Source of the DNA: an uncultured Micrococcales bacterium
GTDB taxonomy: Bacteria > Actinomycetota > Actinomycetes > Actinomycetales > Microbacteriaceae
DNA: 64,000 nucleotides
Assembly (NCBI GenBank): GCA_903880095.1
Contig: CAIRNX010000001.1
Coordinates: forward strand, 1 to 64,000
Direction: 5' to 3'
Shown here: positions 1 to 64,000 of the stretch, in pieces
Layout of the letters: the number at the start of each line of letters is the position of its first letter
Position numbering within the stretch: position 1 is the stretch's first letter
Made by a program: the position numbers and the translations under genes
The notes under the pieces: model-generated
Databases searched by the model: none
The model's input: the letters and a program-made list of their open reading frames with translations, nothing else
Told to the model about the DNA's origin: nothing

Positions 1-160
1 GAAGCTTGCTGATCTCGAAACCCGCGAAGTACTTATGGCCAAGGCCGCAGGACTCTTCAAGGCTTCGATGTTCCAGGCCGCTTACATGTTCAACGCCCCA
101 CTTGCCCAGGCTGCTCGCGCAGTCGACGCCCTGCGTCAGAAGCAAGAAGCCTCGAACTAA
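1..160 (+). CDS. rplJ: 50S ribosomal protein L10, C-terminal part (5' end outside window)
   Basis: Translation ...KLADLETREVLMAKAAGLFKASMFQAAYMFNAPLAQAARAVDALRQKQEASN* immediately upstream of rplL; stop at 158-160. Confidence 0.85.
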   Translation, partial: KLADLETREVLMAKAAGLFKASMFQAAYMFNAPLAQAARAVDALRQKQEASN

Positions 161-203
161 CCAAAACCAAACGCTTTAAAAAACCAAAACAAGGAGAAAC
201 AAA

Positions 204-587
204 ATGGCTAAGTTGACTACCGACCAGCTAATCGAAGCATTCAAGGAGCTTTCGCTCATTGAGCTAAGCGAATTCGTCAAGAAGTTCGAAGAGGTCTTCG
301 AAGTAACCGCTGCTGCCCCTGTTGCCGTTGCTGCTGCTGCAGCTCCTGCTGCTGCCGGCGAAGCTGCTGAAGAGAAGGACTCATTCGACGTCGTTCTTGA
401 GGCTGCTGGCGACCAGAAGATCGCAGTTATCAAGGAAGTTCGCGCACTAACCAACCTAGGTCTTGGCGAAGCCAAGGCTGTCGTTGACGGTGCACCTGCA
501 ACCGTACTTGAGGGCGCAAACAAGGAGACCGCTGAGAAGGCAAAGGCAGCTCTAGAAGCAGCCGGCGCAAAGGTCACCCTGAAGTAA
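204..587 (+). CDS. rplL: 50S ribosomal protein L7/L12
   Basis: [45 protein letters not shown]...; typical L7/L12 hinge and C-terminal domain; SD AAGGAG upstream. Confidence 0.98.
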
Positions 588-601
588 TTTTTCTTCAAAA
601 A

Positions 602-638
602 GAGCCGCCTCAACCCTCGTGGTTGGGGCGGTTTTTTT
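602..638 (+). terminator. Rho-independent terminator of rplJL
   Basis: GCCGCCTCAACC-ctcgt-GGTTGGGGCGG stem followed by TTTTTTT. Confidence 0.85.
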
Positions 639-665
639 GTTGCTTAAAACGAACGTTTTCGACCT

Positions 666-718
666 GGGGCAAAACCGCCTCTTTCGGCTTTCTGAAGCGG
701 TTTTCGCCCCATTATTTT
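666..718 (+). terminator. Second hairpin/terminator between rplL and the giant gene
   Basis: GGGGCAAAACCGCCT...AAGCGGTTTTCGCCCC inverted repeat followed by ATTATTTTT. Confidence 0.65.
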
Positions 719-721
719 TCG

Positions 722-750
722 TTGCATAAAGAGGTATTCGCGGGTAGATT
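722..750 (+). promoter_or_regulatory. Candidate sigma70-type promoter of the giant surface-protein gene
   Basis: TTGCAT (722-727), 17-bp spacer, TAGATT (745-750); purine-rich GGGGG about 7 nt before ATG at 789. Confidence 0.45.
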
Positions 751-788
751 TAAGCAGTTAGACAACTTGTGAATACGGGGGTGCGACG

Positions 789-3700
789 ATGCTCAAAAAG
801 AGCCTCTCTTTGACTTCGCGTACCCGCAAATTCGTCATCGGTATTTCTGCCGTAATCACGGCCTCGCTCGGCTTCGCGATGACCCCTCAGGTGACCTTCG
901 CCGCCACCCCAAATACCCCCTCTGACTACTACGCCACCTTCGACGGCTCAACCACCTACACCGAGAGCAACGGCGTGATCCCGACATCGGGTGACTTCAC
1001 GGTAGAGGCATGGGTTTTCGAGAACGGCAAGAACAACGGCGCTGGCGGAACAGTAATTTCACAGGGCGGTTTTTATATCGCTATGTCGCCAAGCTCTCAA
1101 GGGCTCCGCGGTGGCGACACCTGGAGCTCGCCGAGTTACACAACTAGCACCGGTCAGGTTCGCCAGATTCAGTTGCCTGCAAACCAGTGGGTGCACCTAG
1201 CGGTCACCAAGAGCGGCACCACAGGCAAGTACTTCATCAACGGCCAACAGGTTTCTACCGGAACCATTTCGAACCCAACCGCCGACGTCACGCGCATCGG
1301 GCGCATGTGGAGTACCTACTCGGAGTACTGGAAGGGTTCGATCGACGAGGTCAAGGTTTTTAATACCGACCGGTCAGCGTCGATTGCCACCGACATGAAC
1401 TCGCGCGTTGCGCCAAACACTTCGGGTCTGCTTGCCTACTGGGATTTCAACGAAGGTTCGGGAAAGACCGCGTTCAACGTGGCAACCGCCGGTGGTGGCC
1501 AGAACTCCAACATGAACATTCGTCCGCTCACCTCGAGTATCAGTTACACCGATAGCAAGACTGTGACTACTCGCGCCGGCAATACCCAGCGCAAGGTGGT
1601 TAGCTTCGCCAAGAGCTACATCACCTCGAACGGTGGTTGGGCTGTGCCAGCCGGTGTTACCAGCCTCAACGTCTTGACCGTTGGTGGCGGTGGCGGTGGC
1701 GGTGCCAACTACGGCGGTGGTGGCGGTGGAGGTGGCTTCAAGGAAGCCACATTGGCAGTCGCTCCAGGCTCGGTTCAGGCAGTAACCGTTGGCTACGGCG
1801 GCCGAGGTTCTCAGACCAACCTCAACTACTCGGCATCTGCGCAGCAGGTTGTTGAAGCCACCAATGGTGGCTCGACTGTTTTTGGTTCGCAAACGGTTGC
1901 GGGTGGTGGCTACGGTATGTCAGCCGACTTCCTGACCGTTGGCAGCGGAGCATCTGGTGGTGGTGGCACCCTAGGCAACGCTGGTGGCGCCGGAACCGCG
2001 GGTCAAGGTTTTGCGGGTGGAACTGGTGTTTCACCGACAGGTGTGAACGCCGGTGGTGGCGGTGGTGCTGGCGCTGTGGGTGACAACGGAAGTTCGTCCA
2101 TGGTTCGCGGCGGTAACGGTGGTGCCGGCAAGGTTTCAACAATCACGGGTACTTCGCTCTACTACTCCGGTGGTGGTGGTGGTGGCACGCACACTTCGGC
2201 TGGCACGTGTGGCGGAACCTCATTTGGTGGTTCTGGTGGCGGCGCTGCTGGCGGTACCTGTGTAACCGCAGCTAACTCGGTCAGCGACGGTAACGACGGC
2301 GGAGCCAACTACGGTGGCGGTGGCGGTGGTGGATCGGTTTACGCAGGCCGTGGTGCACAAGGTGGTAACGGTGGCCCAGGAATCGTCATCGTTTCATACA
2401 TCGACGCGACACCAACTGCTCCAGCTGGGCAGTGCGATTCGTACTCTTACGTAAAAAACATCGGCGGAACCAACTACACCATCGTTGAGTTTCAGCAGAC
2501 TGGCTCATGCACCTGGAACGTGCCAACAGGAGTAACCACTCTCGACATGTTGGCCGTTGGTGCCGGTGGCGGTGGCGGTAACAACGTTGGAGCCGGTGGT
2601 TCTGGCGGTGGCTCGGCTTATCGCACGGGTGTATCGATCACCGCGGGAACCGCAGTGACGGTTGTTGTTGGTGCCGGTGGTGCCGGTGGGCTCGTCAACC
2701 AGAGCGGTTCAAACGGAGGTGATTCTTCGATCAACTGGACTGGCAACTCGACCTCAACCGTTGGCGGTGGCGGTCTTGGTGGCAAGCAGATTTGGTCAAA
2801 CAACACGTGTGCCGGCGGCGGCGGTGCTGTTTACAACGCATACAGCTCGAACGGTGGCGCCGCGGGCGTTGGCGGTTCTCAGGGTGGTGCTTCGGGTGCA
2901 GGTTCGACCTCGAGCGGCGTAAACCCAACCAACGGCGCAAATGGCTACACCAACTCGATTACCGGTGATGTTCGCTGGTACGCCGGCGGTGGCGGTGGTG
3001 GAGCTTGGGGTACGACCGTTTATGGTTGGCCTGGCACCTACGGTGCACCTGGTGCTCCAACTGGTACTTCTGCGGCGGCCCTGGCTTTGGCCAACACCGG
3101 TTCTGGCGGTGGCGCCGGTGGTGACGGCTGTGGCAACGGTTCGGCAGGTGCATCGGGTACCGTCATAATCCGCTATGTGGCAACCAACACCGGAGTCGCT
3201 CTAGGTATTGACCGCAACGCAGTTGGCGCGCCTACTACTGCAGCAACCCCGCTACTGACTCAGCCAAAGGTTTCGATCAAAGACGGTTCGGGCAATGCGG
3301 TTAGCGCCGCAGGCGTAGTGGTAACGGCATCTGGCACCGGAGTCTCTGGTGTTCTAACAGCCACAACCGACTCCTCTGGCGTGGCAACGTTCAATGGCAT
3401 TCAGGTAACTTCGTCGACAACCGCAATCAACTTCAGCGCGCCAAACCTACAAGGAATCAGCCAAACCTTCGCCGGCATTGGCATCTCAGGCAACCTCACC
3501 ATCTCAACTGCCGCTTCGAGTGGTGGCTACTTCGAAAACGGTGTTTGGTTGGCGAACACCGACAACACCGCGACCACACTAAACACCACCGACCTTCAGA
3601 ATGCGCTCGCCGCGGGTGACGTCGCGCTGCCTGCAAAGGCGGCAATCGCGGTAAACAACAACATCTCGGCCTCGACGACTTGCGGAAACCTAACTTTCGC

Positions 3701-6700
3701 AGCCACCGGTTCGTCGACGGCATCGATCAGCTTCGCCAACTCGGTTTCGGTCTCGACCAACTGCTCGGGCTCAAGCATCTTCGTGCAGTCGGCTACCAAC
3801 ATCACCACCGGCACATCGGTGACCTTGCAGACAGCTAAGGCGACTGCGTCCACCTTGGTTCTTTGGGCCGACACCGACCGCGCAACCACAGCAGGCGGCT
3901 ACATCTCGTTTGGGCAGAACACGTTCTTGAACACCTCAAACGGTGCAACCACCTCGGCTCAGACCGGCGGTGGTGGCATCTGGGTTGCCGGTGGCGCCAT
4001 GGGTTCAGACGGCTACCCTTCGGGCAATGCGTTCTCGAACACCGCAGGTGCGCCAGGAGTTGACTTCAACGCCGCTACCAACTCGGCTACCGGATTCCGC
4101 GTTTACACCGGTGGCGGAAACCTAACCATGCGTGGTGAGTCGAGCACATTCATCGGAATTCGCGGCGCTGACGGAACAACAATCGACTCGGGTGTTGGTT
4201 CAATCACGCTGACAGGCCTCTCAACCACGTCTTCAACGGCCAACCCGCACCCGATCGAGCTGAACGTTCAGCAAGCCTTCCCGATTGTCATTACGTCGGC
4301 AAAGCCTTCTGGTGATGCCATCACGATAAACGGAACGTCGACCACGACTGCAACCGACTCGATTCCGATCAGCGTGATTGGTGGCAGCGCAACGAACGGC
4401 ACAACGTTTAACGCATCCGGCGCTAACGGAAACATCGTTATGAACGGCGTCGGTGGTTCGGCTTCAGACGAAGCAATGCGCCTAATGAACTTCAACGCCT
4501 ACACCGTTGGCGGAAACATCACCATGGACGCCGGAGCGAAGGGCTTTACCTGGAACAATTTCAACGTAGGTGTCGCTTCAGTAAACATCGGCGCTGCGTC
4601 CGGTTCGGCCTCAACGGGAACATTCACACTTAAGACCGACAAACTACTAACCGACACCGACCCATTCAACGTTCGCATGGCAAAGGTTGTCGTAGAACCG
4701 TCTGGAACTAACTTCAGCGCAGCACAGACCCTGCCGATCCCGGGTTGGTCTTTCAGTGGCACGACGGACTTGAGGTTCGGTAACGCCGCAGCAACAGCAA
4801 GCGACATCACAGTAAGCGGCTTCACGTTCCCTGGCAACCTGCAGATCTACGGCCGCACGCTAACTGCTTCGGGCAGCAACACGATCACCAACAACTTTGA
4901 CCTCTATGGCACGACCGTTGAAATCAGCGGCACTCAGATGGTTTCTGGAGTTGGCAAGCGATTCATGGCCAAGGCAACCGGGTTGGTTCGAGTTGCAACT
5001 GGCGGAACCGTTCGCACCTACGGCGGCTTACTTTCACTCTGGGCCGACTCTGACTCGACGGGAGGCGGTTCGGTTGTTCTCAAGAGCTCGGCCAACAACG
5101 GCGCTTTCCTTTGCACAACTAATACAGGTCTATGTGGAACAGCAACCACCGGTGGCGGCGACATAGTTCTAGGTGGTGGAGCAGTCGAAACCGACACTTC
5201 GCTGACCGATTACAACTACCGACCAGGAGGCTGGGCCACCGGAAGCACATTGGACACCGAGACCGGTACCACCTCTGGCAATGGCGCGGCTAACAACTAC
5301 AACGGTGGCGTTTATTTGGGCACCGCCGACATCAACAACGGTTCTACCCAGCTTTATTCTGCTGGCGGAAACATCACGGTTCGTGGAAAGACAAACTCAG
5401 GCGCTATGACCAACTGGTCTGCGGCTGTGCCGACACCAGGCGGACTCACCATCAACTCAGGTGCAGGAAAAATATTTATCGATGCATGGATGGCGGGCAC
5501 TGCAAACGGTGGCCCTATTGAGTTCAATGCGTGGGGCGGAACCACCAGCTACACATCAAGCAACACGGCCGACGACTCAATCAAGATTTCAGCTCACTCT
5601 AGCTCGAACGTTGGTAACGTCTGGGGCGGCAACGCGGGAACAACCTTCACCAACACTTCGGGTGGTGGCTTTGTTCTTCAGGCAGATGCAATCAACGACA
5701 ATCTAATAACGAAGTACAACGTCACAGGCAAGATCGCCTTCGAGCCCTACGGCAGCGCTTGGTACACCACTCCAAACTTCGACAACGACTACTCGCTCGT
5801 CACCTCAACGCCGAGCCTCGTTCGTTTCGGTAAGGCTGGCGACACCGGAACCGTGAACTTCCCCGGAAACCTGTCAATCGGTGCACCGATCGAGATCTAC
5901 GGCCAGTGGGTAACCATCAACGGCAACCTCACCAACACGCTCGCGGGTGGCAAGCTTTTGGTGAAGGCGACGCAGAACATCTCAACCTCGGCAACCACCT
6001 CCGGAACCATCCAAACCAATAACGGCCCGATCATCTTCTGGTCAGACGCCGACAAGGTCGCCGGAACCGCATCTAACGGCGGAAACATCTACATTGCGGC
6101 TTCGACCACCATTAAGAGTCAAGGTGGAGCAATCACCATGGCCGGTGGCTTGGACGATGGGGGAACCGATTCGGGTCTCACCACTGCGAACGGCTACATG
6201 GATCGCATTTCGGGTGACGGCGTGCCAGACGGTCACGCCAAGGGAACCACCGGTGGCGCCGACAGCACTGGGTCAGATGGCATCTACCTTGCCTCGTCTC
6301 ACCTCATCTACTCGGCGGGCGGAAACATCTTTATGGCCGGTTGGGGTTCGAGTCGTGTGAGCCCTGCGGTTCAAGAAACCGGAATTCAGTCAAGCGTCGG
6401 GACCGTCGACTCGGGCAATGGTCTGCTTCAGGTAACTGGTAAAGCAAACGGTACGGCTTGTGGTTCTCACGGAATCTACGTGAACGCGCAAGGCGCTGGA
6501 GTTGGTGCGCCTGACGTTTGGACCTCGGCGAACACGACCGCCAATGCAATTCGCATCACCGGTGATGCCTCGGCATCAACCGGTTCTTGTAACCGAGGCA
6601 TCGTTGCCTGGCAGTACGCAGCCAACCAGGGCACCACCGCCTATCAAGGATTCCGCGTTTTGGCCACTGGCACTGGCGGTGGCGTGACCCTCAACGGTTA

Positions 6701-9700
6701 CGGCGCAAACAACTCCGGCAACGTAAACAATGATGGTCTCGACCTAAACTTCACAGACATCTTGGCAACGAGCGGCCCGATAACGCTAAATGGTTCGACC
6801 CCGACTGCGGTAGGCGACACGAGTGCGGGTGTTGCCATCGGTAAGTACGCAAACGGGTCAAACACCGTGCGTTTAGGGGGATTCCCGGCTTATAGCTACA
6901 CGAACCAGGCTGGCACCGTCACCAACTTTGCAACGTCGTCTTCGCCAATTGTGATCAACACCGACCGCATGTGGACGCAGTACTCAAACATCGGCACGAT
7001 CTTCAACACCACCAGCACCGTGAAGATTCTGCCACTCGAGCAGTCTTTCGATCAGAGCACGGCGAATGGTTTCGATTTTGCCAACATTGCATTTGCTTCA
7101 ACAGTTTCAAGCTTCCAGCTTGGTAAGTCGGGCACGGCGCTAACCCAGTCAAACAAGGCGATTCGCTATAACTCGGCTTCGACGCTGGCTGGCCCGTTCA
7201 CAATCTATGGCGGCAATATCGCCGTGGACACCACGGTCAGCACAACCGGCACTAACGCCGACATCACTCTGCAAGCAACCGGTACGGCGACCGCCTCTGG
7301 CGCTCTGACGACGTCTGGCGCAACCTCAAACGTCGTCATCAACGGCACGAACCTTTCGACGGCAGGGGTCACCACCACCACGGGTAACGTGACCCTCACT
7401 GGCACGGGCACCGTTACCTCAACAGGCGCAGTCACCGCGGCCGGAACTGGTTCAACCATGACCGCGAGCGGAACAACCATGACATTCGCTGCGGTTTCGG
7501 GAAACAGCGGTATCACCATCACCGGCACGGCGGCTGCGACTGTCAATGGCACAATGACCACCACTGCATCGTCCGCTCCCGTTTCAGTAACCGGCACAAG
7601 CGTCTCGACGGCGACCACGTCATCAGCCGGCCCGGTCACTCTTAGAGCAACCACAACAACGCTCGGTAGCGGTGCGATCACCGCGGTTGGTGATGTTTCG
7701 CTAACCGCCGGAACCACCGTCACAGCTTCTGCCGCTGTTGCAACAACCGGCACCGGTTCAGATGTGGTTGCAACCGGTACGACCATGAGCTTCACCACGA
7801 TCAGCGCCGACGCTGGCATCTCGGTGACCGGTAGCCTCAACGCAACTACCACCACCTTGACCACCACCGGAACCCTGGCTCCGGTGAGCGTTAGCGGTGC
7901 CATTGTGCGAACTGCCGGCATCACGGCAACCGGCAACGTGACCTTGACCGGCACAAGCACCGTCACGTCGACCGCCGGAGTGAGCGCCACCGGCACTGGC
8001 GCAACCATTTCGGCAACCGGTACCGTGATGGACTTCACCTCGCTTGCCGGTAACGCGGGCGTCTCGGTTGTTGGTTCTTCGACCAACTCAATCTCGGCAG
8101 CAATCACCACCACTGGCACGCTAGCCCCAGTAACCATCAGTGGAACAACCGTTTTTGTCGTCTCGATCACAGCCACAGGAGACATAACCCTGACGGGTAC
8201 CTCGACCGTCACTGCAACCGGAACCGTGGCAACTACAGGAACAGGTAAAACCGTTACATCGACAGGTACGGCGCTTAGCTTTGTGGCGGTTTCGGCCGAC
8301 GCGGGTGTCAACCTGGACGCTTCGACCACAAACACCGTGACCGGCACGATTACCACCAGCGGCACCCTGGCTCCGGTAACAGTCGACGGAACCGTGGTTA
8401 AGACAGCCGCGATTACCTCGACAGGTGACGTTTTGCTGAAGTCAACCGGTGAAATCATCGCCAGCGGCGCCATCGCGGTTAGCGGCGCCGGTGAGTTCGC
8501 AAAGCTTTGGGCAGACTCAGACAACTCGGGCTCTGGGGGTGGCGGTATCTGGACCAAGGCGACCATCACCACCAACGGCGGCGCAATCATTCTTTCTGGC
8601 GGCACCAACCCGCTCACCGGTTGCGCAAGGGGTCTCTCGACAACCAATTACATCGGTGTGCAGATTGACGCCAACATCACCTCGGCAGGTGGAGACGTCA
8701 CCATTTGTGGCGAAGAGGCATCTGCCGGCGGCAACATCGCCGGTGTGGCCCTAACCGGCACCGTCTCGGCCGGCGCCGGAAACGTGAGCATCACCGGAAA
8801 GCTCAACGTACTAAACACAGACACCAGCTATTGGCACGCTGGCCTTGAAATGGGTAACAGCGCGGCCGGCGGAAACGTCACAACCACCACCGGCAATATC
8901 ACGCTTCTCGGAACAGCCAACGGCAACACCTATGTGAACCACCGCGGAATGCTGGTTTGGCCGATGTCGCTGACCTCAACCTCTGGTTCCATTAGCGTCA
9001 CTGGTATCGGCGCTACCGGCAGCGCATCAAACAACTGGGATATGCAGATGGGTGCCTCGGGCAACGTGGTTTCAACCTCGGGCCCGGTCACCTTCAACGG
9101 TTCAACTGCAACCGGCTTGCAGTTTGTATACATGTCGATCACCTCGGGTACGTCTGTCACCATGACTGCACCGAAGATCACCTTCGCTGCAACCAAGGTT
9201 TACGGCGCCGTTCCGGTTCTGATTCAGCCATCTGGTACCGCCTTCACCACGGACCTTGACACCGATGCTCTAAACCTCAGTACCGACGTAACAAGCTTCA
9301 CGATCGGCCGCGACAAAGACGGTGCAACCGCTCAGTCGGGTGGTTCGGTTTTGCTTAACAACGAGTCTCTTGCGGGATCTACTGCGACTGCAACAGGCAA
9401 TGTGACTAAAATCGCCGGTCCGATCAAGATCTTCGCCGACAACATCACTGTTGGCACTTCACTTGAGAACACAGAGACGACTGTTGGTAAGAACAACATC
9501 TTGCTCAAGGCAACCCAGAACATAGTCCAAAACCTGTCTTACACAGTGAAGACGGCTGGCGGCGACGTGATCCTGTGGTCTAACGCAGATGGGGTAGCTG
9601 ACGGAAACGTAACCACATCAACTGGTGCTATCACTACCGGAGGCGGAAACTTCATCGTTGCTGGTGGCGCAACCGTCGATGCCGATGGCTATCCGAATGG

Positions 9701-12700
9701 CTACGCTCGTGCCCTAGACGTTTCTGGACGTTATGGTGTTCAGCTCAGCGGTCCCGTCACGACATCTGGCGGAAAAGTTACTCTCCTTGGCGAAGGCCCG
9801 GGTGGCGCTGTAAACGGCGCCAGCTACGGTGTGATGCTCGACACCGGTTCATCGTTGAGCACAGGCGCTGGCGACATTTTGATCAATGGCCGTACCCAGT
9901 CAACTAATACCTACACTTCACTCACGGATGGCGTCCGATTCGGAAACAACTCAACGGCTGTGACAATCACTACAACCAGTGGTTCGATCAGCGTGACCGG
10001 TGACACTTCAAACAATGGCACTGCCGCTTACCGACGCGGTGTGATTATGTACCCGCTCGTTGTCACGACAACTACCGGTTCTGTATCGATCACTGGCAAG
10101 TCAACGAACGTCACCGGAGGCTACGACCTATGGTCGGGTAACACCACAACCGGCACTTCGATTACATCTACGTCTGGCGCAATCACTTTGACCGGCAACG
10201 GTAACGGTACAAGTTGGTTCGAAAAACTAGCCATCAGCACTTCAGCTCAAACACTAATCACCGCAAACAACCTCACCTGGGGAGCCGCAGCGGCAGCTTT
10301 CAATGGCACCGGCCCGGTCGTCATTGAGCCTATTGGTACCGATTGGGTGCCTGAGAGCAACACCACTAACGCAACCGCGGCTGTTGACCTGTCTTCGGTT
10401 ACGGTGGCCAGCGGCAAATCTTCGTTCCGAGTGGGCAAATACAACTCTTCGACTTCACACTCAACCAAAACCATTACTGCGCCTGCGCTTTCGGTTGCCG
10501 GCCCGATCTCGATCTACGGCGGCGACATTGCGCTCGCTGCAACAACCTCGGTGACTTCAGCATCCGACAACCTATTGGTGAAGGCCACCGGCAGCATTCA
10601 AACCGTTGCTACACCAACGATTTCGACCAAGGCCGGTGACCTAACCCTTTGGTCTGACTCTGACGCGAACAAGTCAGGTGCGATTGTTCTTGGTACGTCC
10701 ACCACCGCTGCGACGGTGACGTCGCTTGGTGGAGTAACCACGATTGCTGGCGGTTTGGACGATGGTGGAACTCTGGTTGAATCCGGTCGCACTGCGGCCG
10801 ACAACCGCCCTGATGGGTGGGCTTATTCGACAAGTGCTTCGGCTACAACAAATTCTTTTGAAAACAACGGTGTCACGGTCACGTCTAACTCGAGCATTTC
10901 GAGCGGTGGCGCAGACATTTTTATTGCCGGTCAAACGGCGGAATCACGGAGTGCCGCAGGTGTTGGGCTGCGTATAAATAATGGTGTTCAAATTTCTGCA
11001 AGCGCTGGAACAGTTCACCTGTTCGGCAAAGCGTTGAGCGCAACTGGCTCATATGTTTACGGAACGCTAATCTCAGGAGGCTCGTCTACGCGAGCGGGTT
11101 CCATTACAACCACAGGAACTCAGGCGAATTCCATTGTGATTTCGGGTCTCGTCACAGGCACTTCGGGGCGTTCATGTGGTGCTTGTCTAAATTCGGGGAC
11201 TTCGTATGTTCCTACCGGCAACATTGTCGCGAACTCAGCTAGTGGAGGAATTCAAATTCTTGGGTCTTCGCCGTCGGGCGGCGCAACTGACGCAACAGAT
11301 ATCGTCGGCGATGGAATTGAGCTGGGCAAGGTTGCCGTGCTTTCTAAGTCTGGATCGATCTCGCTAAACGGTCAAACCACGGCCGCAACCTCAAACATTG
11401 CGTCCGGTCTGGGCTTTGCTCACAACGCGGCTTGGAGCACCGGCCAGGCAACGTTCGGTGCCGCGCTGTCTGCCTACACTCTCAACTCGGTCGACATGAC
11501 GACCTCATCTGCCAACATCAAGCTGAATGCCGACTCCTATGCTGTGACGACAGCGCCGTCTCTCAAGACCACCGGAACGGTGTCGTTCAGTACCCCAGAT
11601 GGCTACTCTTCGAACTCGTTCGACAAGGCAGTAACGATGTCGAAGTTCACCATCGACGCCGGTGCTACCGGAATCACTGTCGGTAACCCTGGCACTTCTG
11701 GCGCTGATCAGAACACTGCAGCAATAACGCTCGACTCGGCTTGGTCGATTGCCGGCCCGATTTCGGTTTACGGTGGCGACCTCACGATTTCAGGCGCTCA
11801 GACGTCCACGTTGCTAAACGCGAAGCTCACATACAAGGCAACGGGCAAGATTGTTACCTCAGCAGGAACCAGCGCCGCGGTTCCGTTCGTGCTGCGCACC
11901 AACAAGGGTGACCTCACGCTTTGGTCTAACGCTGCCGGCACCGCAACCAACGGTTCGATCTTCGTCGATAAGTACAACTACCTAGACACCACCAACGGCA
12001 CTGGTACTTCGATGACCACTGGCGGCGGACGCATCACACTTGCCGGCGGCCTGAACGCAGACCTAAACGGCGTACCTACCGGCTATGCAACCAGCGACAC
12101 CGCGGCCGATGGCGCTGCCGGTGTTGCACTTGGCACTGCCACCACAGGCGGCGGCACTGGTTGGCTAAAGATGTATTCGGGTGGTGGAGACATCACTATT
12201 CGCGGCTCGTCTTCGCAGGCCAAGGGAATCCTGGCTCCATCCGGTTACGACATCAACTCAGGTGAGGGTGCGATTGTTATCGACGGAAAGTCGACCGGAA
12301 CAACCGCGGCCTACAACGGCGAAGGTGTTGAGCTGGTTTATGGCGCTACCGTAAACGCGGCTTCGAGCATTGTTTCGGCTAAGGCATCGGCAACCGCAAT
12401 CTCAATCACGGGTTCGTCAGCCGCAACTGGTTCGTTTGGTGTGATCAACAACAACTGGTCTACATCGCTGATCTCAACCATTGCCGCAACGGGCGGTGGC
12501 GACTTGGTGATCAAGGGCACCGGCCCGACCGATGGCCAGTTCAAGTACTCGAACATTCTTGCCAATGGCGGAAACATCACATTCGACATGTCGACCAACG
12601 GTGCCGTTTTTGCCAACTCGAAGATCGGTTCGGCTGCATCGACGGCTGTAACAGCCGACTCTGGAAACATCACTTACGACGGCGACAAATACACCGGCGC

Positions 12701-15700
12701 CTCGAGCAATACTTTCTCGAACACGGGCTACGCCTGGATCCAAACCTCAACATCGGCTAAGACGATCGACCTCGGTGGCGCCGATTCGGCAAGCAACCTG
12801 GGTGTCTCTAACGCGGAGCTCGCCGAATTCAGCGGTCAGAGCGCTGTGCGCGTAGGAACCATCTACTCTGGCAACGTAACCGTCACCTCAAACATTTCTA
12901 TGGCTGGCAAAACCCTTGCTGTTCGCACCGGCGGCAACTTCACCGCCAACACTGGCATCTCGATCACGGCCGCAAACCTTGCAATTTCTGCCGCCGGCAC
13001 GATCAGCATGCCAGGCAGCAATAACGTGCCTGGCAACCTCGCCATCGCAGCCAGCGGAGCCACCGCGAGCTACACGACATCGGTGAACTACACGCCAGCA
13101 ACCGTTGACTCAATCGACCCTCTCTTTGGAATCGTCAAGGATCTATCGGTGACCGGTGTTCCTTCAGGCTTAGCTGCACAGACCGAATACATCGGCGTAA
13201 ACATCACCGGCCCGCCAACTGCCACATTGCGAGACAAATACGGCAACTCACTCGACGCATACAACCTTGCGCAGTCGAACTACACAATCACCGCCACGGT
13301 TAGTGGCGGCCCAACCCTTTCAGGCACCAAGTCGAAGACCGTCTCACTCGGTTCGGCTGCCTTCAACGACCTCAAGTTCGGTACTGCTAGCGGCACCGCT
13401 CAGCTGACTTTCGCTGTAACTACCAGCGGCTCTTACCCGATTGCGGGTACCGCCAGTGTCACCACAAACAACTACACCGTTCAGTTCGGTGACCCATCTC
13501 AGCTCGTTGTTACAACCGCAGCCGGTGGCACCAAGAAGGCTGGCACCGCATTTAGCATTCAGCCGGTTATCGCCGTCAAGGATGCCGGCGGAAACGTGGT
13601 TACCTCTGGCAACGGCGTTACGGCTCGAGTTACGGCAACCGTTGCCGGAGCCAACGGCGTAATCATCGGCACCGGCTATGCAGACGCCGTCAACGGTGTT
13701 GCTACGTTCACTGGCCTCGGCCTTGGCGGAACTGTCGCAACCGACTACACAATTTCTTATGGCATCTCGATCACCGGGGCCGGCGGTAACACCATCGCTC
13801 TCTCGGTTGCCCAGTCTGCTGTTCAGCTGACCCACGGTTCACCTTCGGCACTATCGATCAACGTTTCGGCTAACGCAAAGTCCGCGGCCGCCTTGGCAAC
13901 CCAACCGGTGGTCACGGTGGTCGATGCATACGGCAACACCGCGACAACCTTCAGCGGACAAATCGTTGCTAGCGGAACCGGGCTCACCGGAACCAAGACC
14001 AAGGCTTTGGTCAACGGTGTCGCCGACTTTGCTGGTCTCGGGCTAACCCTGACCGGGACAACCGGCAACTACTCAATTGCGTTCAAGTTACAAGATTCGA
14101 CGCCTGCCGATGTTGCCGGTGTAGCCACATCGAAGAGCATCGTGCTGTCTTATGGTGCGGTAACTCAGGTTTCGGTTACCACTCCTGCCGCAGGGGCAAG
14201 TTCGCGCCAGGTCTTTGGTACTCAGCCGGTAGTTACGCTTCTCGACTCTGCTGGCAACACGGTTGCCGACTCGACTCTCGGGGTCGAAGCGGTAGTCACT
14301 GGCGCAACCCTTGGCGGCACCACTACGGTTTCGGCAGTAAGCGGCGTTGCCACGTTCACCAACCTCAAGCTCACCGGCACCTCTGGTAGCTATTCAATCG
14401 AGTACCACCTCGTACTAACCACCTCAACCAAGACAACTCAGTCGATTCAGCTCGCCTTCGGCGCTGCGACCCAGCTAAGCGTTTCTGCCCCGGCCGCTGG
14501 TTTCACAAACCGCGTTGCGTTCACGACACAGCCGATTGTTAGCGTCCTCGATGCCGACGGAAACCTAGTTTCTGACTCAAGTGCGTCGGTAACAGTCGCT
14601 TCTTCGGCCGGCAATGGCGCTGTTTTGAGCGGAACCAAGACGCTGAGCGCAGTGAACGGTTTGGTCAGCTTCAGTGCACTCAAACTCACCGGTGCGGTCG
14701 GCGCATACACGTTCACCTTCACCTCGACCGGGCTCACCCAGGCCACCCAGTCGATCACCTTGCTGCCTGGCGCTGCCACCAAGCTGGGAATCAACACGGC
14801 GGCAACGGGTGCCGTAAATGCCGTTGCCTTCACGGGTCAGCCAAAGGTTGAGGTTGAAGACGCAGACGGCAACGTCGTCACTGGCTCAAGCGCGTCGATC
14901 AGCGTTGCGCTGGTTGAGTCAACCGCTGTGCTTTCGGGCACCGCATCGGCCACTGCATCGTCTGGTATCGCAACGTTTGCGGGTCAAAAGCTGACCGGCA
15001 CGGTTGGCAACTACACCCTGCGCTACACCTCGACTGGTCTAACCTCGGTTGATGGCACTGTGACCCTCACCTTCGGCGCCGCGCATCACTTGCAGATCGA
15101 ATCCGGTGTTGCCGGTGTTACTAACCGTGTTGCTTTCACCACTCAGCCAGTGGTTAGCGTGCTCGATGTTTCGGGTAACCGAGTAACCAACGCGACAAAC
15201 GATGTAACGGTTTCGGCCTCTGCAGGCAACGGTGCAGTTTTGAGTGGCACCAAGACGGTTACACCAGCCTCGGGTCTTTCAACCTTTAGTGGCCTCAAGT
15301 TCACCGGTATGGTTGGCGACTACACGCTTAGCTACTCGGCAACAGGGCTCACTGGCGCTAGCGAGACCGTAACACTCAAGTTCGGTGCGGCAACTAAGGT
15401 CGTTGCGACCACTCCTGCCGCCGGCTTCACAAACCGAGTAGCTTTCACAACTCAACCGACGGCAAAGATTCAGGACGCCGACGGCAACGTGGTCACCGAT
15501 TCAACCGCGACCATCGCGGTGAGCGCTTCTACAGGTAACGGCGCAGTTCTAGGCGGCACCAAGTCGATCGCCGCTAGCAACGGTGTGGTCAACTTTGCGG
15601 GCCTCAAGTTCACCGGTCTGGTTGGCGACTACACGCTCACATTTGCGTCCACGGGTCTAACCAGCGACACTCAAACCCTCACCTTGCTGCCTGGCGCGGC

Positions 15701-18700
15701 AACGCACCTTGCCATTGACCAGGCAAACACCGCTTCGGTTTCGAACACCGTTGCCTTCGCTGCCCAGCCGAAGATCTCGGTTCGCGACGACGACGAAAAC
15801 GTGGTCACCGCTTCAACCGCTCAGGTCGATGTTTCGTTGGTCGGAGCCGGCGCTGTGCTAGGTGGCACGTCTTCGAAGAATGCCGTTTCTGGTGTTGCAA
15901 CCTACGCTGGCCTCAAGCTCACCGGAACCGTCGGTTCTTACACCTTGCGCTTCAGTTCAACCGGCCTAACCGGGGTCGACAGCGCAATCGCCCTAACCTT
16001 TGGTGCCGCCGATCACCTTGGCATTGAGGCCGGTGCTGCGGGAATCTCAAACCGCGTAGCATTCACAACGCAGCCGGTGATTAGCGTGCTCGACGTTTCT
16101 GGCAACCGAGTCACCAACTCGACCAACGATGTAACCGTCTCGGCCTCGGCTGGCAACGGCGCCGTCTTGAGCGGAACCAAGACAATCACGCCAGCCTCGG
16201 GTCTATCAACCTTCAGCGGCCTCAAGTTCACCGGTCTGGTTGGCGACTACACCTTGACCTACTCGGCAACCGGACTCACCGGCGCGAGCGAAACCGTGAC
16301 CCTGCGCTTCGGTGCGGCTACCCAGGTTGCAATTGCTACTCAGCCAGCTGGCGGCAACGCTGCTGGTGATGCACTCGCAACTCAGCCTGTGCTCAAGATT
16401 CAAGACGCCGACGGCAACCTTGTCACCAACTCGACCGCCACGGTGAGCGTGGGCGTAGATGCCGATGCCACGGGCAATGTGACCGAAGGCACCACCAGCG
16501 CAGCAGCGGTTGCCGGAACCGCGACTTTCAGCGGAATCAAGTTTGTAGGTACACCTGGCAAGAACTACAAGTTAGCTTTCAGCTCCACCGGTCTCACTGG
16601 GTTAAGTAGCTCGAACATCAGCGTCACGCACGCGACCGCGAGCCAGCTAGTTGTCTCAAGCATCGGCTCTGCTCGAGCCGGCATAGCCTTCGCTTCGCAG
16701 CCGACAGTCACTCTAAAAGACCGCTACGGCTACACCGTCACCTCGGGCTCGGCATCGACCGCTAACGTCACGGCAAATGCGACCACCGGCACCTTGAACG
16801 GCACCAAAGCACTGAAGCTTGTCGCCGGTGTGGCAACCTTCAGCGGCCTTTCGATTGATGGCGCAGTTGGAACCTACACGGTTACCTTCACCAGCGATGT
16901 GCCGATGTTCTCAACCAGCACGCCTGCAACTTTGACCTTCGGTGTTGCCGATCACCTGACCATCACACGCCAGCCTGTTGGCGGCAACAAGGTCGGCGAC
17001 GCTCTCACCACGCAACCGTGGGTTGAGGTTCGTGACCTCGACGGCAACCTCGTGACAGACAACACCGACCCCGTGACCTTGGCGGTTTCAAACGACACCG
17101 CCGGTTGGGTAACCGAGGGCGCCACTTCGATGGCTGCCGTTGCAGGCGTTGCCAAGTTCACCGGGGCAATCATCTCGGGTGACTCGAGCCACAACTATCG
17201 ACTCTCGTTCACCTCAGGCACAATCACCTCGGCGCTGTCGTCTGCCATCTCGCTAACTCACGCAGATGCGTCCAAGTTGGTTCTCGACACACCTGCCGCC
17301 GGCTTCAAGGTTGGGGTGGGCTTCACTACCGCGCCGTCGCTAACCCTGCGCGACCGCTACGACAACATCGTCACCACCGGGGTGAACGCGACTCGCAGCA
17401 TTGTTGTTGCGGCTAACAAGGGAACCCTGAGCGGCACCAAAACCAAGAACCTGGTTTCGGGTGCGACGACATTTAGCGACCTCAGCCTCGCGGGCGCGGT
17501 TGCCAGCGACTATTCGCTCACCTACACGGCCGGCACATTCACCGCGACCCAAACCGGGGTAACGCTCGGTTACGGCGCGGCTGATCACCTCAGCATTAAG
17601 ACGGCACCAATTGGTGGCAACAAGACCGGTGACCTTTTGGCTGGCCAACCAGAGATCAACGTCTTGGACGCGTCAAATAACGTTGTCGCTAATTCGACGG
17701 CTGATGTGACGGTTTCGGTTTACAACGATGCGACTGGCTCAATCATTGAGGGCGCAACGGTCACCGCTGCAAACGGTGTTGCCACATTCACCGGCGTGAA
17801 GCTGGTTGGCAAGCCGGGCACGAGTTACACCTTGAGGTTCAGCGCAATCGGTTTGACCGCCGTAAACGCGAGCCCGATTGCGGTCGTGCACGCCGACGCC
17901 TCGGCGCTGGTTTACGTCACTCAGCCTGTTGGTGGCAACATGACCGCGGTCAAGCTCACCACTCAGCCAGTTCTCGAACTTCAAGACCGCTTCGGTAACC
18001 GTGTAACCAGCGACAGCACTTCGACCGTCACGGCGTCGGTTGGAGTCGGCGGAGATATTTCTACGGGCCAGCAGACAGTCACGCTTGTTTCTGGTCGCGC
18101 AACATTCACCAACCTTGTTCTGATCGGCACAGCACTGCAGAATTACAAGTTTGGTTTTGCGGTTGACGGCACCTCGATTACTTCGGCTTCTTCTAACAAT
18201 GTTTCAGTAGTTCACAACATTGCCAACACGCTTGTGCTCAGTCAGGCTGCCGGCTCACGCGCTGGTGTGGCCTTCGGCACGCAACCGGTTGTGACTGTTC
18301 AAGACGCATACGGCAACACCGTTATCGACGGCTCTGGCTCGGCTGCGCTGATCACCGCGAGCGTGAACAAGGACACCCTTGTCGGAACCGTCTCGGTTCG
18401 CGCATCGGCCGGTGTTGCAACCTTCACCAACCTCGGCATCGGAGGGCTAATCGGCAGCCACACGCTTTCATTCAACATCGACACACCAACGCTTGCAGCG
18501 GCGACCCAGAGCATCACGGTTTCCTTCGGAGATGCCACTGCTCTATCGCTAACCACCTCGCCAGCGGGTGGCAATCGCACCGCAGACGACCTCGCCACTC
18601 AGCCGGTTGTGAAGGTCGTTGACGCATACGGAAACGTTGTCACCAGCTCAAGCGCAACCATTACAGCTGCTCTAGTGGCCGATGCCACCGCTGCGGTTGT

Positions 18701-21700
18701 TGCAGGCAACAGCGCAACCGCAAGCTCGGGTGTGGCAACATTCAGCGGCCTCAACCTGACCGGTAAACCAGGCGCCAACTACACCTTCAGGTTCTCTTCT
18801 GGCGCGCTAACCACGGCAACGGCGGCACCGATCACGGTTGTTCCGACCGCGGCGTCTCAGCTCTTGGTTTACGCGCAGCCTGCAGGTGGCAATGCCACTC
18901 ACGCAAACCTCACGACTCAGCCTTCGGTTGTTATCAAGGACCGCTTTGGCAACGTTGTCACCACCGATAGCTCAGCGGTGATCACCGCACGTATCTCGAA
19001 CGGAGCCGGTGGCTCTGTTGAGGGTGCCACCACGGCAACCTCAGCTGGCGGTTACGCAACATTCGTCGGTCTGAAACTCGCCGGAACCCCTGGGGTCGAC
19101 TACACGCTGAACTTCACCGCGACCATCGGGGGAGTAGACCTAACCTCAAACGACTCGAACATCTTGAACGTCGTTAACGCCGGTGCTTCGAAGGTTGTTG
19201 TCAGCCGCGCAGCAGCTGGCGCTAAGGCAGGCATCGCGTTCACCACGCAGCCGCGAGTGACGATCCAAGACGCCGACTCCAACACAGTCACCTTAGGTGC
19301 TGGTTCAACTCAGGCAGTCACAGCATCGGTTTCGGTTGGTGGCAACTTGGTCGGTAGCGCAACGGCCAACGCGGTAGCCGGTGTAGCAACCTTCACCAAC
19401 CTAGGTTTGGGCGGCGTGATTGGTGATTACACGATCACCTATTCGATTGCATCCCCGGTCGCCTCGACAACGCAGTCGATCACCCTCGGCTATGGCACCG
19501 CAACGAAGTTGGTTCTAACCACTCAGCCGGTTGGTGCGATCACAGGCGATGCCCTTTCAACCCAACCGGTGGTTGAGGTTCGCGATGGTTACGGCAACGT
19601 CGTGGCCAATTACTCTGGCACGATTGCCTCGAGCATCGACTCTGGTGTTGGTGGCACTCTCTCAGGTAACACCACCGCAAGCATCATCAATGGTGTTGCC
19701 ACCTTCGCCGGCCTCAAGTTCCAAGGCACGCCTGGCAACACCTACCGCTTCGGATTCGCCGCTGGCGTTCTCGCTGGCGACGTCAGCTCAGGTGTACAGG
19801 TTGTTCACGGCTCGGCAGTAGCAATCGAGATCGTGACTCAACCGAACGCCTTGGTTACTGGTGATGTGATGACAACGCAACCGGTGGTTCGACTCGTCGA
19901 CCGTCTTGGTTACCTGGTCACCAGCGACTCAACTACCGAAGTCACGATCAACGTCTCAACCGGTGTTGACGGTGACTTCAGCGGAACCACGACTGTCACC
20001 TTCGCAAAGGGTGTTGCCACTTTCGCAGATGTCGTGTTCACCGGCACGCCTGGAGACACATACACAGCAAACTTCTCGGCAACCCCAAACATCAAGCCGA
20101 TAATTTCACCTGACTCGAGCGCGTTCATTGTTACCCACGCAGCGGCCTCTCAGCTTGTGATTCGCACGCAACCTGCCGGTGGAGTCACCGGCGCAGTGCT
20201 CAAGGCTCAGCCAGTTATCGAACTGCAAGACCGCTTCGGCAACTTGATCGACGACGATTCGACCACGAATGTGACCATCGCTGTTGCCAGCGGTGCTGGA
20301 GGTGGCCTGACCGGCGCCAAGACCGTCACCGCAGTAAACGGTGTCGTCACCTACTCTGCGCTTAAGTTCGTTGGCCTACCAGCAAACACCTACACTTTTG
20401 GTTTTAGCTCGGGCACACTCACCGCCGTAACCTCTGGACCAATACGTGTGAGCGCTGGTGCGCCGACCAAGCTCGCCGTTGTCACAGACCCAGTTGGCGG
20501 TGCAACCGGAGACGCTCTAAGCGTTCAGCCTGCAGTGAAGCTGCTCGACTCTTACAACAACATCATCACCACGGATTCCTCGACAATTGTCACCGCGTCG
20601 ATCACCTCGGGTAGCACCGGCGGCAGCCTGAGCGGCACAGTGACCGCGACCATGGATCAGGGAGTCGCAACCTTTGCAGGCCTAAAGTTCGTCGGTACCC
20701 CTGGAACCAACTACGGTTTGGACTTCAAGTCGGGAGCACTAACCGTGGCCCGCTCTGCCTCGTTCACGGTGACGCCAAACATTGCCGAGACAATGACCTT
20801 CAAGACCCAGCCGGTCGGGGGAGTCACTGGGTCAGACCTAGCCACCCAGCCTGTGCTCGAACTTCGTGACCACTACGGCAACCTTTCGACAGGCGACAGC
20901 AGCACCGAAATTACTGCCGACGTCGTCTCGGGTGCCCGCGGAACGCTAACCAACGTGACCGCTACTGCCAAGAACGGCCTAGTCACCTTCACCAACCTCA
21001 ATTTGGTTGGCACTCCAGGCGTTGCCTACCGAATCGGTTTCACCTCGGTTTCTGGCCTAAGTCTGACCTCTCAAGACGTTGGCGTCACGCACGCCGCACC
21101 AAGCCAGCTCACTCTCAAGACCCAGCCGGTCGGTGCGATCAGCGGCGATCTGATGGGCGCAGTAGCCGTTGTAGAACTACGCGACCGCTACGGCAACCTC
21201 GCAACCTCGAACTCGAGCACCGTTGTCACCGCAAGTGTGACCTCTGGAGCTGGAGGCAGCATCACCGCAGGCGCAACGGCAACCGCCGTGAATGGTCTAG
21301 TCACATTCACCGACCTGAAGCTGACTGGTAAGCCGGGTGTCGCCTACAACCTGACCTTCTCGTCAGGCAACCTCGACGTTGCTGTTTCTGCAGACATCAC
21401 GCTCGCGAAGATCGCCGACGTAACGTTCAGCTACGGTTCGAAGGTTTTCGTCCGCGATTTGGTGGTGTCACCGACCTTCACCACCGACAGTCCAGGTGCT
21501 GTCACGTTCAGCACCAGCAGTGCCTCGACCATTTGCACGGTTGACTCGGCAACCGGCGACATCACCGTGAAGGGCACCGGCAGCTGTGTTGTAACCGCAA
21601 CCCTAGAGTCGACGAAGTACTACCTAGCCCCAGTCAACCCGCCGGCCGCAACGCTTGCTATCACCAAGAACAACCAGGCGCCTGTGCTAATCACCAGTGC

Positions 21701-24700
21701 ATCGACGGTGAACTTTGGCTCTTCGATTCAGGCAACGGCAACTGGCGGTAGCGGAAACGGCGCTTTGATGTTCAGCGTCAACGGCGACTGCCGCTTGATT
21801 GGTAACACGGTTCTCCCTGCCGATGTTGGCAGCACCTGCCAGCTAACCGCGACCCGCCTTGGCGATGCGAACTTCCAGCCCGAGTCTTCAGAAACGATGA
21901 CAATCACGGTTCGCAAAGTTGCTCAAGCACCGCTTGGTTTGGCTAACGTAACCACTGCTCCTGTCGGTCAGCTCACCATGTTCACCAAGGGAGGCAGCGG
22001 CTCCGGTGCCGTTTCTTACCGTCTTGTAGATGCTGGCACCTCGAACTGTTCGATCGCCGCAGACTACGTGGTTGCCCGCGCTGCTGGCGACTGCAAGGTT
22101 CAGGCAATCAAGGCGGCTTCAACCAACTACAACGAAGCAACTTCGGCTGAGCAGACGATCAACTTTGTGAAGCAAGACCAAAACGTAGTGTTCACGTCGG
22201 TTGTGCCTGCATACCCTGTCGCCAAGGGCACCTACGTTGTCAGCGCAACCGCCTCAAGCAAGTTGGCGGTCACTTTCTCGGTAGTTGAATCGGGCAGCGC
22301 ATCTTGCACCATCGCGGGCAGCAAGGTGACCTTCACGGCTACCGGCGACTGCGTGATTCGCGCCTCTAGCGTAGGCAACGCAGTGTTCAATGCATCCTCG
22401 ACGACTCAGGTGGTCAACGTCGGCATGTTGAACCAGCAGATCGCCTTCGACGCAATCGACGACCGCGCGTTCGGCACACCAAGCTTCATGGCGAGCGCAT
22501 CTTCAAACTCTGGTCTCGAAGTCACCTTCTCGCTCGCCGACGGTGCAGATGCCAGCGTTTGTAGCGTTTCTAGCGCCGGTCTAGTCAACCTGCTTGCCGC
22601 GGGCACCTGTGCAATCACGGCAGACCAATCAGGTAACAAGACATACACCAAGGCATCTTCTGTAACCCAGGCATTCAATGTCACCCCAGACACCGCAGGT
22701 GCTCCTTACATTTACGCTGTTTCGGCCGGCATTGGCGAAGTCACCGCAGGCTTCTCGGCTCCTTCATACCTCGGTGGCGCCCCAGCACTCGGCTACATCG
22801 TGGTTGCGAGCGATCCGAACGGTGTCGACTTCGTAAACGCGGCATGTTCGGCCGAAGACTCAACCCTCAGCTGTTCGGTTAGCGGTTTGGCAGTCGGCAC
22901 CAGCTACTCGGTTAAGGTTGCTGCGATCACTGCAGCCGGCATCGGACGCTTCTCAACCGCGTCTGTTGCGATGACTCCAACCGATAACCCACTCGCCGTC
23001 TCAAACTTGAACGCGTCGAAAGTCGATTCTTCGGTAACCGTTACCTGGACACCGCCAAAGGCGTTCGATGGTGAATTTGAGTCATACGACGTCTATCTAA
23101 CACCTCGCGGTAACGCGTTCCCTGCGGTGCCGAACGCAAAGGTGACCGATGCCAACGGCACACTAACCGTGATCGACAACATCGCACCTGCTGGCGTTCA
23201 GCGCGCGGCGGTTGTGGCGGGTTACGACGTCAAGGTGATCACGATCACAACTAAGGCACGTGGCGAAAGCAACTCAACCCAGGGCGTTTGGCTCGGGCTT
23301 GCATTGCCCGGTGCGCCTACCTCGGCACTCGCTTCGCAACTAGGCGACAACCTAGTTATTTCGTGGGCCGCGCCGCTAACCGATGGTGGTTCACCAATCA
23401 CCGCCTACAAGGTGTCGGTGAATGGTAAGTCGGTTTGCCAGACAACCAAGGTCGAAACCTGCAGCTACCAAAACGTTGATTTCTCAACCAAGTACAACGT
23501 GACCGTAACGGCAACCAACGCCCAGGGCGCCAGCGTTGCCGCAACCACCTCGGTTACTTCGGCTGCCGCACCACCAAAGCCTGAGCCTAAGCCTGAACCA
23601 AAGCCAGAGCCTAAGCCGACGCCTACCGAGGAGCCGACTCCGACTCCAACGCCAACGCCAACGGTTGAGCCGACCCCCGAGCCAACTCCTGAGCCTACGG
23701 CTACCGAAGCCCCGGCGCCTGGTGAGCCTGTCGCAAACCCTGCGATTGGCGCGACTGGTGACGACAACGCTCCGCCTGTAGCCTTCGACCCAACCGGCTC
23801 ACCTGAGGCTGTTGCTGCCGTAACCGCCACAGTTGGCAAGGTAGGCGCAGTTGCTGCTGCCGTAGCCGCTGCTGCCGGTGCGGCCGCCGCCGCAGGCGCT
23901 GCAGCGGGTGCCGCTGGTGCTGCCGGAGCAGCGGGTGGTGGTGCCGCTGGCGGTGCTGGCGGTGGCGGTGCTCGCGGAGGTTCAGCGGGTGGATCAGGTT
24001 CGGGCGGTTCAGGTTCGGGCTCCGGCGGAGGCGATGGCGGCTCGATCGCAAACATCGACGCCGAGCACGAAGAGTTCACTCTCAGCCGTCGCGGTCGTGG
24101 CGATAAGTGGAAGCTCTGGCAGAAGCGCTTCTTCACACTTATCGACAAGATCAGCGTCAGCCTGATCTTCATGTTCGCGCGCTTCTCGCCGATTCTTTCT
24201 AAGGCAACAGTTGACGGCGCATACCTGCGTGCAGCCATTGGTAGCCTTTCGGTTCTGCCAACGGCTGCTGCCGTGGTGCTTGCCGCGATCTCGATCAACC
24301 CGAGTTCGCAGCACATCTTGCCTCCGCTTTGGCCGATCTTCTTGGCAATCACACTTATCGGTGTATTCGATGCTGCAGCTGGTCTGGTCGGTACCACCGT
24401 TTACGTCCTCGGCACGGTCATCGTTCACGTCAACAACCTGCAGCTTTCAGACATTCGCCTTCTTCTAGGTATCGTCATCACCGGCTTCGGCCCAGTCCTT
24501 CTAACCAACGCGTTCCGCCAGTTCAGAAAAGACAAGGACGCCGAGAAGCACTATGTCTGGGAGCGCTTCATCGACATGGCCGTTCTTCCGTTCTTTGGTG
24601 GTTGGACGACCGCTTCGATGATTAGCACCCTGCCGGCACTTGCTGGTTTGACACTTTCGGTTGCCAACCACGTGAACGACTTCGCGCTTGCGGTTGCAGC

Positions 24701-25250
24701 TGCGACAGTCGGCCGTGTGATCCTCGAAGAAGTTGTTGCTCGCTTGTTCCCAGCTCGCCTCGATACCTTGCACCCAACCGAGGTGCCGTCGACCTACACC
24801 GGTCACCGCTACGTGGCCCTGATCAGCCGCGTCGCCATCTTCATCTTTGTTACTGCGGCTCTTATGGGTAACGCCTGGCAGGTATGGGTCGGTAGCATCT
24901 TGTTCGCTTTGCCAACCGCGCTCGGTTGGGTTTCGCACCGATGGCCAAACGTACCTTGGCTGTGGCGCATCTTGCCGCAGGGTGTTCCTGGTCTTGCGCT
25001 CGTGCTCATCGTTGCCCAGGCAACTTCAACTCTGGTCGGTTCGATCTTCGGCAAGAGCCCAGAGCTTGCCCTTTGGTCGTTCGCCTTGCTCCCGATTCCG
25101 TTGCTAATTCTGAGCGTCCTAGGAATGTTCGGCCGCGAGGGTGAAGACGGAGAAATACGTTTTGTTAAGCGCGAAAAGTTTGTTTGGGTCTATCGACTAG
25201 GTGGAGTGGTTATGCTCATTTTGACCCTCAAACTAGCCGGAGTCTTCTAG
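789..25250 (+). CDS. Giant modular surface protein (8153 aa): signal peptide, LamG-like, glycine-rich domains, beta-helix-like repeats, tandem Ig-like modules, FN3, Pro-rich linker, C-terminal polytopic membrane domain
   Basis: Single uninterrupted ORF; signal peptide MLKKSLSLTSRTRKFVIGISAVITASLGFAMTPQVTFAA; module types recognisable by eye from translated repeats; C-terminus has many hydrophobic TM-like segments. Confidence 0.95.
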   Translation: MLKKSLSLTSRTRKFVIGISAVITASLGFAMTPQVTFAATPNTPSDYYATFDGSTTYTESNGVIPTSGDFTVEAWVFENGKNNGAGGTVISQGGFYIAMSPSSQGLRGGDTWSSPSYTTSTGQVRQIQLPANQWVHLAVTKSGTTGKYFINGQQVSTGTISNPTADVTRIGRMWSTYSEYWKGSIDEVKVFNTDRSASIATDMNSRVAPNTSGLLAYWDFNEGSGKTAFNVATAGGGQNSNMNIRPLTSSISYTDSKTVTTRAGNTQRKVVSFAKSYITSNGGWAVPAGVTSLNVLTVGGGGGGGANYGGGGGGGGFKEATLAVAPGSVQAVTVGYGGRGSQTNLNYSASAQQVVEATNGGSTVFGSQTVAGGGYGMSADFLTVGSGASGGGGTLGNAGGAGTAGQGFAGGTGVSPTGVNAGGGGGAGAVGDNGSSSMVRGGNGGAGKVSTITGTSLYYSGGGGGGTHTSAGTCGGTSFGGSGGGAAGGTCVTAANSVSDGNDGGANYGGGGGGGSVYAGRGAQGGNGGPGIVIVSYIDATPTAPAGQCDSYSYVKNIGGTNYTIVEFQQTGSCTWNVPTGVTTLDMLAVGAGGGGGNNVGAGGSGGGSAYRTGVSITAGTAVTVVVGAGGAGGLVNQSGSNGGDSSINWTGNSTSTVGGGGLGGKQIWSNNTCAGGGGAVYNAYSSNGGAAGVGGSQGGASGAGSTSSGVNPTNGANGYTNSITGDVRWYAGGGGGGAWGTTVYGWPGTYGAPGAPTGTSAAALALANTGSGGGAGGDGCGNGSAGASGTVIIRYVATNTGVALGIDRNAVGAPTTAATPLLTQPKVSIKDGSGNAVSAAGVVVTASGTGVSGVLTATTDSSGVATFNGIQVTSSTTAINFSAPNLQGISQTFAGIGISGNLTISTAASSGGYFENGVWLANTDNTATTLNTTDLQNALAAGDVALPAKAAIAVNNNISASTTCGNLTFAATGSSTASISFANSVSVSTNCSGSSIFVQSATNITTGTSVTLQTAKATASTLVLWADTDRATTAGGYISFGQNTFLNTSNGATTSAQTGGGGIWVAGGAMGSDGYPSGNAFSNTAGAPGVDFNAATNSATGFRVYTGGGNLTMRGESSTFIGIRGADGTTIDSGVGSITLTGLSTTSSTANPHPIELNVQQAFPIVITSAKPSGDAITINGTSTTTATDSIPISVIGGSATNGTTFNASGANGNIVMNGVGGSASDEAMRLMNFNAYTVGGNITMDAGAKGFTWNNFNVGVASVNIGAASGSASTGTFTLKTDKLLTDTDPFNVRMAKVVVEPSGTNFSAAQTLPIPGWSFSGTTDLRFGNAAATASDITVSGFTFPGNLQIYGRTLTASGSNTITNNFDLYGTTVEISGTQMVSGVGKRFMAKATGLVRVATGGTVRTYGGLLSLWADSDSTGGGSVVLKSSANNGAFLCTTNTGLCGTATTGGGDIVLGGGAVETDTSLTDYNYRPGGWATGSTLDTETGTTSGNGAANNYNGGVYLGTADINNGSTQLYSAGGNITVRGKTNSGAMTNWSAAVPTPGGLTINSGAGKIFIDAWMAGTANGGPIEFNAWGGTTSYTSSNTADDSIKISAHSSSNVGNVWGGNAGTTFTNTSGGGFVLQADAINDNLITKYNVTGKIAFEPYGSAWYTTPNFDNDYSLVTSTPSLVRFGKAGDTGTVNFPGNLSIGAPIEIYGQWVTINGNLTNTLAGGKLLVKATQNISTSATTSGTIQTNNGPIIFWSDADKVAGTASNGGNIYIAASTTIKSQGGAITMAGGLDDGGTDSGLTTANGYMDRISGDGVPDGHAKGTTGGADSTGSDGIYLASSHLIYSAGGNIFMAGWGSSRVSPAVQETGIQSSVGTVDSGNGLLQVTGKANGTACGSHGIYVNAQGAGVGAPDVWTSANTTANAIRITGDASASTGSCNRGIVAWQYAANQGTTAYQGFRVLATGTGGGVTLNGYGANNSGNVNNDGLDLNFTDILATSGPITLNGSTPTAVGDTSAGVAIGKYANGSNTVRLGGFPAYSYTNQAGTVTNFATSSSPIVINTDRMWTQYSNIGTIFNTTSTVKILPLEQSFDQSTANGFDFANIAFASTVSSFQLGKSGTALTQSNKAIRYNSASTLAGPFTIYGGNIAVDTTVSTTGTNADITLQATGTATASGALTTSGATSNVVINGTNLSTAGVTTTTGNVTLTGTGTVTSTGAVTAAGTGSTMTASGTTMTFAAVSGNSGITITGTAAATVNGTMTTTASSAPVSVTGTSVSTATTSSAGPVTLRATTTTLGSGAITAVGDVSLTAGTTVTASAAVATTGTGSDVVATGTTMSFTTISADAGISVTGSLNATTTTLTTTGTLAPVSVSGAIVRTAGITATGNVTLTGTSTVTSTAGVSATGTGATISATGTVMDFTSLAGNAGVSVVGSSTNSISAAITTTGTLAPVTISGTTVFVVSITATGDITLTGTSTVTATGTVATTGTGKTVTSTGTALSFVAVSADAGVNLDASTTNTVTGTITTSGTLAPVTVDGTVVKTAAITSTGDVLLKSTGEIIASGAIAVSGAGEFAKLWADSDNSGSGGGGIWTKATITTNGGAIILSGGTNPLTGCARGLSTTNYIGVQIDANITSAGGDVTICGEEASAGGNIAGVALTGTVSAGAGNVSITGKLNVLNTDTSYWHAGLEMGNSAAGGNVTTTTGNITLLGTANGNTYVNHRGMLVWPMSLTSTSGSISVTGIGATGSASNNWDMQMGASGNVVSTSGPVTFNGSTATGLQFVYMSITSGTSVTMTAPKITFAATKVYGAVPVLIQPSGTAFTTDLDTDALNLSTDVTSFTIGRDKDGATAQSGGSVLLNNESLAGSTATATGNVTKIAGPIKIFADNITVGTSLENTETTVGKNNILLKATQNIVQNLSYTVKTAGGDVILWSNADGVADGNVTTSTGAITTGGGNFIVAGGATVDADGYPNGYARALDVSGRYGVQLSGPVTTSGGKVTLLGEGPGGAVNGASYGVMLDTGSSLSTGAGDILINGRTQSTNTYTSLTDGVRFGNNSTAVTITTTSGSISVTGDTSNNGTAAYRRGVIMYPLVVTTTTGSVSITGKSTNVTGGYDLWSGNTTTGTSITSTSGAITLTGNGNGTSWFEKLAISTSAQTLITANNLTWGAAAAAFNGTGPVVIEPIGTDWVPESNTTNATAAVDLSSVTVASGKSSFRVGKYNSSTSHSTKTITAPALSVAGPISIYGGDIALAATTSVTSASDNLLVKATGSIQTVATPTISTKAGDLTLWSDSDANKSGAIVLGTSTTAATVTSLGGVTTIAGGLDDGGTLVESGRTAADNRPDGWAYSTSASATTNSFENNGVTVTSNSSISSGGADIFIAGQTAESRSAAGVGLRINNGVQISASAGTVHLFGKALSATGSYVYGTLISGGSSTRAGSITTTGTQANSIVISGLVTGTSGRSCGACLNSGTSYVPTGNIVANSASGGIQILGSSPSGGATDATDIVGDGIELGKVAVLSKSGSISLNGQTTAATSNIASGLGFAHNAAWSTGQATFGAALSAYTLNSVDMTTSSANIKLNADSYAVTTAPSLKTTGTVSFSTPDGYSSNSFDKAVTMSKFTIDAGATGITVGNPGTSGADQNTAAITLDSAWSIAGPISVYGGDLTISGAQTSTLLNAKLTYKATGKIVTSAGTSAAVPFVLRTNKGDLTLWSNAAGTATNGSIFVDKYNYLDTTNGTGTSMTTGGGRITLAGGLNADLNGVPTGYATSDTAADGAAGVALGTATTGGGTGWLKMYSGGGDITIRGSSSQAKGILAPSGYDINSGEGAIVIDGKSTGTTAAYNGEGVELVYGATVNAASSIVSAKASATAISITGSSAATGSFGVINNNWSTSLISTIAATGGGDLVIKGTGPTDGQFKYSNILANGGNITFDMSTNGAVFANSKIGSAASTAVTADSGNITYDGDKYTGASSNTFSNTGYAWIQTSTSAKTIDLGGADSASNLGVSNAELAEFSGQSAVRVGTIYSGNVTVTSNISMAGKTLAVRTGGNFTANTGISITAANLAISAAGTISMPGSNNVPGNLAIAASGATASYTTSVNYTPATVDSIDPLFGIVKDLSVTGVPSGLAAQTEYIGVNITGPPTATLRDKYGNSLDAYNLAQSNYTITATVSGGPTLSGTKSKTVSLGSAAFNDLKFGTASGTAQLTFAVTTSGSYPIAGTASVTTNNYTVQFGDPSQLVVTTAAGGTKKAGTAFSIQPVIAVKDAGGNVVTSGNGVTARVTATVAGANGVIIGTGYADAVNGVATFTGLGLGGTVATDYTISYGISITGAGGNTIALSVAQSAVQLTHGSPSALSINVSANAKSAAALATQPVVTVVDAYGNTATTFSGQIVASGTGLTGTKTKALVNGVADFAGLGLTLTGTTGNYSIAFKLQDSTPADVAGVATSKSIVLSYGAVTQVSVTTPAAGASSRQVFGTQPVVTLLDSAGNTVADSTLGVEAVVTGATLGGTTTVSAVSGVATFTNLKLTGTSGSYSIEYHLVLTTSTKTTQSIQLAFGAATQLSVSAPAAGFTNRVAFTTQPIVSVLDADGNLVSDSSASVTVASSAGNGAVLSGTKTLSAVNGLVSFSALKLTGAVGAYTFTFTSTGLTQATQSITLLPGAATKLGINTAATGAVNAVAFTGQPKVEVEDADGNVVTGSSASISVALVESTAVLSGTASATASSGIATFAGQKLTGTVGNYTLRYTSTGLTSVDGTVTLTFGAAHHLQIESGVAGVTNRVAFTTQPVVSVLDVSGNRVTNATNDVTVSASAGNGAVLSGTKTVTPASGLSTFSGLKFTGMVGDYTLSYSATGLTGASETVTLKFGAATKVVATTPAAGFTNRVAFTTQPTAKIQDADGNVVTDSTATIAVSASTGNGAVLGGTKSIAASNGVVNFAGLKFTGLVGDYTLTFASTGLTSDTQTLTLLPGAATHLAIDQANTASVSNTVAFAAQPKISVRDDDENVVTASTAQVDVSLVGAGAVLGGTSSKNAVSGVATYAGLKLTGTVGSYTLRFSSTGLTGVDSAIALTFGAADHLGIEAGAAGISNRVAFTTQPVISVLDVSGNRVTNSTNDVTVSASAGNGAVLSGTKTITPASGLSTFSGLKFTGLVGDYTLTYSATGLTGASETVTLRFGAATQVAIATQPAGGNAAGDALATQPVLKIQDADGNLVTNSTATVSVGVDADATGNVTEGTTSAAAVAGTATFSGIKFVGTPGKNYKLAFSSTGLTGLSSSNISVTHATASQLVVSSIGSARAGIAFASQPTVTLKDRYGYTVTSGSASTANVTANATTGTLNGTKALKLVAGVATFSGLSIDGAVGTYTVTFTSDVPMFSTSTPATLTFGVADHLTITRQPVGGNKVGDALTTQPWVEVRDLDGNLVTDNTDPVTLAVSNDTAGWVTEGATSMAAVAGVAKFTGAIISGDSSHNYRLSFTSGTITSALSSAISLTHADASKLVLDTPAAGFKVGVGFTTAPSLTLRDRYDNIVTTGVNATRSIVVAANKGTLSGTKTKNLVSGATTFSDLSLAGAVASDYSLTYTAGTFTATQTGVTLGYGAADHLSIKTAPIGGNKTGDLLAGQPEINVLDASNNVVANSTADVTVSVYNDATGSIIEGATVTAANGVATFTGVKLVGKPGTSYTLRFSAIGLTAVNASPIAVVHADASALVYVTQPVGGNMTAVKLTTQPVLELQDRFGNRVTSDSTSTVTASVGVGGDISTGQQTVTLVSGRATFTNLVLIGTALQNYKFGFAVDGTSITSASSNNVSVVHNIANTLVLSQAAGSRAGVAFGTQPVVTVQDAYGNTVIDGSGSAALITASVNKDTLVGTVSVRASAGVATFTNLGIGGLIGSHTLSFNIDTPTLAAATQSITVSFGDATALSLTTSPAGGNRTADDLATQPVVKVVDAYGNVVTSSSATITAALVADATAAVVAGNSATASSGVATFSGLNLTGKPGANYTFRFSSGALTTATAAPITVVPTAASQLLVYAQPAGGNATHANLTTQPSVVIKDRFGNVVTTDSSAVITARISNGAGGSVEGATTATSAGGYATFVGLKLAGTPGVDYTLNFTATIGGVDLTSNDSNILNVVNAGASKVVVSRAAAGAKAGIAFTTQPRVTIQDADSNTVTLGAGSTQAVTASVSVGGNLVGSATANAVAGVATFTNLGLGGVIGDYTITYSIASPVASTTQSITLGYGTATKLVLTTQPVGAITGDALSTQPVVEVRDGYGNVVANYSGTIASSIDSGVGGTLSGNTTASIINGVATFAGLKFQGTPGNTYRFGFAAGVLAGDVSSGVQVVHGSAVAIEIVTQPNALVTGDVMTTQPVVRLVDRLGYLVTSDSTTEVTINVSTGVDGDFSGTTTVTFAKGVATFADVVFTGTPGDTYTANFSATPNIKPIISPDSSAFIVTHAAASQLVIRTQPAGGVTGAVLKAQPVIELQDRFGNLIDDDSTTNVTIAVASGAGGGLTGAKTVTAVNGVVTYSALKFVGLPANTYTFGFSSGTLTAVTSGPIRVSAGAPTKLAVVTDPVGGATGDALSVQPAVKLLDSYNNIITTDSSTIVTASITSGSTGGSLSGTVTATMDQGVATFAGLKFVGTPGTNYGLDFKSGALTVARSASFTVTPNIAETMTFKTQPVGGVTGSDLATQPVLELRDHYGNLSTGDSSTEITADVVSGARGTLTNVTATAKNGLVTFTNLNLVGTPGVAYRIGFTSVSGLSLTSQDVGVTHAAPSQLTLKTQPVGAISGDLMGAVAVVELRDRYGNLATSNSSTVVTASVTSGAGGSITAGATATAVNGLVTFTDLKLTGKPGVAYNLTFSSGNLDVAVSADITLAKIADVTFSYGSKVFVRDLVVSPTFTTDSPGAVTFSTSSASTICTVDSATGDITVKGTGSCVVTATLESTKYYLAPVNPPAATLAITKNNQAPVLITSASTVNFGSSIQATATGGSGNGALMFSVNGDCRLIGNTVLPADVGSTCQLTATRLGDANFQPESSETMTITVRKVAQAPLGLANVTTAPVGQLTMFTKGGSGSGAVSYRLVDAGTSNCSIAADYVVARAAGDCKVQAIKAASTNYNEATSAEQTINFVKQDQNVVFTSVVPAYPVAKGTYVVSATASSKLAVTFSVVESGSASCTIAGSKVTFTATGDCVIRASSVGNAVFNASSTTQVVNVGMLNQQIAFDAIDDRAFGTPSFMASASSNSGLEVTFSLADGADASVCSVSSAGLVNLLAAGTCAITADQSGNKTYTKASSVTQAFNVTPDTAGAPYIYAVSAGIGEVTAGFSAPSYLGGAPALGYIVVASDPNGVDFVNAACSAEDSTLSCSVSGLAVGTSYSVKVAAITAAGIGRFSTASVAMTPTDNPLAVSNLNASKVDSSVTVTWTPPKAFDGEFESYDVYLTPRGNAFPAVPNAKVTDANGTLTVIDNIAPAGVQRAAVVAGYDVKVITITTKARGESNSTQGVWLGLALPGAPTSALASQLGDNLVISWAAPLTDGGSPITAYKVSVNGKSVCQTTKVETCSYQNVDFSTKYNVTVTATNAQGASVAATTSVTSAAAPPKPEPKPEPKPEPKPTPTEEPTPTPTPTPTVEPTPEPTPEPTATEAPAPGEPVANPAIGATGDDNAPPVAFDPTGSPEAVAAVTATVGKVGAVAAAVAAAAGAAAAAGAAAGAAGAAGAAGGGAAGGAGGGGARGGSAGGSGSGGSGSGSGGGDGGSIANIDAEHEEFTLSRRGRGDKWKLWQKRFFTLIDKISVSLIFMFARFSPILSKATVDGAYLRAAIGSLSVLPTAAAVVLAAISINPSSQHILPPLWPIFLAITLIGVFDAAAGLVGTTVYVLGTVIVHVNNLQLSDIRLLLGIVITGFGPVLLTNAFRQFRKDKDAEKHYVWERFIDMAVLPFFGGWTTASMISTLPALAGLTLSVANHVNDFALAVAAATVGRVILEEVVARLFPARLDTLHPTEVPSTYTGHRYVALISRVAIFIFVTAALMGNAWQVWVGSILFALPTALGWVSHRWPNVPWLWRILPQGVPGLALVLIVAQATSTLVGSIFGKSPELALWSFALLPIPLLILSVLGMFGREGEDGEIRFVKREKFVWVYRLGGVVMLILTLKLAGVF
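1596..3180 (+). repeat. Two glycine-rich (poly-Gly) domains in tandem within the giant CDS
   Basis: Copy 1 starts WAVPAGVTSLNVLTVGGGGGGG and ends GGPGIVIVSYI; copy 2 starts WNVPTGVTTLDMLAVGAGGGGG and ends ASGTVIIRYV. Confidence 0.85.
3861..12100 (+). repeat. About seven large degenerate repeats (about 1.0-1.27 kb each) marked by an LW(A/S)(D/N)(S/A)D motif, within the giant CDS
   Basis: Motif starts at 3861, 5037, 6036, 8505, 9573, 10647 and 11919; each is followed by GGxIxxAGG-type segments and most units contain an AGPIxIYGGxI-like segment. Confidence 0.75.
7230..8470 (+). repeat. Thr/Gly-rich tandem repeat, 82-aa (246-bp) period, about 4-5 copies, within the giant CDS
   Basis: LAPV(S/T)(V/I)SG... 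landmark codons at 7875, 8121 and 8367, exactly 246 bp apart; an earlier divergent copy SAPVSVTG at about 7572. Confidence 0.8.
13140..21410 (+). repeat. Array of about 25 tandem Ig-like modules of about 100-108 aa within the giant CDS
   Basis: Recurring pattern xLxTQPVVxVxDxxGNxVTxSxxxVTxSxxxGxxxLxGTxTxxxxxGVATFxGLxLTGxxGxYTLxFxSxGLxxxxxxxxxxxGAAxxL. Confidence 0.85.
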
Positions 25251-25681
25251 TGGCCCAATTCAAGCAAAAGCGCAAGCGCAGGCGCGACACCAAGCGTGTA
25301 GCGCGCATCGTTGCGATTCTTGTAGTTTTCGGCCTAATCGCCGCCTTCTTTATTGGCACCATCGGCACGATTGGTGCGCAAGCCGCAACGCTAACCTGCG
25401 TTCAAGACGTTGACGCCGATGGTCAGCTGAATGCCGTAGACCCAGACATCGATGGTGACGGCATTGTGAATGGCGAAGACGACGACATTGACGGCGACGG
25501 CATCAGCAACTTCAAAGACCAAGATCCAGCCGCCACAAACTGCACCACCGATTCGCCACTGCCGATCAAGCCAACCGTGGTCGATAATTCGGTAACTCTT
25601 TATGTAGGTCTGACAGCCGCCGGCATTGCAATTGCTGCTCCAGCCGCCTACCTCTATGCCAGAAAGAGAAAACGCCAGTGA
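25250..25681 (+). CDS. Small membrane protein with thrombospondin type-3-like Ca-binding repeats
   Basis: GTG start at 25250 overlapping the TAG stop of the giant gene (TAGTG), in frame with listed ORF 25184..25681; KRKRRR + N-terminal TM, VDADGQLNAVDPDIDGDGIVNGEDDDIDGDGISNFKDQDP, C-terminal TM + RKRKRQ. Confidence 0.8.
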   Translation: MAQFKQKRKRRRDTKRVARIVAILVVFGLIAAFFIGTIGTIGAQAATLTCVQDVDADGQLNAVDPDIDGDGIVNGEDDDIDGDGISNFKDQDPAATNCTTDSPLPIKPTVVDNSVTLYVGLTAAGIAIAAPAAYLYARKRKRQ

Positions 25682-26271
25682 AACATGTTTTGATCGTCCA
25701 CGGCTGGGGAAACACCCGTGCTCAAGACCACTGGCAGCGGCACCTTGCCTCGGCGCTTCGCAAACAGGGCCACATCGTTCACTACCCGCAGCTACCAGAC
25801 ACCGAGACCCCAAACTTTGCCGACTGGGCCGAGGTAATCATCGCCGAACTTGAGATGATTAGCGAAAGCGCTACGTCTGGCGCTGAGGTGGTCGTGCTGA
25901 CCCACTCGCTCGGTTGCTCAACCTGGCTTCGCCTCGCCGTCGATGGCCTTTTGCCACGAACCGTTGACCGTTTGCTCATGGTCGCGCCTGCCGATGTCTC
26001 GATGCTTGCCGACGTGCCAAGTTTTATTGTCGAGCCGACCCCGGTTGTGCGCGAGGCTCTGATGAGCTCTGCGCGAAACGTGGTTCTTCTCGCCTCAGAC
26101 GCCGACCCTTGGAGCCCTCGAGGCGTTCAAGAAACCTACGGCACCCCACTTGAGCTCGAGCCGGTCATAATCGAAGGGGCAAAACACTTGGCCCTAGGTG
26201 ACGGCTGGGGCTACTGGCAGGGTGTTATCGATTGGGTGCTCGACCCAACCGCTGACCTGACCGTTCGCTAG
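25678..26271 (+). CDS. RBBP9/YdeN-family alpha/beta hydrolase
   Basis: MKHVLIVHGWGNTRAQDHWQRHL..., nucleophile region VVLTHSLGCSTWLR. Confidence 0.85.
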   Translation: MKHVLIVHGWGNTRAQDHWQRHLASALRKQGHIVHYPQLPDTETPNFADWAEVIIAELEMISESATSGAEVVVLTHSLGCSTWLRLAVDGLLPRTVDRLLMVAPADVSMLADVPSFIVEPTPVVREALMSSARNVVLLASDADPWSPRGVQETYGTPLELEPVIIEGAKHLALGDGWGYWQGVIDWVLDPTADLTVR

Positions 26272-26284
26272 ATAGGCTGGAGGA

Positions 26285-27571
26285 ATGAGAATCCTCCTTG
26301 TAGGCGCTGGCGGTGTTGGCGACGCCGTTGCCAAACTCGCAGCCGAGCGCGACTTCTATGAACTATTCGTCATTTCTGACTACGACCTAAACCGCGCCGA
26401 GCGAACCCTCGAATGGATCGCCAACCGTCACGGTGAAGAGGTGGCCCAAAGGTTTCAGGCCATCAAGATCGATGCGTCTAACGCTGCCGGAGTAGCAGCA
26501 ACCGCCAAAGAACACGGCATCACGCATGTTCTAAACGCCGTTGAGCCTAAGTTTGTGCCGACCATCTTCTCTGGTGCATTTACCGCCGGGGCAAATTACG
26601 TCGACATGGCTATGAGCCTCTCGGAGCCTCACGAAACCGACCCCTTCCACCAGCCGGGCCTAAAGCTTGGCGACCAGCAATACGCTCTGAACGAGCAGTG
26701 GGAACGCGCCGGGCTATTGGCTTTGGTTGGCATGGGTGTAGAACCTGGTCTTTCAAACGTGTTCGCTCGCTACGCTCAAGACCACCTGTTCAGCGAAATT
26801 GATGAGATCTCGGTCAAAGATGGCGGAAACCTCGTGGTTCGCGACGACAACGGCAACGAAATCTTTGCGCCATCTTTCTCGATCTGGACAACCATCGAAG
26901 AATGCCTCAACCCGCCAATCATCTGGGAGGCAGGTCGCGGTTTTTACACCACCGAGCCTTTCAGCGAACCAGAAATCTTCGAGTTCCCCGAGGGTATCGG
27001 CGCTGTTGAGTGCGTGAACGTGGAGCATGAAGAAGTGACCATGCTTTCGCGCACCCTGAAGGCGAAGAAGATCGCCTTCAAGTACGGCCTGGGTCAGGAG
27101 TTCATCGGCATTTTGCAGACCCTGCACAAGCTTGGGCTAGACCAAACCAAGCCTCACCGTGTTCGTTCGGCTCAAGGGCCAGTAGACGTAGCCCCGCGCG
27201 ACATGGTTGCCGCCGTGCTGCCAGACCCTGCAACGATCGGCCCTCGCATGGAAGGCAAAACCTGCGCAGGCGTCTTGGTGACAGGCAAAGACTTCGACGG
27301 CAAGCAGCGTGCCACCTACATTTATCAGGTAGCCGATAACGCCGAATCGATGGCAAAGTACGAGGCTCAGGCAGTCGTTTGGCAGACAGCATTCAACCCG
27401 TTGGTTGCGCTTGAGCTTATTGCCAAGGGCGAATGGTCTGGCTCGGGCGTCGTCGGCCCAGAGGTGTTCGACCCAATCCCGTTCCTCGACCTCCTATCGT
27501 CATCAACCGGCTACAACGTGAAGTGGGTTGCTCAGGAGCGCATGCCGGCTAGCCCGCTAAGGCACCCATAG
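26285..27571 (+). CDS. Saccharopine dehydrogenase-family protein
   Basis: N-terminal Rossmann MRILLVGAGGVGDAVAKLAAERDFYELFVISDYDLNRAERTLEWI; full-length family architecture. Confidence 0.85.
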   Translation: MRILLVGAGGVGDAVAKLAAERDFYELFVISDYDLNRAERTLEWIANRHGEEVAQRFQAIKIDASNAAGVAATAKEHGITHVLNAVEPKFVPTIFSGAFTAGANYVDMAMSLSEPHETDPFHQPGLKLGDQQYALNEQWERAGLLALVGMGVEPGLSNVFARYAQDHLFSEIDEISVKDGGNLVVRDDNGNEIFAPSFSIWTTIEECLNPPIIWEAGRGFYTTEPFSEPEIFEFPEGIGAVECVNVEHEEVTMLSRTLKAKKIAFKYGLGQEFIGILQTLHKLGLDQTKPHRVRSAQGPVDVAPRDMVAAVLPDPATIGPRMEGKTCAGVLVTGKDFDGKQRATYIYQVADNAESMAKYEAQAVVWQTAFNPLVALELIAKGEWSGSGVVGPEVFDPIPFLDLLSSSTGYNVKWVAQERMPASPLRHP

Positions 27572-27573
27572 TC

Positions 27574-29247
27574 ATGCACGACTACGACGTAGTGATCATC
27601 GGCTCCGGTTTCGGAGGTTCTGTCGCTGCGTTGCGTCTTACCGAAAAGGGTTACAAGGTGTGCGTCCTCGAGGCGGGCGCAAGGTTTGCTGACAACGAGT
27701 TTGCTAAAAACTCTTGGGAGCTGAAAAAGTTTCTGTTTTTCCCGAAACTTGGCCTCAAAGGCATTCAACGGATCGATCTCCTGCGAAACGTCATGGTGAT
27801 GTCGGGTGCCGGCGTGGGTGGCGGCTCACTGGTTTATGCCAACACTCTCTATCGCCCACCAGCCAGCTTCTACGAAACTGGATCATGGGCCAAAATCGCG
27901 GATTGGCAGCGTTTGTTAGAGCCCTACTTCGCCCAGGCCGAAAAGATGCTCGGTGTGGTCACAAACCCGTTCTTTAGCCCCAGCGACGATGCCCTGAAGC
28001 GACTTGCCGAGCGCAACGGCAAAGGCGACACCTTTAGGCTCACCCCCGTCGGTGTGCACTTTGGCGAGTCTGGCAAAACCGTGAAAGACCCGTTCTTTGG
28101 CGGTAAGGGCCCAGATCGCACCGGTTGCATCAACTGCGGCGAATGCATGACAGGTTGCCGCCATGGAGCCAAAAACACCTTGGTCAAGAACTACCTCTAC
28201 CTTGCCGAAAAAGCTGGGGCAGAGGTTCGCGAACTCACCACCGTCACCGACATCGTCGACGGCAAAAACGGCTTCACGATCAAGACCAGAGGCACCTCGG
28301 GTGGCAAGCGCCAGGCAATCACTGCGAAGCAGGTCATTGTGGCGGCAGGCGCTCTCGGCACGGCAAAACTTTTGCAGCGGGTCAAGGCAAACGGCAACCT
28401 GCAAGGTTTGAGCCCAATGCTAGGGCAGCTCAGCAGAACCAACTCAGAGAGCCTTCTTGGAGTGGTCTCGCGCGACACCAACGTAGATTACTCACAAGGC
28501 TCCGCGATCACGTCCTCGTATTTTCCTGACGAACACACCCACATTGAGTCGGTTCGCTACGGCAAGGGTTCAAACTTTATGGCGCTCATGGAGAGCTTCA
28601 TGTCTTCAGGTAAAAAAGGTCAGGCGCCCAACTTTGGCCTTTTGCTTTGGAATACTCTCAAGAACCTGCAGCGCTTGCCAAAGTTCTACAACCTGCGCCA
28701 CTGGTCTGAGCGCACGCTAATTCTCCTGGTGATGCAAAGCGCAGACAACTCGCTGAGCACCTTCATCAAACGCGGGCTATTCGGCAAAAAGCTGACCAGC
28801 CGCCAAGGCACCGGCAAACCAAACCCAGCCTGGGTGAAAGTTGGCCACGAGGCAGCTCGCGACCTCGCCAAAGACATGAACGGCACACCCGGAGCGGTTA
28901 TCACCGAGCCCTTCGGTATCCCTATGACCGCTCACTTCTTGGGTGGTTGCGTTATTGCCGATAATCCAGAAAACGGTGTCGTCGACCCGTTCCTTCGAGC
29001 CTTCGGCGTGCCAGGCCTACACATTTTCGATGGTTCAACTCTTTCGGCAAACCCAGGTGTGAACCCATCGCTAAGCATCACGGCTCAGGCCGAATGGGCG
29101 AGTGCTCACTGGCCAAACAATGGTGAATCCGATTCCCGCCCGGCTCTCGGCAGCAGATTCGCACCAATCAAGGCCGTCGCGCCAAAGTCCCCGCTGGTGC
29201 CGGTCACCGCACCAGCCGCTTTGAGAATCCCGCTTAGCCCTCTCTAA
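27574..29247 (+). CDS. GMC-family FAD-dependent oxidoreductase (cholesterol-oxidase-like)
   Basis: YDVVIIGSGFGGSVAALRLTEKGYKVCVLEAGARF; INCGECMTGCRHGAKNTLVKNYL; C-terminal HIFDGSTLSANPGVNPSLSITAQAEWA. Confidence 0.85.
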   Translation: MHDYDVVIIGSGFGGSVAALRLTEKGYKVCVLEAGARFADNEFAKNSWELKKFLFFPKLGLKGIQRIDLLRNVMVMSGAGVGGGSLVYANTLYRPPASFYETGSWAKIADWQRLLEPYFAQAEKMLGVVTNPFFSPSDDALKRLAERNGKGDTFRLTPVGVHFGESGKTVKDPFFGGKGPDRTGCINCGECMTGCRHGAKNTLVKNYLYLAEKAGAEVRELTTVTDIVDGKNGFTIKTRGTSGGKRQAITAKQVIVAAGALGTAKLLQRVKANGNLQGLSPMLGQLSRTNSESLLGVVSRDTNVDYSQGSAITSSYFPDEHTHIESVRYGKGSNFMALMESFMSSGKKGQAPNFGLLLWNTLKNLQRLPKFYNLRHWSERTLILLVMQSADNSLSTFIKRGLFGKKLTSRQGTGKPNPAWVKVGHEAARDLAKDMNGTPGAVITEPFGIPMTAHFLGGCVIADNPENGVVDPFLRAFGVPGLHIFDGSTLSANPGVNPSLSITAQAEWASAHWPNNGESDSRPALGSRFAPIKAVAPKSPLVPVTAPAALRIPLSPL

Positions 29248-30112
29248 AACGCTGTTCTATGCGCTGGCCAACCAAGCTTGCGCCGATAATCAGAATCGCC
29301 CCCGCAATACCAATTGGCCCGAGCAGTTCACCACCAAAAACCGAAGCAATCACAACCGCCCATACAGGCTCGGTGCTAAGTAGCAGAGATGCTCGTGAGG
29401 CAGAAGTCTTGCGAATCGCCCAGAGCTGGGTCGCGAAAGCAAAGATTGTGCAAAACACGATCAGAAACAGGGTTGCACTCCACTGCGCCAAAGCGAAGGT
29501 GTGAATCGCCGAAAGCGTTCCGGGTGCGTCCAAGGCAAAATAAATCAGCCCGCAAACCAACATCTGCAGCGAGATGGCGTTGAAAGAAGACACCTTGCGA
29601 CCCTTGGTGAATCTGCCCTGCGCCGTCACGTGGAAGGTGCGAATCAAGGCGGCAGCGAGCATCAAAAGGTCACCAACATTTGGAGCCTTGAAACCGTTGC
29701 CCGAGACCAGCAGCAAAACACCAACCAAAGAAACCGTCACGGCCACAAAATAGCCCCGAGGCAACCAACGCTTGCTCCATGCGCTCTCGAGAATTGGCGT
29801 GAAAATGATGGTCAGGCTAATCAGAAGCCCGGCATTGGTAGCCGAGGTCGCCTTGAGGCCGTAAGTCTCGACCAACATAATTGCCGCCTGAGTCAGGCCA
29901 AACAAAGTGCCAAGCACCACGTCGGCCCGGCTAAAGGGCTCACGTCTAAACAACCAGGCGGCAAACATGATCAAACCGGCGAGTGTGAACCGAATCGCAA
30001 GCATGGCCGGCACCGATGCAAACGGTGTGATCGACTTTGCGACCAGGTAGCTAGCGCCCCAAACCACGGCAACCCCTAGAAGCGCGAGGTCAACGCGATA
30101 CTTGGCGATCAA
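29234..30112 (-). CDS. EamA/DMT-family transporter
   Basis: About 10 TM segments; LALLGVAVVWGASYLVAKSITPFASVPAMLAIRFTLAGLIMF. Confidence 0.85.
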   Translation of the reverse strand: MIAKYRVDLALLGVAVVWGASYLVAKSITPFASVPAMLAIRFTLAGLIMFAAWLFRREPFSRADVVLGTLFGLTQAAIMLVETYGLKATSATNAGLLISLTIIFTPILESAWSKRWLPRGYFVAVTVSLVGVLLLVSGNGFKAPNVGDLLMLAAALIRTFHVTAQGRFTKGRKVSSFNAISLQMLVCGLIYFALDAPGTLSAIHTFALAQWSATLFLIVFCTIFAFATQLWAIRKTSASRASLLLSTEPVWAVVIASVFGGELLGPIGIAGAILIIGASLVGQRIEQRFREG

Positions 30113-31011
30113 CTTCTAAACAGTTTCTTGAAACGACCCTGTGCAACGGCCGCACCAAAGATAATCACGGCACCACCAACCGGTTCGTACCAGTGAATGC
30201 CTTCACCCAAAACGACGACGCCAAGCAAAACGGCGACGATCGGAGTGACCAGCGTGATTGTAGATGCAATAGGAGAACCAGCAGCCTTGAGCACGTTGTA
30301 ATAGGCGACGTATGCCACTCCGCTGCCGAGTGCGCCGAGAGCAAGCATCGCGAGCATCACCCAAATGTCAATCGTCCCGATGACCTTAACCGGAGCCAAG
30401 AATAGGTAGAAAGGCAAAACGATTACCGCTCCGCCGGCAACCTGACCAAATGCGCCAACTTCGGTTGGCAGCTTCTTTGGCTCAATGAAACGGCGAATGA
30501 ATGGGCCGCCGAAGCCGTAGCAAACCGTTGCGGCAAACAAAGCCATTACCGGCCAAAACTCGTTCTTGCCAAAGCCCTTCCATGCGCCGATGAGCACCAA
30601 CGAACCCAAGATTCCGATGCCAAGACCAAACCATTGGGCTCGAGTGATCTTTTCGCTTCTGAAAGCAATCAAAATTGCGAGCACGGTAGCAATTGGCGTG
30701 GTCGAGTTCACGATTCCGGCTAAAGCCGATGTCACGTGGGTTTCGGCGTATGCAAAAAGCGTGAAAGGTATCGCGCTCATGAAGGCACCGCCACCCAAAA
30801 ACTTGAGCCAGGTGTCTAGGTCGGTTGGAATCTTGTAACCCTTGACCTTGATGATCACGAACAAAGTAATCGCGCCGATTATTAGCCGAACGAAGGCAAC
30901 CCCGACGGCTGGCAGTGCCGTTGCCCCGACGGCGATGAAAAGAAATGACGCACCCCAGATAAGTCCGGCGGCTATGTAGCTGACTACCCAATTGCGGCTT
31001 TGCTGAGGCAT
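30109..31011 (-). CDS. EamA/DMT-family transporter
   Basis: MPQQSRNWVVSYIAAGLIWGASFLFIAVGATALPAVGVAFVRLIIG; start assigned to internal Met at 31011 of listed ORF 30109..31038. Confidence 0.8.
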   Translation of the reverse strand: MPQQSRNWVVSYIAAGLIWGASFLFIAVGATALPAVGVAFVRLIIGAITLFVIIKVKGYKIPTDLDTWLKFLGGGAFMSAIPFTLFAYAETHVTSALAGIVNSTTPIATVLAILIAFRSEKITRAQWFGLGIGILGSLVLIGAWKGFGKNEFWPVMALFAATVCYGFGGPFIRRFIEPKKLPTEVGAFGQVAGGAVIVLPFYLFLAPVKVIGTIDIWVMLAMLALGALGSGVAYVAYYNVLKAAGSPIASTITLVTPIVAVLLGVVVLGEGIHWYEPVGGAVIIFGAAVAQGRFKKLFRS

Positions 31012-31092
31012 AAATGCAAGTCTAGGCGCAACCCTCAAAAGCCCCGAAAACCCCCAGTCTGCTTATAGGATTTTGCTCGGAAAGGTAACCCA

Positions 31093-31863
31093 ATGTCGAG
31101 TCTCCTAATTGCAACAATCGCATGTTCAGCAGTATGTTTCGCCACCTGGCTCACCTCTGTGATCACCAAGGAATACTCCTGGGTTGACCGCATCTGGTCG
31201 ATTGTGCCGTTTGTTTACCTTTGGATTTTTGCTGCCAACAGCATGGACACCCGCCACATTCTGATGGCCGTGGTCGCAACCCTTTGGGGAGCGAGACTTA
31301 CCTTCAACTTTGCTCGCAAAGGCGGTTATGCCAAGGGAGGCGAAGACTATCGCTGGGCTATTCTCCGCGAAAAGATGAGCCCAGTGCTCTACCAAATCTT
31401 CAACGTCTTCTTCATCGTGATCTTCCAGAACTTCCTACTGCTAGCCATCACGATTCCCACCTTCTATGCCCCTGCGGGCAACGAGCTGAGCGACTACGCA
31501 TGGGCAGCCCTATTCCTGGGCCTCCTTGCATTCGAGACCATCGCAGACCAACAGCAGTGGAACTTTCACAAAGCAAAGAAGGCAGGCAAGGCCACCGGGT
31601 TTCTCGACAAGGGTCTTTTCTCGGTTAGCCGCCACCCAAACTTCTTCGCCGAGCAGGCGCAGTGGTGGGTACTCTACTTCTGGGCAGCAACTGCTCTGGG
31701 CCAGCCACTGCAATGGACAATCGTGGGCGCCATCGTGCTGAGCGCACTATTTGCCGGCAGCCTTCGCTTCACCGAGCAGATCTCAGCTGGCAAGTACCCC
31801 GAATACAAGACCTACCAAAAGCGAGTCAGTGCGCTGATTCCTTGGTTCCCGCGCAAAGCTTGA
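31093..31863 (+). CDS. DUF1295 / steroid 5-alpha-reductase-like membrane protein
   Basis: KATGFLDKGLFSVSRHPNFFAEQAQWWVLYFWA motif and polytopic membrane profile. Confidence 0.85.
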   Translation: MSSLLIATIACSAVCFATWLTSVITKEYSWVDRIWSIVPFVYLWIFAANSMDTRHILMAVVATLWGARLTFNFARKGGYAKGGEDYRWAILREKMSPVLYQIFNVFFIVIFQNFLLLAITIPTFYAPAGNELSDYAWAALFLGLLAFETIADQQQWNFHKAKKAGKATGFLDKGLFSVSRHPNFFAEQAQWWVLYFWAATALGQPLQWTIVGAIVLSALFAGSLRFTEQISAGKYPEYKTYQKRVSALIPWFPRKA

Positions 31864-31867
31864 CACT

Positions 31868-32743
31868 ATGGCTTTGATAATCGACCCGCGCATCGTCAAA
31901 CTGACCACGCGCACAGAGGTCGATATCAAGCGCAACCTTCCTCATGCATACCTGCGCCGAATCGGTGCTTGGGTTTTCTTAGATCACTTTGGGCCAACCG
32001 CCCGGGTTGACGGCATGGTCGTGGCGGCTCACCCGCACACCGGCCTGCAGACTGTTACATGGCCTTTTGCCGGCAAGGTTGATCACCGCGACAGCATTGG
32101 TTCGAAACAGCTAATCGAGCCGGGCCAACTAAACCTGATGACTGCCGGCAAGGGCATTGCCCACAGCGAAAAGTCGCTGGCTGGGCCAAGCGCTCTTCAC
32201 TCGGTGCAACTCTGGGTGGCTTTGCCAGAAGCCGTGCGCGACATGGAGCCAACGTTTGAGCATCTAGGTAACCCGCCAGCGCTTAGCCTCGAAGGCCTTG
32301 AGGCCGTCGTCTTTATCGGTTCACTCGGAGCTGTCGAATCACCAGCCAAAGTCTTCTCGCCGCTCGTGGGCGCCGAACTCAAGGTCACTGGCTTGGCCAA
32401 GGTGCCGATCAACAAGGCTTGGGAGCACGGCGTGCTTGTAATCGAAGGTTCAGCGCTCATAAATGGGGAACAGGTAGAAAAAGATCAACTCATTTTCTTG
32501 CCAGCTGGTGAAGGTGCCCTTGAGGTGTCTGGCGATTCGAGGTTGCTGCTGATTGGCGGCGAACCTTTCGAAGAGCCAATCGTGATGTGGTGGAACTTCA
32601 TCGCACGCACATCAGACGAAATCCTTGCAATGCGCGAAACCTGGAACTCGCAAGACGAAAGCTATGGCAAGTTTGATGACGAAGTCGGTGGCTGGATTCC
32701 TGCGCCCGAGCTGCCTAACGTGACCCTGAGGCCGCGCGTTTAG
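31868..32743 (+). CDS. Pirin-family protein
   Basis: GAWVFLDHFGPTARVDGMVVAAHPHTGLQTVTWPFAGKVDHRDSIGSKQLIEPGQLNLMTAGKGIAHSE. Confidence 0.92.
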   Translation: MALIIDPRIVKLTTRTEVDIKRNLPHAYLRRIGAWVFLDHFGPTARVDGMVVAAHPHTGLQTVTWPFAGKVDHRDSIGSKQLIEPGQLNLMTAGKGIAHSEKSLAGPSALHSVQLWVALPEAVRDMEPTFEHLGNPPALSLEGLEAVVFIGSLGAVESPAKVFSPLVGAELKVTGLAKVPINKAWEHGVLVIEGSALINGEQVEKDQLIFLPAGEGALEVSGDSRLLLIGGEPFEEPIVMWWNFIARTSDEILAMRETWNSQDESYGKFDDEVGGWIPAPELPNVTLRPRV

Positions 32744-33849
32744 CAGTGCGCTACTGAGGCTTTGCCTCTGAGGGCAGTGACACACATGCTTCCCGTTTGA
32801 CTCTGGTACTTGGTAGAGACCTTTACGCCGTTTTTGATGGCAGTCACAGAGTATTTGAGGCTTTTTGCTGCTGCGGCGATGTAACTCGCAACAATCGCTT
32901 TTTTTGCCTTCTTAGCTGTTGCGGTGGCCTTGGCTGCTATCGCTGATGCTTTAGGGGTCACCAGCTTCTCTGCTGAAATGCGTTTTCCGGTTGAAACAAG
33001 CGTTGTCCATTCCACGGCGTTGTCTTGCCAGGTTGTTGGTAGCGAAAGTTGAGAAACCGTCTCGAGCGTGGTGGTGCTTGAAACAACGACACCACCAACA
33101 GTCATGGCAATCGTTTCGTCTCGAAAGATGTGGTTGTTGTAGCGAACCACAAAATCGATACTTTTTGCTGGCAAAACATTGCTGGCAGGAATCGTAGCCG
33201 TGAAGCTGTAATCGGTGAGTTGCAAGTTATTGACGTCTTGGGCCGATGACACTTCAGAAAAACTCAATCCAGTCACCGAAGCGAGGTCGGGCCCATCGGT
33301 GTTTTCGTTTAACCACCTAAGAGGGTCGATCTGGGTGCCGCCCAAAATCTCGTCGGGGGAGTACGAAACAAATTCTGACCCAGCCGCCGCTTGGGTCATT
33401 TTTGCTGTCAAAGCGCCGGTCTTATTCAGCCTGACCAATGCAGCGGACCCGTTTTTAAGTTCGGTGCGAACCAGGGCGGAGGCTATCGGGGTGAACACAA
33501 AGCCGTTCGCGTATGCGATGCCCAAAGTGTTGCCAACTTGAACACCGTTGTCAAAAGTCCTTGTGGCCGTGACGCTGGCCGAATTGGTTGAAAGCAACTC
33601 TGTTTCGATGTGCGAAACCTCGGCCCCATTTGAGATTGCTGTGGTTACCGTGTTGATTCTCACGCCACTCTGGTTCGCCAAAAAGCTCGCTGTTGCCGCT
33701 CCCTCGGCCGCTAGAACCTGGTAATCGACCGAACTTAGAAACTCGTTCAAGCTCAAAGTGGTTGGCGTTGCAGAGGCCGAGAACGCACTGACCGAAATCA
33801 TTGCCAAGGCTGCGGATAGCGACAGCGCGGCTCTACTGATTCGTGACAC
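32740..33849 (-). CDS. Hypothetical secreted protein
   Basis: Signal peptide MSRISRAALSLSAALAMISVSAFSASA; no family recognised. Confidence 0.7.
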   Translation of the reverse strand: MSRISRAALSLSAALAMISVSAFSASATPTTLSLNEFLSSVDYQVLAAEGAATASFLANQSGVRINTVTTAISNGAEVSHIETELLSTNSASVTATRTFDNGVQVGNTLGIAYANGFVFTPIASALVRTELKNGSAALVRLNKTGALTAKMTQAAAGSEFVSYSPDEILGGTQIDPLRWLNENTDGPDLASVTGLSFSEVSSAQDVNNLQLTDYSFTATIPASNVLPAKSIDFVVRYNNHIFRDETIAMTVGGVVVSSTTTLETVSQLSLPTTWQDNAVEWTTLVSTGKRISAEKLVTPKASAIAAKATATAKKAKKAIVASYIAAAAKSLKYSVTAIKNGVKVSTKYQSQTGSMCVTALRGKASVAHC

Positions 33850-33902
33850 CTGGACCCCTTCACGTTCACATTACTCCCGAAAACCTCGCGTAACCTGCTT
33901 GT

Positions 33903-34346
33903 ATGAGTGATTTGAACGAAGTAGGCGAGCGCGACGGTTGGCGTTGCTGGCTGTGCGACCAACCGGTAGACCCAGAGGCTTCGGTTAACTCCGATCTCGG
34001 CCCGAGCACCGACAGCTATGCCGCTTCTAAAGCTAAGAAGGGCGCTAAGACTCTCGAGCGTTTGGCCCACAGACAGTGCAACACGATGAAGGGCAAGATT
34101 TCGCCAGTGGTTGCTTGGTCACCAGAACTCTTTGTCGTCGACCCATCGCCAATCTTTGAAGCGGTTGAGCGCCTAGAGCGCAAAGGTGGCCGCGAAATCG
34201 TGGCGCGTTGCCCAGGTCAGCGTGAGGCCGACGAGGCCTCTGAGTGGCTCATCGACAGACTTTCACGCCTTGCACCAGGCGTTCGCTTCGAAGTAGAAAT
34301 CAAGTCTGGTGGCGGGCAATTCATGCTCGCGCTCAAATCTGCCTAA
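33903..34346 (+). CDS. HNH-nuclease-like small protein
   Basis: CWLC...RLAHRQCNTMKGK resembles an HNH zinc motif. Confidence 0.6.
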   Translation: MSDLNEVGERDGWRCWLCDQPVDPEASVNSDLGPSTDSYAASKAKKGAKTLERLAHRQCNTMKGKISPVVAWSPELFVVDPSPIFEAVERLERKGGREIVARCPGQREADEASEWLIDRLSRLAPGVRFEVEIKSGGGQFMLALKSA

Positions 34347-34363
34347 ACGGGTTAGCCTTGGGT

Positions 34364-35857
34364 ATGACCTCAACAAGCACCCAATACGCCCCAGCCCCGG
34401 CTCCTAGAAAGTCTTGGCTTGCGCTAGCTGTGATCCTCGCGGGAATGTTCATGGCACTCGTAGACGCAACCATCGTCAACGTTGCTCTGCCTTCGATGCG
34501 CACCAGCCTGAATGCCACCGACTCAACTCTTTCTTGGGTGATTTCGGGTTACGCACTCACCTTTGGTTTGGCGTTGATTCCTTCTGGTCGAATTGGTGAC
34601 CGCATTGGTCACAAGTGGGTTTTCATAACCGGCATCGCGCTTTTCACAATAGCTAGCGCTTACTGCGGTTTTGCTGTCAATGACTTCGATATCATCGTCG
34701 GGCGCGTTCTACAAGGTCTTGCTGGCGGAATCTTCGTGCCAGCTGTGGGTTCGTACATTCAGCTTTTGTTTCAGGGTCGTGAACGCGGCAAGGCATTCGC
34801 AATCATGGGCTCAGTCATCGGTATTTCGAGCGCCATCGGCCAAATCGCCGGTGGTCTGCTGATTCAGGCCTTTGGCGACACCGAAGGTTGGCGTTCGGTT
34901 TTCTGGGTAAACCTACCGATCGGAATCGCAACCGCAATCTTCGCTATTCGCCTATTGCCTAGCGGTGACGCCCACGCAGATCGTTCGAACCGCATGGACT
35001 GGGTTGGTGTTGTTCTTTTGAGCGGCGCGTTAACGATGGTTTTGATTCCGCTAATTCAGGGCCAGCAAGAGGGTTGGCCGGCATGGACTTGGCTAACTAT
35101 GGTTGCTGGCGTTGTCGTTTTGGGGCTGTTCGGGGCTTGGCAGGTGCTTTTCACCAAGCGCGGAGGCTCAGCGTTGGTGCCACCTCGCTTGTTCCACCAC
35201 GGCAGCTTCACCTTCGGCACAATCCTGGCCTTGGTTTATTTCGCCGGATTCACATCAATATTCTTCACCCTGTCTTTACTCTGGCAGGCGGGGCTTGGTC
35301 ACACGGCCCTAGAGTCCGGTTTGCTAACACTGCCGTTCGCAGTCGGCACAGCCATCTTCTCTTCACAGAGTTCTAAATGGGCTGCCAAGCTCGGTCGCTC
35401 GGTTTTGGTTATCGGCGCGGCTTTGGTTGCGGTGGGTCTGGGCGCCACTTGGCTGATTCTCGCAAACGTTGCCGCCACCGACTTGACCAACTGGATGCTG
35501 CTACCAGCGTTGTTGGTTGCCGGCGCGGGTAATGGTTGCTTCTTGGCACCGAACGTTCAGTTCATTGTTGCAACAGTCGAAAACTCTGAGGCGGGAGCCG
35601 CGAGCGGTGTGGTTCAAACCATGCAGCGAATGGGTACAGCAATCGGTGTCGCGGTTATCGGTTCGATTTTGTTTGGTGCCATTCACAAAGACCAGATCAG
35701 ATCGGCAGCAGATGCAGCAAACCAATTCAAGACTGGTGCGACAAACGCGATGTTGACCTCGGCAATCATGGCCCTTGTTGCTTTCGCTCTGGTTTATAGC
35801 CTTCCTCGCCGTATTCAGTTGCACGGTGCTCTAGCGGCCGCGCCATCTGCAGAATAG
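34364..35857 (+). CDS. MFS transporter, DHA2 (EmrB/QacA-like) family
   Basis: MFMALVDATIVNVALPSMRTSLNATDSTLSWVISGYALTFGLALIPSGRIGDRIGHKWVF; start ATG 34364 (MTSTSTQYAP), in frame with listed ORF. Confidence 0.9.
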   Translation: MTSTSTQYAPAPAPRKSWLALAVILAGMFMALVDATIVNVALPSMRTSLNATDSTLSWVISGYALTFGLALIPSGRIGDRIGHKWVFITGIALFTIASAYCGFAVNDFDIIVGRVLQGLAGGIFVPAVGSYIQLLFQGRERGKAFAIMGSVIGISSAIGQIAGGLLIQAFGDTEGWRSVFWVNLPIGIATAIFAIRLLPSGDAHADRSNRMDWVGVVLLSGALTMVLIPLIQGQQEGWPAWTWLTMVAGVVVLGLFGAWQVLFTKRGGSALVPPRLFHHGSFTFGTILALVYFAGFTSIFFTLSLLWQAGLGHTALESGLLTLPFAVGTAIFSSQSSKWAAKLGRSVLVIGAALVAVGLGATWLILANVAATDLTNWMLLPALLVAGAGNGCFLAPNVQFIVATVENSEAGAASGVVQTMQRMGTAIGVAVIGSILFGAIHKDQIRSAADAANQFKTGATNAMLTSAIMALVAFALVYSLPRRIQLHGALAAAPSAE

Positions 35858-35865
35858 GTTTAGGC

Positions 35866-35908
35866 AAAGAGAAAGGCCCCTCCAATTCGGGAGGGGCCTT
35901 TCTCTTTT
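35866..35908. terminator. Bidirectional terminator between convergent MFS and sugar ABC permease genes
   Basis: AAAGAGAAAGGCCCCTCC-aattc-GGGAGGGGCCTTTCTCTTT. Confidence 0.9.
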
Positions 35909-35914
35909 AGTTCT

Positions 35915-37177
35915 TTACCGCACCAGCGATCCGCCTGCGCGCTTGCGTGCAAGAGCGTCGATTGTTGCTGCTACTAGCAGAACGCTTCCGGTGATGATGA
36001 AGTTGAGGCCGGCTGGAACACCCAGTAGACCTAGCCCGTTGTCGATGGTCGAGATAACGAATGCACCGAGAGCCGCGTAAGCGAGGCGACCGCGGCCACC
36101 GAAGAGGCTCACACCACCAACAACTGCGGCAGCAACACCTTCTAGAACGATCGACTTACCGGCGCCCGATTCAACGTTGCCGATGCGACTCACGTTGAAG
36201 ACACCCGCAATCATTGCGAGGGTCGAGCAGATGATGAAGGCGGTCATACGGATCTTGGCTACCTTGATGCCGGCACGACGAGCCGCCTCAGGGTTTCCAC
36301 CAACTGCGTAGAGGTGGCGTCCGTAGCGCGTGCGGTCGAGCATGAACGTGCAAATGAACAGAATCACCACGACAAACGGCACCACGATTGGCATGCCCTG
36401 AATCGGGTGGTAGCCGGGGCTACTCGTATTTAGAAGTCCGCCTTGGCGTCTGTCGATGTTGCAAATCTGAACGATTACAGCACCGATAACTGCGATGCCG
36501 CCAAGCTTCATGGCCAAGAGTGTCAGCGGTCGAACCGGAAGGTTTGCCTTTAGGCGACGCGAGCGATCCCACAGGCTCATCGCGGCTGTAACTCCGAGGC
36601 AAATGGCCAGCAGCAGCCAACCGGCCCAGAGCGGCATGGTGCCGTTCATTATTGCCATAACCTCTGGCACCTGAAGGGTGAGAATGCCACCCTCGCCAAG
36701 AATGATCAGCATCACGCCAGGGAAAGCAAGGTAAAGCGCAAGCGAGATTACGAACGATGGCACGCCAATCTTCGCGACGAAGAAACCCATAAACCAACCC
36801 ACAGCTACGCCGAAAACGAAGGCGAGAAGTAGATTGAGAATCCAGGTGTTAGGTGAGCTCTGGTTCAACTTCACGAAAATGGCCATGCCGGTACCGAAGG
36901 TCACACCGGCCGAAAGGTCAATCTCGGCAAGCAAGATCACGAATACCAGAGCTGACGTCAGCATGATCAGCGTGGCTGACTGCACCAACAAATTGGTGAG
37001 GTTGATTGGCGTAAGAAATACGTTGCTAAGAAGAGAGAACAAAACCATCAAGAGAATCGCGGCGCCGACGGCCGGGAGCGGCCCCATGTCGCCTGACTTG
37101 AGTCTTGAAAAATATGAAGCCAGTTGGTCGCGTGTTGAACCTTCGTGGCCGGTATTGAGTGCGAGTTTCTCTGACAT
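35915..37177 (-). CDS. Sugar ABC transporter permease (xylose/ribose type)
   Basis: LVFVILLAEIDLSAGVTFGTGMAIFVKLNQ; AVGGNPEAARRAGIKVAKIRM. Confidence 0.88.
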   Translation of the reverse strand: MSEKLALNTGHEGSTRDQLASYFSRLKSGDMGPLPAVGAAILLMVLFSLLSNVFLTPINLTNLLVQSATLIMLTSALVFVILLAEIDLSAGVTFGTGMAIFVKLNQSSPNTWILNLLLAFVFGVAVGWFMGFFVAKIGVPSFVISLALYLAFPGVMLIILGEGGILTLQVPEVMAIMNGTMPLWAGWLLLAICLGVTAAMSLWDRSRRLKANLPVRPLTLLAMKLGGIAVIGAVIVQICNIDRRQGGLLNTSSPGYHPIQGMPIVVPFVVVILFICTFMLDRTRYGRHLYAVGGNPEAARRAGIKVAKIRMTAFIICSTLAMIAGVFNVSRIGNVESGAGKSIVLEGVAAAVVGGVSLFGGRGRLAYAALGAFVISTIDNGLGLLGVPAGLNFIITGSVLLVAATIDALARKRAGGSLVR

Positions 37178-37926
37178 TACTTGGTCTCCTTTGATCCCTT
37201 GATGCCCGTGATGTAACCGATGACGTCGTTGTGGTTGGTTTCTGAAGTTTTGAGTTGAGCAACCATGTTGCCCAGGTAAAGCACGGCGATATCGTCGGCA
37301 ACCTTAAAGACGTCAATCAGGTTGTGGCTGATGATTACGACTGCAATACCCTTGTCGGCGAGGCGTCGCACAAGGTTTAGGACCTGCTCGGTCTGGGCAA
37401 CACCAAGTGCTGCGGTTGGTTCGTCGAGAATGACAACCTTCGCGTCCCTAAGAACTGTGCGAGCAATCGCAACAGTCTGTCGTTGGCCACCAGAGAGCGA
37501 TGAAACCTTTTGGCGAACAGACTTTACGGTCTTGACCGAAAGGCTCTCAAGAGCCTTCACGGCTGCGAATTCCATGTTTGATTCGTCGAGAGTCAACTGC
37601 GAGATTTCTTCGCGACCCAAAAACATGTTTTGAACAATGTCTAGGTTTTCGCAGAGTGCGAGGTCTTGATAAACGACTTCAATGCCAAGAGCAGAGGCCT
37701 GGCGAGGAGTGGTGAGCTGAACCTCTTGTCCCTCAAAAAGTACGGTTCCGTGATCGTAGGGCTGCACTCCGGCTAGCCCCTTGATCAGCGTGGATTTTCC
37801 GGCGCCGTTGTCGCCTACGAGTGCGGTTACCTTGCCTGGGTGAACAACGAGGTTCACACCCTTTAGAACGTCAACCGGGCCGAAGCTCTTGGTGATTCCG
37901 GTTAGTTCAATTACTGGAGCGCTCAT
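37177..37926 (-). CDS. Sugar ABC transporter ATP-binding protein
   Basis: Walker A GDNGAGKSTLIKG; signature LSGGQRQTVAIARTVL; Walker B VVILDEPTAALG. Confidence 0.92.
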   Translation of the reverse strand: MSAPVIELTGITKSFGPVDVLKGVNLVVHPGKVTALVGDNGAGKSTLIKGLAGVQPYDHGTVLFEGQEVQLTTPRQASALGIEVVYQDLALCENLDIVQNMFLGREEISQLTLDESNMEFAAVKALESLSVKTVKSVRQKVSSLSGGQRQTVAIARTVLRDAKVVILDEPTAALGVAQTEQVLNLVRRLADKGIAVVIISHNLIDVFKVADDIAVLYLGNMVAQLKTSETNHNDVIGYITGIKGSKETK

Positions 37927-37954
37927 TGCGTTCTCTTTCTTTGCAAATTAGAAA

Positions 37955-37990
37955 ACCTGTGTGCCAGCCCTTTAGAACTGGCACACAGGT
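37955..37990 (-). promoter_or_regulatory. Intergenic hairpin between binding-protein and ATPase genes of the sugar ABC operon
   Basis: ACCTGTGTGCCAG-ccctttagaa-CTGGCACACAGGT, perfect 13-bp stem. Confidence 0.8.
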
Positions 37991-38016
37991 CTCAACTACT
38001 TGTTGCTAGTTTCTTG

Positions 38017-39051
38017 CTACTTTACGCCGTGAGCGGTACATGCAGCAGCGACAGCGCCGGTGCAGATGTCCGTTGCCTTTGCGTTTCCGTCAGCAACAAC
38101 GTCCTTGACCTGGTCTGGACCGACCGAGACAGGAGTTAGAGCAACGTAAGGTACACCGTTGTTCATCATGGTGGTTGCGTACTTCTTGCCACCAGCGATT
38201 GCAGTGATTACGTCGACAGCTGCCTTGACTTCAAGCTGGAATGGCTTGTAGACGGTGGCGGTCTGTAGACCTAGCAATACGTTCTGAAGACCAGCGGTCG
38301 ATGCGTCCTGACCCGAAACAGGAACGGTTAGACCGTTCTTGGTAAGGATCGTGATGATCGATGCAGCGTTGTTGTCGTTCGGAGCTAGAACAGCGTCAAC
38401 CTTGCCCTTTACAGCAGTGAATGCCTGCTCGAATAGGGTTCCGGCCTTTGCGCCATCCCAAGTTCCGTCCATGGTGAAAGCAGCCTTCGCGCCAGCAGCG
38501 TCTAGAACGGCCTTTGCGCCATCGAAGAACATTGCAGCGTTACCGTCTGTTGGGTCACCTGACGAGTAGATGATGCTTGCGGTCTTGATGTCCTTGTTAG
38601 CGGCAGCTAGACCGTCAACAATCATCTGACCTTCCATTGCACCAACCTTGGTGTTGTCGAACGATACGTAGTAGTCAGCGCCAGCGATTGGACGGTCGTA
38701 GGCGATTACTGGAACACCAGCAGCCTTGGCCTTCTTCGCTACTGCAACACCAGCACCCTGGAAGTCGACTAGAAGCATTACTGCGCAACCCTTGGCGAGC
38801 TGAGCATCTGCGATTGTCGAGTACTTTCCAGCGTCGCTCTGGGCGTTCTGGATGTCGGCGGTGAAGCCGGCGTCCTTAAGGCCCTTCTGAAGTGCTGGGT
38901 GGTCACCTGGCTCCCAGCGGGTTCCGCTGTCGGCGTCTGGAAGGATCACACAAGCGCGCTTGGCGGTCGTGGTCGATGCGGCACATCCGGTGAGGGCCAT
39001 CGCTGCAACAGCAGCTACGGCAATCATCGAGACGATTGAGGTTTTCTTCAT
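38017..39051 (-). CDS. Sugar ABC transporter substrate-binding lipoprotein
   Basis: Lipobox MALTGCAAS; periplasmic-binding-protein fold features GVPVIAYDRPIAGADYYVSFDN. Confidence 0.9.
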   Translation of the reverse strand: MKKTSIVSMIAVAAVAAMALTGCAASTTTAKRACVILPDADSGTRWEPGDHPALQKGLKDAGFTADIQNAQSDAGKYSTIADAQLAKGCAVMLLVDFQGAGVAVAKKAKAAGVPVIAYDRPIAGADYYVSFDNTKVGAMEGQMIVDGLAAANKDIKTASIIYSSGDPTDGNAAMFFDGAKAVLDAAGAKAAFTMDGTWDGAKAGTLFEQAFTAVKGKVDAVLAPNDNNAASIITILTKNGLTVPVSGQDASTAGLQNVLLGLQTATVYKPFQLEVKAAVDVITAIAGGKKYATTMMNNGVPYVALTPVSVGPDQVKDVVADGNAKATDICTGAVAAACTAHGVK

Positions 39052-39149
39052 TGAACACTCTTTCTTATCTTTATAGATTTCTGAGACTTCAGATTTAACT
39101 CAACGCTGAGTCAGTGTCAGTCTCACAGCAAGAGACAACCTGAGCAAAT

Positions 39150-39173
39150 TGTTAGCGTTTACATTTTGCTAAC
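39150..39173. promoter_or_regulatory. LacI/CcpA-type operator upstream of the sugar ABC operon
   Basis: TGTTAGCGTTTACA (39150-39163) fits the cre-like TGWNANCGNTNWCA pattern; also GTTAGC-11 nt-GCTAAC dyad (39151-39173). Confidence 0.6.
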
Positions 39174-39187
39174 GAATTGGTAAATAC

Positions 39188-39652
39188 TTACTCGTACTTA
39201 CCTTTGATCACGAAGTAAGAACCACGGATCTCGCCGGCAAGCTTTGACTTCTGGCGCACGAACTTAAATTTGCTCGCCAACTCAATCGGCACGTCCATGC
39301 CCATCGACAACTTAAAGCCGACAGCACGCTTGCCGCCATCTTCGAGCGCATAGAGCACGTTGACCGATAGGCCGCTTTTGTAGAAAACGTAGGTCCAACG
39401 CACGCCCTCAATCAGCATGTCGGTAACCTCGAGTGGCTTAGAAGCAAAGTTGATGTCGCGTTCAGCAAGCACACGGTTTACGTAGTCGACGAGCTCGGGT
39501 GCTTCGGCAGCTGGCTTGGTCACGAAATCTAAGGCGTACTTGTTCTTAAAGTAGCGAGCTTCGTTGGCACGAAGGCCAGCAAGTGCATCGACAACAGGGG
39601 AGGTCTCGAACCCATCGGTTGAGACGTTTACAAAATCAACTAGACCAGCCAT
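39188..39652 (-). CDS. Hypothetical protein
   Basis: ORF with likely start MAGLVDFVNVSTDGFE at 39652; no family recognised. Confidence 0.65.
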   Translation of the reverse strand: MAGLVDFVNVSTDGFETSPVVDALAGLRANEARYFKNKYALDFVTKPAAEAPELVDYVNRVLAERDINFASKPLEVTDMLIEGVRWTYVFYKSGLSVNVLYALEDGGKRAVGFKLSMGMDVPIELASKFKFVRQKSKLAGEIRGSYFVIKGKYE

Positions 39653-39715
39653 TGCTTCTCTCTTTTCAGCCCCTAGAGAATTCTGCCTCAAGTTCGGCTT
39701 CTAGTTGCGACATCT

Positions 39716-40120
39716 TTATTCGGCTTGCACGTGCTCCGGGTTCATCCAGAAGAGATCCCAGAGGTGGCCATCAAGGTCTTCGAAGCCCCAGCTAAACATG
39801 AAGCCCAGGTCTTGTGGCGGGTTGATCTGGCGAGCGCCTAGTTCGATTGCCTTCGAGGTCAAAGAGCGAACCTGCTCTGCTGAGTCACAACCGAACGCCA
39901 AAATCGCCTCGGTTGATGTCTTCGGGGCGATGTCCTTGCTAATAAAGCTCGAAAACTTTGCGTGCTCTAAAAGCATCACGAAAATGTTGTCGCCAACCAG
40001 CATGCAGGTCGACGACTCGTCGGTGAACTGGGCGTTGAACTTGAAACCCAGTGCGGTGAAGAAGTCCACCGAGCGTTTCAGGTTTTCGATTGGCAGGTTT
40101 ACGAAGATTGTGTTGAGCAT
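39716..40120 (-). CDS. VOC-family (glyoxalase-like) protein
   Basis: MLNTIFVNLPIENLKRSVDFFTALGFKFNAQFTDESS. Confidence 0.85.
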   Translation of the reverse strand: MLNTIFVNLPIENLKRSVDFFTALGFKFNAQFTDESSTCMLVGDNIFVMLLEHAKFSSFISKDIAPKTSTEAILAFGCDSAEQVRSLTSKAIELGARQINPPQDLGFMFSWGFEDLDGHLWDLFWMNPEHVQAE

Positions 40121-40180
40121 TGAAACACACTACCCAAATGGTTTCTCGCCATTCAACTTAGAGGGATCCCGCGTCTTCCG

Positions 40181-40573
40181 CTAATTCTTGAAAACGGCCT
40201 CAATTTGCCAACCGTCTAGGTCGGCAAGGTAGGCGGCGTAATAGTCAGGCCCAAACTCCGCCCAAAGTTTTGGGGCGCCCTCGTCTTTGGCTCCGAACGC
40301 GATGCCTCTCTTATGCCATTCATCCACGGCTTCGCGAGAGGGAGCCGCAAAGCAAAGGTGAAAGCCAGGGCCAGGTGAGAGCTGCTCGGCTTCGCGCTCT
40401 TTGATCGTGAACTTGTCTTTGTCGGGTTCGGTGCCGTAGCCAATAGCCTGATGGCGCTCGCCGGGGCGAATATCTTCGAATGCGCGAATGTAACCAAGCG
40501 GTTCAAGAATCGCGTCATAGAAGGCGCCGGACGCCGTGATGTCCGCGACGCCAATGCTCAGGTGATGAATCAT
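40181..40573 (-). CDS. VOC-family (glyoxalase-like) protein
   Basis: MIHHLSIGVADITASGAFYDAILEPLGYIRAF...DYYAAYLADLDGWQIEAVFK. Confidence 0.88.
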   Translation of the reverse strand: MIHHLSIGVADITASGAFYDAILEPLGYIRAFEDIRPGERHQAIGYGTEPDKDKFTIKEREAEQLSPGPGFHLCFAAPSREAVDEWHKRGIAFGAKDEGAPKLWAEFGPDYYAAYLADLDGWQIEAVFKN

Positions 40574-40644
40574 TCCTAAAGAGTACTGAAATAAAAATGC
40601 AGACTTAGGCTTTGAGTTAGTAACGCCCTAAAGAAAGTCGCCCA

Positions 40645-41679
40645 ATGACCAAAGTTCTTCTAACCGGCTCAAGCGGTTACATCGGCAAGCACATCACCCT
40701 TCGCCTACTGGCTGATGGCTTTGAGGTGAAGGCATCGGTTCGCAAGAGTTCGAAGGCCGATGAGGTCAGAGATGCTGTAGTGGCGCACCTGCCCGCAGGC
40801 TTCGAACTTGCCAAAAAGTTGAGCTTCGTTGAACTCGACCTCGAAAGCGATTCTGGTTGGGATTCGGCGCTTGAAGGCGTCGATGTCCTTATTCACAGCG
40901 CATCGCCATTCCCGATTGCTTCACCCAAAGACGAAAACGAACTCGTTCGCCCTGCCGTTGAAGGAACCCTGCGTGCTTTGAAGGCCGCTCACAAAGCCGG
41001 CGTAAAGCGCGTGATTCTCACCTCATCTGTCGCCGCCATCTACGGCAACGATCTCCCAGCAGGCAAAACGGAGTTCGATGAGACGATGTGGAGCGACCCA
41101 AACCACGTGGTCGGACGCGTCGCCTACACAAAGTCGAAAACGCTAGCCGAGAAGGCCGCCTGGGACTACATCGCCGCAGAAGCCCCAGAGCTCGAACTAA
41201 CCACCATCAACCCTGTTTTGGTTGCCGGAGCCCCACTAGACAAAAACTTTGGCGCATCGGTCTCGGTTGTTGAGCGCATCATGAATGGCAAAGACCCGAT
41301 GCTGCCGGACCTATCATTCTCAATCGTCGATGTCAAAGATGTCGCCGCGATGCACGTCAAGGCAATCAGCATCGACGACAGCAAGGGCAAGCGATTCATC
41401 GCGAGCGCTGGTTCGAGAACCTTCGTTCAGATCGCAAAGACGCTCAAAGAGCAGTTTCCGAAGCGAAAGATTTCAACGATTCAGGCCCCAAGCTTCGTCA
41501 TTCGCTTCTTGGCGTTGTTCGATGGCGAAGTGAAAGCTGTTCTGCCAACCCTCGGCAAGCACATCGGAGTCAATTCGAGCCAAACCACCAAGGTGTTGGG
41601 AATCGACTTCATCTCACCTGAAACTTCTCTCATCGAGACCGCGAACTACCTGGTCGATAACAAGCTAGTGAAGCCCTAA
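40645..41679 (+). CDS. NAD-dependent epimerase / dihydroflavonol-4-reductase-like protein
   Basis: MTKVLLTGSSGYIGKHITLRLLADGFEVKASVRKSSK; extended SDR family. Confidence 0.88.
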   Translation: MTKVLLTGSSGYIGKHITLRLLADGFEVKASVRKSSKADEVRDAVVAHLPAGFELAKKLSFVELDLESDSGWDSALEGVDVLIHSASPFPIASPKDENELVRPAVEGTLRALKAAHKAGVKRVILTSSVAAIYGNDLPAGKTEFDETMWSDPNHVVGRVAYTKSKTLAEKAAWDYIAAEAPELELTTINPVLVAGAPLDKNFGASVSVVERIMNGKDPMLPDLSFSIVDVKDVAAMHVKAISIDDSKGKRFIASAGSRTFVQIAKTLKEQFPKRKISTIQAPSFVIRFLALFDGEVKAVLPTLGKHIGVNSSQTTKVLGIDFISPETSLIETANYLVDNKLVKP

Positions 41680-41681
41680 AG

Positions 41682-41939
41682 GTGGAGTGGCTTAAGCGAG
41701 TCCTCTCGCGCCTACCTCACCCGATCCGTTGGGGTCTAACGATGTTTCTGGGCGTTGTGCTGATCATCGCCGGAATCATCATGATTGTGACCCCAGGCCC
41801 AGGTCTGTTAGTCATTTTTCTCGGCATCTCGATCTTGGCCCTAGAGCTTGAGTGGGCACGTGAACTCAACAAGCAGGGGATTCAGGGCCTCGAGAAGGTC
41901 ATGGCCAAACTGAAATCGATTTTCAAGCGAAAGAAGTAA
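41682..41939 (+). CDS. PGPGW-family small transmembrane protein
   Basis: IIMIVTPGPGLLVIFLGISILALELEWARE. Confidence 0.75.
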   Translation: MEWLKRVLSRLPHPIRWGLTMFLGVVLIIAGIIMIVTPGPGLLVIFLGISILALELEWARELNKQGIQGLEKVMAKLKSIFKRKK

Positions 41940-42891
41940 GCGCCCTCAAAGCGAAGTACGTGAGCCACTTCGACTCCTCGCCAACCTCAGAGTCAACATC
42001 TAGCCAAACTTGACCGGGTAGACGGTCGTTGGTAACCCAGCGTCCGTTTTCATTCGCCTGCGAAGCTAGCCAATCGGCAGCCTCGCGCAGTCGAGCATCT
42101 GGCTCTGTGCCAGCAAACCTTGCAGAATCTTTGAAATAGTTCAAAGCGCGCAGGATCGAATAACTCCATCTGAATGGGTAGGCAAGATCGTGAACCCATG
42201 GCCCAACAGGTTCGCCAGTTGAGAGCCGAAACATTGCCTTTCGTTCGAGCAAGTATTCTTCGCCAAGCTTGCGGGCGGCAGAGATGCGATCATCCGCGCC
42301 GACACGCTCTTCGTAGTCCAGCAGGCCGACCAATGAGTTCAACGTCGAGTGAAATGAAGACTTGGTGTCACCTTCGATCCATTCGCAGTTCCAACCGCCG
42401 TCTTCAAGCTGGTGGTCGAGAAACCATTGAGCATTCGCTGAAACGTCAACGCCTAACCAGGCTCCGTTCGCAAGCGTGAAGGCGTTGATGCAACAATCGA
42501 CCTCGCCACCCCAATAGGGAAGATCTTCATATTCCCAGCGAGAGTTCGCTTCGAGTTTTGACGCGGTGTCGCCCAAGGCATCGGAGCTAACTCCCAAGTC
42601 ACGCAACGAGTTCAAGGTCCACGTAGTTGCGTAGTAAGGTTGACCCTTCTCGTCGCCATCACGAGTCAACACGCGAGGATCTTTTCGCACCGGAAAGTAA
42701 GCGCCGCCGGCCCACTGCCCGTCTTCGTCTTGCAGGCTCAAAAGCTTGGCGCCGAAACCTTGGGTGGCAACCAAAACCCGAGTGGACTGCCAGGTTTCGG
42801 CAGGGAGGCCAAGAAGGTCACGCTCAACCCTCCAGCGCAGCGAAGGGTCGCTGTCGAGAAGCCAGTCGGTCGTTTCTTTGCCCAAAGTCAT
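41923..42891 (-). CDS. Prenyltransferase/squalene-cyclase-like alpha-toroid protein
   Basis: Repeated QLEDGGWNCEW, ASQANENGRWVTND motifs; LRWRVERDLLGLP. Confidence 0.6.
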   Translation of the reverse strand: MTLGKETTDWLLDSDPSLRWRVERDLLGLPAETWQSTRVLVATQGFGAKLLSLQDEDGQWAGGAYFPVRKDPRVLTRDGDEKGQPYYATTWTLNSLRDLGVSSDALGDTASKLEANSRWEYEDLPYWGGEVDCCINAFTLANGAWLGVDVSANAQWFLDHQLEDGGWNCEWIEGDTKSSFHSTLNSLVGLLDYEERVGADDRISAARKLGEEYLLERKAMFRLSTGEPVGPWVHDLAYPFRWSYSILRALNYFKDSARFAGTEPDARLREAADWLASQANENGRWVTNDRLPGQVWLDVDSEVGEESKWLTYFALRALTSFA

Positions 42892-43778
42892 TAGTGATTC
42901 TCAGAGTTCTGGAGCGAGTCGATCGCGCCCTTCAGGATTGCATCTCGAGCCTCAACCATGATGTCAATGTGGCCAAGACCCTCTAGGCGAACAAACTTCG
43001 AGCCGGGAATTTGGCTTTGGTTGTATTCGCCGTACTGAATCTCGACATCCTCATCAAGGTCGCCATGCCAAATGGTCACCGGCTTGTTGATTTGATCAAT
43101 GTCGAAACCCCAAAGGTGGATGTTTGCGGCGTAATCGTCGGCATCGGCTTCTGGGCCATTGGCCAAGGCGACGCGGATGGATCGCGCGAAATCGTCAGCG
43201 AAAACCGTGTACTCATCTTTGAAGTCAGCGAAGCGTGGCAGGTACTGCTCTAGATCGGCGAGCATGAAAGCAGAAGTCACATCTTTTTCTTCATCAAAGT
43301 TGGCACTTCTGGTCTTCAGCAATGCTTCAAAGTCTGCCCTGTTTATCTGGGCTTTCTCGTGGCGCTCGAGTGATACTGCGGCCATCCATCTTGGATCGTT
43401 TGGATCTTGCGAAGGAATGCCCGCAATAGTGTGAACCCCAACGCAACCGTCGATGAACGCCGAACCTAGTGCTCTACCGCCGCCACCAGACCAACCCACA
43501 GACACGAAACGTTCAACTTCTAGGTGTTCAATAAGCTCTCGCACATCTGAAACATCGTCTGCCATGCGACGGCCAGGTTTGCGAGTGCTTGCACCCACGC
43601 CGGGGCGATTCAGAGCAACCGCTCTAACCCCGCTCTCTAAGCAAAGCTTCAACCAGGCGTTCCAAACATCGAAACCAATCGTCGTGCCGTGGTGAAAAAT
43701 AAGAGTGTTGCTCGACTCAACGCCGTTGTCTGTGTATTCCAGCTTTCGCCCGTCGGCGAGAGTTAGCTGCCTGTTCAA
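42891..43778 (-). CDS. Alpha/beta hydrolase
   Basis: LTLADGRKLEYTDNGVESSNTLIFHHGTTIGFDVW; nucleophile region VGWSGGGGRALG; likely TTG start at 43778, since the longer ORF overlaps the upstream VOC gene. Confidence 0.8.
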   Translation of the reverse strand: MNRQLTLADGRKLEYTDNGVESSNTLIFHHGTTIGFDVWNAWLKLCLESGVRAVALNRPGVGASTRKPGRRMADDVSDVRELIEHLEVERFVSVGWSGGGGRALGSAFIDGCVGVHTIAGIPSQDPNDPRWMAAVSLERHEKAQINRADFEALLKTRSANFDEEKDVTSAFMLADLEQYLPRFADFKDEYTVFADDFARSIRVALANGPEADADDYAANIHLWGFDIDQINKPVTIWHGDLDEDVEIQYGEYNQSQIPGSKFVRLEGLGHIDIMVEARDAILKGAIDSLQNSENH

Positions 43779-43779
43779 A

Positions 43780-44148
43780 CTAGTTGCCGGCGACCACTGC
43801 GAACCAGCGGCCTTCGTTGTCTGAGAAGGCAAAACTTTGAACACCGCCGTGGTCGGCTGGCTCGGTTGCCTGCACTCCAGCCGCAACCAACTTTGCCTGA
43901 GCAGAAGCCAAATCGGCAACGTTGAAAGCAATCGAAGGGGTTGCGAGGTCTAGGTTGTCTGGGTTGTTTGCCATCAAGGCAAGCGGCACGAGTTCAAAAG
44001 AAAAGGCCTGATCAACAAACCCAACCTGCACAATCTCAAACGGGCCAGCCTGCTTGCGACCCTTCTCAACCATTCCTACCTTGTCTGTCCAAAACTTCAG
44101 ACATTCTCCGGCGTCGGTCACATACAAAACAACATAGCCAACTCTCAT
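43780..44148 (-). CDS. VOC-family (glyoxalase-like) protein
   Basis: MRVGYVVLYVTDAGECLKFWTDKVGMVEKGRKQAGPFEIVQVGF. Confidence 0.88.
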   Translation of the reverse strand: MRVGYVVLYVTDAGECLKFWTDKVGMVEKGRKQAGPFEIVQVGFVDQAFSFELVPLALMANNPDNLDLATPSIAFNVADLASAQAKLVAAGVQATEPADHGGVQSFAFSDNEGRWFAVVAGN

Positions 44149-44263
44149 GGCTCACTCCTCTTCGTCGCTTTCACAATTCAACTACAAACAGGCCCTGAAC
44201 ACTCAGAAGGTTTTCGACTGCGGTGATTGTCTTTGTGCCGAACCAGACTTGCCAATTTTGTTT

Positions 44264-44794
44264 CTAAGTCATGTTTGCTTTTTGATTTGCCTCAAAACCA
44301 ACAATTACTTGCTCCCAAGTGGACTGCATGTCGGCATCGACCGGCAATCGGCCTTGAAGTTCAAGGTCAACGAGTCCGTGTAGTTGAGCCCACATTGTTC
44401 GCGCCAAGATGTGTGAACCTCCTGCGGCGTCAACAACTAACCCGAGGACGTTCGCCTCCAACCCATCGGGTAGAAGTTCTCGTTGAAGGCGCTGCTGGAA
44501 AACAACTGGGTAGAGTTTCGGGTTGGCCAAGGCCCATTGGCGATAGAAGAGTATCTTGTCTCTGGTTGTTGTGCCGGCAACGGCGAACCCGTCTCCAAAA
44601 TCTAGAAGCCCGGCCCCTTGGACTAGCGCGATGACCTCGTCGCGATTTTTTACGTGGTCGTAAAGACTTGGTGCCTTGATGCCTAGTGCTGCCGCAAGGG
44701 TTCGCATTGAAAGCGACTCGACGCCATGCAGTCGGATTAGCTGCATCGCGGTGTCGCAGATCGATTGGCGATTTACCATCTTGCGAGCTGACAT
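44264..44794 (-). CDS. TetR-family transcriptional regulator
   Basis: N-terminal HTH ICDTAMQLIRLHGVESLSMRTLAAALGIKAPSLYDHVKNRDEVIALV. Confidence 0.88.
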   Translation of the reverse strand: MSARKMVNRQSICDTAMQLIRLHGVESLSMRTLAAALGIKAPSLYDHVKNRDEVIALVQGAGLLDFGDGFAVAGTTTRDKILFYRQWALANPKLYPVVFQQRLQRELLPDGLEANVLGLVVDAAGGSHILARTMWAQLHGLVDLELQGRLPVDADMQSTWEQVIVGFEANQKANMT

Positions 44795-44801
44795 GTCTCG
44801 A

Positions 44802-44829
44802 TGTTAGCATTTATCCTAACAGTGTTAGG
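44802..44829. promoter_or_regulatory. Probable TetR operator in the divergent intergenic region
   Basis: TGTTAG-N8-CTAACA (44802-44821) overlapping CCTAAC-AGT-GTTAGG (44815-44829). Confidence 0.6.
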
Positions 44830-44841
44830 AAAGGGCTCGGA

Positions 44842-45240
44842 ATGTCATCAACTCCACTAATCGGTTCTGTCATCGGAGGTCCGAAGATGGTTCTACGAAT
44901 CGAAGGTCTCGTGCTATTCGCCGCCAGCATCGCCCTATTTGCAGCTCAAGGGCAGGCTTGGTGGCTCTACCCGGCGCTCCTCTTGGTTCCGGATATCTTC
45001 ATGATTGGTTACCTTCGCAATACGAAGTTGGGTTCGATCGTCTACAACCTCGGCCACTCATACCCAGCGGCGGCCATAGTCACGGCGCTTGGTTTCATTT
45101 TCGGTTCAGAAGTCACAATCGCTCTCGGGGCAATCTGGTTTGGTCACATCGGTTGGGATCGCATGCTCGGTTATGGATTGAAATATGGAACAAGTTTTAA
45201 GCACACGCACCTTGGTGACCTAGACAAGCTAAAGAAATGA
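44842..45240 (+). CDS. DUF4260 membrane protein
   Basis: MSSTPLIGSVIGGPKMVLRIEGLVLFAASIALFA...HIGWDRMLGYGLKYGTSFKHTHLGDL; start ATG 44842. Confidence 0.8.
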   Translation: MSSTPLIGSVIGGPKMVLRIEGLVLFAASIALFAAQGQAWWLYPALLLVPDIFMIGYLRNTKLGSIVYNLGHSYPAAAIVTALGFIFGSEVTIALGAIWFGHIGWDRMLGYGLKYGTSFKHTHLGDLDKLKK

Positions 45241-45241
45241 T

Positions 45242-45270
45242 AAAAGCCCCAGAGAAATCTGGGGCTTTTT
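45242..45270 (+). terminator. Rho-independent terminator
   Basis: AAAAGCCCCAGA-gaaa-TCTGGGGCTTTTT. Confidence 0.85.
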
Positions 45271-45304
45271 CACTGCATTCGCCATAGTTGTACGCCGACG
45301 CTGG

Positions 45305-47185
45305 CTAGATCTCGACCGACACGTTGAAGGTAATCACTCGGTGAGCAGGCAACTTAAAGTAACGGCTAGCGGTTGAGGCATTGCGATGAAGTGTGTCGAA
45401 CACTATTTCTTCGATGCGGTTCAGGTCACCTTTGTGGCTTTGAACGAGTGTGCGCTCGGTGACGTAATAGATCGCTTCTTTCTCATCAAAGTAATCTGCT
45501 ACGGCCTTAGATTTTAGTGCGCGAGGAAGGTTGCGAGCCTCCATGAAGCCAGCTTTAAGTGTGACTCGGCCCATGAATTCATTTATCTGTTCGTATTTTG
45601 GTGGTTCATGGCTGACTGGATCATCAATGGTTTCAACACTTACGAAGATGATTTTCTCGGGCATCGAATGAAGCACTCGGATCTGCTGTTGCAGAGCTTG
45701 AGGCACTGCATCCTTTACAGCTGAAAGGTAAATTCCTGTTCCCTTTGAAACTGCAACCTTGTGACCCTTTGCTCGCATCCGTTCGATTTGTGGGATGGTC
45801 ATGTCTTCGTCCATAAGTCGGTAATTGAGAACGCGACGTCCTTTACGCCAGATCCACATCATTGAGCCGAGGCAGAAACCAATCAGCATTGGCAGCCAGG
45901 CTCCTGTGACCACCTTTGTAGAAGTCGAAACCACGAATACCAAGTCCATGATTCCAAAAATCGAAAACATTGGAATTATAAAAAACTTGCTAAATTTCCA
46001 TTTTTCGCGCGCAACAAAATACATCGCCACGGTGGTTACCAGCATTGTCCCAGCAATCGCAAATGTATAGGCGCCAGCTAGGGCGGCCGATGATTCGAAA
46101 ATCAGGACTAGCGAGATTGAACCTGCAAACATCAGAGCATTAACGAGCGGGACATAGATCTGGCCCCGATGCCCTTCATTGGTGTGATTCACCTTCAACC
46201 GTGGAAGCAAGCCCAGCTGTATCGCCTGAGATGCAATTGAGGCGACCCCACTAATTAGTGCTTGAGAAGCAATTACTGTGGCAACAGTCGTGATTACGAA
46301 AAGCAAGATTGACGGTACTTGACCGGTAACCATTCCAAAGAATGAGTTTCCGATCATGGATGGGTCTCGAAGCATAAGTGCTCCCTGCCCGAAATAGTTC
46401 AGCACTAGCGATATTCCAACCAAACCGAACCAGCCAATTCGAATTGGGGTCTTTCCGAAGTGGCCAAGGTCGGCATAGAGTGCCTCTGCACCGGTTACAG
46501 CAAGGATTACCGAAGACATCACGAGAAGTGTGTGCCACTGGTTGGCTCCAATGAAGTCAATTGCGAGCATTGGGTTCAGAGCTTGAAGGGCATTCAAGTT
46601 CTGGCTTAGGTGGAACAAACCGAGGCCACCGATTGTCAAGAACCAAACCACCATCACCGGTCCAAAGATGTTGCCTATTAGCTGAGTGCCCTTGAACTGG
46701 AAAGTAAAGAGTATGGCCAAAATAATCACAGTTACTGGGACCGCATAAAGACCCCAACTTGGATCTATCGACTTCAAACCTTCCGCAGCAGAAAGCACAC
46801 TGATTGCAGGGGTAAGAAGCCCATCGGCAAAGATGAATGCAGCGGCCATAAGAAGGCAGAAAACCATAAAGCCGTATCCACCTTTGGTGGCATTTCGAAT
46901 CTTTGTTGGCATAAGCGCAAGCAGTGCTAGAACGCCACCCTCGCCACGGTTGTCGGCTCTGAGAACCAGCAACAGATATTTCACGGACACAACCAGCATC
47001 AGAGTCCAGAAGACTAATGAGAGCACTCCGAGGATGGATGAAGGTGAAGATCCGCCAGCATGCACCGATTCATTGAATGCATAAATTGGGCTGGTTCCGA
47101 TGTCTCCATAAACCACTCCCAGCGCACCTAACGAGAGCGCAGCAGTTTTAGCAGCAGATTTTTTGGATTTGGAATTGTGATTCAC
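45305..47185 (-). CDS. kup: KUP-family potassium transporter
   Basis: LSLGALGVVYGDIGTSPIYAFNESVHAGG; 12-TM profile and KUP C-terminal domain; GTG start at 47185. Confidence 0.93.
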   Translation of the reverse strand: MNHNSKSKKSAAKTAALSLGALGVVYGDIGTSPIYAFNESVHAGGSSPSSILGVLSLVFWTLMLVVSVKYLLLVLRADNRGEGGVLALLALMPTKIRNATKGGYGFMVFCLLMAAAFIFADGLLTPAISVLSAAEGLKSIDPSWGLYAVPVTVIILAILFTFQFKGTQLIGNIFGPVMVVWFLTIGGLGLFHLSQNLNALQALNPMLAIDFIGANQWHTLLVMSSVILAVTGAEALYADLGHFGKTPIRIGWFGLVGISLVLNYFGQGALMLRDPSMIGNSFFGMVTGQVPSILLFVITTVATVIASQALISGVASIASQAIQLGLLPRLKVNHTNEGHRGQIYVPLVNALMFAGSISLVLIFESSAALAGAYTFAIAGTMLVTTVAMYFVAREKWKFSKFFIIPMFSIFGIMDLVFVVSTSTKVVTGAWLPMLIGFCLGSMMWIWRKGRRVLNYRLMDEDMTIPQIERMRAKGHKVAVSKGTGIYLSAVKDAVPQALQQQIRVLHSMPEKIIFVSVETIDDPVSHEPPKYEQINEFMGRVTLKAGFMEARNLPRALKSKAVADYFDEKEAIYYVTERTLVQSHKGDLNRIEEIVFDTLHRNASTASRYFKLPAHRVITFNVSVEI

Positions 47186-47395
47186 GGTTTCCTTTGGTTA
47201 GTCGAACTCTTTCGACGACCAGACTTCCCGTCACACCGTTAGCAACACTAGCACTGGAAAAGAAAACTTCCGGAGGCACGCAGCAGGAATCTTGGGGTTT
47301 GTGCCTGCAATGACAAATGCCCCAACCAGTTTCACTTCGCCTGGCGGGGCTTCGGTCACCAAGTCGGCATAAATTGCCGCCTCGCTCTGACCTTG

Positions 47396-47480
47396 CGGAG
47401 AATATGGGATTCGAACCCATGAGGGCTTGCACCCAACACGCTTTCCAAGCGTGCGCCATAGGCCACTAGGCGAATTCTCC
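47396..47480 (-). tRNA. tRNA-Ser (anticodon GGA)
   Basis: Acceptor GGAGAAT/ATTCTCC, long variable arm, anticodon loop TTGGAAA, T-loop GGTTCGAATCC; CCA not encoded. Confidence 0.95.
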
Positions 47481-47524
47481 TGGAGTTGTGGCTTGCGCCA
47501 AACAACTTCTCAAGTGTATTCGGT

Positions 47525-48568
47525 TTAGTAAGTAGGGGTCGAGAGAGTGGTTAGCAGCTCGGTCAGGGTAGTCGACTTGGCTGGAACAACAACCTTGCTC
47601 GACTGGTCGCCTAGAGGCTTAAAGGTCACTTTGACGCTCTGGTTCGATGATGAATCGGTTAGCTGAAACTCGATCTTGTCGAGTTTGTGGCTGAACGAGT
47701 TTGCGTAGAGAGTCGTTGATTCGTTTTTGAGTGCTTCGTCGATCTTTTCTTGGGTGATGCTGTCGATTTGGGCGTCGGTGATGCTTACGGTCGGCACGCA
47801 GGTGGTGAAGTCCTGGTAGTAGGTGCTTGCCTTTGCTGCCTTCAAAAAGCTCTTCAGCTGCTCGGCATTGATGCCAAGTTCGAACACGCGGTCGCCGTTC
47901 ACTCCCGGTAGTTCTTTCTTCACCTGGATGAAGTTGTTGTTGCGAAGAATGCCAACGAACTCGCCCTGAACCTTTTTGGTGTATTCAGGGTTGTTGAGCT
48001 TGGTGCTGATGCATGAGTTGGTGTCGCCAGCAAGAGACGTGTAGCTGTCTAACTCTTCTTTGGTGACCTTGACCCATGCGCCGTTGAGTGCGGTGCGCGC
48101 GTTGTTTACGGTCTCCATCGGGAGTAGGCCAGAGGTGATGATGTAGGCGCCGAGGCTATCGAAGTCGGCGAGGTTCAGGTAGACGTCGCCAGCTTTAGAA
48201 GCGAGAACGTTTAGTGTTGCGCCGATTTGTTCTTCGTTGACCATTGCGCTTGCTTTGAGCGTGAGAAGTGAACCGGTGTCGGCAGTGTAGATGTCGATGG
48301 TGCCGGAGCCATTGGTGGTTGCGCTTTTAACGTCGGCGCTAACTTCGAAGCCTGGGTGTGCTTCGCCGAAGACTGAGGCGAGTGCGAGGCCAACTACGGC
48401 GTCTGGGGTGTTTAGGGCGCTGTATGCGAATGCGCCGCCGCCGCCGAGCAGAACAACAAGACCTGCCGCTGATGCGATTTTTACCTTGGTGCTTAGGCCA
48501 GCGATTTTGGCGAAGATTGATTTCTTTGCCGCTGCGGTTGCTGGCTCGTCAAAGTCAAAGTCGCTCAA
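47525..48568 (-). CDS. Hypothetical single-TM exported protein
   Basis: MSDFDFDEPATAAAKKSIFAKIAGLSTKVKIASAAGLVVLLGGGGAFAYSALN; one N-terminal TM then a soluble domain. Confidence 0.75.
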   Translation of the reverse strand: MSDFDFDEPATAAAKKSIFAKIAGLSTKVKIASAAGLVVLLGGGGAFAYSALNTPDAVVGLALASVFGEAHPGFEVSADVKSATTNGSGTIDIYTADTGSLLTLKASAMVNEEQIGATLNVLASKAGDVYLNLADFDSLGAYIITSGLLPMETVNNARTALNGAWVKVTKEELDSYTSLAGDTNSCISTKLNNPEYTKKVQGEFVGILRNNNFIQVKKELPGVNGDRVFELGINAEQLKSFLKAAKASTYYQDFTTCVPTVSITDAQIDSITQEKIDEALKNESTTLYANSFSHKLDKIEFQLTDSSSNQSVKVTFKPLGDQSSKVVVPAKSTTLTELLTTLSTPTY

Positions 48569-48635
48569 GGTTCCCCCAAATTATTGTTCTGTTCACAGGT
48601 TCTCCAAGGATAGGCGAGGGGAATACAATTACAAA

Positions 48636-48724
48636 GGACTCCCCGTGCGGCGTCACCTCGGCCAACTCCCCCAGGATCGAAAGATAGCAAGGGTAACTGG
48701 GCTCTGACGGGTGTGCGGGGAGTC
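48636..48724 (+). ncRNA. ffs: Signal recognition particle RNA (small bacterial 4.5S type)
   Basis: GGACTCCCCGTG...CCCAGGATCGAAAGATAGCAAGGGTAACTGGGCTC...GTGCGGGGAGTC, terminal stem and conserved domain IV; TACAAT -10 at 48624-48629; upstream of dnaX. Confidence 0.92.
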
Positions 48725-48769
48725 TTTTTATTAGGCTGCACTGTCGGTTGAGGAGACTAGGCTCTAAAC

Positions 48770-50482
48770 GTGGTTACCGCTCTATATCGTCGTTATCGTC
48801 CAGAGAATTTTGCCGAGCTGATCGGTCAGTCTCAGGTGACCGCGCCGCTCATGGCAGCGCTTAGGTCTGACCGGGTAAACCACGCTTATTTGTTCTCAGG
48901 CCCGCGCGGTTGCGGCAAAACCACTTCTGCTCGAATTCTTGCTCGTTGCCTGAACTGCGCCGAAGGCCCAACCGATACCCCTTGCGGCAAATGCGCTTCG
49001 TGCATTGAGTTGGCACGTGATGGTGGCGGTTCGTTAGATGTTGTCGAGATTGACGCGGCATCGCACAATGGTGTTGACGATGCTCGAGAGCTTCGCGAGC
49101 GCGCAGGTTATGCGCCGGCACGTGACCGATACAAGATTTTCATTCTCGATGAGGCTCACATGGTGACCCCTCAGGGCTTCAACGCACTGCTCAAGATTGT
49201 TGAAGAACCGCCTGCTCACGTGAAGTTCATCTTTGCGACAACCGAGCCAGACAAGGTGATCGCGACCATCCGTTCGCGCACTCACCATTACCCGTTCAGA
49301 CTTGTTCCTCCTGCCCAGATGATCGATTACCTCGAAGAGGTTTGCGCATCAGAAAAGGTTGAGATCGCCCCTGGCGTTATGCCACTTGTGGTTCGCTCGG
49401 GTGGCGGCTCAGTTCGCGACTCTTTGTCTTTGCTTGATCAGTTGATCGCCGGCTCTGAAGGCCGAGTCGAATACGACCGAGCCGTTGCTTTGCTGGGTTA
49501 CACCCCTGAGTCGCTGCTTGACGACGCTGTTGATGCTTTGGCTATTCGCGACTCAGCTTCGGCTTTTGGTGCGGTAGACAAGGTGATTCAGTCGGGCCAA
49601 GACCCACGCCAGTTTGTCGAAGACCTACTTGAGCGTTTGCGCGACATCATTCTCGTGGCTTCGGTTGGTGCCGAAGCAAAGTCGGTTTTGCGTGGAGCAA
49701 CCGACGACATGATCGACAAGATGAAGGTGCAGGGCAGCAAGTTCGGTCAAGCCGAGCTCACCCACGCCGCTTCTGAAGTGAACGCCGCCTTGAGCGCGAT
49801 GTCTGGCGCAACAAGCCCGAAGCTTCACCTCGAGTTGATGATTGCCAAGGTTTTAGTGCCTGGCGCAAACGCATCTGAAATTGGTTCGCTTGCCCGACTT
49901 GAGCGTTTGGAGCGTCGAATCGGTATTGGCGAGGGCGCATCACCAGTCGGTTCTCCGACTCCGGCACCTGCTGTTACTGCGCCTGAGGCTTTGGCTGCTG
50001 TTTCAGTTGAGGTTACTCAAGCTGCCCCGGTTGCGGTTGGTGCTGTGACTTTGACTCAGATGAAGGCTGCTTGGCAAGAGATTCTGCGAAAGGTCGAGAG
50101 CAAGTCAATGGCTGCCTGGTTGGTTGCCTTTGGTCTCGACGTAATGGATTTCGATGGTGAAGTTTTGACCGTTCGATTCCCTTCGCAATATGACCTCGAA
50201 AAGTTCAAGGCCGCCGAAGGTGCGCCAGATGTTCTGCGTGCCGCAATCTTTGAAGAATTTGGCGTGACCGTGAAATTCAAGCCTTTTCTAGCAGCGCCTG
50301 AGACCAAGGTCATCGATGTTGTTCCTGAGCCTGTGGTTGAGGTTGCGCCTGAACCAGAGGTTCTCGCCGAACCGGAGCCAGAAGTTGTTGCCGAACCTGA
50401 GCCAGAGCCGGTTGACGATGGTCGCTACGGTGCTTCTCTGCTGCGCGAGATTCTCGACGCCAAGCCATTGGATGACAAGTAA
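48770..50482 (+). CDS. dnaX: DNA polymerase III subunits gamma/tau
   Basis: [65 protein letters not shown] start. Confidence 0.96.
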
Positions 50483-51078
50483 TGTACGAAGGCGTCGTAC
50501 AAGAGTTAATTGACGAACTGGGCCGTTTGCCTGGTGTGGGCCCTAAGTCGGCTCAACGAATCGCTTTTTACCTTTTGCAAACCGAAGATGACCACGCCAA
50601 AAAGCTTGCCCAGGTTTTGCTTGAGGTGAAGGAGCGCGTGCGCTTCTGCGAGGTTTGCGGCAACGTTTCTGAAGAGGAGCGCTGCAACATCTGTCGCGAC
50701 CCGCGCCGTTCGCAGACCTCGATCTGTGTTGTCGAAGAGTCAAAAGACGTTCAGGCTATCGAGCGCACCCGAGAGTTCAAAGGTTTGTATCACGTGCTCG
50801 GGGGAGCAATCAGCCCAATCGAAGGTATTGGCCCAGACCAACTTCGAATCAAAGAGTTGATGACCCGTTTGGGCAACACCGAGATTCAAGAGGTGATTAT
50901 CGCAACCGACCCGAACCTCGAAGGTGAGGCAACCGCCACATACCTGACTCGCATGCTTTCACCTCTGGGAATCATCGTTTCTAGGCTGGCTTCTGGCTTG
51001 CCCGTCGGCGGAGATCTCGAATATGCCGACGAAGTGACGCTCGGTCGCGCTTTTGAGGGCAGACGAACCGTCTCGTAG
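50482..51078 (+). CDS. recR: Recombination protein RecR
   Basis: [32 protein letters not shown]; zinc finger [16 protein letters not shown]. Confidence 0.97.
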
Positions 51079-51141
51079 TCGGTTAGACTTAAGGTTCAGC
51101 GTCGAACCCCCACCATTCATCTGGCTTACCGGGAGTGTAAC

Positions 51142-52416
51142 TTGGCTCTAATCGTGCAGAAATACGGCGGCTCGTCAGTAGGCGACGCCGCAAAAATCAA
51201 GCACGTGGCAAATCGCGTAATCGAAACTCAGCGCGCCGGAAACCAGGTTGTTGTGGTTGTTTCTGCCATGGGCGACACCACCGACGAGCTGCTCGACCTA
51301 GCCAATCAGGTCACCGAAAACCCAGCGCCTCGCGAGCTCGACATGCTTTTGACCTCTGGTGAGCGTATTTCGATGGCGCTTTTGGCCCTCGCGATCAACG
51401 CGGCTGGCGCGTCTTCACGATCTTTCACCGGTTCACAGGCCGGAATCATCACCGACGAGGTGCACGGCAACGCGCGAATCGCCGAGGTGACGCCAGACCG
51501 CATTCAAGAGGCACTCAACGCTGGCGACATCGCAATCGTTGCCGGTTTTCAGGGCTTCAACCGCGAGACTCGTGACATCACAACTCTTGGCCGCGGCGGT
51601 TCAGACACCACCGCCGTTGCACTCGCTGCTGCACTAGACGCCGACGTTTGCGAGATTTACTCTGACGTAGACGGCGTTTACACGGCAGACCCTCGCCAGA
51701 TTCCAACGGCAAAGAAGCTCGATTACATCGACGTTGAGTCGATGCTCGAGTTGGCGGCCGCCGGAGCCAAGATTTTGCACATTCGAGCCGTTGAGTTCGC
51801 TCGTCGGCACAACGTTGACCTGCGAGTGCGTTCCACTTTCAGCACCGACCCAGGCACAAAGGTTTATTCGGGTAAGCAAGGAGAAAACATGGAAGAGTCA
51901 GTCGTTTCGGGTGTTGCAACCGACAAGAGCCAGTCGAAGATCACCGTGATCGGTATTCCAGACCTTCCTGGCAAGGCTGCCGCAATCTTCACAACCGTTG
52001 CCGATGCGGGCGCAAACATCGACATGATCGTTCAAAACACCCCGACCGGTGTCGACATTGTCGACAAGGTTTCAGACATCTCATTCACCCTGCCAAAGGG
52101 CGACTGCGCCAAGGTTGAGGCAGCGCTTGCTTCGGCTCAGGCTTCGCTTGGTTATCGCGAGCTCGAAGTTGACCACGAGATTGGCAAGCTTTCGGTTGTT
52201 GGCGCCGGTATGCGCACGCACTCTGGTGTTTCGGCGACCCTGTTCAACGCCTTGGCTACCGCTGGCATCAACATCGAAATGATTTCGACTTCAGAGATTC
52301 GCATTTCTGTTGTGACCTCGCTGAACGAAGTTGACGATGCCGCTCGTGCAGTGCACACCGCTTTTGGTCTTGACGGCGACGTCGAGGCAATCGTTTATGC
52401 CGGAACCGGACGCTAG
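51142..52416 (+). CDS. lysC: Aspartate kinase
   Basis: [29 protein letters not shown] domains at C-terminus; TTG start. Confidence 0.96.
51889..52416 (+). CDS. Putative internal translation product: aspartokinase beta subunit
   Basis: In-frame ATG at 51889 ([20 protein letters not shown]) preceded by AAGGAG at 51878-51883. Confidence 0.6.
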
Positions 52417-52425
52417 GAGAAAGCT

Positions 52426-53493
52426 ATGAGCCGCAAACCAAACCTCGCACTTGTTGGTGCCACTGGCGCAGTTGGCACCGTGATGATCGGAATCATCAAC
52501 AGCCGCGAAAACATCTGGGGCGAGATTCGTCTGATTGCGAGCCCACGTTCGGCAGGCAAGAAGATCACCGTTCACGGTGAAGAGCTAACAGTTGTCGCCC
52601 TCTCACCTGAGGCTTTCGATGGCATGGACATCGCGATGTTTGATGTTCCTGACGAGGTTTCTGAGGTTTGGGCTCCGATTGCTGCTGAGCGCGGCGCCGT
52701 TGCCGTTGATAACTCGGGTGCATTCAGAATGAACCCAGACGTGCCATTAGTTGTGCCTGAGGTCAACCCTGGCGAGGCGAAGAACCGCCCACTAGGCATC
52801 ATCTCGAACCCGAACTGCACCACGTTGACCATGATGGCCGCGATGGGTGCACTTCACGACAAGTGGACTTTGAAGGAGCTAGTCGTTTCTTCATACCAGG
52901 CTGTTTCGGGTGCTGGTGCTGCAGGAATCGACCGACTTGCCGATGAACTTGCCGTTGTCGGTGGCCAAAAGGAGCTCGGGCTTGCCTCGGGTGACGTAGC
53001 TGCCGCCTTGTCCGCTGCCGGCGTTTCGGCTGAATCTTCGCCATGGGCTTGGCCGATCGCGCTGAACGTTATTCCGTTCGCTGGTTCGCTTAAAGATGGC
53101 GGGCACTCTTCTGAAGAGATGAAGGTTCGCGACGAGTCGCGCAAGATCCTTGGCATCTCAGACCTAAAGGTTGCAGCGTCTTGCGTTCGCGTGCCAGTGC
53201 AGGTTTCGCACTCGCTAACCGTGCACGCAACATTCGCAAACGAGCTGACAGCGGACGAAGTTCGCGAAGTGCTTTCGGCTCAGCCAACCATCAAGGTGCT
53301 AGACGACCCAGCCAACGGCGTTTACCCAACTCCTAACCTTGTCGCGGGTCAAGACCCAACCTTTGTTGGTCGTATTCGCCAATCGCTCGACTTCCCGAAC
53401 AGCATCGAATTGTTCGTTGTTGGTGACAACTTGCGCAAGGGTGCAGCACTAAACACCTACGAAATTGCCGAGTTGGTTGCCGCCGAGTTTTAA
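52426..53493 (+). CDS. asd: Aspartate-semialdehyde dehydrogenase
   Basis: [34 protein letters not shown] active-site motif; follows aspartate kinase. Confidence 0.96.
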
Positions 53494-53553
53494 ATTGGCA
53501 AAACACTAGTAAACCTGCGGGTTTGCGGGGTGTCTCGGCTTTATGTTTGACAT

Positions 53554-54120
53554 GTGCCGAGACTTTTAACTTCACTTTTATCGTTGGGCGTTGCGCTTAC
53601 TCTCGCCGGCTGCTCGACTCCGGCACCAACACCGACTGTAAAAGCTCACCCAACACCTTCGGTAGCGGAATCGCTTATTCCAACCGCTCCGCCATCAAAC
53701 GTGATCGACGTAGACCCGGTGAATTTTAAAGGTGATTTTGGCGACTACACGTTTAAGGTTGGCGACGGCCCAACATGGTGCACCATCAACGTGGTGCGCA
53801 AAAATGTGCTTTGCGAACAGAGCGAAGCAGACGCCAAATACCCGCCGATTCCGGTGCCAAGCTCTTGCGAATTCAGCTACGGCTACCAGATTCAACTTTT
53901 TGCAGAGCAACCAACAGATGGCACAAAAATCGCGGACTTCGTGTGCTCGGGCGGAGCATATGCCGACCCTACGAATGCGGCAACCTTGAACTCGGGGGAG
54001 CGCGTTACTCTTGACGGCCTAAGTTGTTTCGTCGTTGGAACAGCGGCTCATTGCGAGAACAAAGCCCACGACTACATCGTTCTTGGGCCAGACGCTTGGA
54101 AAATCACTAATAGTTTTTAG
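53554..54120 (+). CDS. Hypothetical lipoprotein
   Basis: GTG start; MPRLLTSLLSLGVALTLAGCSTPAPTPTV lipobox LAGC. Confidence 0.7.
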   Translation: MPRLLTSLLSLGVALTLAGCSTPAPTPTVKAHPTPSVAESLIPTAPPSNVIDVDPVNFKGDFGDYTFKVGDGPTWCTINVVRKNVLCEQSEADAKYPPIPVPSSCEFSYGYQIQLFAEQPTDGTKIADFVCSGGAYADPTNAATLNSGERVTLDGLSCFVVGTAAHCENKAHDYIVLGPDAWKITNSF

Positions 54121-54979
54121 GTAACAGCGTCAGCAGTCGCACTTCTGGCCGGCAAAACAACCGCACCGGTGCAAAAATCGAGGTGCCAAGGCCGGCGCAG
54201 ACGTTTAATATCGTTTCGCCCTTGGCAGTTGACCAGCCACTTAAACCTCGAGCGTTTTTGGCGGGCAGATCGCAGTTCGTCACGATAGCTCTGCCGCCTG
54301 GCAAACAAACCTGACCCCCGTGTGTGTGCCCAGCAAAAATCAGTTCGGCTTCACCCATGACTTCGATGACGCGTCGATAAGGCGCGTGGGCAACACCAAA
54401 CAAGACGTCTATGCCCTTTGGGGGCTGAATCGAGTCGTATTCGGCTAGTTGGTCATGCGGATCATCCAAGCCGACAAAACCGATTCTGGTGCCTTTAATG
54501 GTTAGTTCGCCGCTGCGATTATTTAGATTAAGCCAACCCTTTTCGAGCCCACTTAACAGCTTCTCGGTGTCCAACGGTTTACCTGGGGTTGGTGTCGAAG
54601 GTTTGATGAGGTAGCTGAGCGGGTTTCTGAAACCTGGTGCGTGGTAATCGTTCGAACCATTTACAAAGACGCCGGGCAAGGCAATCAGGGGAGCGAGAGC
54701 GTTAAGGGTTGACTGCACGGCGTTGACGTGCCCAAGGTTATCGCCGGTATCTACGACCAGGTCGACCTTGAGTGCCGAGAGTTGCGAGACCCAGCTTTGC
54801 TTTCGCTTTTGCCAAGGAGCCATGTGAATGTCGCTGATGTGGAGCACTCGTATCGGAGCTGAACCCTTTGGTAACACTGCCACTGAATCGTATTTGACGG
54901 TGAATAGATTGCGCTCAATCAGGGCAGCCCAAACCAAAACGAGTGCGCCTAAGCCAAGAAGAATCCAGAGCCAGAACAT
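54107..54979 (-). CDS. Metallophosphoesterase
   Basis: RVLHISDIHMAPWQ; VVDTGDNLG; FAGHTHGGQ. Confidence 0.92.
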   Translation of the reverse strand: MFWLWILLGLGALVLVWAALIERNLFTVKYDSVAVLPKGSAPIRVLHISDIHMAPWQKRKQSWVSQLSALKVDLVVDTGDNLGHVNAVQSTLNALAPLIALPGVFVNGSNDYHAPGFRNPLSYLIKPSTPTPGKPLDTEKLLSGLEKGWLNLNNRSGELTIKGTRIGFVGLDDPHDQLAEYDSIQPPKGIDVLFGVAHAPYRRVIEVMGEAELIFAGHTHGGQVCLPGGRAIVTNCDLPAKNARGLSGWSTAKGETILNVCAGLGTSIFAPVRLFCRPEVRLLTLLPKNY

Positions 54980-57492
54980 TACGGGCCGAGGCTGATGATC
55001 AGCAGAATCGCTGTGTCGACGCCAGCAAGGCTACCGACCTTTGGAGTCGTGCCGATGACGTTACCTGCCGGAATCGTTGCCGAGTGTTGGAAGAACTGGC
55101 TTTGCGAAGGTTGGGGTTCGCTAACTGCCGCGAAGCCAAGGGCCAAGAGCGTTGCCTTTGCGGTTGCCTTCGACTCGCCAACTATGCCGACCGAAGGAAT
55201 TTTGACCTTGCCGCCCTTTGAAACGAAAATGCGAATCGTTGTGCCACTTGGAACAACTGCTCCCGCTCTTGGGCTAGTTGAGGCAACCTGACCCGCTGGC
55301 TTGTCTGACAGTATCGCCTGAACGACGATTCCCGAGTTGAGGTTGCTCGAGTCGATTACTTGCTTGCCTGCGCTTGGCAATTGACCGCTGATATCTGGAA
55401 CAGTCACCATTGTCGCGTCGATCATCGACTTAGGAGCCTTGGCTAGGGGGCCCGGCTTATAGATGGTGTTTGCCACCTTCATGATTGAACGCCAAATGTC
55501 GTGACGAACCGTGTTGCCTGCCTTGTGGTTCAAAAGAATCTTGCTAAGAGACACGTTGCCCGAGACGTTACCGACCCAGGTTGCAGTGCCTACAGCGCTT
55601 GAGAATCCGGTCATCCAGGTGTGAACACCCGAGTCGGTGGTTCCGGTCTTGCCCGCAAGTGCTGCGCCGTCTCCGGTGTTTGAGGCCCCACCAGTACCAC
55701 CAGACATTACTGCCTGCATTGCATAGGTCATTCCTGCGGCGATGTCTGGGTCAACGGCAGGTGTGCAGGTTGGTTGTGGAACTGTTAGTTGCTCGTTGGT
55801 TTCACGAACAACCACCTTGTCGATTGCTAGTGGTGCGCAATAGACACCCTTATTCGAGATCGCCGCAACGGCGCCAGCCATCGAGATTGGGGCAATTTCG
55901 TTTACACCGATTACAGATGAAGGGACGTATTGAAGTTCTTGGCCATCGGCGCGGTGAACTCCAAAGGCCAAAGCGGTGTCGCGAATGTCGCAGAGATCCA
56001 ACTTAGACGCCATGTAGGCAAAAGCTGTGTTCTCAGAGATTGCGGTGGCGTGAACCACTGTTGTGTCTTCAGGCTCGTGGACAAGGTTCTTCGGCGCCCA
56101 AGTGCCAACGATGCTGCCGCAGCGAGCAGAGAAGTCGCTCGCATTCCACTCTTTGACGCGTCCGTCAACGTGGTCGTTTAACTTGTAGCCGGCCTTAAGC
56201 CATTGGGCGAGAGTGAATAACTTATAGGTCGAACCCACCTGGAATCCAGATGAACCACCATAGCCGCGGTCAGTCGAGTAGTTCACGGCCGTGTGACCTT
56301 TGATACCGCTAGCAGTCTGGTCGTAGATTCGGTTATGCGCCATGGCGAGAACGCGACCAGTGCCGACTTCGACAGAAACGCTGGCGGTACCAATGTTGTT
56401 CGGGTCGCTAATCGGAACCCATTTCTTGCTCGCTGCATCGGCAGCAGCCTGAAGTTTTAGGTTCATCGTGGTGTAAATGTCTAGGCCACCAGTCTTGAGC
56501 TTCAACTCGCGGTCGGCGAGGGTAGGGCCAAACTCTGAGCTGTTACGAATCGTCCAGATCACGTAGTCACAGAAGTAGGCGGTCTGCTGGTTTGCTTCGC
56601 AACCGGTTGGCACCTTGGTGATGTTCACGGTGACCGGGGTCGCCTTGGCGGCATCTGCCTCAGCCTGGGTTACGTAGCCCTTGTTAGCCATGTTCTGAAT
56701 CACGTAGTCGCGACGACCTTTTGCGCGCTCAAGGTTTGACTTAGCGTCTGGTCGGTAATCTTCGGGCGCCTTGAGCATCGCTGCAAGCATGGCTCCTTGT
56801 GGAAGCGATAGATCTTTGGCGCTGATCCCGAAATAATACTGCGAGGCAGCTTCGATGCCGTTAATCTGGTGCCCAAAGAACGAGAGGTTTGCGTAGCCCG
56901 CAAAGATGTCTTGCTTGCTTGTAGTTTGTTCAAGTGAAAGCGCGTAGCGAATTTCGCGAAGCTTGCGGTCTGGGCTGCGCGAACGAGCTGCGTCGATCGC
57001 CTTTTGATCGCCAGCAATTGTTGCGGCCTGAATCAGAGAGTTTTTGACGTATTGCATTGTGATCGTTGAGCCGCCTGGGCCACCGCCGCCGGTTGCAACG
57101 TTGGTGAGGCTTGCGCGAATCAACGAAACCCAGTCGACTCCGTTGTGAGACCAGAAGTTTGGGTCTTCGGTCGCGATTGCGGCGTCTCTAAAGTTTGAGC
57201 TGATGTCGTTGTAGCCAACCGAGATGCGGTTTTCTTCATAGAAGCGGGCAACCTCAACGGGCTTGCCTTTGTCGTCCACGGCATAGAGCGTTGAAGCCTG
57301 TGAAGCGTTTACCGGTTTGATGTATGGCGGTAGGTTGTCGAAGATCGAAATACCTGCGCCGGTTGCTACCGAAGCAACAATTGCGATTGGTGCGAAAAGC
57401 GCTACACCCAACAAACCAGCGACTGAGCTTAGCCCTGCGAATTTGAGGATCTTCGATAGTGGGCCAGCGCCCCTGTTTCTCTGACCAGACAT
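54979..57492 (-). CDS. Bifunctional penicillin-binding protein (transglycosylase/transpeptidase) with C-terminal PASTA domains
   Basis: ATEDPNFWSHNGVDWVSLIRA, GGSTITMQYVKN, GKTGTTDSGVHTWMTGFS; two PASTA-like segments; likely start MSGQRNRGAG at 57492. Confidence 0.93.
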   Translation of the reverse strand: MSGQRNRGAGPLSKILKFAGLSSVAGLLGVALFAPIAIVASVATGAGISIFDNLPPYIKPVNASQASTLYAVDDKGKPVEVARFYEENRISVGYNDISSNFRDAAIATEDPNFWSHNGVDWVSLIRASLTNVATGGGGPGGSTITMQYVKNSLIQAATIAGDQKAIDAARSRSPDRKLREIRYALSLEQTTSKQDIFAGYANLSFFGHQINGIEAASQYYFGISAKDLSLPQGAMLAAMLKAPEDYRPDAKSNLERAKGRRDYVIQNMANKGYVTQAEADAAKATPVTVNITKVPTGCEANQQTAYFCDYVIWTIRNSSEFGPTLADRELKLKTGGLDIYTTMNLKLQAAADAASKKWVPISDPNNIGTASVSVEVGTGRVLAMAHNRIYDQTASGIKGHTAVNYSTDRGYGGSSGFQVGSTYKLFTLAQWLKAGYKLNDHVDGRVKEWNASDFSARCGSIVGTWAPKNLVHEPEDTTVVHATAISENTAFAYMASKLDLCDIRDTALAFGVHRADGQELQYVPSSVIGVNEIAPISMAGAVAAISNKGVYCAPLAIDKVVVRETNEQLTVPQPTCTPAVDPDIAAGMTYAMQAVMSGGTGGASNTGDGAALAGKTGTTDSGVHTWMTGFSSAVGTATWVGNVSGNVSLSKILLNHKAGNTVRHDIWRSIMKVANTIYKPGPLAKAPKSMIDATMVTVPDISGQLPSAGKQVIDSSNLNSGIVVQAILSDKPAGQVASTSPRAGAVVPSGTTIRIFVSKGGKVKIPSVGIVGESKATAKATLLALGFAAVSEPQPSQSQFFQHSATIPAGNVIGTTPKVGSLAGVDTAILLIISLGP

Positions 57493-57523
57493 AGACTCTA
57501 GGTTACCTGCTATCTCTGAGAGG

Positions 57524-57685
57524 ATGCTGAAAATGATGAAGTGGGAGTACGCCACGGTTCCGTTGCTTTTGCACAAAGAGGCCATGATTTTGAACAGTTG
57601 GGGTGTTGACGGCTGGGAGCTTGTCTCGGTAAACACCAATGCGCAGGGCGGTCTTCTCGCCTTTTTCAAGCGAGAGCTGGCATAA
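57524..57685 (+). CDS. Small DUF4177-like protein (53 aa)
   Basis: MLKMMKWEYATVPLLLHKEAMILNSWGVDGWELVSVNTNAQGGLLAFFKRELA*; stop abuts the next start; absent from the supplied ORF track because of length. Confidence 0.75.
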   Translation: MLKMMKWEYATVPLLLHKEAMILNSWGVDGWELVSVNTNAQGGLLAFFKRELA

Positions 57686-58147
57686 ATGTCGAAAATCGAA
57701 GCAAGGTTAATTGAACTCGGACACCCGCTTCCGGAGGTGGCGAAGCCAGTCGCCTCCTACGTGCCGTCGGTTGTGACTGGAAACCTCGTTTTCACTAGCG
57801 GGCAGCTTCCGTTCACATCGGGTCAACTACCCGAGACGGGCAAAGTCGGCGCAAGCGTAAGCCCAGAGAACGCAAAGGACTACGCTCGCACTGCGGTTCT
57901 GAACGCGCTCGCGGCTGTGAAGCTGGTTATCGGCGACCTCGACCGAGTTACTCGAGTGGTGAAGCTCGTTGGTTTTGTCGCTTCGGTGCCAGAATTTTCA
58001 GGTCAGCCTGGCGTAATCAATGGGGCTTCAGAGTTTTTGGGCGAAGTGTTCGGCGACAAGGGTGCCCACGCTCGTAGCGCTGTTGGCGTGCCAGTTTTGC
58101 CACTAGATTCACCGGTGGAGCTCGAACTTATTGTTGAGTTCGAGTAG
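57686..58147 (+). CDS. RidA/YjgF-family protein
   Basis: LPEVAKPVASYVPSVVTGNLVFTSGQLPF...VKLVGFVASVPEFSGQPGVINGASEFLGEVFGDKGAHARSAVGV. Confidence 0.92.
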   Translation: MSKIEARLIELGHPLPEVAKPVASYVPSVVTGNLVFTSGQLPFTSGQLPETGKVGASVSPENAKDYARTAVLNALAAVKLVIGDLDRVTRVVKLVGFVASVPEFSGQPGVINGASEFLGEVFGDKGAHARSAVGVPVLPLDSPVELELIVEFE

Positions 58148-60112
58148 CTAGTCGTTTGCGCCAGCGGCGATTTTGCCGCTGATGATGTTCATCACAGTTG
58201 TGTCTGCCAAAGTGGTGACATCACCAATTGGGCGGTCTTCGGCAACATCGCGAAGCAGTCGACGCATAATTTTGCCCGAACGTGTCTTAGGCAGCTCAGC
58301 GACCACCATGATCTGGCGCGGTTTGGCAATTGGCCCAATCTCTTTCGCAACGTGGTCTCGAAGAACGCGGCTGACGTCTGAGTCAGAACCGGCTGCTTCG
58401 ACCTGATCGAGGCGCAGAATCACAAACGCAACCACTGCCTGCCCCGTCAACGCGTCGCTCGCACCAACGACTGCTGCCTCCGCAACCCAAGGGTGCGAAA
58501 CCAGTGCTGATTCGATTTCGGCTGTAGAGAGTCTGTGGCCCGAGACGTTCATCACGTCGTCTACGCGCCCAAGCAACCAGATATCTCCGTCGTGGTCTTT
58601 CTTTGCGCCGTCACCAGCGAAATACTGGCCATCGAAGCGCTCCCAATACGTTTCTTTGAAGCGCTCGGGGTCACCCCAGATGCCGCGAAGCATCGAAGGC
58701 CACGGTTCGGCGATAGTCAGGTAACCCCCTTGCTCGTTGCCGAGTTCAACACCGTCTTCGCCAACAACCTTCGCTACGATGCCGGGTAACGGCACCTGCG
58801 CTGAACCGGGTTTGGTGTCGGTGATGCCAGGAAGTGGCGAAATCATGATGGCGCCGGTTTCGGTCTGCCACCAGGTGTCCACGATTGGTGCCCGGTTGCC
58901 GCCGATAACCTCGCGGTACCACATCCACGCCTCGGGGTTGATTGGTTCACCCACCGAGCCGAGAACGCGCAACGAAGACAAGTCGAACTTGTCTGGAATT
59001 TCGCGGCCCAGCTTCATGAACGAGCGAATAGCGGTTGGGGCGGTGTATAGCAGGGTGACCTTGTATTTCTCGATTACCTCCCACCAGCGGCCAGGGTGCG
59101 GAGCATCGGGGGTGCCTTCGTAGATAACCTGCGTCGCTCCGTTTGCCAGCGGGCCGTAAGCAACATAAGTGTGGCCAGTGATCCAACCGACGTCAGCGGT
59201 GCACCAATAGATGTCTGTCTCTGGTCGCAAATCGAACACGTTGCGGTGGGTGTATGCGGCCTGAGTCAGATAACCGCCGGACGTGTGCAAAATGCCTTTC
59301 GGCTTGCCGGTCGTGCCTGAGGTGTAAAGAATGAAGAGTGGGTTTTCGGCCGGAAACGCTTTGGCTTCATGCTCGGCTTCGGCATTCGCCATCGCGTCTG
59401 ACCACCAAATATCTTTTGGCGTCCAAACAACCTCATCGCCAGTGCGCTTGACCACGAGAACGTTTTCGATGGTCGGGCAGTTGTTATCTTTTAGGGCCTC
59501 ATCGACGGCAGGTTTTAGGGCGCTCGCCTTTCCTTTGCGGTAGCCACCGTCGGCGGTGATCACAAGTTTCGCCTGAGCGTCTTGTATGCGTGTAGCCAGC
59601 GAGTCAGCCGAGAAGCCGCCGAAGATAACCGAGTGAACTGCGCCGATGCGCGCGACGGCAAGCATCGAGATAACCGCTTCGGCAATCATCGGAAGGTAGA
59701 TGGCTACGCGGTCGCCGCGCTCGATGCCAAGGCTGGTGAGCACATTCGCCGCACGCTTAACCTCAGCCGTTAGTTCTGCGTAGGTGTATGACTTTGAGTC
59801 ACCCGGTTCACCTTCGAAGTGAATCGCGATTCGGTCGCCATTACCGGCGATCACATGGCGATCAAGGCAGTTGTAAGAAACGTTCAGCTCGCCGTCTTCA
59901 AACCACTTGGCAACCGGTGCTTCAGACCAGTCGAGGGTTTTGGTGAATGGCTTATGCCAGTGGAGGTGCTTGGCCTGCTCGGCCCAAAAACCTAGGCGGT
60001 CGGATTTTGCTCGTTCGTAAATCTCAGGCTTGGCTAGAGCAGCGGCCGCGAATTCTGCCGTAGGAGCGAAGTGCCTTGTCTCATGGGACTGGCTTTCGAT
60101 TGAATCAGACAT
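58148..60112 (-). CDS. acs: Acetyl-CoA synthetase
   Basis: NPLFILYTSGTTGKPKGILHTSGGYL; DIYWCTADVGWITGHTYVAYGPL; C-terminal KTRSGKIMRR; start MSDSIESQ at 60112. Confidence 0.96.
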   Translation of the reverse strand: MSDSIESQSHETRHFAPTAEFAAAALAKPEIYERAKSDRLGFWAEQAKHLHWHKPFTKTLDWSEAPVAKWFEDGELNVSYNCLDRHVIAGNGDRIAIHFEGEPGDSKSYTYAELTAEVKRAANVLTSLGIERGDRVAIYLPMIAEAVISMLAVARIGAVHSVIFGGFSADSLATRIQDAQAKLVITADGGYRKGKASALKPAVDEALKDNNCPTIENVLVVKRTGDEVVWTPKDIWWSDAMANAEAEHEAKAFPAENPLFILYTSGTTGKPKGILHTSGGYLTQAAYTHRNVFDLRPETDIYWCTADVGWITGHTYVAYGPLANGATQVIYEGTPDAPHPGRWWEVIEKYKVTLLYTAPTAIRSFMKLGREIPDKFDLSSLRVLGSVGEPINPEAWMWYREVIGGNRAPIVDTWWQTETGAIMISPLPGITDTKPGSAQVPLPGIVAKVVGEDGVELGNEQGGYLTIAEPWPSMLRGIWGDPERFKETYWERFDGQYFAGDGAKKDHDGDIWLLGRVDDVMNVSGHRLSTAEIESALVSHPWVAEAAVVGASDALTGQAVVAFVILRLDQVEAAGSDSDVSRVLRDHVAKEIGPIAKPRQIMVVAELPKTRSGKIMRRLLRDVAEDRPIGDVTTLADTTVMNIISGKIAAGAND

Positions 60113-60217
60113 CTTTGTCTTTCTCGTTTTTGAGCTTTCGCGGCAATCTTGCCACAAAACACCCTGTGAATTTGCCCAAAGGGAATAATCGTTATCTTCT
60201 TTCGCTTACAATTATTC

Positions 60218-60308
60218 AGACGGCCTAGCGCCGTCCGTGCGGCACCGATTCCCCCAATAGGTGCCGCCTTGCCGGCAGGTTCTCCCCCAGAACCTGCCGG
60301 CATCTTTT
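60218..60308 (+). ncRNA. Probable 6C-type actinobacterial small RNA
   Basis: Three hairpins: GACGGC-ctagc-GCCGTC; GCGGCACC-gattCCCCCaata-GGTGCCGC; GCCGGCAGGTTCT-CCCCC-AGAACCTGCCGGC + ATCTTTT; TACAAT at 60207-60212; lies between acs and tadA-like gene. Confidence 0.7.
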
Positions 60309-60373
60309 AAGGGGTTTTCCACACATTTCGGGCAGTTTTCGTTAGCTTTGCCGTTTTTTGTGATTCTTAGCAA

Positions 60374-61186
60374 ATGCGAATTCAAGAATTTATGGTCGAC
60401 GAAAACCTAACTGATTTGGTCATAAATGGTTCGCGCGCTTTTGCACTTATTGAAGGCGGTTGGCGGCCAATCCACCTCGGTTTAGAGTCTGCCGAGGTTG
60501 CACGATTGGCAGTAGAGCTTTGCGATGAAGGTGGTCGGCATCTTGACTTGGCTAATCCGTTCGCCGATGTGTCGGTCGAGGGGTTTCGCGTGCACGCCGT
60601 TTTGCCCGCGGGTGTTTCACAGCAACCTCTGATCTCGATTCGCAAACACACGTCGCGAACCTTCGCGGTCACTCCCGAATTACAAGAAATCGTTTCGACT
60701 CACAAAAACTTTTTGGTTTCTGGTGCAACCGGTGCTGGCAAAACGACTTTGCTCAGATCCATGCTCGCCGGCAGCCAGGAGCGCGTGATCACCATCGAAG
60801 ACGTTGCCGAGTTGGCTTTTGAACAACCAAACTTCGTTTCGCTTATTGCAAGGCAAGCCAACATCGAGGGCAGGGGAGAGCTTGGAGTCGAGCGACTCTT
60901 TCGAGAAGCGCTTCGAATGCGACCTGACCGAATTGTGCTTGGTGAGGTTCGTGGTGCCGAATTCGGTCTCATGCTTCAAGCGCTAAACACTGGGCATGCA
61001 GGGTCGGCTGCAACACTCCACGCCAACTCGCTCGAGGCTGTACCCCAACGTCTAATCGGTCTCGGCTTATTGGCCGGCTTGAACCCAGAAACCACAGCAA
61101 CCCTCGCCAAGACGGCTCTAGATGTTGTCATTCACCTTGAGGGCGGGGTTTCAAGTATTGCGACGGTTGGTGAACTTTTTGACTGA
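60374..61186 (+). CDS. TadA/CpaF-like secretion ATPase (compact)
   Basis: FLVSGATGAGKTTLLRSMLAGSQERVITIEDVAEL; RMRPDRIVLGEVRGAE; NTGHAGSAATLHANS. Confidence 0.9.
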   Translation: MRIQEFMVDENLTDLVINGSRAFALIEGGWRPIHLGLESAEVARLAVELCDEGGRHLDLANPFADVSVEGFRVHAVLPAGVSQQPLISIRKHTSRTFAVTPELQEIVSTHKNFLVSGATGAGKTTLLRSMLAGSQERVITIEDVAELAFEQPNFVSLIARQANIEGRGELGVERLFREALRMRPDRIVLGEVRGAEFGLMLQALNTGHAGSAATLHANSLEAVPQRLIGLGLLAGLNPETTATLAKTALDVVIHLEGGVSSIATVGELFD

Positions 61187-61910
61187 CACCGCAACGATCG
61201 CGGCAGCTCTTCGCGCGGGCATGAGTGCATCCGAGGTTCGCCGAAGGTTTCAACCAAACGAGTTGGCGCTGCAGGTGCTCTCACTTTGCGAAAGTCTCGG
61301 ATCTGCGCCAGCCGAAAACCTTGAACGCCTTGCGATGGTTGAAACCAATCAGGCAAAGGCGTTGGCAGAACTCGAGGTTGCAGCCAGTGGCCCAAGGGCT
61401 TCTGCGCGATTGGTTACAGTTTTGCCTTTACTCGTGTTGATAGGAGCCCAGCTGCTCGGCATGAGAGTTCTCAACTCGCTGAACTTTGCGACTGGCGCCT
61501 CGATGCTGCTCGGAGCCTTACTTCTTTATTGGGGCCGTAGTTGGAGCGCCCAAATACTCGAGCGCGCCAAGGCTCCAAAAGAAGACCCGGGTGCTGCGCT
61601 CGACGCCTTTGCTGCGGCAATGGGTGCCGGGCTAGCCCAAAGAGTCGCGATCGAAGAAGTTGAGGCGCGCTTCGGTGCTCAAGAATCAATAACCGAACTT
61701 TTAGCCACATCAGCAGACACTGGCTTGGCTGTTGCCAAGCTGGCCCGCGCTGAGGCTGACAGGCAACGCCTCAATTGGCGGGTTTCAAGCGAAAAGCGTA
61801 TTCACGAGGCCGGAGTTCGCTTGATGTGGCCTCTTGGCCTTGCCGTTTTGCCAGCTTTTGTTCTCATCGCAGTGGTTCCGTTAGCCGCTGCGATGTTGAG
61901 AGGTAACTGA
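61179..61910 (+). CDS. TadB/TadC-like (type II secretion F-domain) membrane protein
   Basis: TTG start 61179 overlapping the tadA stop; TM pair LVTVLPLLVLIGAQLL / SMLLGALLLYW and C-terminal TM WPLGLAVLPAFVLIAVVPLAAAML; gene order. Confidence 0.7.
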   Translation: MTDTATIAAALRAGMSASEVRRRFQPNELALQVLSLCESLGSAPAENLERLAMVETNQAKALAELEVAASGPRASARLVTVLPLLVLIGAQLLGMRVLNSLNFATGASMLLGALLLYWGRSWSAQILERAKAPKEDPGAALDAFAAAMGAGLAQRVAIEEVEARFGAQESITELLATSADTGLAVAKLARAEADRQRLNWRVSSEKRIHEAGVRLMWPLGLAVLPAFVLIAVVPLAAAMLRGN

Positions 61911-61936
61911 AATGAAACAAATATAAAGGAGAAAGA

Positions 61937-62104
61937 ATGTTGAAGTCAGAACGCGGTTCGGCAACCGCCGAATACGCAATCGCAACCATGGCTGCCGTGG
62001 GCTTTGCCGGGTTGCTCGTGGTGATCATGCGAAGCGACGAGGTAAAGCAAATGCTGCTCGGTTTGGTCAAAAGTGCGCTCACATTTACGAACCCAAACGG
62101 GTAG
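61937..62104 (+). CDS. DUF4244/Flp-like small pilin (55 aa)
   Basis: MLKSERGSATAEYAIATMAAVGFAGLLVVIMRSDEVKQMLLGLVKSALTFTNPNG*; AAAGGAG upstream; absent from ORF track because of length. Confidence 0.85.
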   Translation: MLKSERGSATAEYAIATMAAVGFAGLLVVIMRSDEVKQMLLGLVKSALTFTNPNG

Positions 62105-62387
62105 TGTCACTGCTGAACTGGCGGTAGTTCTGCCAACGGTTCTACTTGTCGGTTCGACGCTCATTGGTGGCCTCGTTCTGGGTGTGCAACGCGTCCAAGC
62201 CGTTTATGCCGCTGGCACCCTTTCGAGGGCACTGGCCAGAGGAGAAGATCTTGGCCCGCTTGCTCGGGAGCTCGGTGTAACCACAAAAGTGCAATACCTT
62301 GCCGACTTCGTTTGCGTGCATGCCATTGCGCTCACGCAGCCAATCGAAATCGAGGAGCGAGCTTGCGCCCGAAAACTCGGTCTCTAA
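62073..62387 (+). CDS. TadE-like minor pilin
   Basis: TGSVTAELAVVLPTVLLVGSTLIGGLVLG; GTG start overlapping the upstream pilin gene. Confidence 0.8.
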   Translation: MRSHLRTQTGSVTAELAVVLPTVLLVGSTLIGGLVLGVQRVQAVYAAGTLSRALARGEDLGPLARELGVTTKVQYLADFVCVHAIALTQPIEIEERACARKLGL

Positions 62388-62698
62388 GCGAAACGGGTTC
62401 TGGCACAGTTCTCGCCCTCGGCCTGATGGCGATGCTGGTGGCATTGTTCGCGCTCATGCAGTTGCCAATCCAGGCAATCGCTGAGAAGGCCCGCTTGCAG
62501 GTGTTGGCTGATGAGGCTGCGCTCGCGGGTGCCGATTCTCTTCGAGGTTTGGCCACGGGAATACCTTGCGAGGTTGTGGCGTTGATGGTCGCTCAAAGCA
62601 AAACCGAAATTGTCACTTGTCGCGTTGTCGCAAATAGCGTGTACGTTAGTCTCCGAATAAGTCCGCTTATAGTTGCTGAGGCACGTGCCGGCATTTAG
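62363..62698 (+). CDS. Rv3654c-type TadE-like pseudopilin-associated protein
   Basis: GSGTVLALGLMAMLVALFALMQLPIQAIAEKARLQVLADEAALAGADSL; TTG start at 62363 preceded by GAGGAG, overlapping the upstream gene. Confidence 0.7.
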   Translation: MRPKTRSLSETGSGTVLALGLMAMLVALFALMQLPIQAIAEKARLQVLADEAALAGADSLRGLATGIPCEVVALMVAQSKTEIVTCRVVANSVYVSLRISPLIVAEARAGI

Positions 62699-62710
62699 AA
62701 AGGTTAAACG

Positions 62711-63202
62711 ATGGCTAATTTCTGCTCAAACTGTGGCACTAAGCACAACGGAGCCAGCTTCTGCCCTAACTGTGGCTCTTCGCAAGCAAGCTCTACTGCA
62801 GGTCAGCCAAGCGTCAACAACGCCACCTCTGGCGGCTATGCAAGTGGCGGTAGCAACAGCAACCAGCTGGCCATGTGGGCTCACCTTGGCGGACTTCTCG
62901 CGTATTTCTTCGGCGGAACCCTGATCGGCTGGGTGCCACCACTAATCATCCGCGGTTCAGCCACGGCACAGCGCGACCCCTACGTTCGCGAACAGGCCAC
63001 CGAGGCTCTGAACTTCCAACTCCAGTGGCTGATCATTGATGCCGCTCTTGCGGTTCTCACGGTAATAACCTGCGGAATCGGCGGGTTGCTTTACATTCCT
63101 GCGGTCATTCTTGTTCTAATCTTTGGCATTATGGCTTCGATTGCCACGGCAAGTGGCCAGAGCTACCGCTACCAAATGTTGTTCATCAAGTTCGTCAAGT
63201 AA
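62711..63202 (+). CDS. Zinc-ribbon DUF4870 membrane protein
   Basis: MANFCSNCGTKHNGASFCPNCGSSQ; LAMWAHLGGLLAYFFGG...REQATEALNFQLQWLI. Confidence 0.85.
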   Translation: MANFCSNCGTKHNGASFCPNCGSSQASSTAGQPSVNNATSGGYASGGSNSNQLAMWAHLGGLLAYFFGGTLIGWVPPLIIRGSATAQRDPYVREQATEALNFQLQWLIIDAALAVLTVITCGIGGLLYIPAVILVLIFGIMASIATASGQSYRYQMLFIKFVK

Positions 63203-63223
63203 AAACCACCTTTAGGAGAACCT

Positions 63224-64000
63224 TTGGCTAACAAGCTCGTAATCGTTGAGTCGCCTGCCAAGGCGAAAACGATCTCGAAATACCTAGGCAACGACTACAC
63301 GGTCCTTGCCTCGGTTGGTCACATTCGCGAGCTAGTCGAGCCTCGTGACCTGCCAAAGGAACTTAAAAAGGGTCCGTTCGGCAAATTCGCCGTCAACATC
63401 GAAAACGACTTCGAGCCCTACTACGCAATCAGCGCTGGTAAGTCCAAGACTGTTAGCGAGCTCAAGGCTGCTCTAAAAGGTGCAGACGAAGTGTTCCTGG
63501 CGACAGATGAAGACCGCGAAGGGGAGGCCATTGCCTGGCACCTACTTCAGGTCTTGAAGCCGAAGGTTCCAGTAAGCCGAATGGTTTTTCACGAAATCAC
63601 CAAAGAAGCGATCCAGGGCGCTCTAGAGCACACCCGCCCGCTAGACGACGACTTGGTTCAGGCGCAAGAGACTCGACGAATCGTTGACCGCCTATTCGGC
63701 TACGAGATTTCGCCGGTGCTGTGGCGCAAAGTAAACCGCGGGCTTAGTGCAGGCCGCGTTCAGTCACCGGCGGTTCGCCTGGTTGTGGAGCGCGAACGTG
63801 AGCGCATGGCTTTCGTTTCGGCGGCTTACTACGACGTAAAGGCGACTTTCGACACCGAAAAGTCTGGCGAAAACGAGTTCGAAGCGAAGCTGCTTTCGAT
63901 CGATGGCAAGCGAATTGCAACCGGTGAGTCGTTCAATGATCTAGGTCAATTGACCGCCGATGTGATGTTGCTCGACAAAGAGGCAGCGTTTGCGCTCGCC
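63224..64000 (+). CDS. topA: DNA topoisomerase I, N-terminal part (runs off window)
   Basis: TTG start at 63224; MANKLVIVESPAKAKTISKYLGNDYTVLASVGHIREL...EVFLATDEDREGEAIAWHLL. Confidence 0.96.
   Translation, partial: MANKLVIVESPAKAKTISKYLGNDYTVLASVGHIRELVEPRDLPKELKKGPFGKFAVNIENDFEPYYAISAGKSKTVSELKAALKGADEVFLATDEDREGEAIAWHLLQVLKPKVPVSRMVFHEITKEAIQGALEHTRPLDDDLVQAQETRRIVDRLFGYEISPVLWRKVNRGLSAGRVQSPAVRLVVERERERMAFVSAAYYDVKATFDTEKSGENEFEAKLLSIDGKRIATGESFNDLGQLTADVMLLDKEAAFALA

Follow-up and report, generated by a model that had tools for sequence, protein, structure and literature searches.

The window analysed here, a stretch of 64,000 nucleotides, carries a single gene whose 8153-aa product is probably a fibrillar stalk on the cell surface that most likely acts as an adhesin, with a new polytopic membrane anchor and a dedicated partner protein. 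The architecture of the protein, its conservation, the selection acting on it, its coupling to the partner gene and the modular reuse of its anchor are observed directly. What is new is the anchor together with the coupled partner. Being a giant adhesin is not, with precedents in giant adhesins built of Ig domains (PMC10619420) and, among small genomes, in giant proteins with solenoids (PMC12863079). The features of the locus are as follows.

204..587, + strand: rplL, ribosomal protein L7/L12, upstream neighbour of the giant gene (Pfam Ribosomal_L12)
789..25250, + strand: giant surface protein gene, 8153 aa, a single ATG-to-TAG ORF (stop TAG at 25248-25250)
789..902, + strand: signal peptide, aa 1-38 (MLKKSL...FA), read from the sequence
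945..1379, + strand: LamG/ConA-like domain, aa 53-197, putative ligand-binding tip (Pfam Laminin_G_3, E=3.3e-20)
1626..3176, + strand: two glycine-rich domains (Pfam Gly_rich_2), the second at aa 571-796, the start of the first approximate
3189..3485, + strand: single Ig-like module, aa 801-899, of the same family as the tandem array (module profile)
3633..12710, + strand: beta-solenoid of seven ~340-aa mega-repeats, aa 949-3974 (repeats, EtpA match, model)
13131..21410, + strand: 26 tandem Ig-like modules of ~105 aa each, aa 4115-6874 (module profile)
21411..22700, + strand: five Cys-pair Ig-like modules, aa 6875-7304 (sequence; weak Big_3_5 match, E=0.0036)
22701..23570, + strand: three FN3 modules (Pfam fn3, E=4.4e-24, three stretches)
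23571..23723, + strand: P/E/K/T-rich linker (PEPKPEPKPTP...), from the sequence
23724..24083, + strand: juxtamembrane motif NPAIGATGDDNAPPxxFDPxGSPE, Ala-rich first helix and Gly/Ser linker (alignment A1)
24084..25247, + strand: polytopic C-terminal anchor domain, ~390 aa with ~ten hydrophobic helices (hydropathy, alignment, model)
25250..25681, + strand: coupled partner gene, 143 aa, whose GTG start shares 1 nt with the TAG of the giant gene

Most of these parts had been named in an earlier note on this DNA. Its signal peptide, LamG-like domain, two poly-Gly domains, beta-helix-like mega-repeats, Cys-pair and FN3 modules, PEPKPEPKPTP linker with Ala/Gly tract and polytopic membrane C-terminus were all recovered. 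The Ig-like array is real as well, but the count of about 25 becomes 27 once the module at aa 801-899 is added to the 26 in tandem. Absent from that reading were the partner gene at 25250-25681, the fixed place of the giant gene behind rplL and the C-terminus as a separately distributed anchor family. The Laminin_G_3 fold lies at the N-terminus, distal to the anchor, and its ligand binding is putative; it was detected only when the segment was scanned alone, the whole-protein Pfam and NCBIfam searches missing it. A short region of Thr/Gly-rich repeats (aa 2058-2498) breaks up the beta-solenoid. Against the PDB, the Ig module profile found only Runt domains (E=0.015), a match judged to be due to chance. 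The P/E/K/T-rich linker is a probable wall-crossing spacer, and the conserved motif NPAIGATGDDNAPP lies between it and the Ala-rich helix.

The giant frame is not a chance ORF, since the other five frames of 789-25250 contain 211-537 stops each, their longest open run being 480 aa. The gene is repetitive and its source genome (1,435,215 bases) is split into 42 contigs; moreover, a relative (G036:C30) is frameshifted before its anchor, so that one might suspect an artefact of annotation or assembly, with the ORF chimeric or collapsed, or a gene in decay. Such an explanation is hardly credible. An independently assembled second species (G007) encodes a collinear copy with 85% identity over ~6700 aa, and dN/dS between the two copies is 0.12 over 7148 codons, indicating purifying selection. 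Relatives of 7968 aa (G001) and 10947 aa (G006) with the same C-terminus are present in complete one-contig genomes, and another relative (G058) has an open frame of 12006 aa. Thus, both the integrity of the uninterrupted ORF and its maintenance by selection, as proposed in the earlier note, are confirmed. By region, dN/dS ranges from 0.07 to 0.11 across the Ig array and is 0.10 for the C-terminal domain, values that are only approximate toward the 3′ end because synonymous sites are near saturation there. At window positions 6960-8282, corresponding to aa 2058-2498, dS relative to G007 falls to 0.013, close to identity at synonymous sites, versus 0.4-2.0 in the flanks, suggesting recent recombination or gene conversion between species inside the stalk.

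Conservation of the gene does not extend to all members of the genus. Among the 22 genus genomes with completeness of at least 90%, the Ig array is present in 7 and absent in 15. At the same locus, one genome (L130; G026:C1:1122206-1123990) has a 595-aa frame in which the signal peptide and a partial Gly-rich domain are joined to an FN3-TSP3 end, either because the stalk was lost in frame in nature or because the assembly collapsed here. The many high-quality genomes devoid of an Ig-array giant and this stalkless version show that the stalk is a dispensable, accessory trait.

The solenoid assignment is based on a sequence profile and a predicted model. Searched against the PDB, the profile of the ~340-aa repeat matched only EtpA (E=7.6e-16, five stretches), and the model of the repeat is all-beta (pLDDT 87.6, pTM 0.91). 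Foldseek placed mostly parallel beta-helices on top (pectate lyase-like proteins, EtpA, L. reuteri SRRP), none of them at E<=0.001. If the solenoid has the geometry of EtpA, in which ~54 coils span 25 nm (PMC11463764), and each Ig module adds 3.5-4.5 nm, the total stalk length can be estimated at ~190-260 nm. The cell volume of Rhodoluna lacicola is ~0.05 cubic micrometres (PMC4156110). The stalk may reach about half the cell diameter. One such stalk takes up 1.7% of the streamlined 1.4-Mb genome of a plankter, an investment in conflict with the idea that streamlined cells minimise their surface outlay.

The C-terminus of the protein has a distribution of its own. The last ~390 aa recur in 38 of the 67 genus genomes, frequently more than once per genome, and in 11 of the 250 genomes of the family, the genus itself counted in; they also occur, attached to ectodomains of unrelated kinds, in further classes of Actinomycetota. 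Alignment A1 of 25 relatives has a mean column identity of 53%, and eleven positions are invariant across 17 diverse anchors (G132, S161, D170, R175, G179, D222, G226, R271, G388, P424 and G500 in A1 numbering). Pfam searches with the 25 relatives returned chance matches only, phmmer against the PDB gave one chance match (E=0.056), and Foldseek with the anchor model, which is itself of moderate quality (pLDDT 76.6, from 25 sequences), found no fold match in the PDB (best E=0.53, TM <=0.26). No match was found in the plasmid sequences searched. At the search depth available, this C-terminus is a previously uncatalogued conserved domain family. The domain terminates otherwise differing ectodomains of 1 to 12 kaa, and in other classes (L104, L105, L106, L108) it forms the end of secreted proteins that have S/T-rich linkers. 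In L107 (G802:C6, locus 9367-12177), the domain sits at the N-terminus with no signal peptide, and an NHL propeller follows its last helix. This reuse on differing ectodomains, together with the N-terminal placement, argues that the polytopic domain is apparently a general surface-display anchor. A second family member (L111; G036:C30:5215-12149) is split by a frameshift into a 1934-aa ectodomain and a 410-aa anchor, which makes it a pseudogene or a sequencing error.

Basic loops, the arrangement of L107 and the hydrophobic first helices of L104 and L105 fit a topology in which the conserved core is N-in, C-out, with nine spanning helices and a re-entrant segment at 209-240. In an alternative topology, where the Ala-rich helix does not span the membrane, most loops are also satisfied. 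Two identities were tried and rejected. The first is a CPBP (CAAX/Abi) intramembrane protease, for which the EExxxR motif and then the FxxxH and HxxxN/D motifs were tested: an EExxxR-like string at A1 positions 341-346 is not kept in distant members, the downstream His is not conserved, and there is no Pfam match. The second is sortase anchoring. Two sortases are encoded in the genome of the window (G000:C28:121759-122121 and G000:C16:19929-20330), but no LPxTG sorting signal occurs in all 8153 aa of the giant. Nor does the giant contain a known Pfam surface anchor; the polytopic domain stands in its place.

In the partner protein, a hydrophobic segment at the N-terminus is followed by three TSP3-like Asp repeats, a C-terminal membrane helix and a basic tail. 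Its DxDxDG repeats (25406-25540) have a spaced Asp pattern that is invariant among the members of the group; the TSP_3 profile matches all 7 members weakly (best E=5e-4), with the copy in the window below the cut-off. A profile of the partner matches 21 of the 67 genus genomes. In 17 genomes it adjoins anchor-family genes, downstream in 14, where it lies within ~85 bases of the family C-terminus, and directly upstream in three (G001, G006 and G011, the family gene of the last being cut by the contig end). Partner gene and Ig array occur together in 14 of the 67 genomes, the array alone in 1, the partner alone in 7 and neither in 45, so that 14 of the 15 Ig-array genomes also carry the partner (Fisher p=1.6e-8, an optimistic value because related species are treated as independent). 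The stalk encoded in the complete genome G002 is 6456 aa long and contains 26 Ig modules; it has no polytopic domain and terminates instead with TSP3 repeats and one membrane helix, a natural fusion that ties the partner to the stalk base; the partner sequence is also found inside the short derivative of the stalk gene in G026. Judging from its sequence, the partner would be a calcium-binding-type membrane protein co-expressed with the giant.

Conceivably, the polytopic domain does more than anchor the protein and is an active membrane device fused to the stalk, such as a self-export aid, an ion-coupled motor or a tip-binding sensor. Four of the long-range invariant residues (D170, R175, D222, R271) lie in or beside helices, the ~ten conserved helices would seem to exceed the needs of a plain anchor, and one genome (L110; G758:C39:821-3934) encodes two tandem stand-alone copies of ~500 aa with Ala/Arg-Ala-Gly-rich N-termini and no ectodomain. 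Yet the domain shows neither a catalytic nor a transporter signature and matches no Pfam family or PDB fold, no conserved neighbouring signalling gene was found, and in G002 a TSP3-plus-single-helix tail takes its place, all of which makes an active device improbable. A broader version, in which the domain would be a phylum-level device of Actinomycetota that exports, energises or senses via fused stalks, with the TSP3 protein as its calcium-dependent regulator, appears quite doubtful too; if true, it would define a new class of surface-display system instead of a passive anchor. As an anchor, the polytopic domain offers a concrete case of what may be a new anchor class, and its partner is open to testing. 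Since R. lacicola takes up DNA by natural transformation and its genes can be replaced (PMC11577799), questions about stalk, anchor and partner can be tested.

The distal parts of the giants are far more changeable. Other giants have 4-14 solenoid repeats and 26-60 Ig modules of the same type; counted over the complete giants, the module number is 27-60. Their N-terminal domains vary (two syntenic relatives have GLEYA, others Gly_rich_2 or further domains), suggesting variable tips on one common chassis. Smaller anchor-family members (2-3.4 kaa) have neither solenoid nor Ig stalks and contain Big_12 and other modules instead. Near the giant of G006 lies a gene (L035; G006:C1:1295272-1301715) for a 2147-aa surface-type protein with FN3-like modules, the C-terminus of which does not belong to the polytopic family.

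Because the tips are of lectin type, adhesion is the most economical function, and we infer both adhesion and a ligand. LamG and GLEYA occur in non-adhesive proteins too. The stalk-like adhesin proposed in the earlier note is consistent with the anatomy (lectin-like LamG/GLEYA tips, solenoid-Ig stalk, linker and membrane C-terminus) and with the selection, its adhesive role staying conditional; for the other proposal made there, a cell-surface organiser, no specific support was found. A rather unlikely alternative is that the stalk protects the cell as a coat or spacer, against grazing or phage or as floc matrix, and has no specific ligand, its tips being decoys or subject to antigenic variation. 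Such a coat would agree with tips and repeat numbers that vary strongly above a conserved anchor, with the patchy distribution of giants among species and with the free-living planktonic habit of the organism (PMC4156110). However, the distal end holds recognisable lectin-type folds, and a single polytopic-anchored chain would seem costly for a coat. In the preferred reading, as an adhesin, the chain would be exported by Sec through the signal peptide, expose its LamG-like, Gly-rich N-terminus as the tip of the solenoid and Ig-module stalk, cross the wall with its P/E/T linker and be held in the cell membrane by the polytopic domain, which would replace sortase linkage. The TSP3-repeat membrane protein may cooperate with the base of the stalk, for instance by stiffening it in a calcium-dependent manner or by assisting assembly, and the planktonic ultramicrobacterium could attach to particles, algae, polysaccharide or other cells.

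Among known systems, the giant resembles fibrillar adhesins and FA-like proteins in having tandem stalk domains, C-terminal attachment and a distal domain that is putatively of adhesive type (PMC8286594). Its 26 Ig modules, seven solenoid repeats and three FN3 modules form a stalk as in that class, which admits several attachment modes, so that the lack of a known anchor limits only the type of anchor; the giant differs in that its anchor is a polytopic domain missing from Pfam. About half of FA-like proteins have no known anchor, and novel anchors were predicted (PMC8286594). The giant adhesin of Mobiluncus mulieris (7651 aa, 51 Ig-like domains) is likewise an Actinomycetota protein with an Ig-like stalk encoded by one giant gene, but it has an LPxTG sortase anchor and cross-linked Ig domains, and the parts of its description consulted mention neither beta-solenoid nor polytopic anchor (PMC10619420). 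Apilactobacillus kunkeei, with a 1.5-Mb genome, encodes Giant1-5, surface proteins of 3000-8000 aa and ~0.2 um with a solenoid near the N-terminus; unlike the giant described here, they have SH3b-like wall attachment and no transmembrane domains, and the stalks of Giant1-3 are alpha-helical repeats (PMC12863079). EtpA, the match of the mega-repeat profile, belongs to the TpsA two-partner exoproteins (8vba; PMC11463764), whereas the giant is a Gram-positive protein without TPS context in which the solenoid is an internal stalk segment; no TPS secretion domain was seen at its N-terminus, where an ordinary signal peptide and LamG are found. RTX adhesins share the long tandem beta-sandwich extender but are Gram-negative outer-membrane proteins with calcium within the extender itself, so that their calcium stiffening is only an analogy for the TSP3 partner (PMC7493085).

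The host can be placed in the Rhodoluna group of freshwater Microbacteriaceae by inference from its relatives, which in the same searches carry the labels Rhodoluna sp. or Microbacteriaceae/Micrococcales; the Rhodoluna literature searched does not mention the giant gene. The gene starts 202 bases behind rplL. A terminator scan found a terminator-like hairpin at 615-628 between the two genes, which makes a separate promoter for the giant gene at ~640-788 probable; no sigma-70-type site was found. Elsewhere in the window, two minus-strand genes (32740-33849, 369 aa; 47525-48568, 347 aa) have no Pfam match at the limits used. The giant gene is followed by a small ORF and by Ser_hydrolase, saccharopine dehydrogenase-like and GMC oxidoreductase-like genes, in this order. 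The same order recurs downstream of the giant genes in G007, G040, G041 and G055, partly in G058, and its first genes also in G002, G026 and G038; the locus has a fixed position in the genus. A second locus of anchor-family genes adjoins a conserved putative lipoprotein gene in five genomes (G001, G006, G025, G041, G021).
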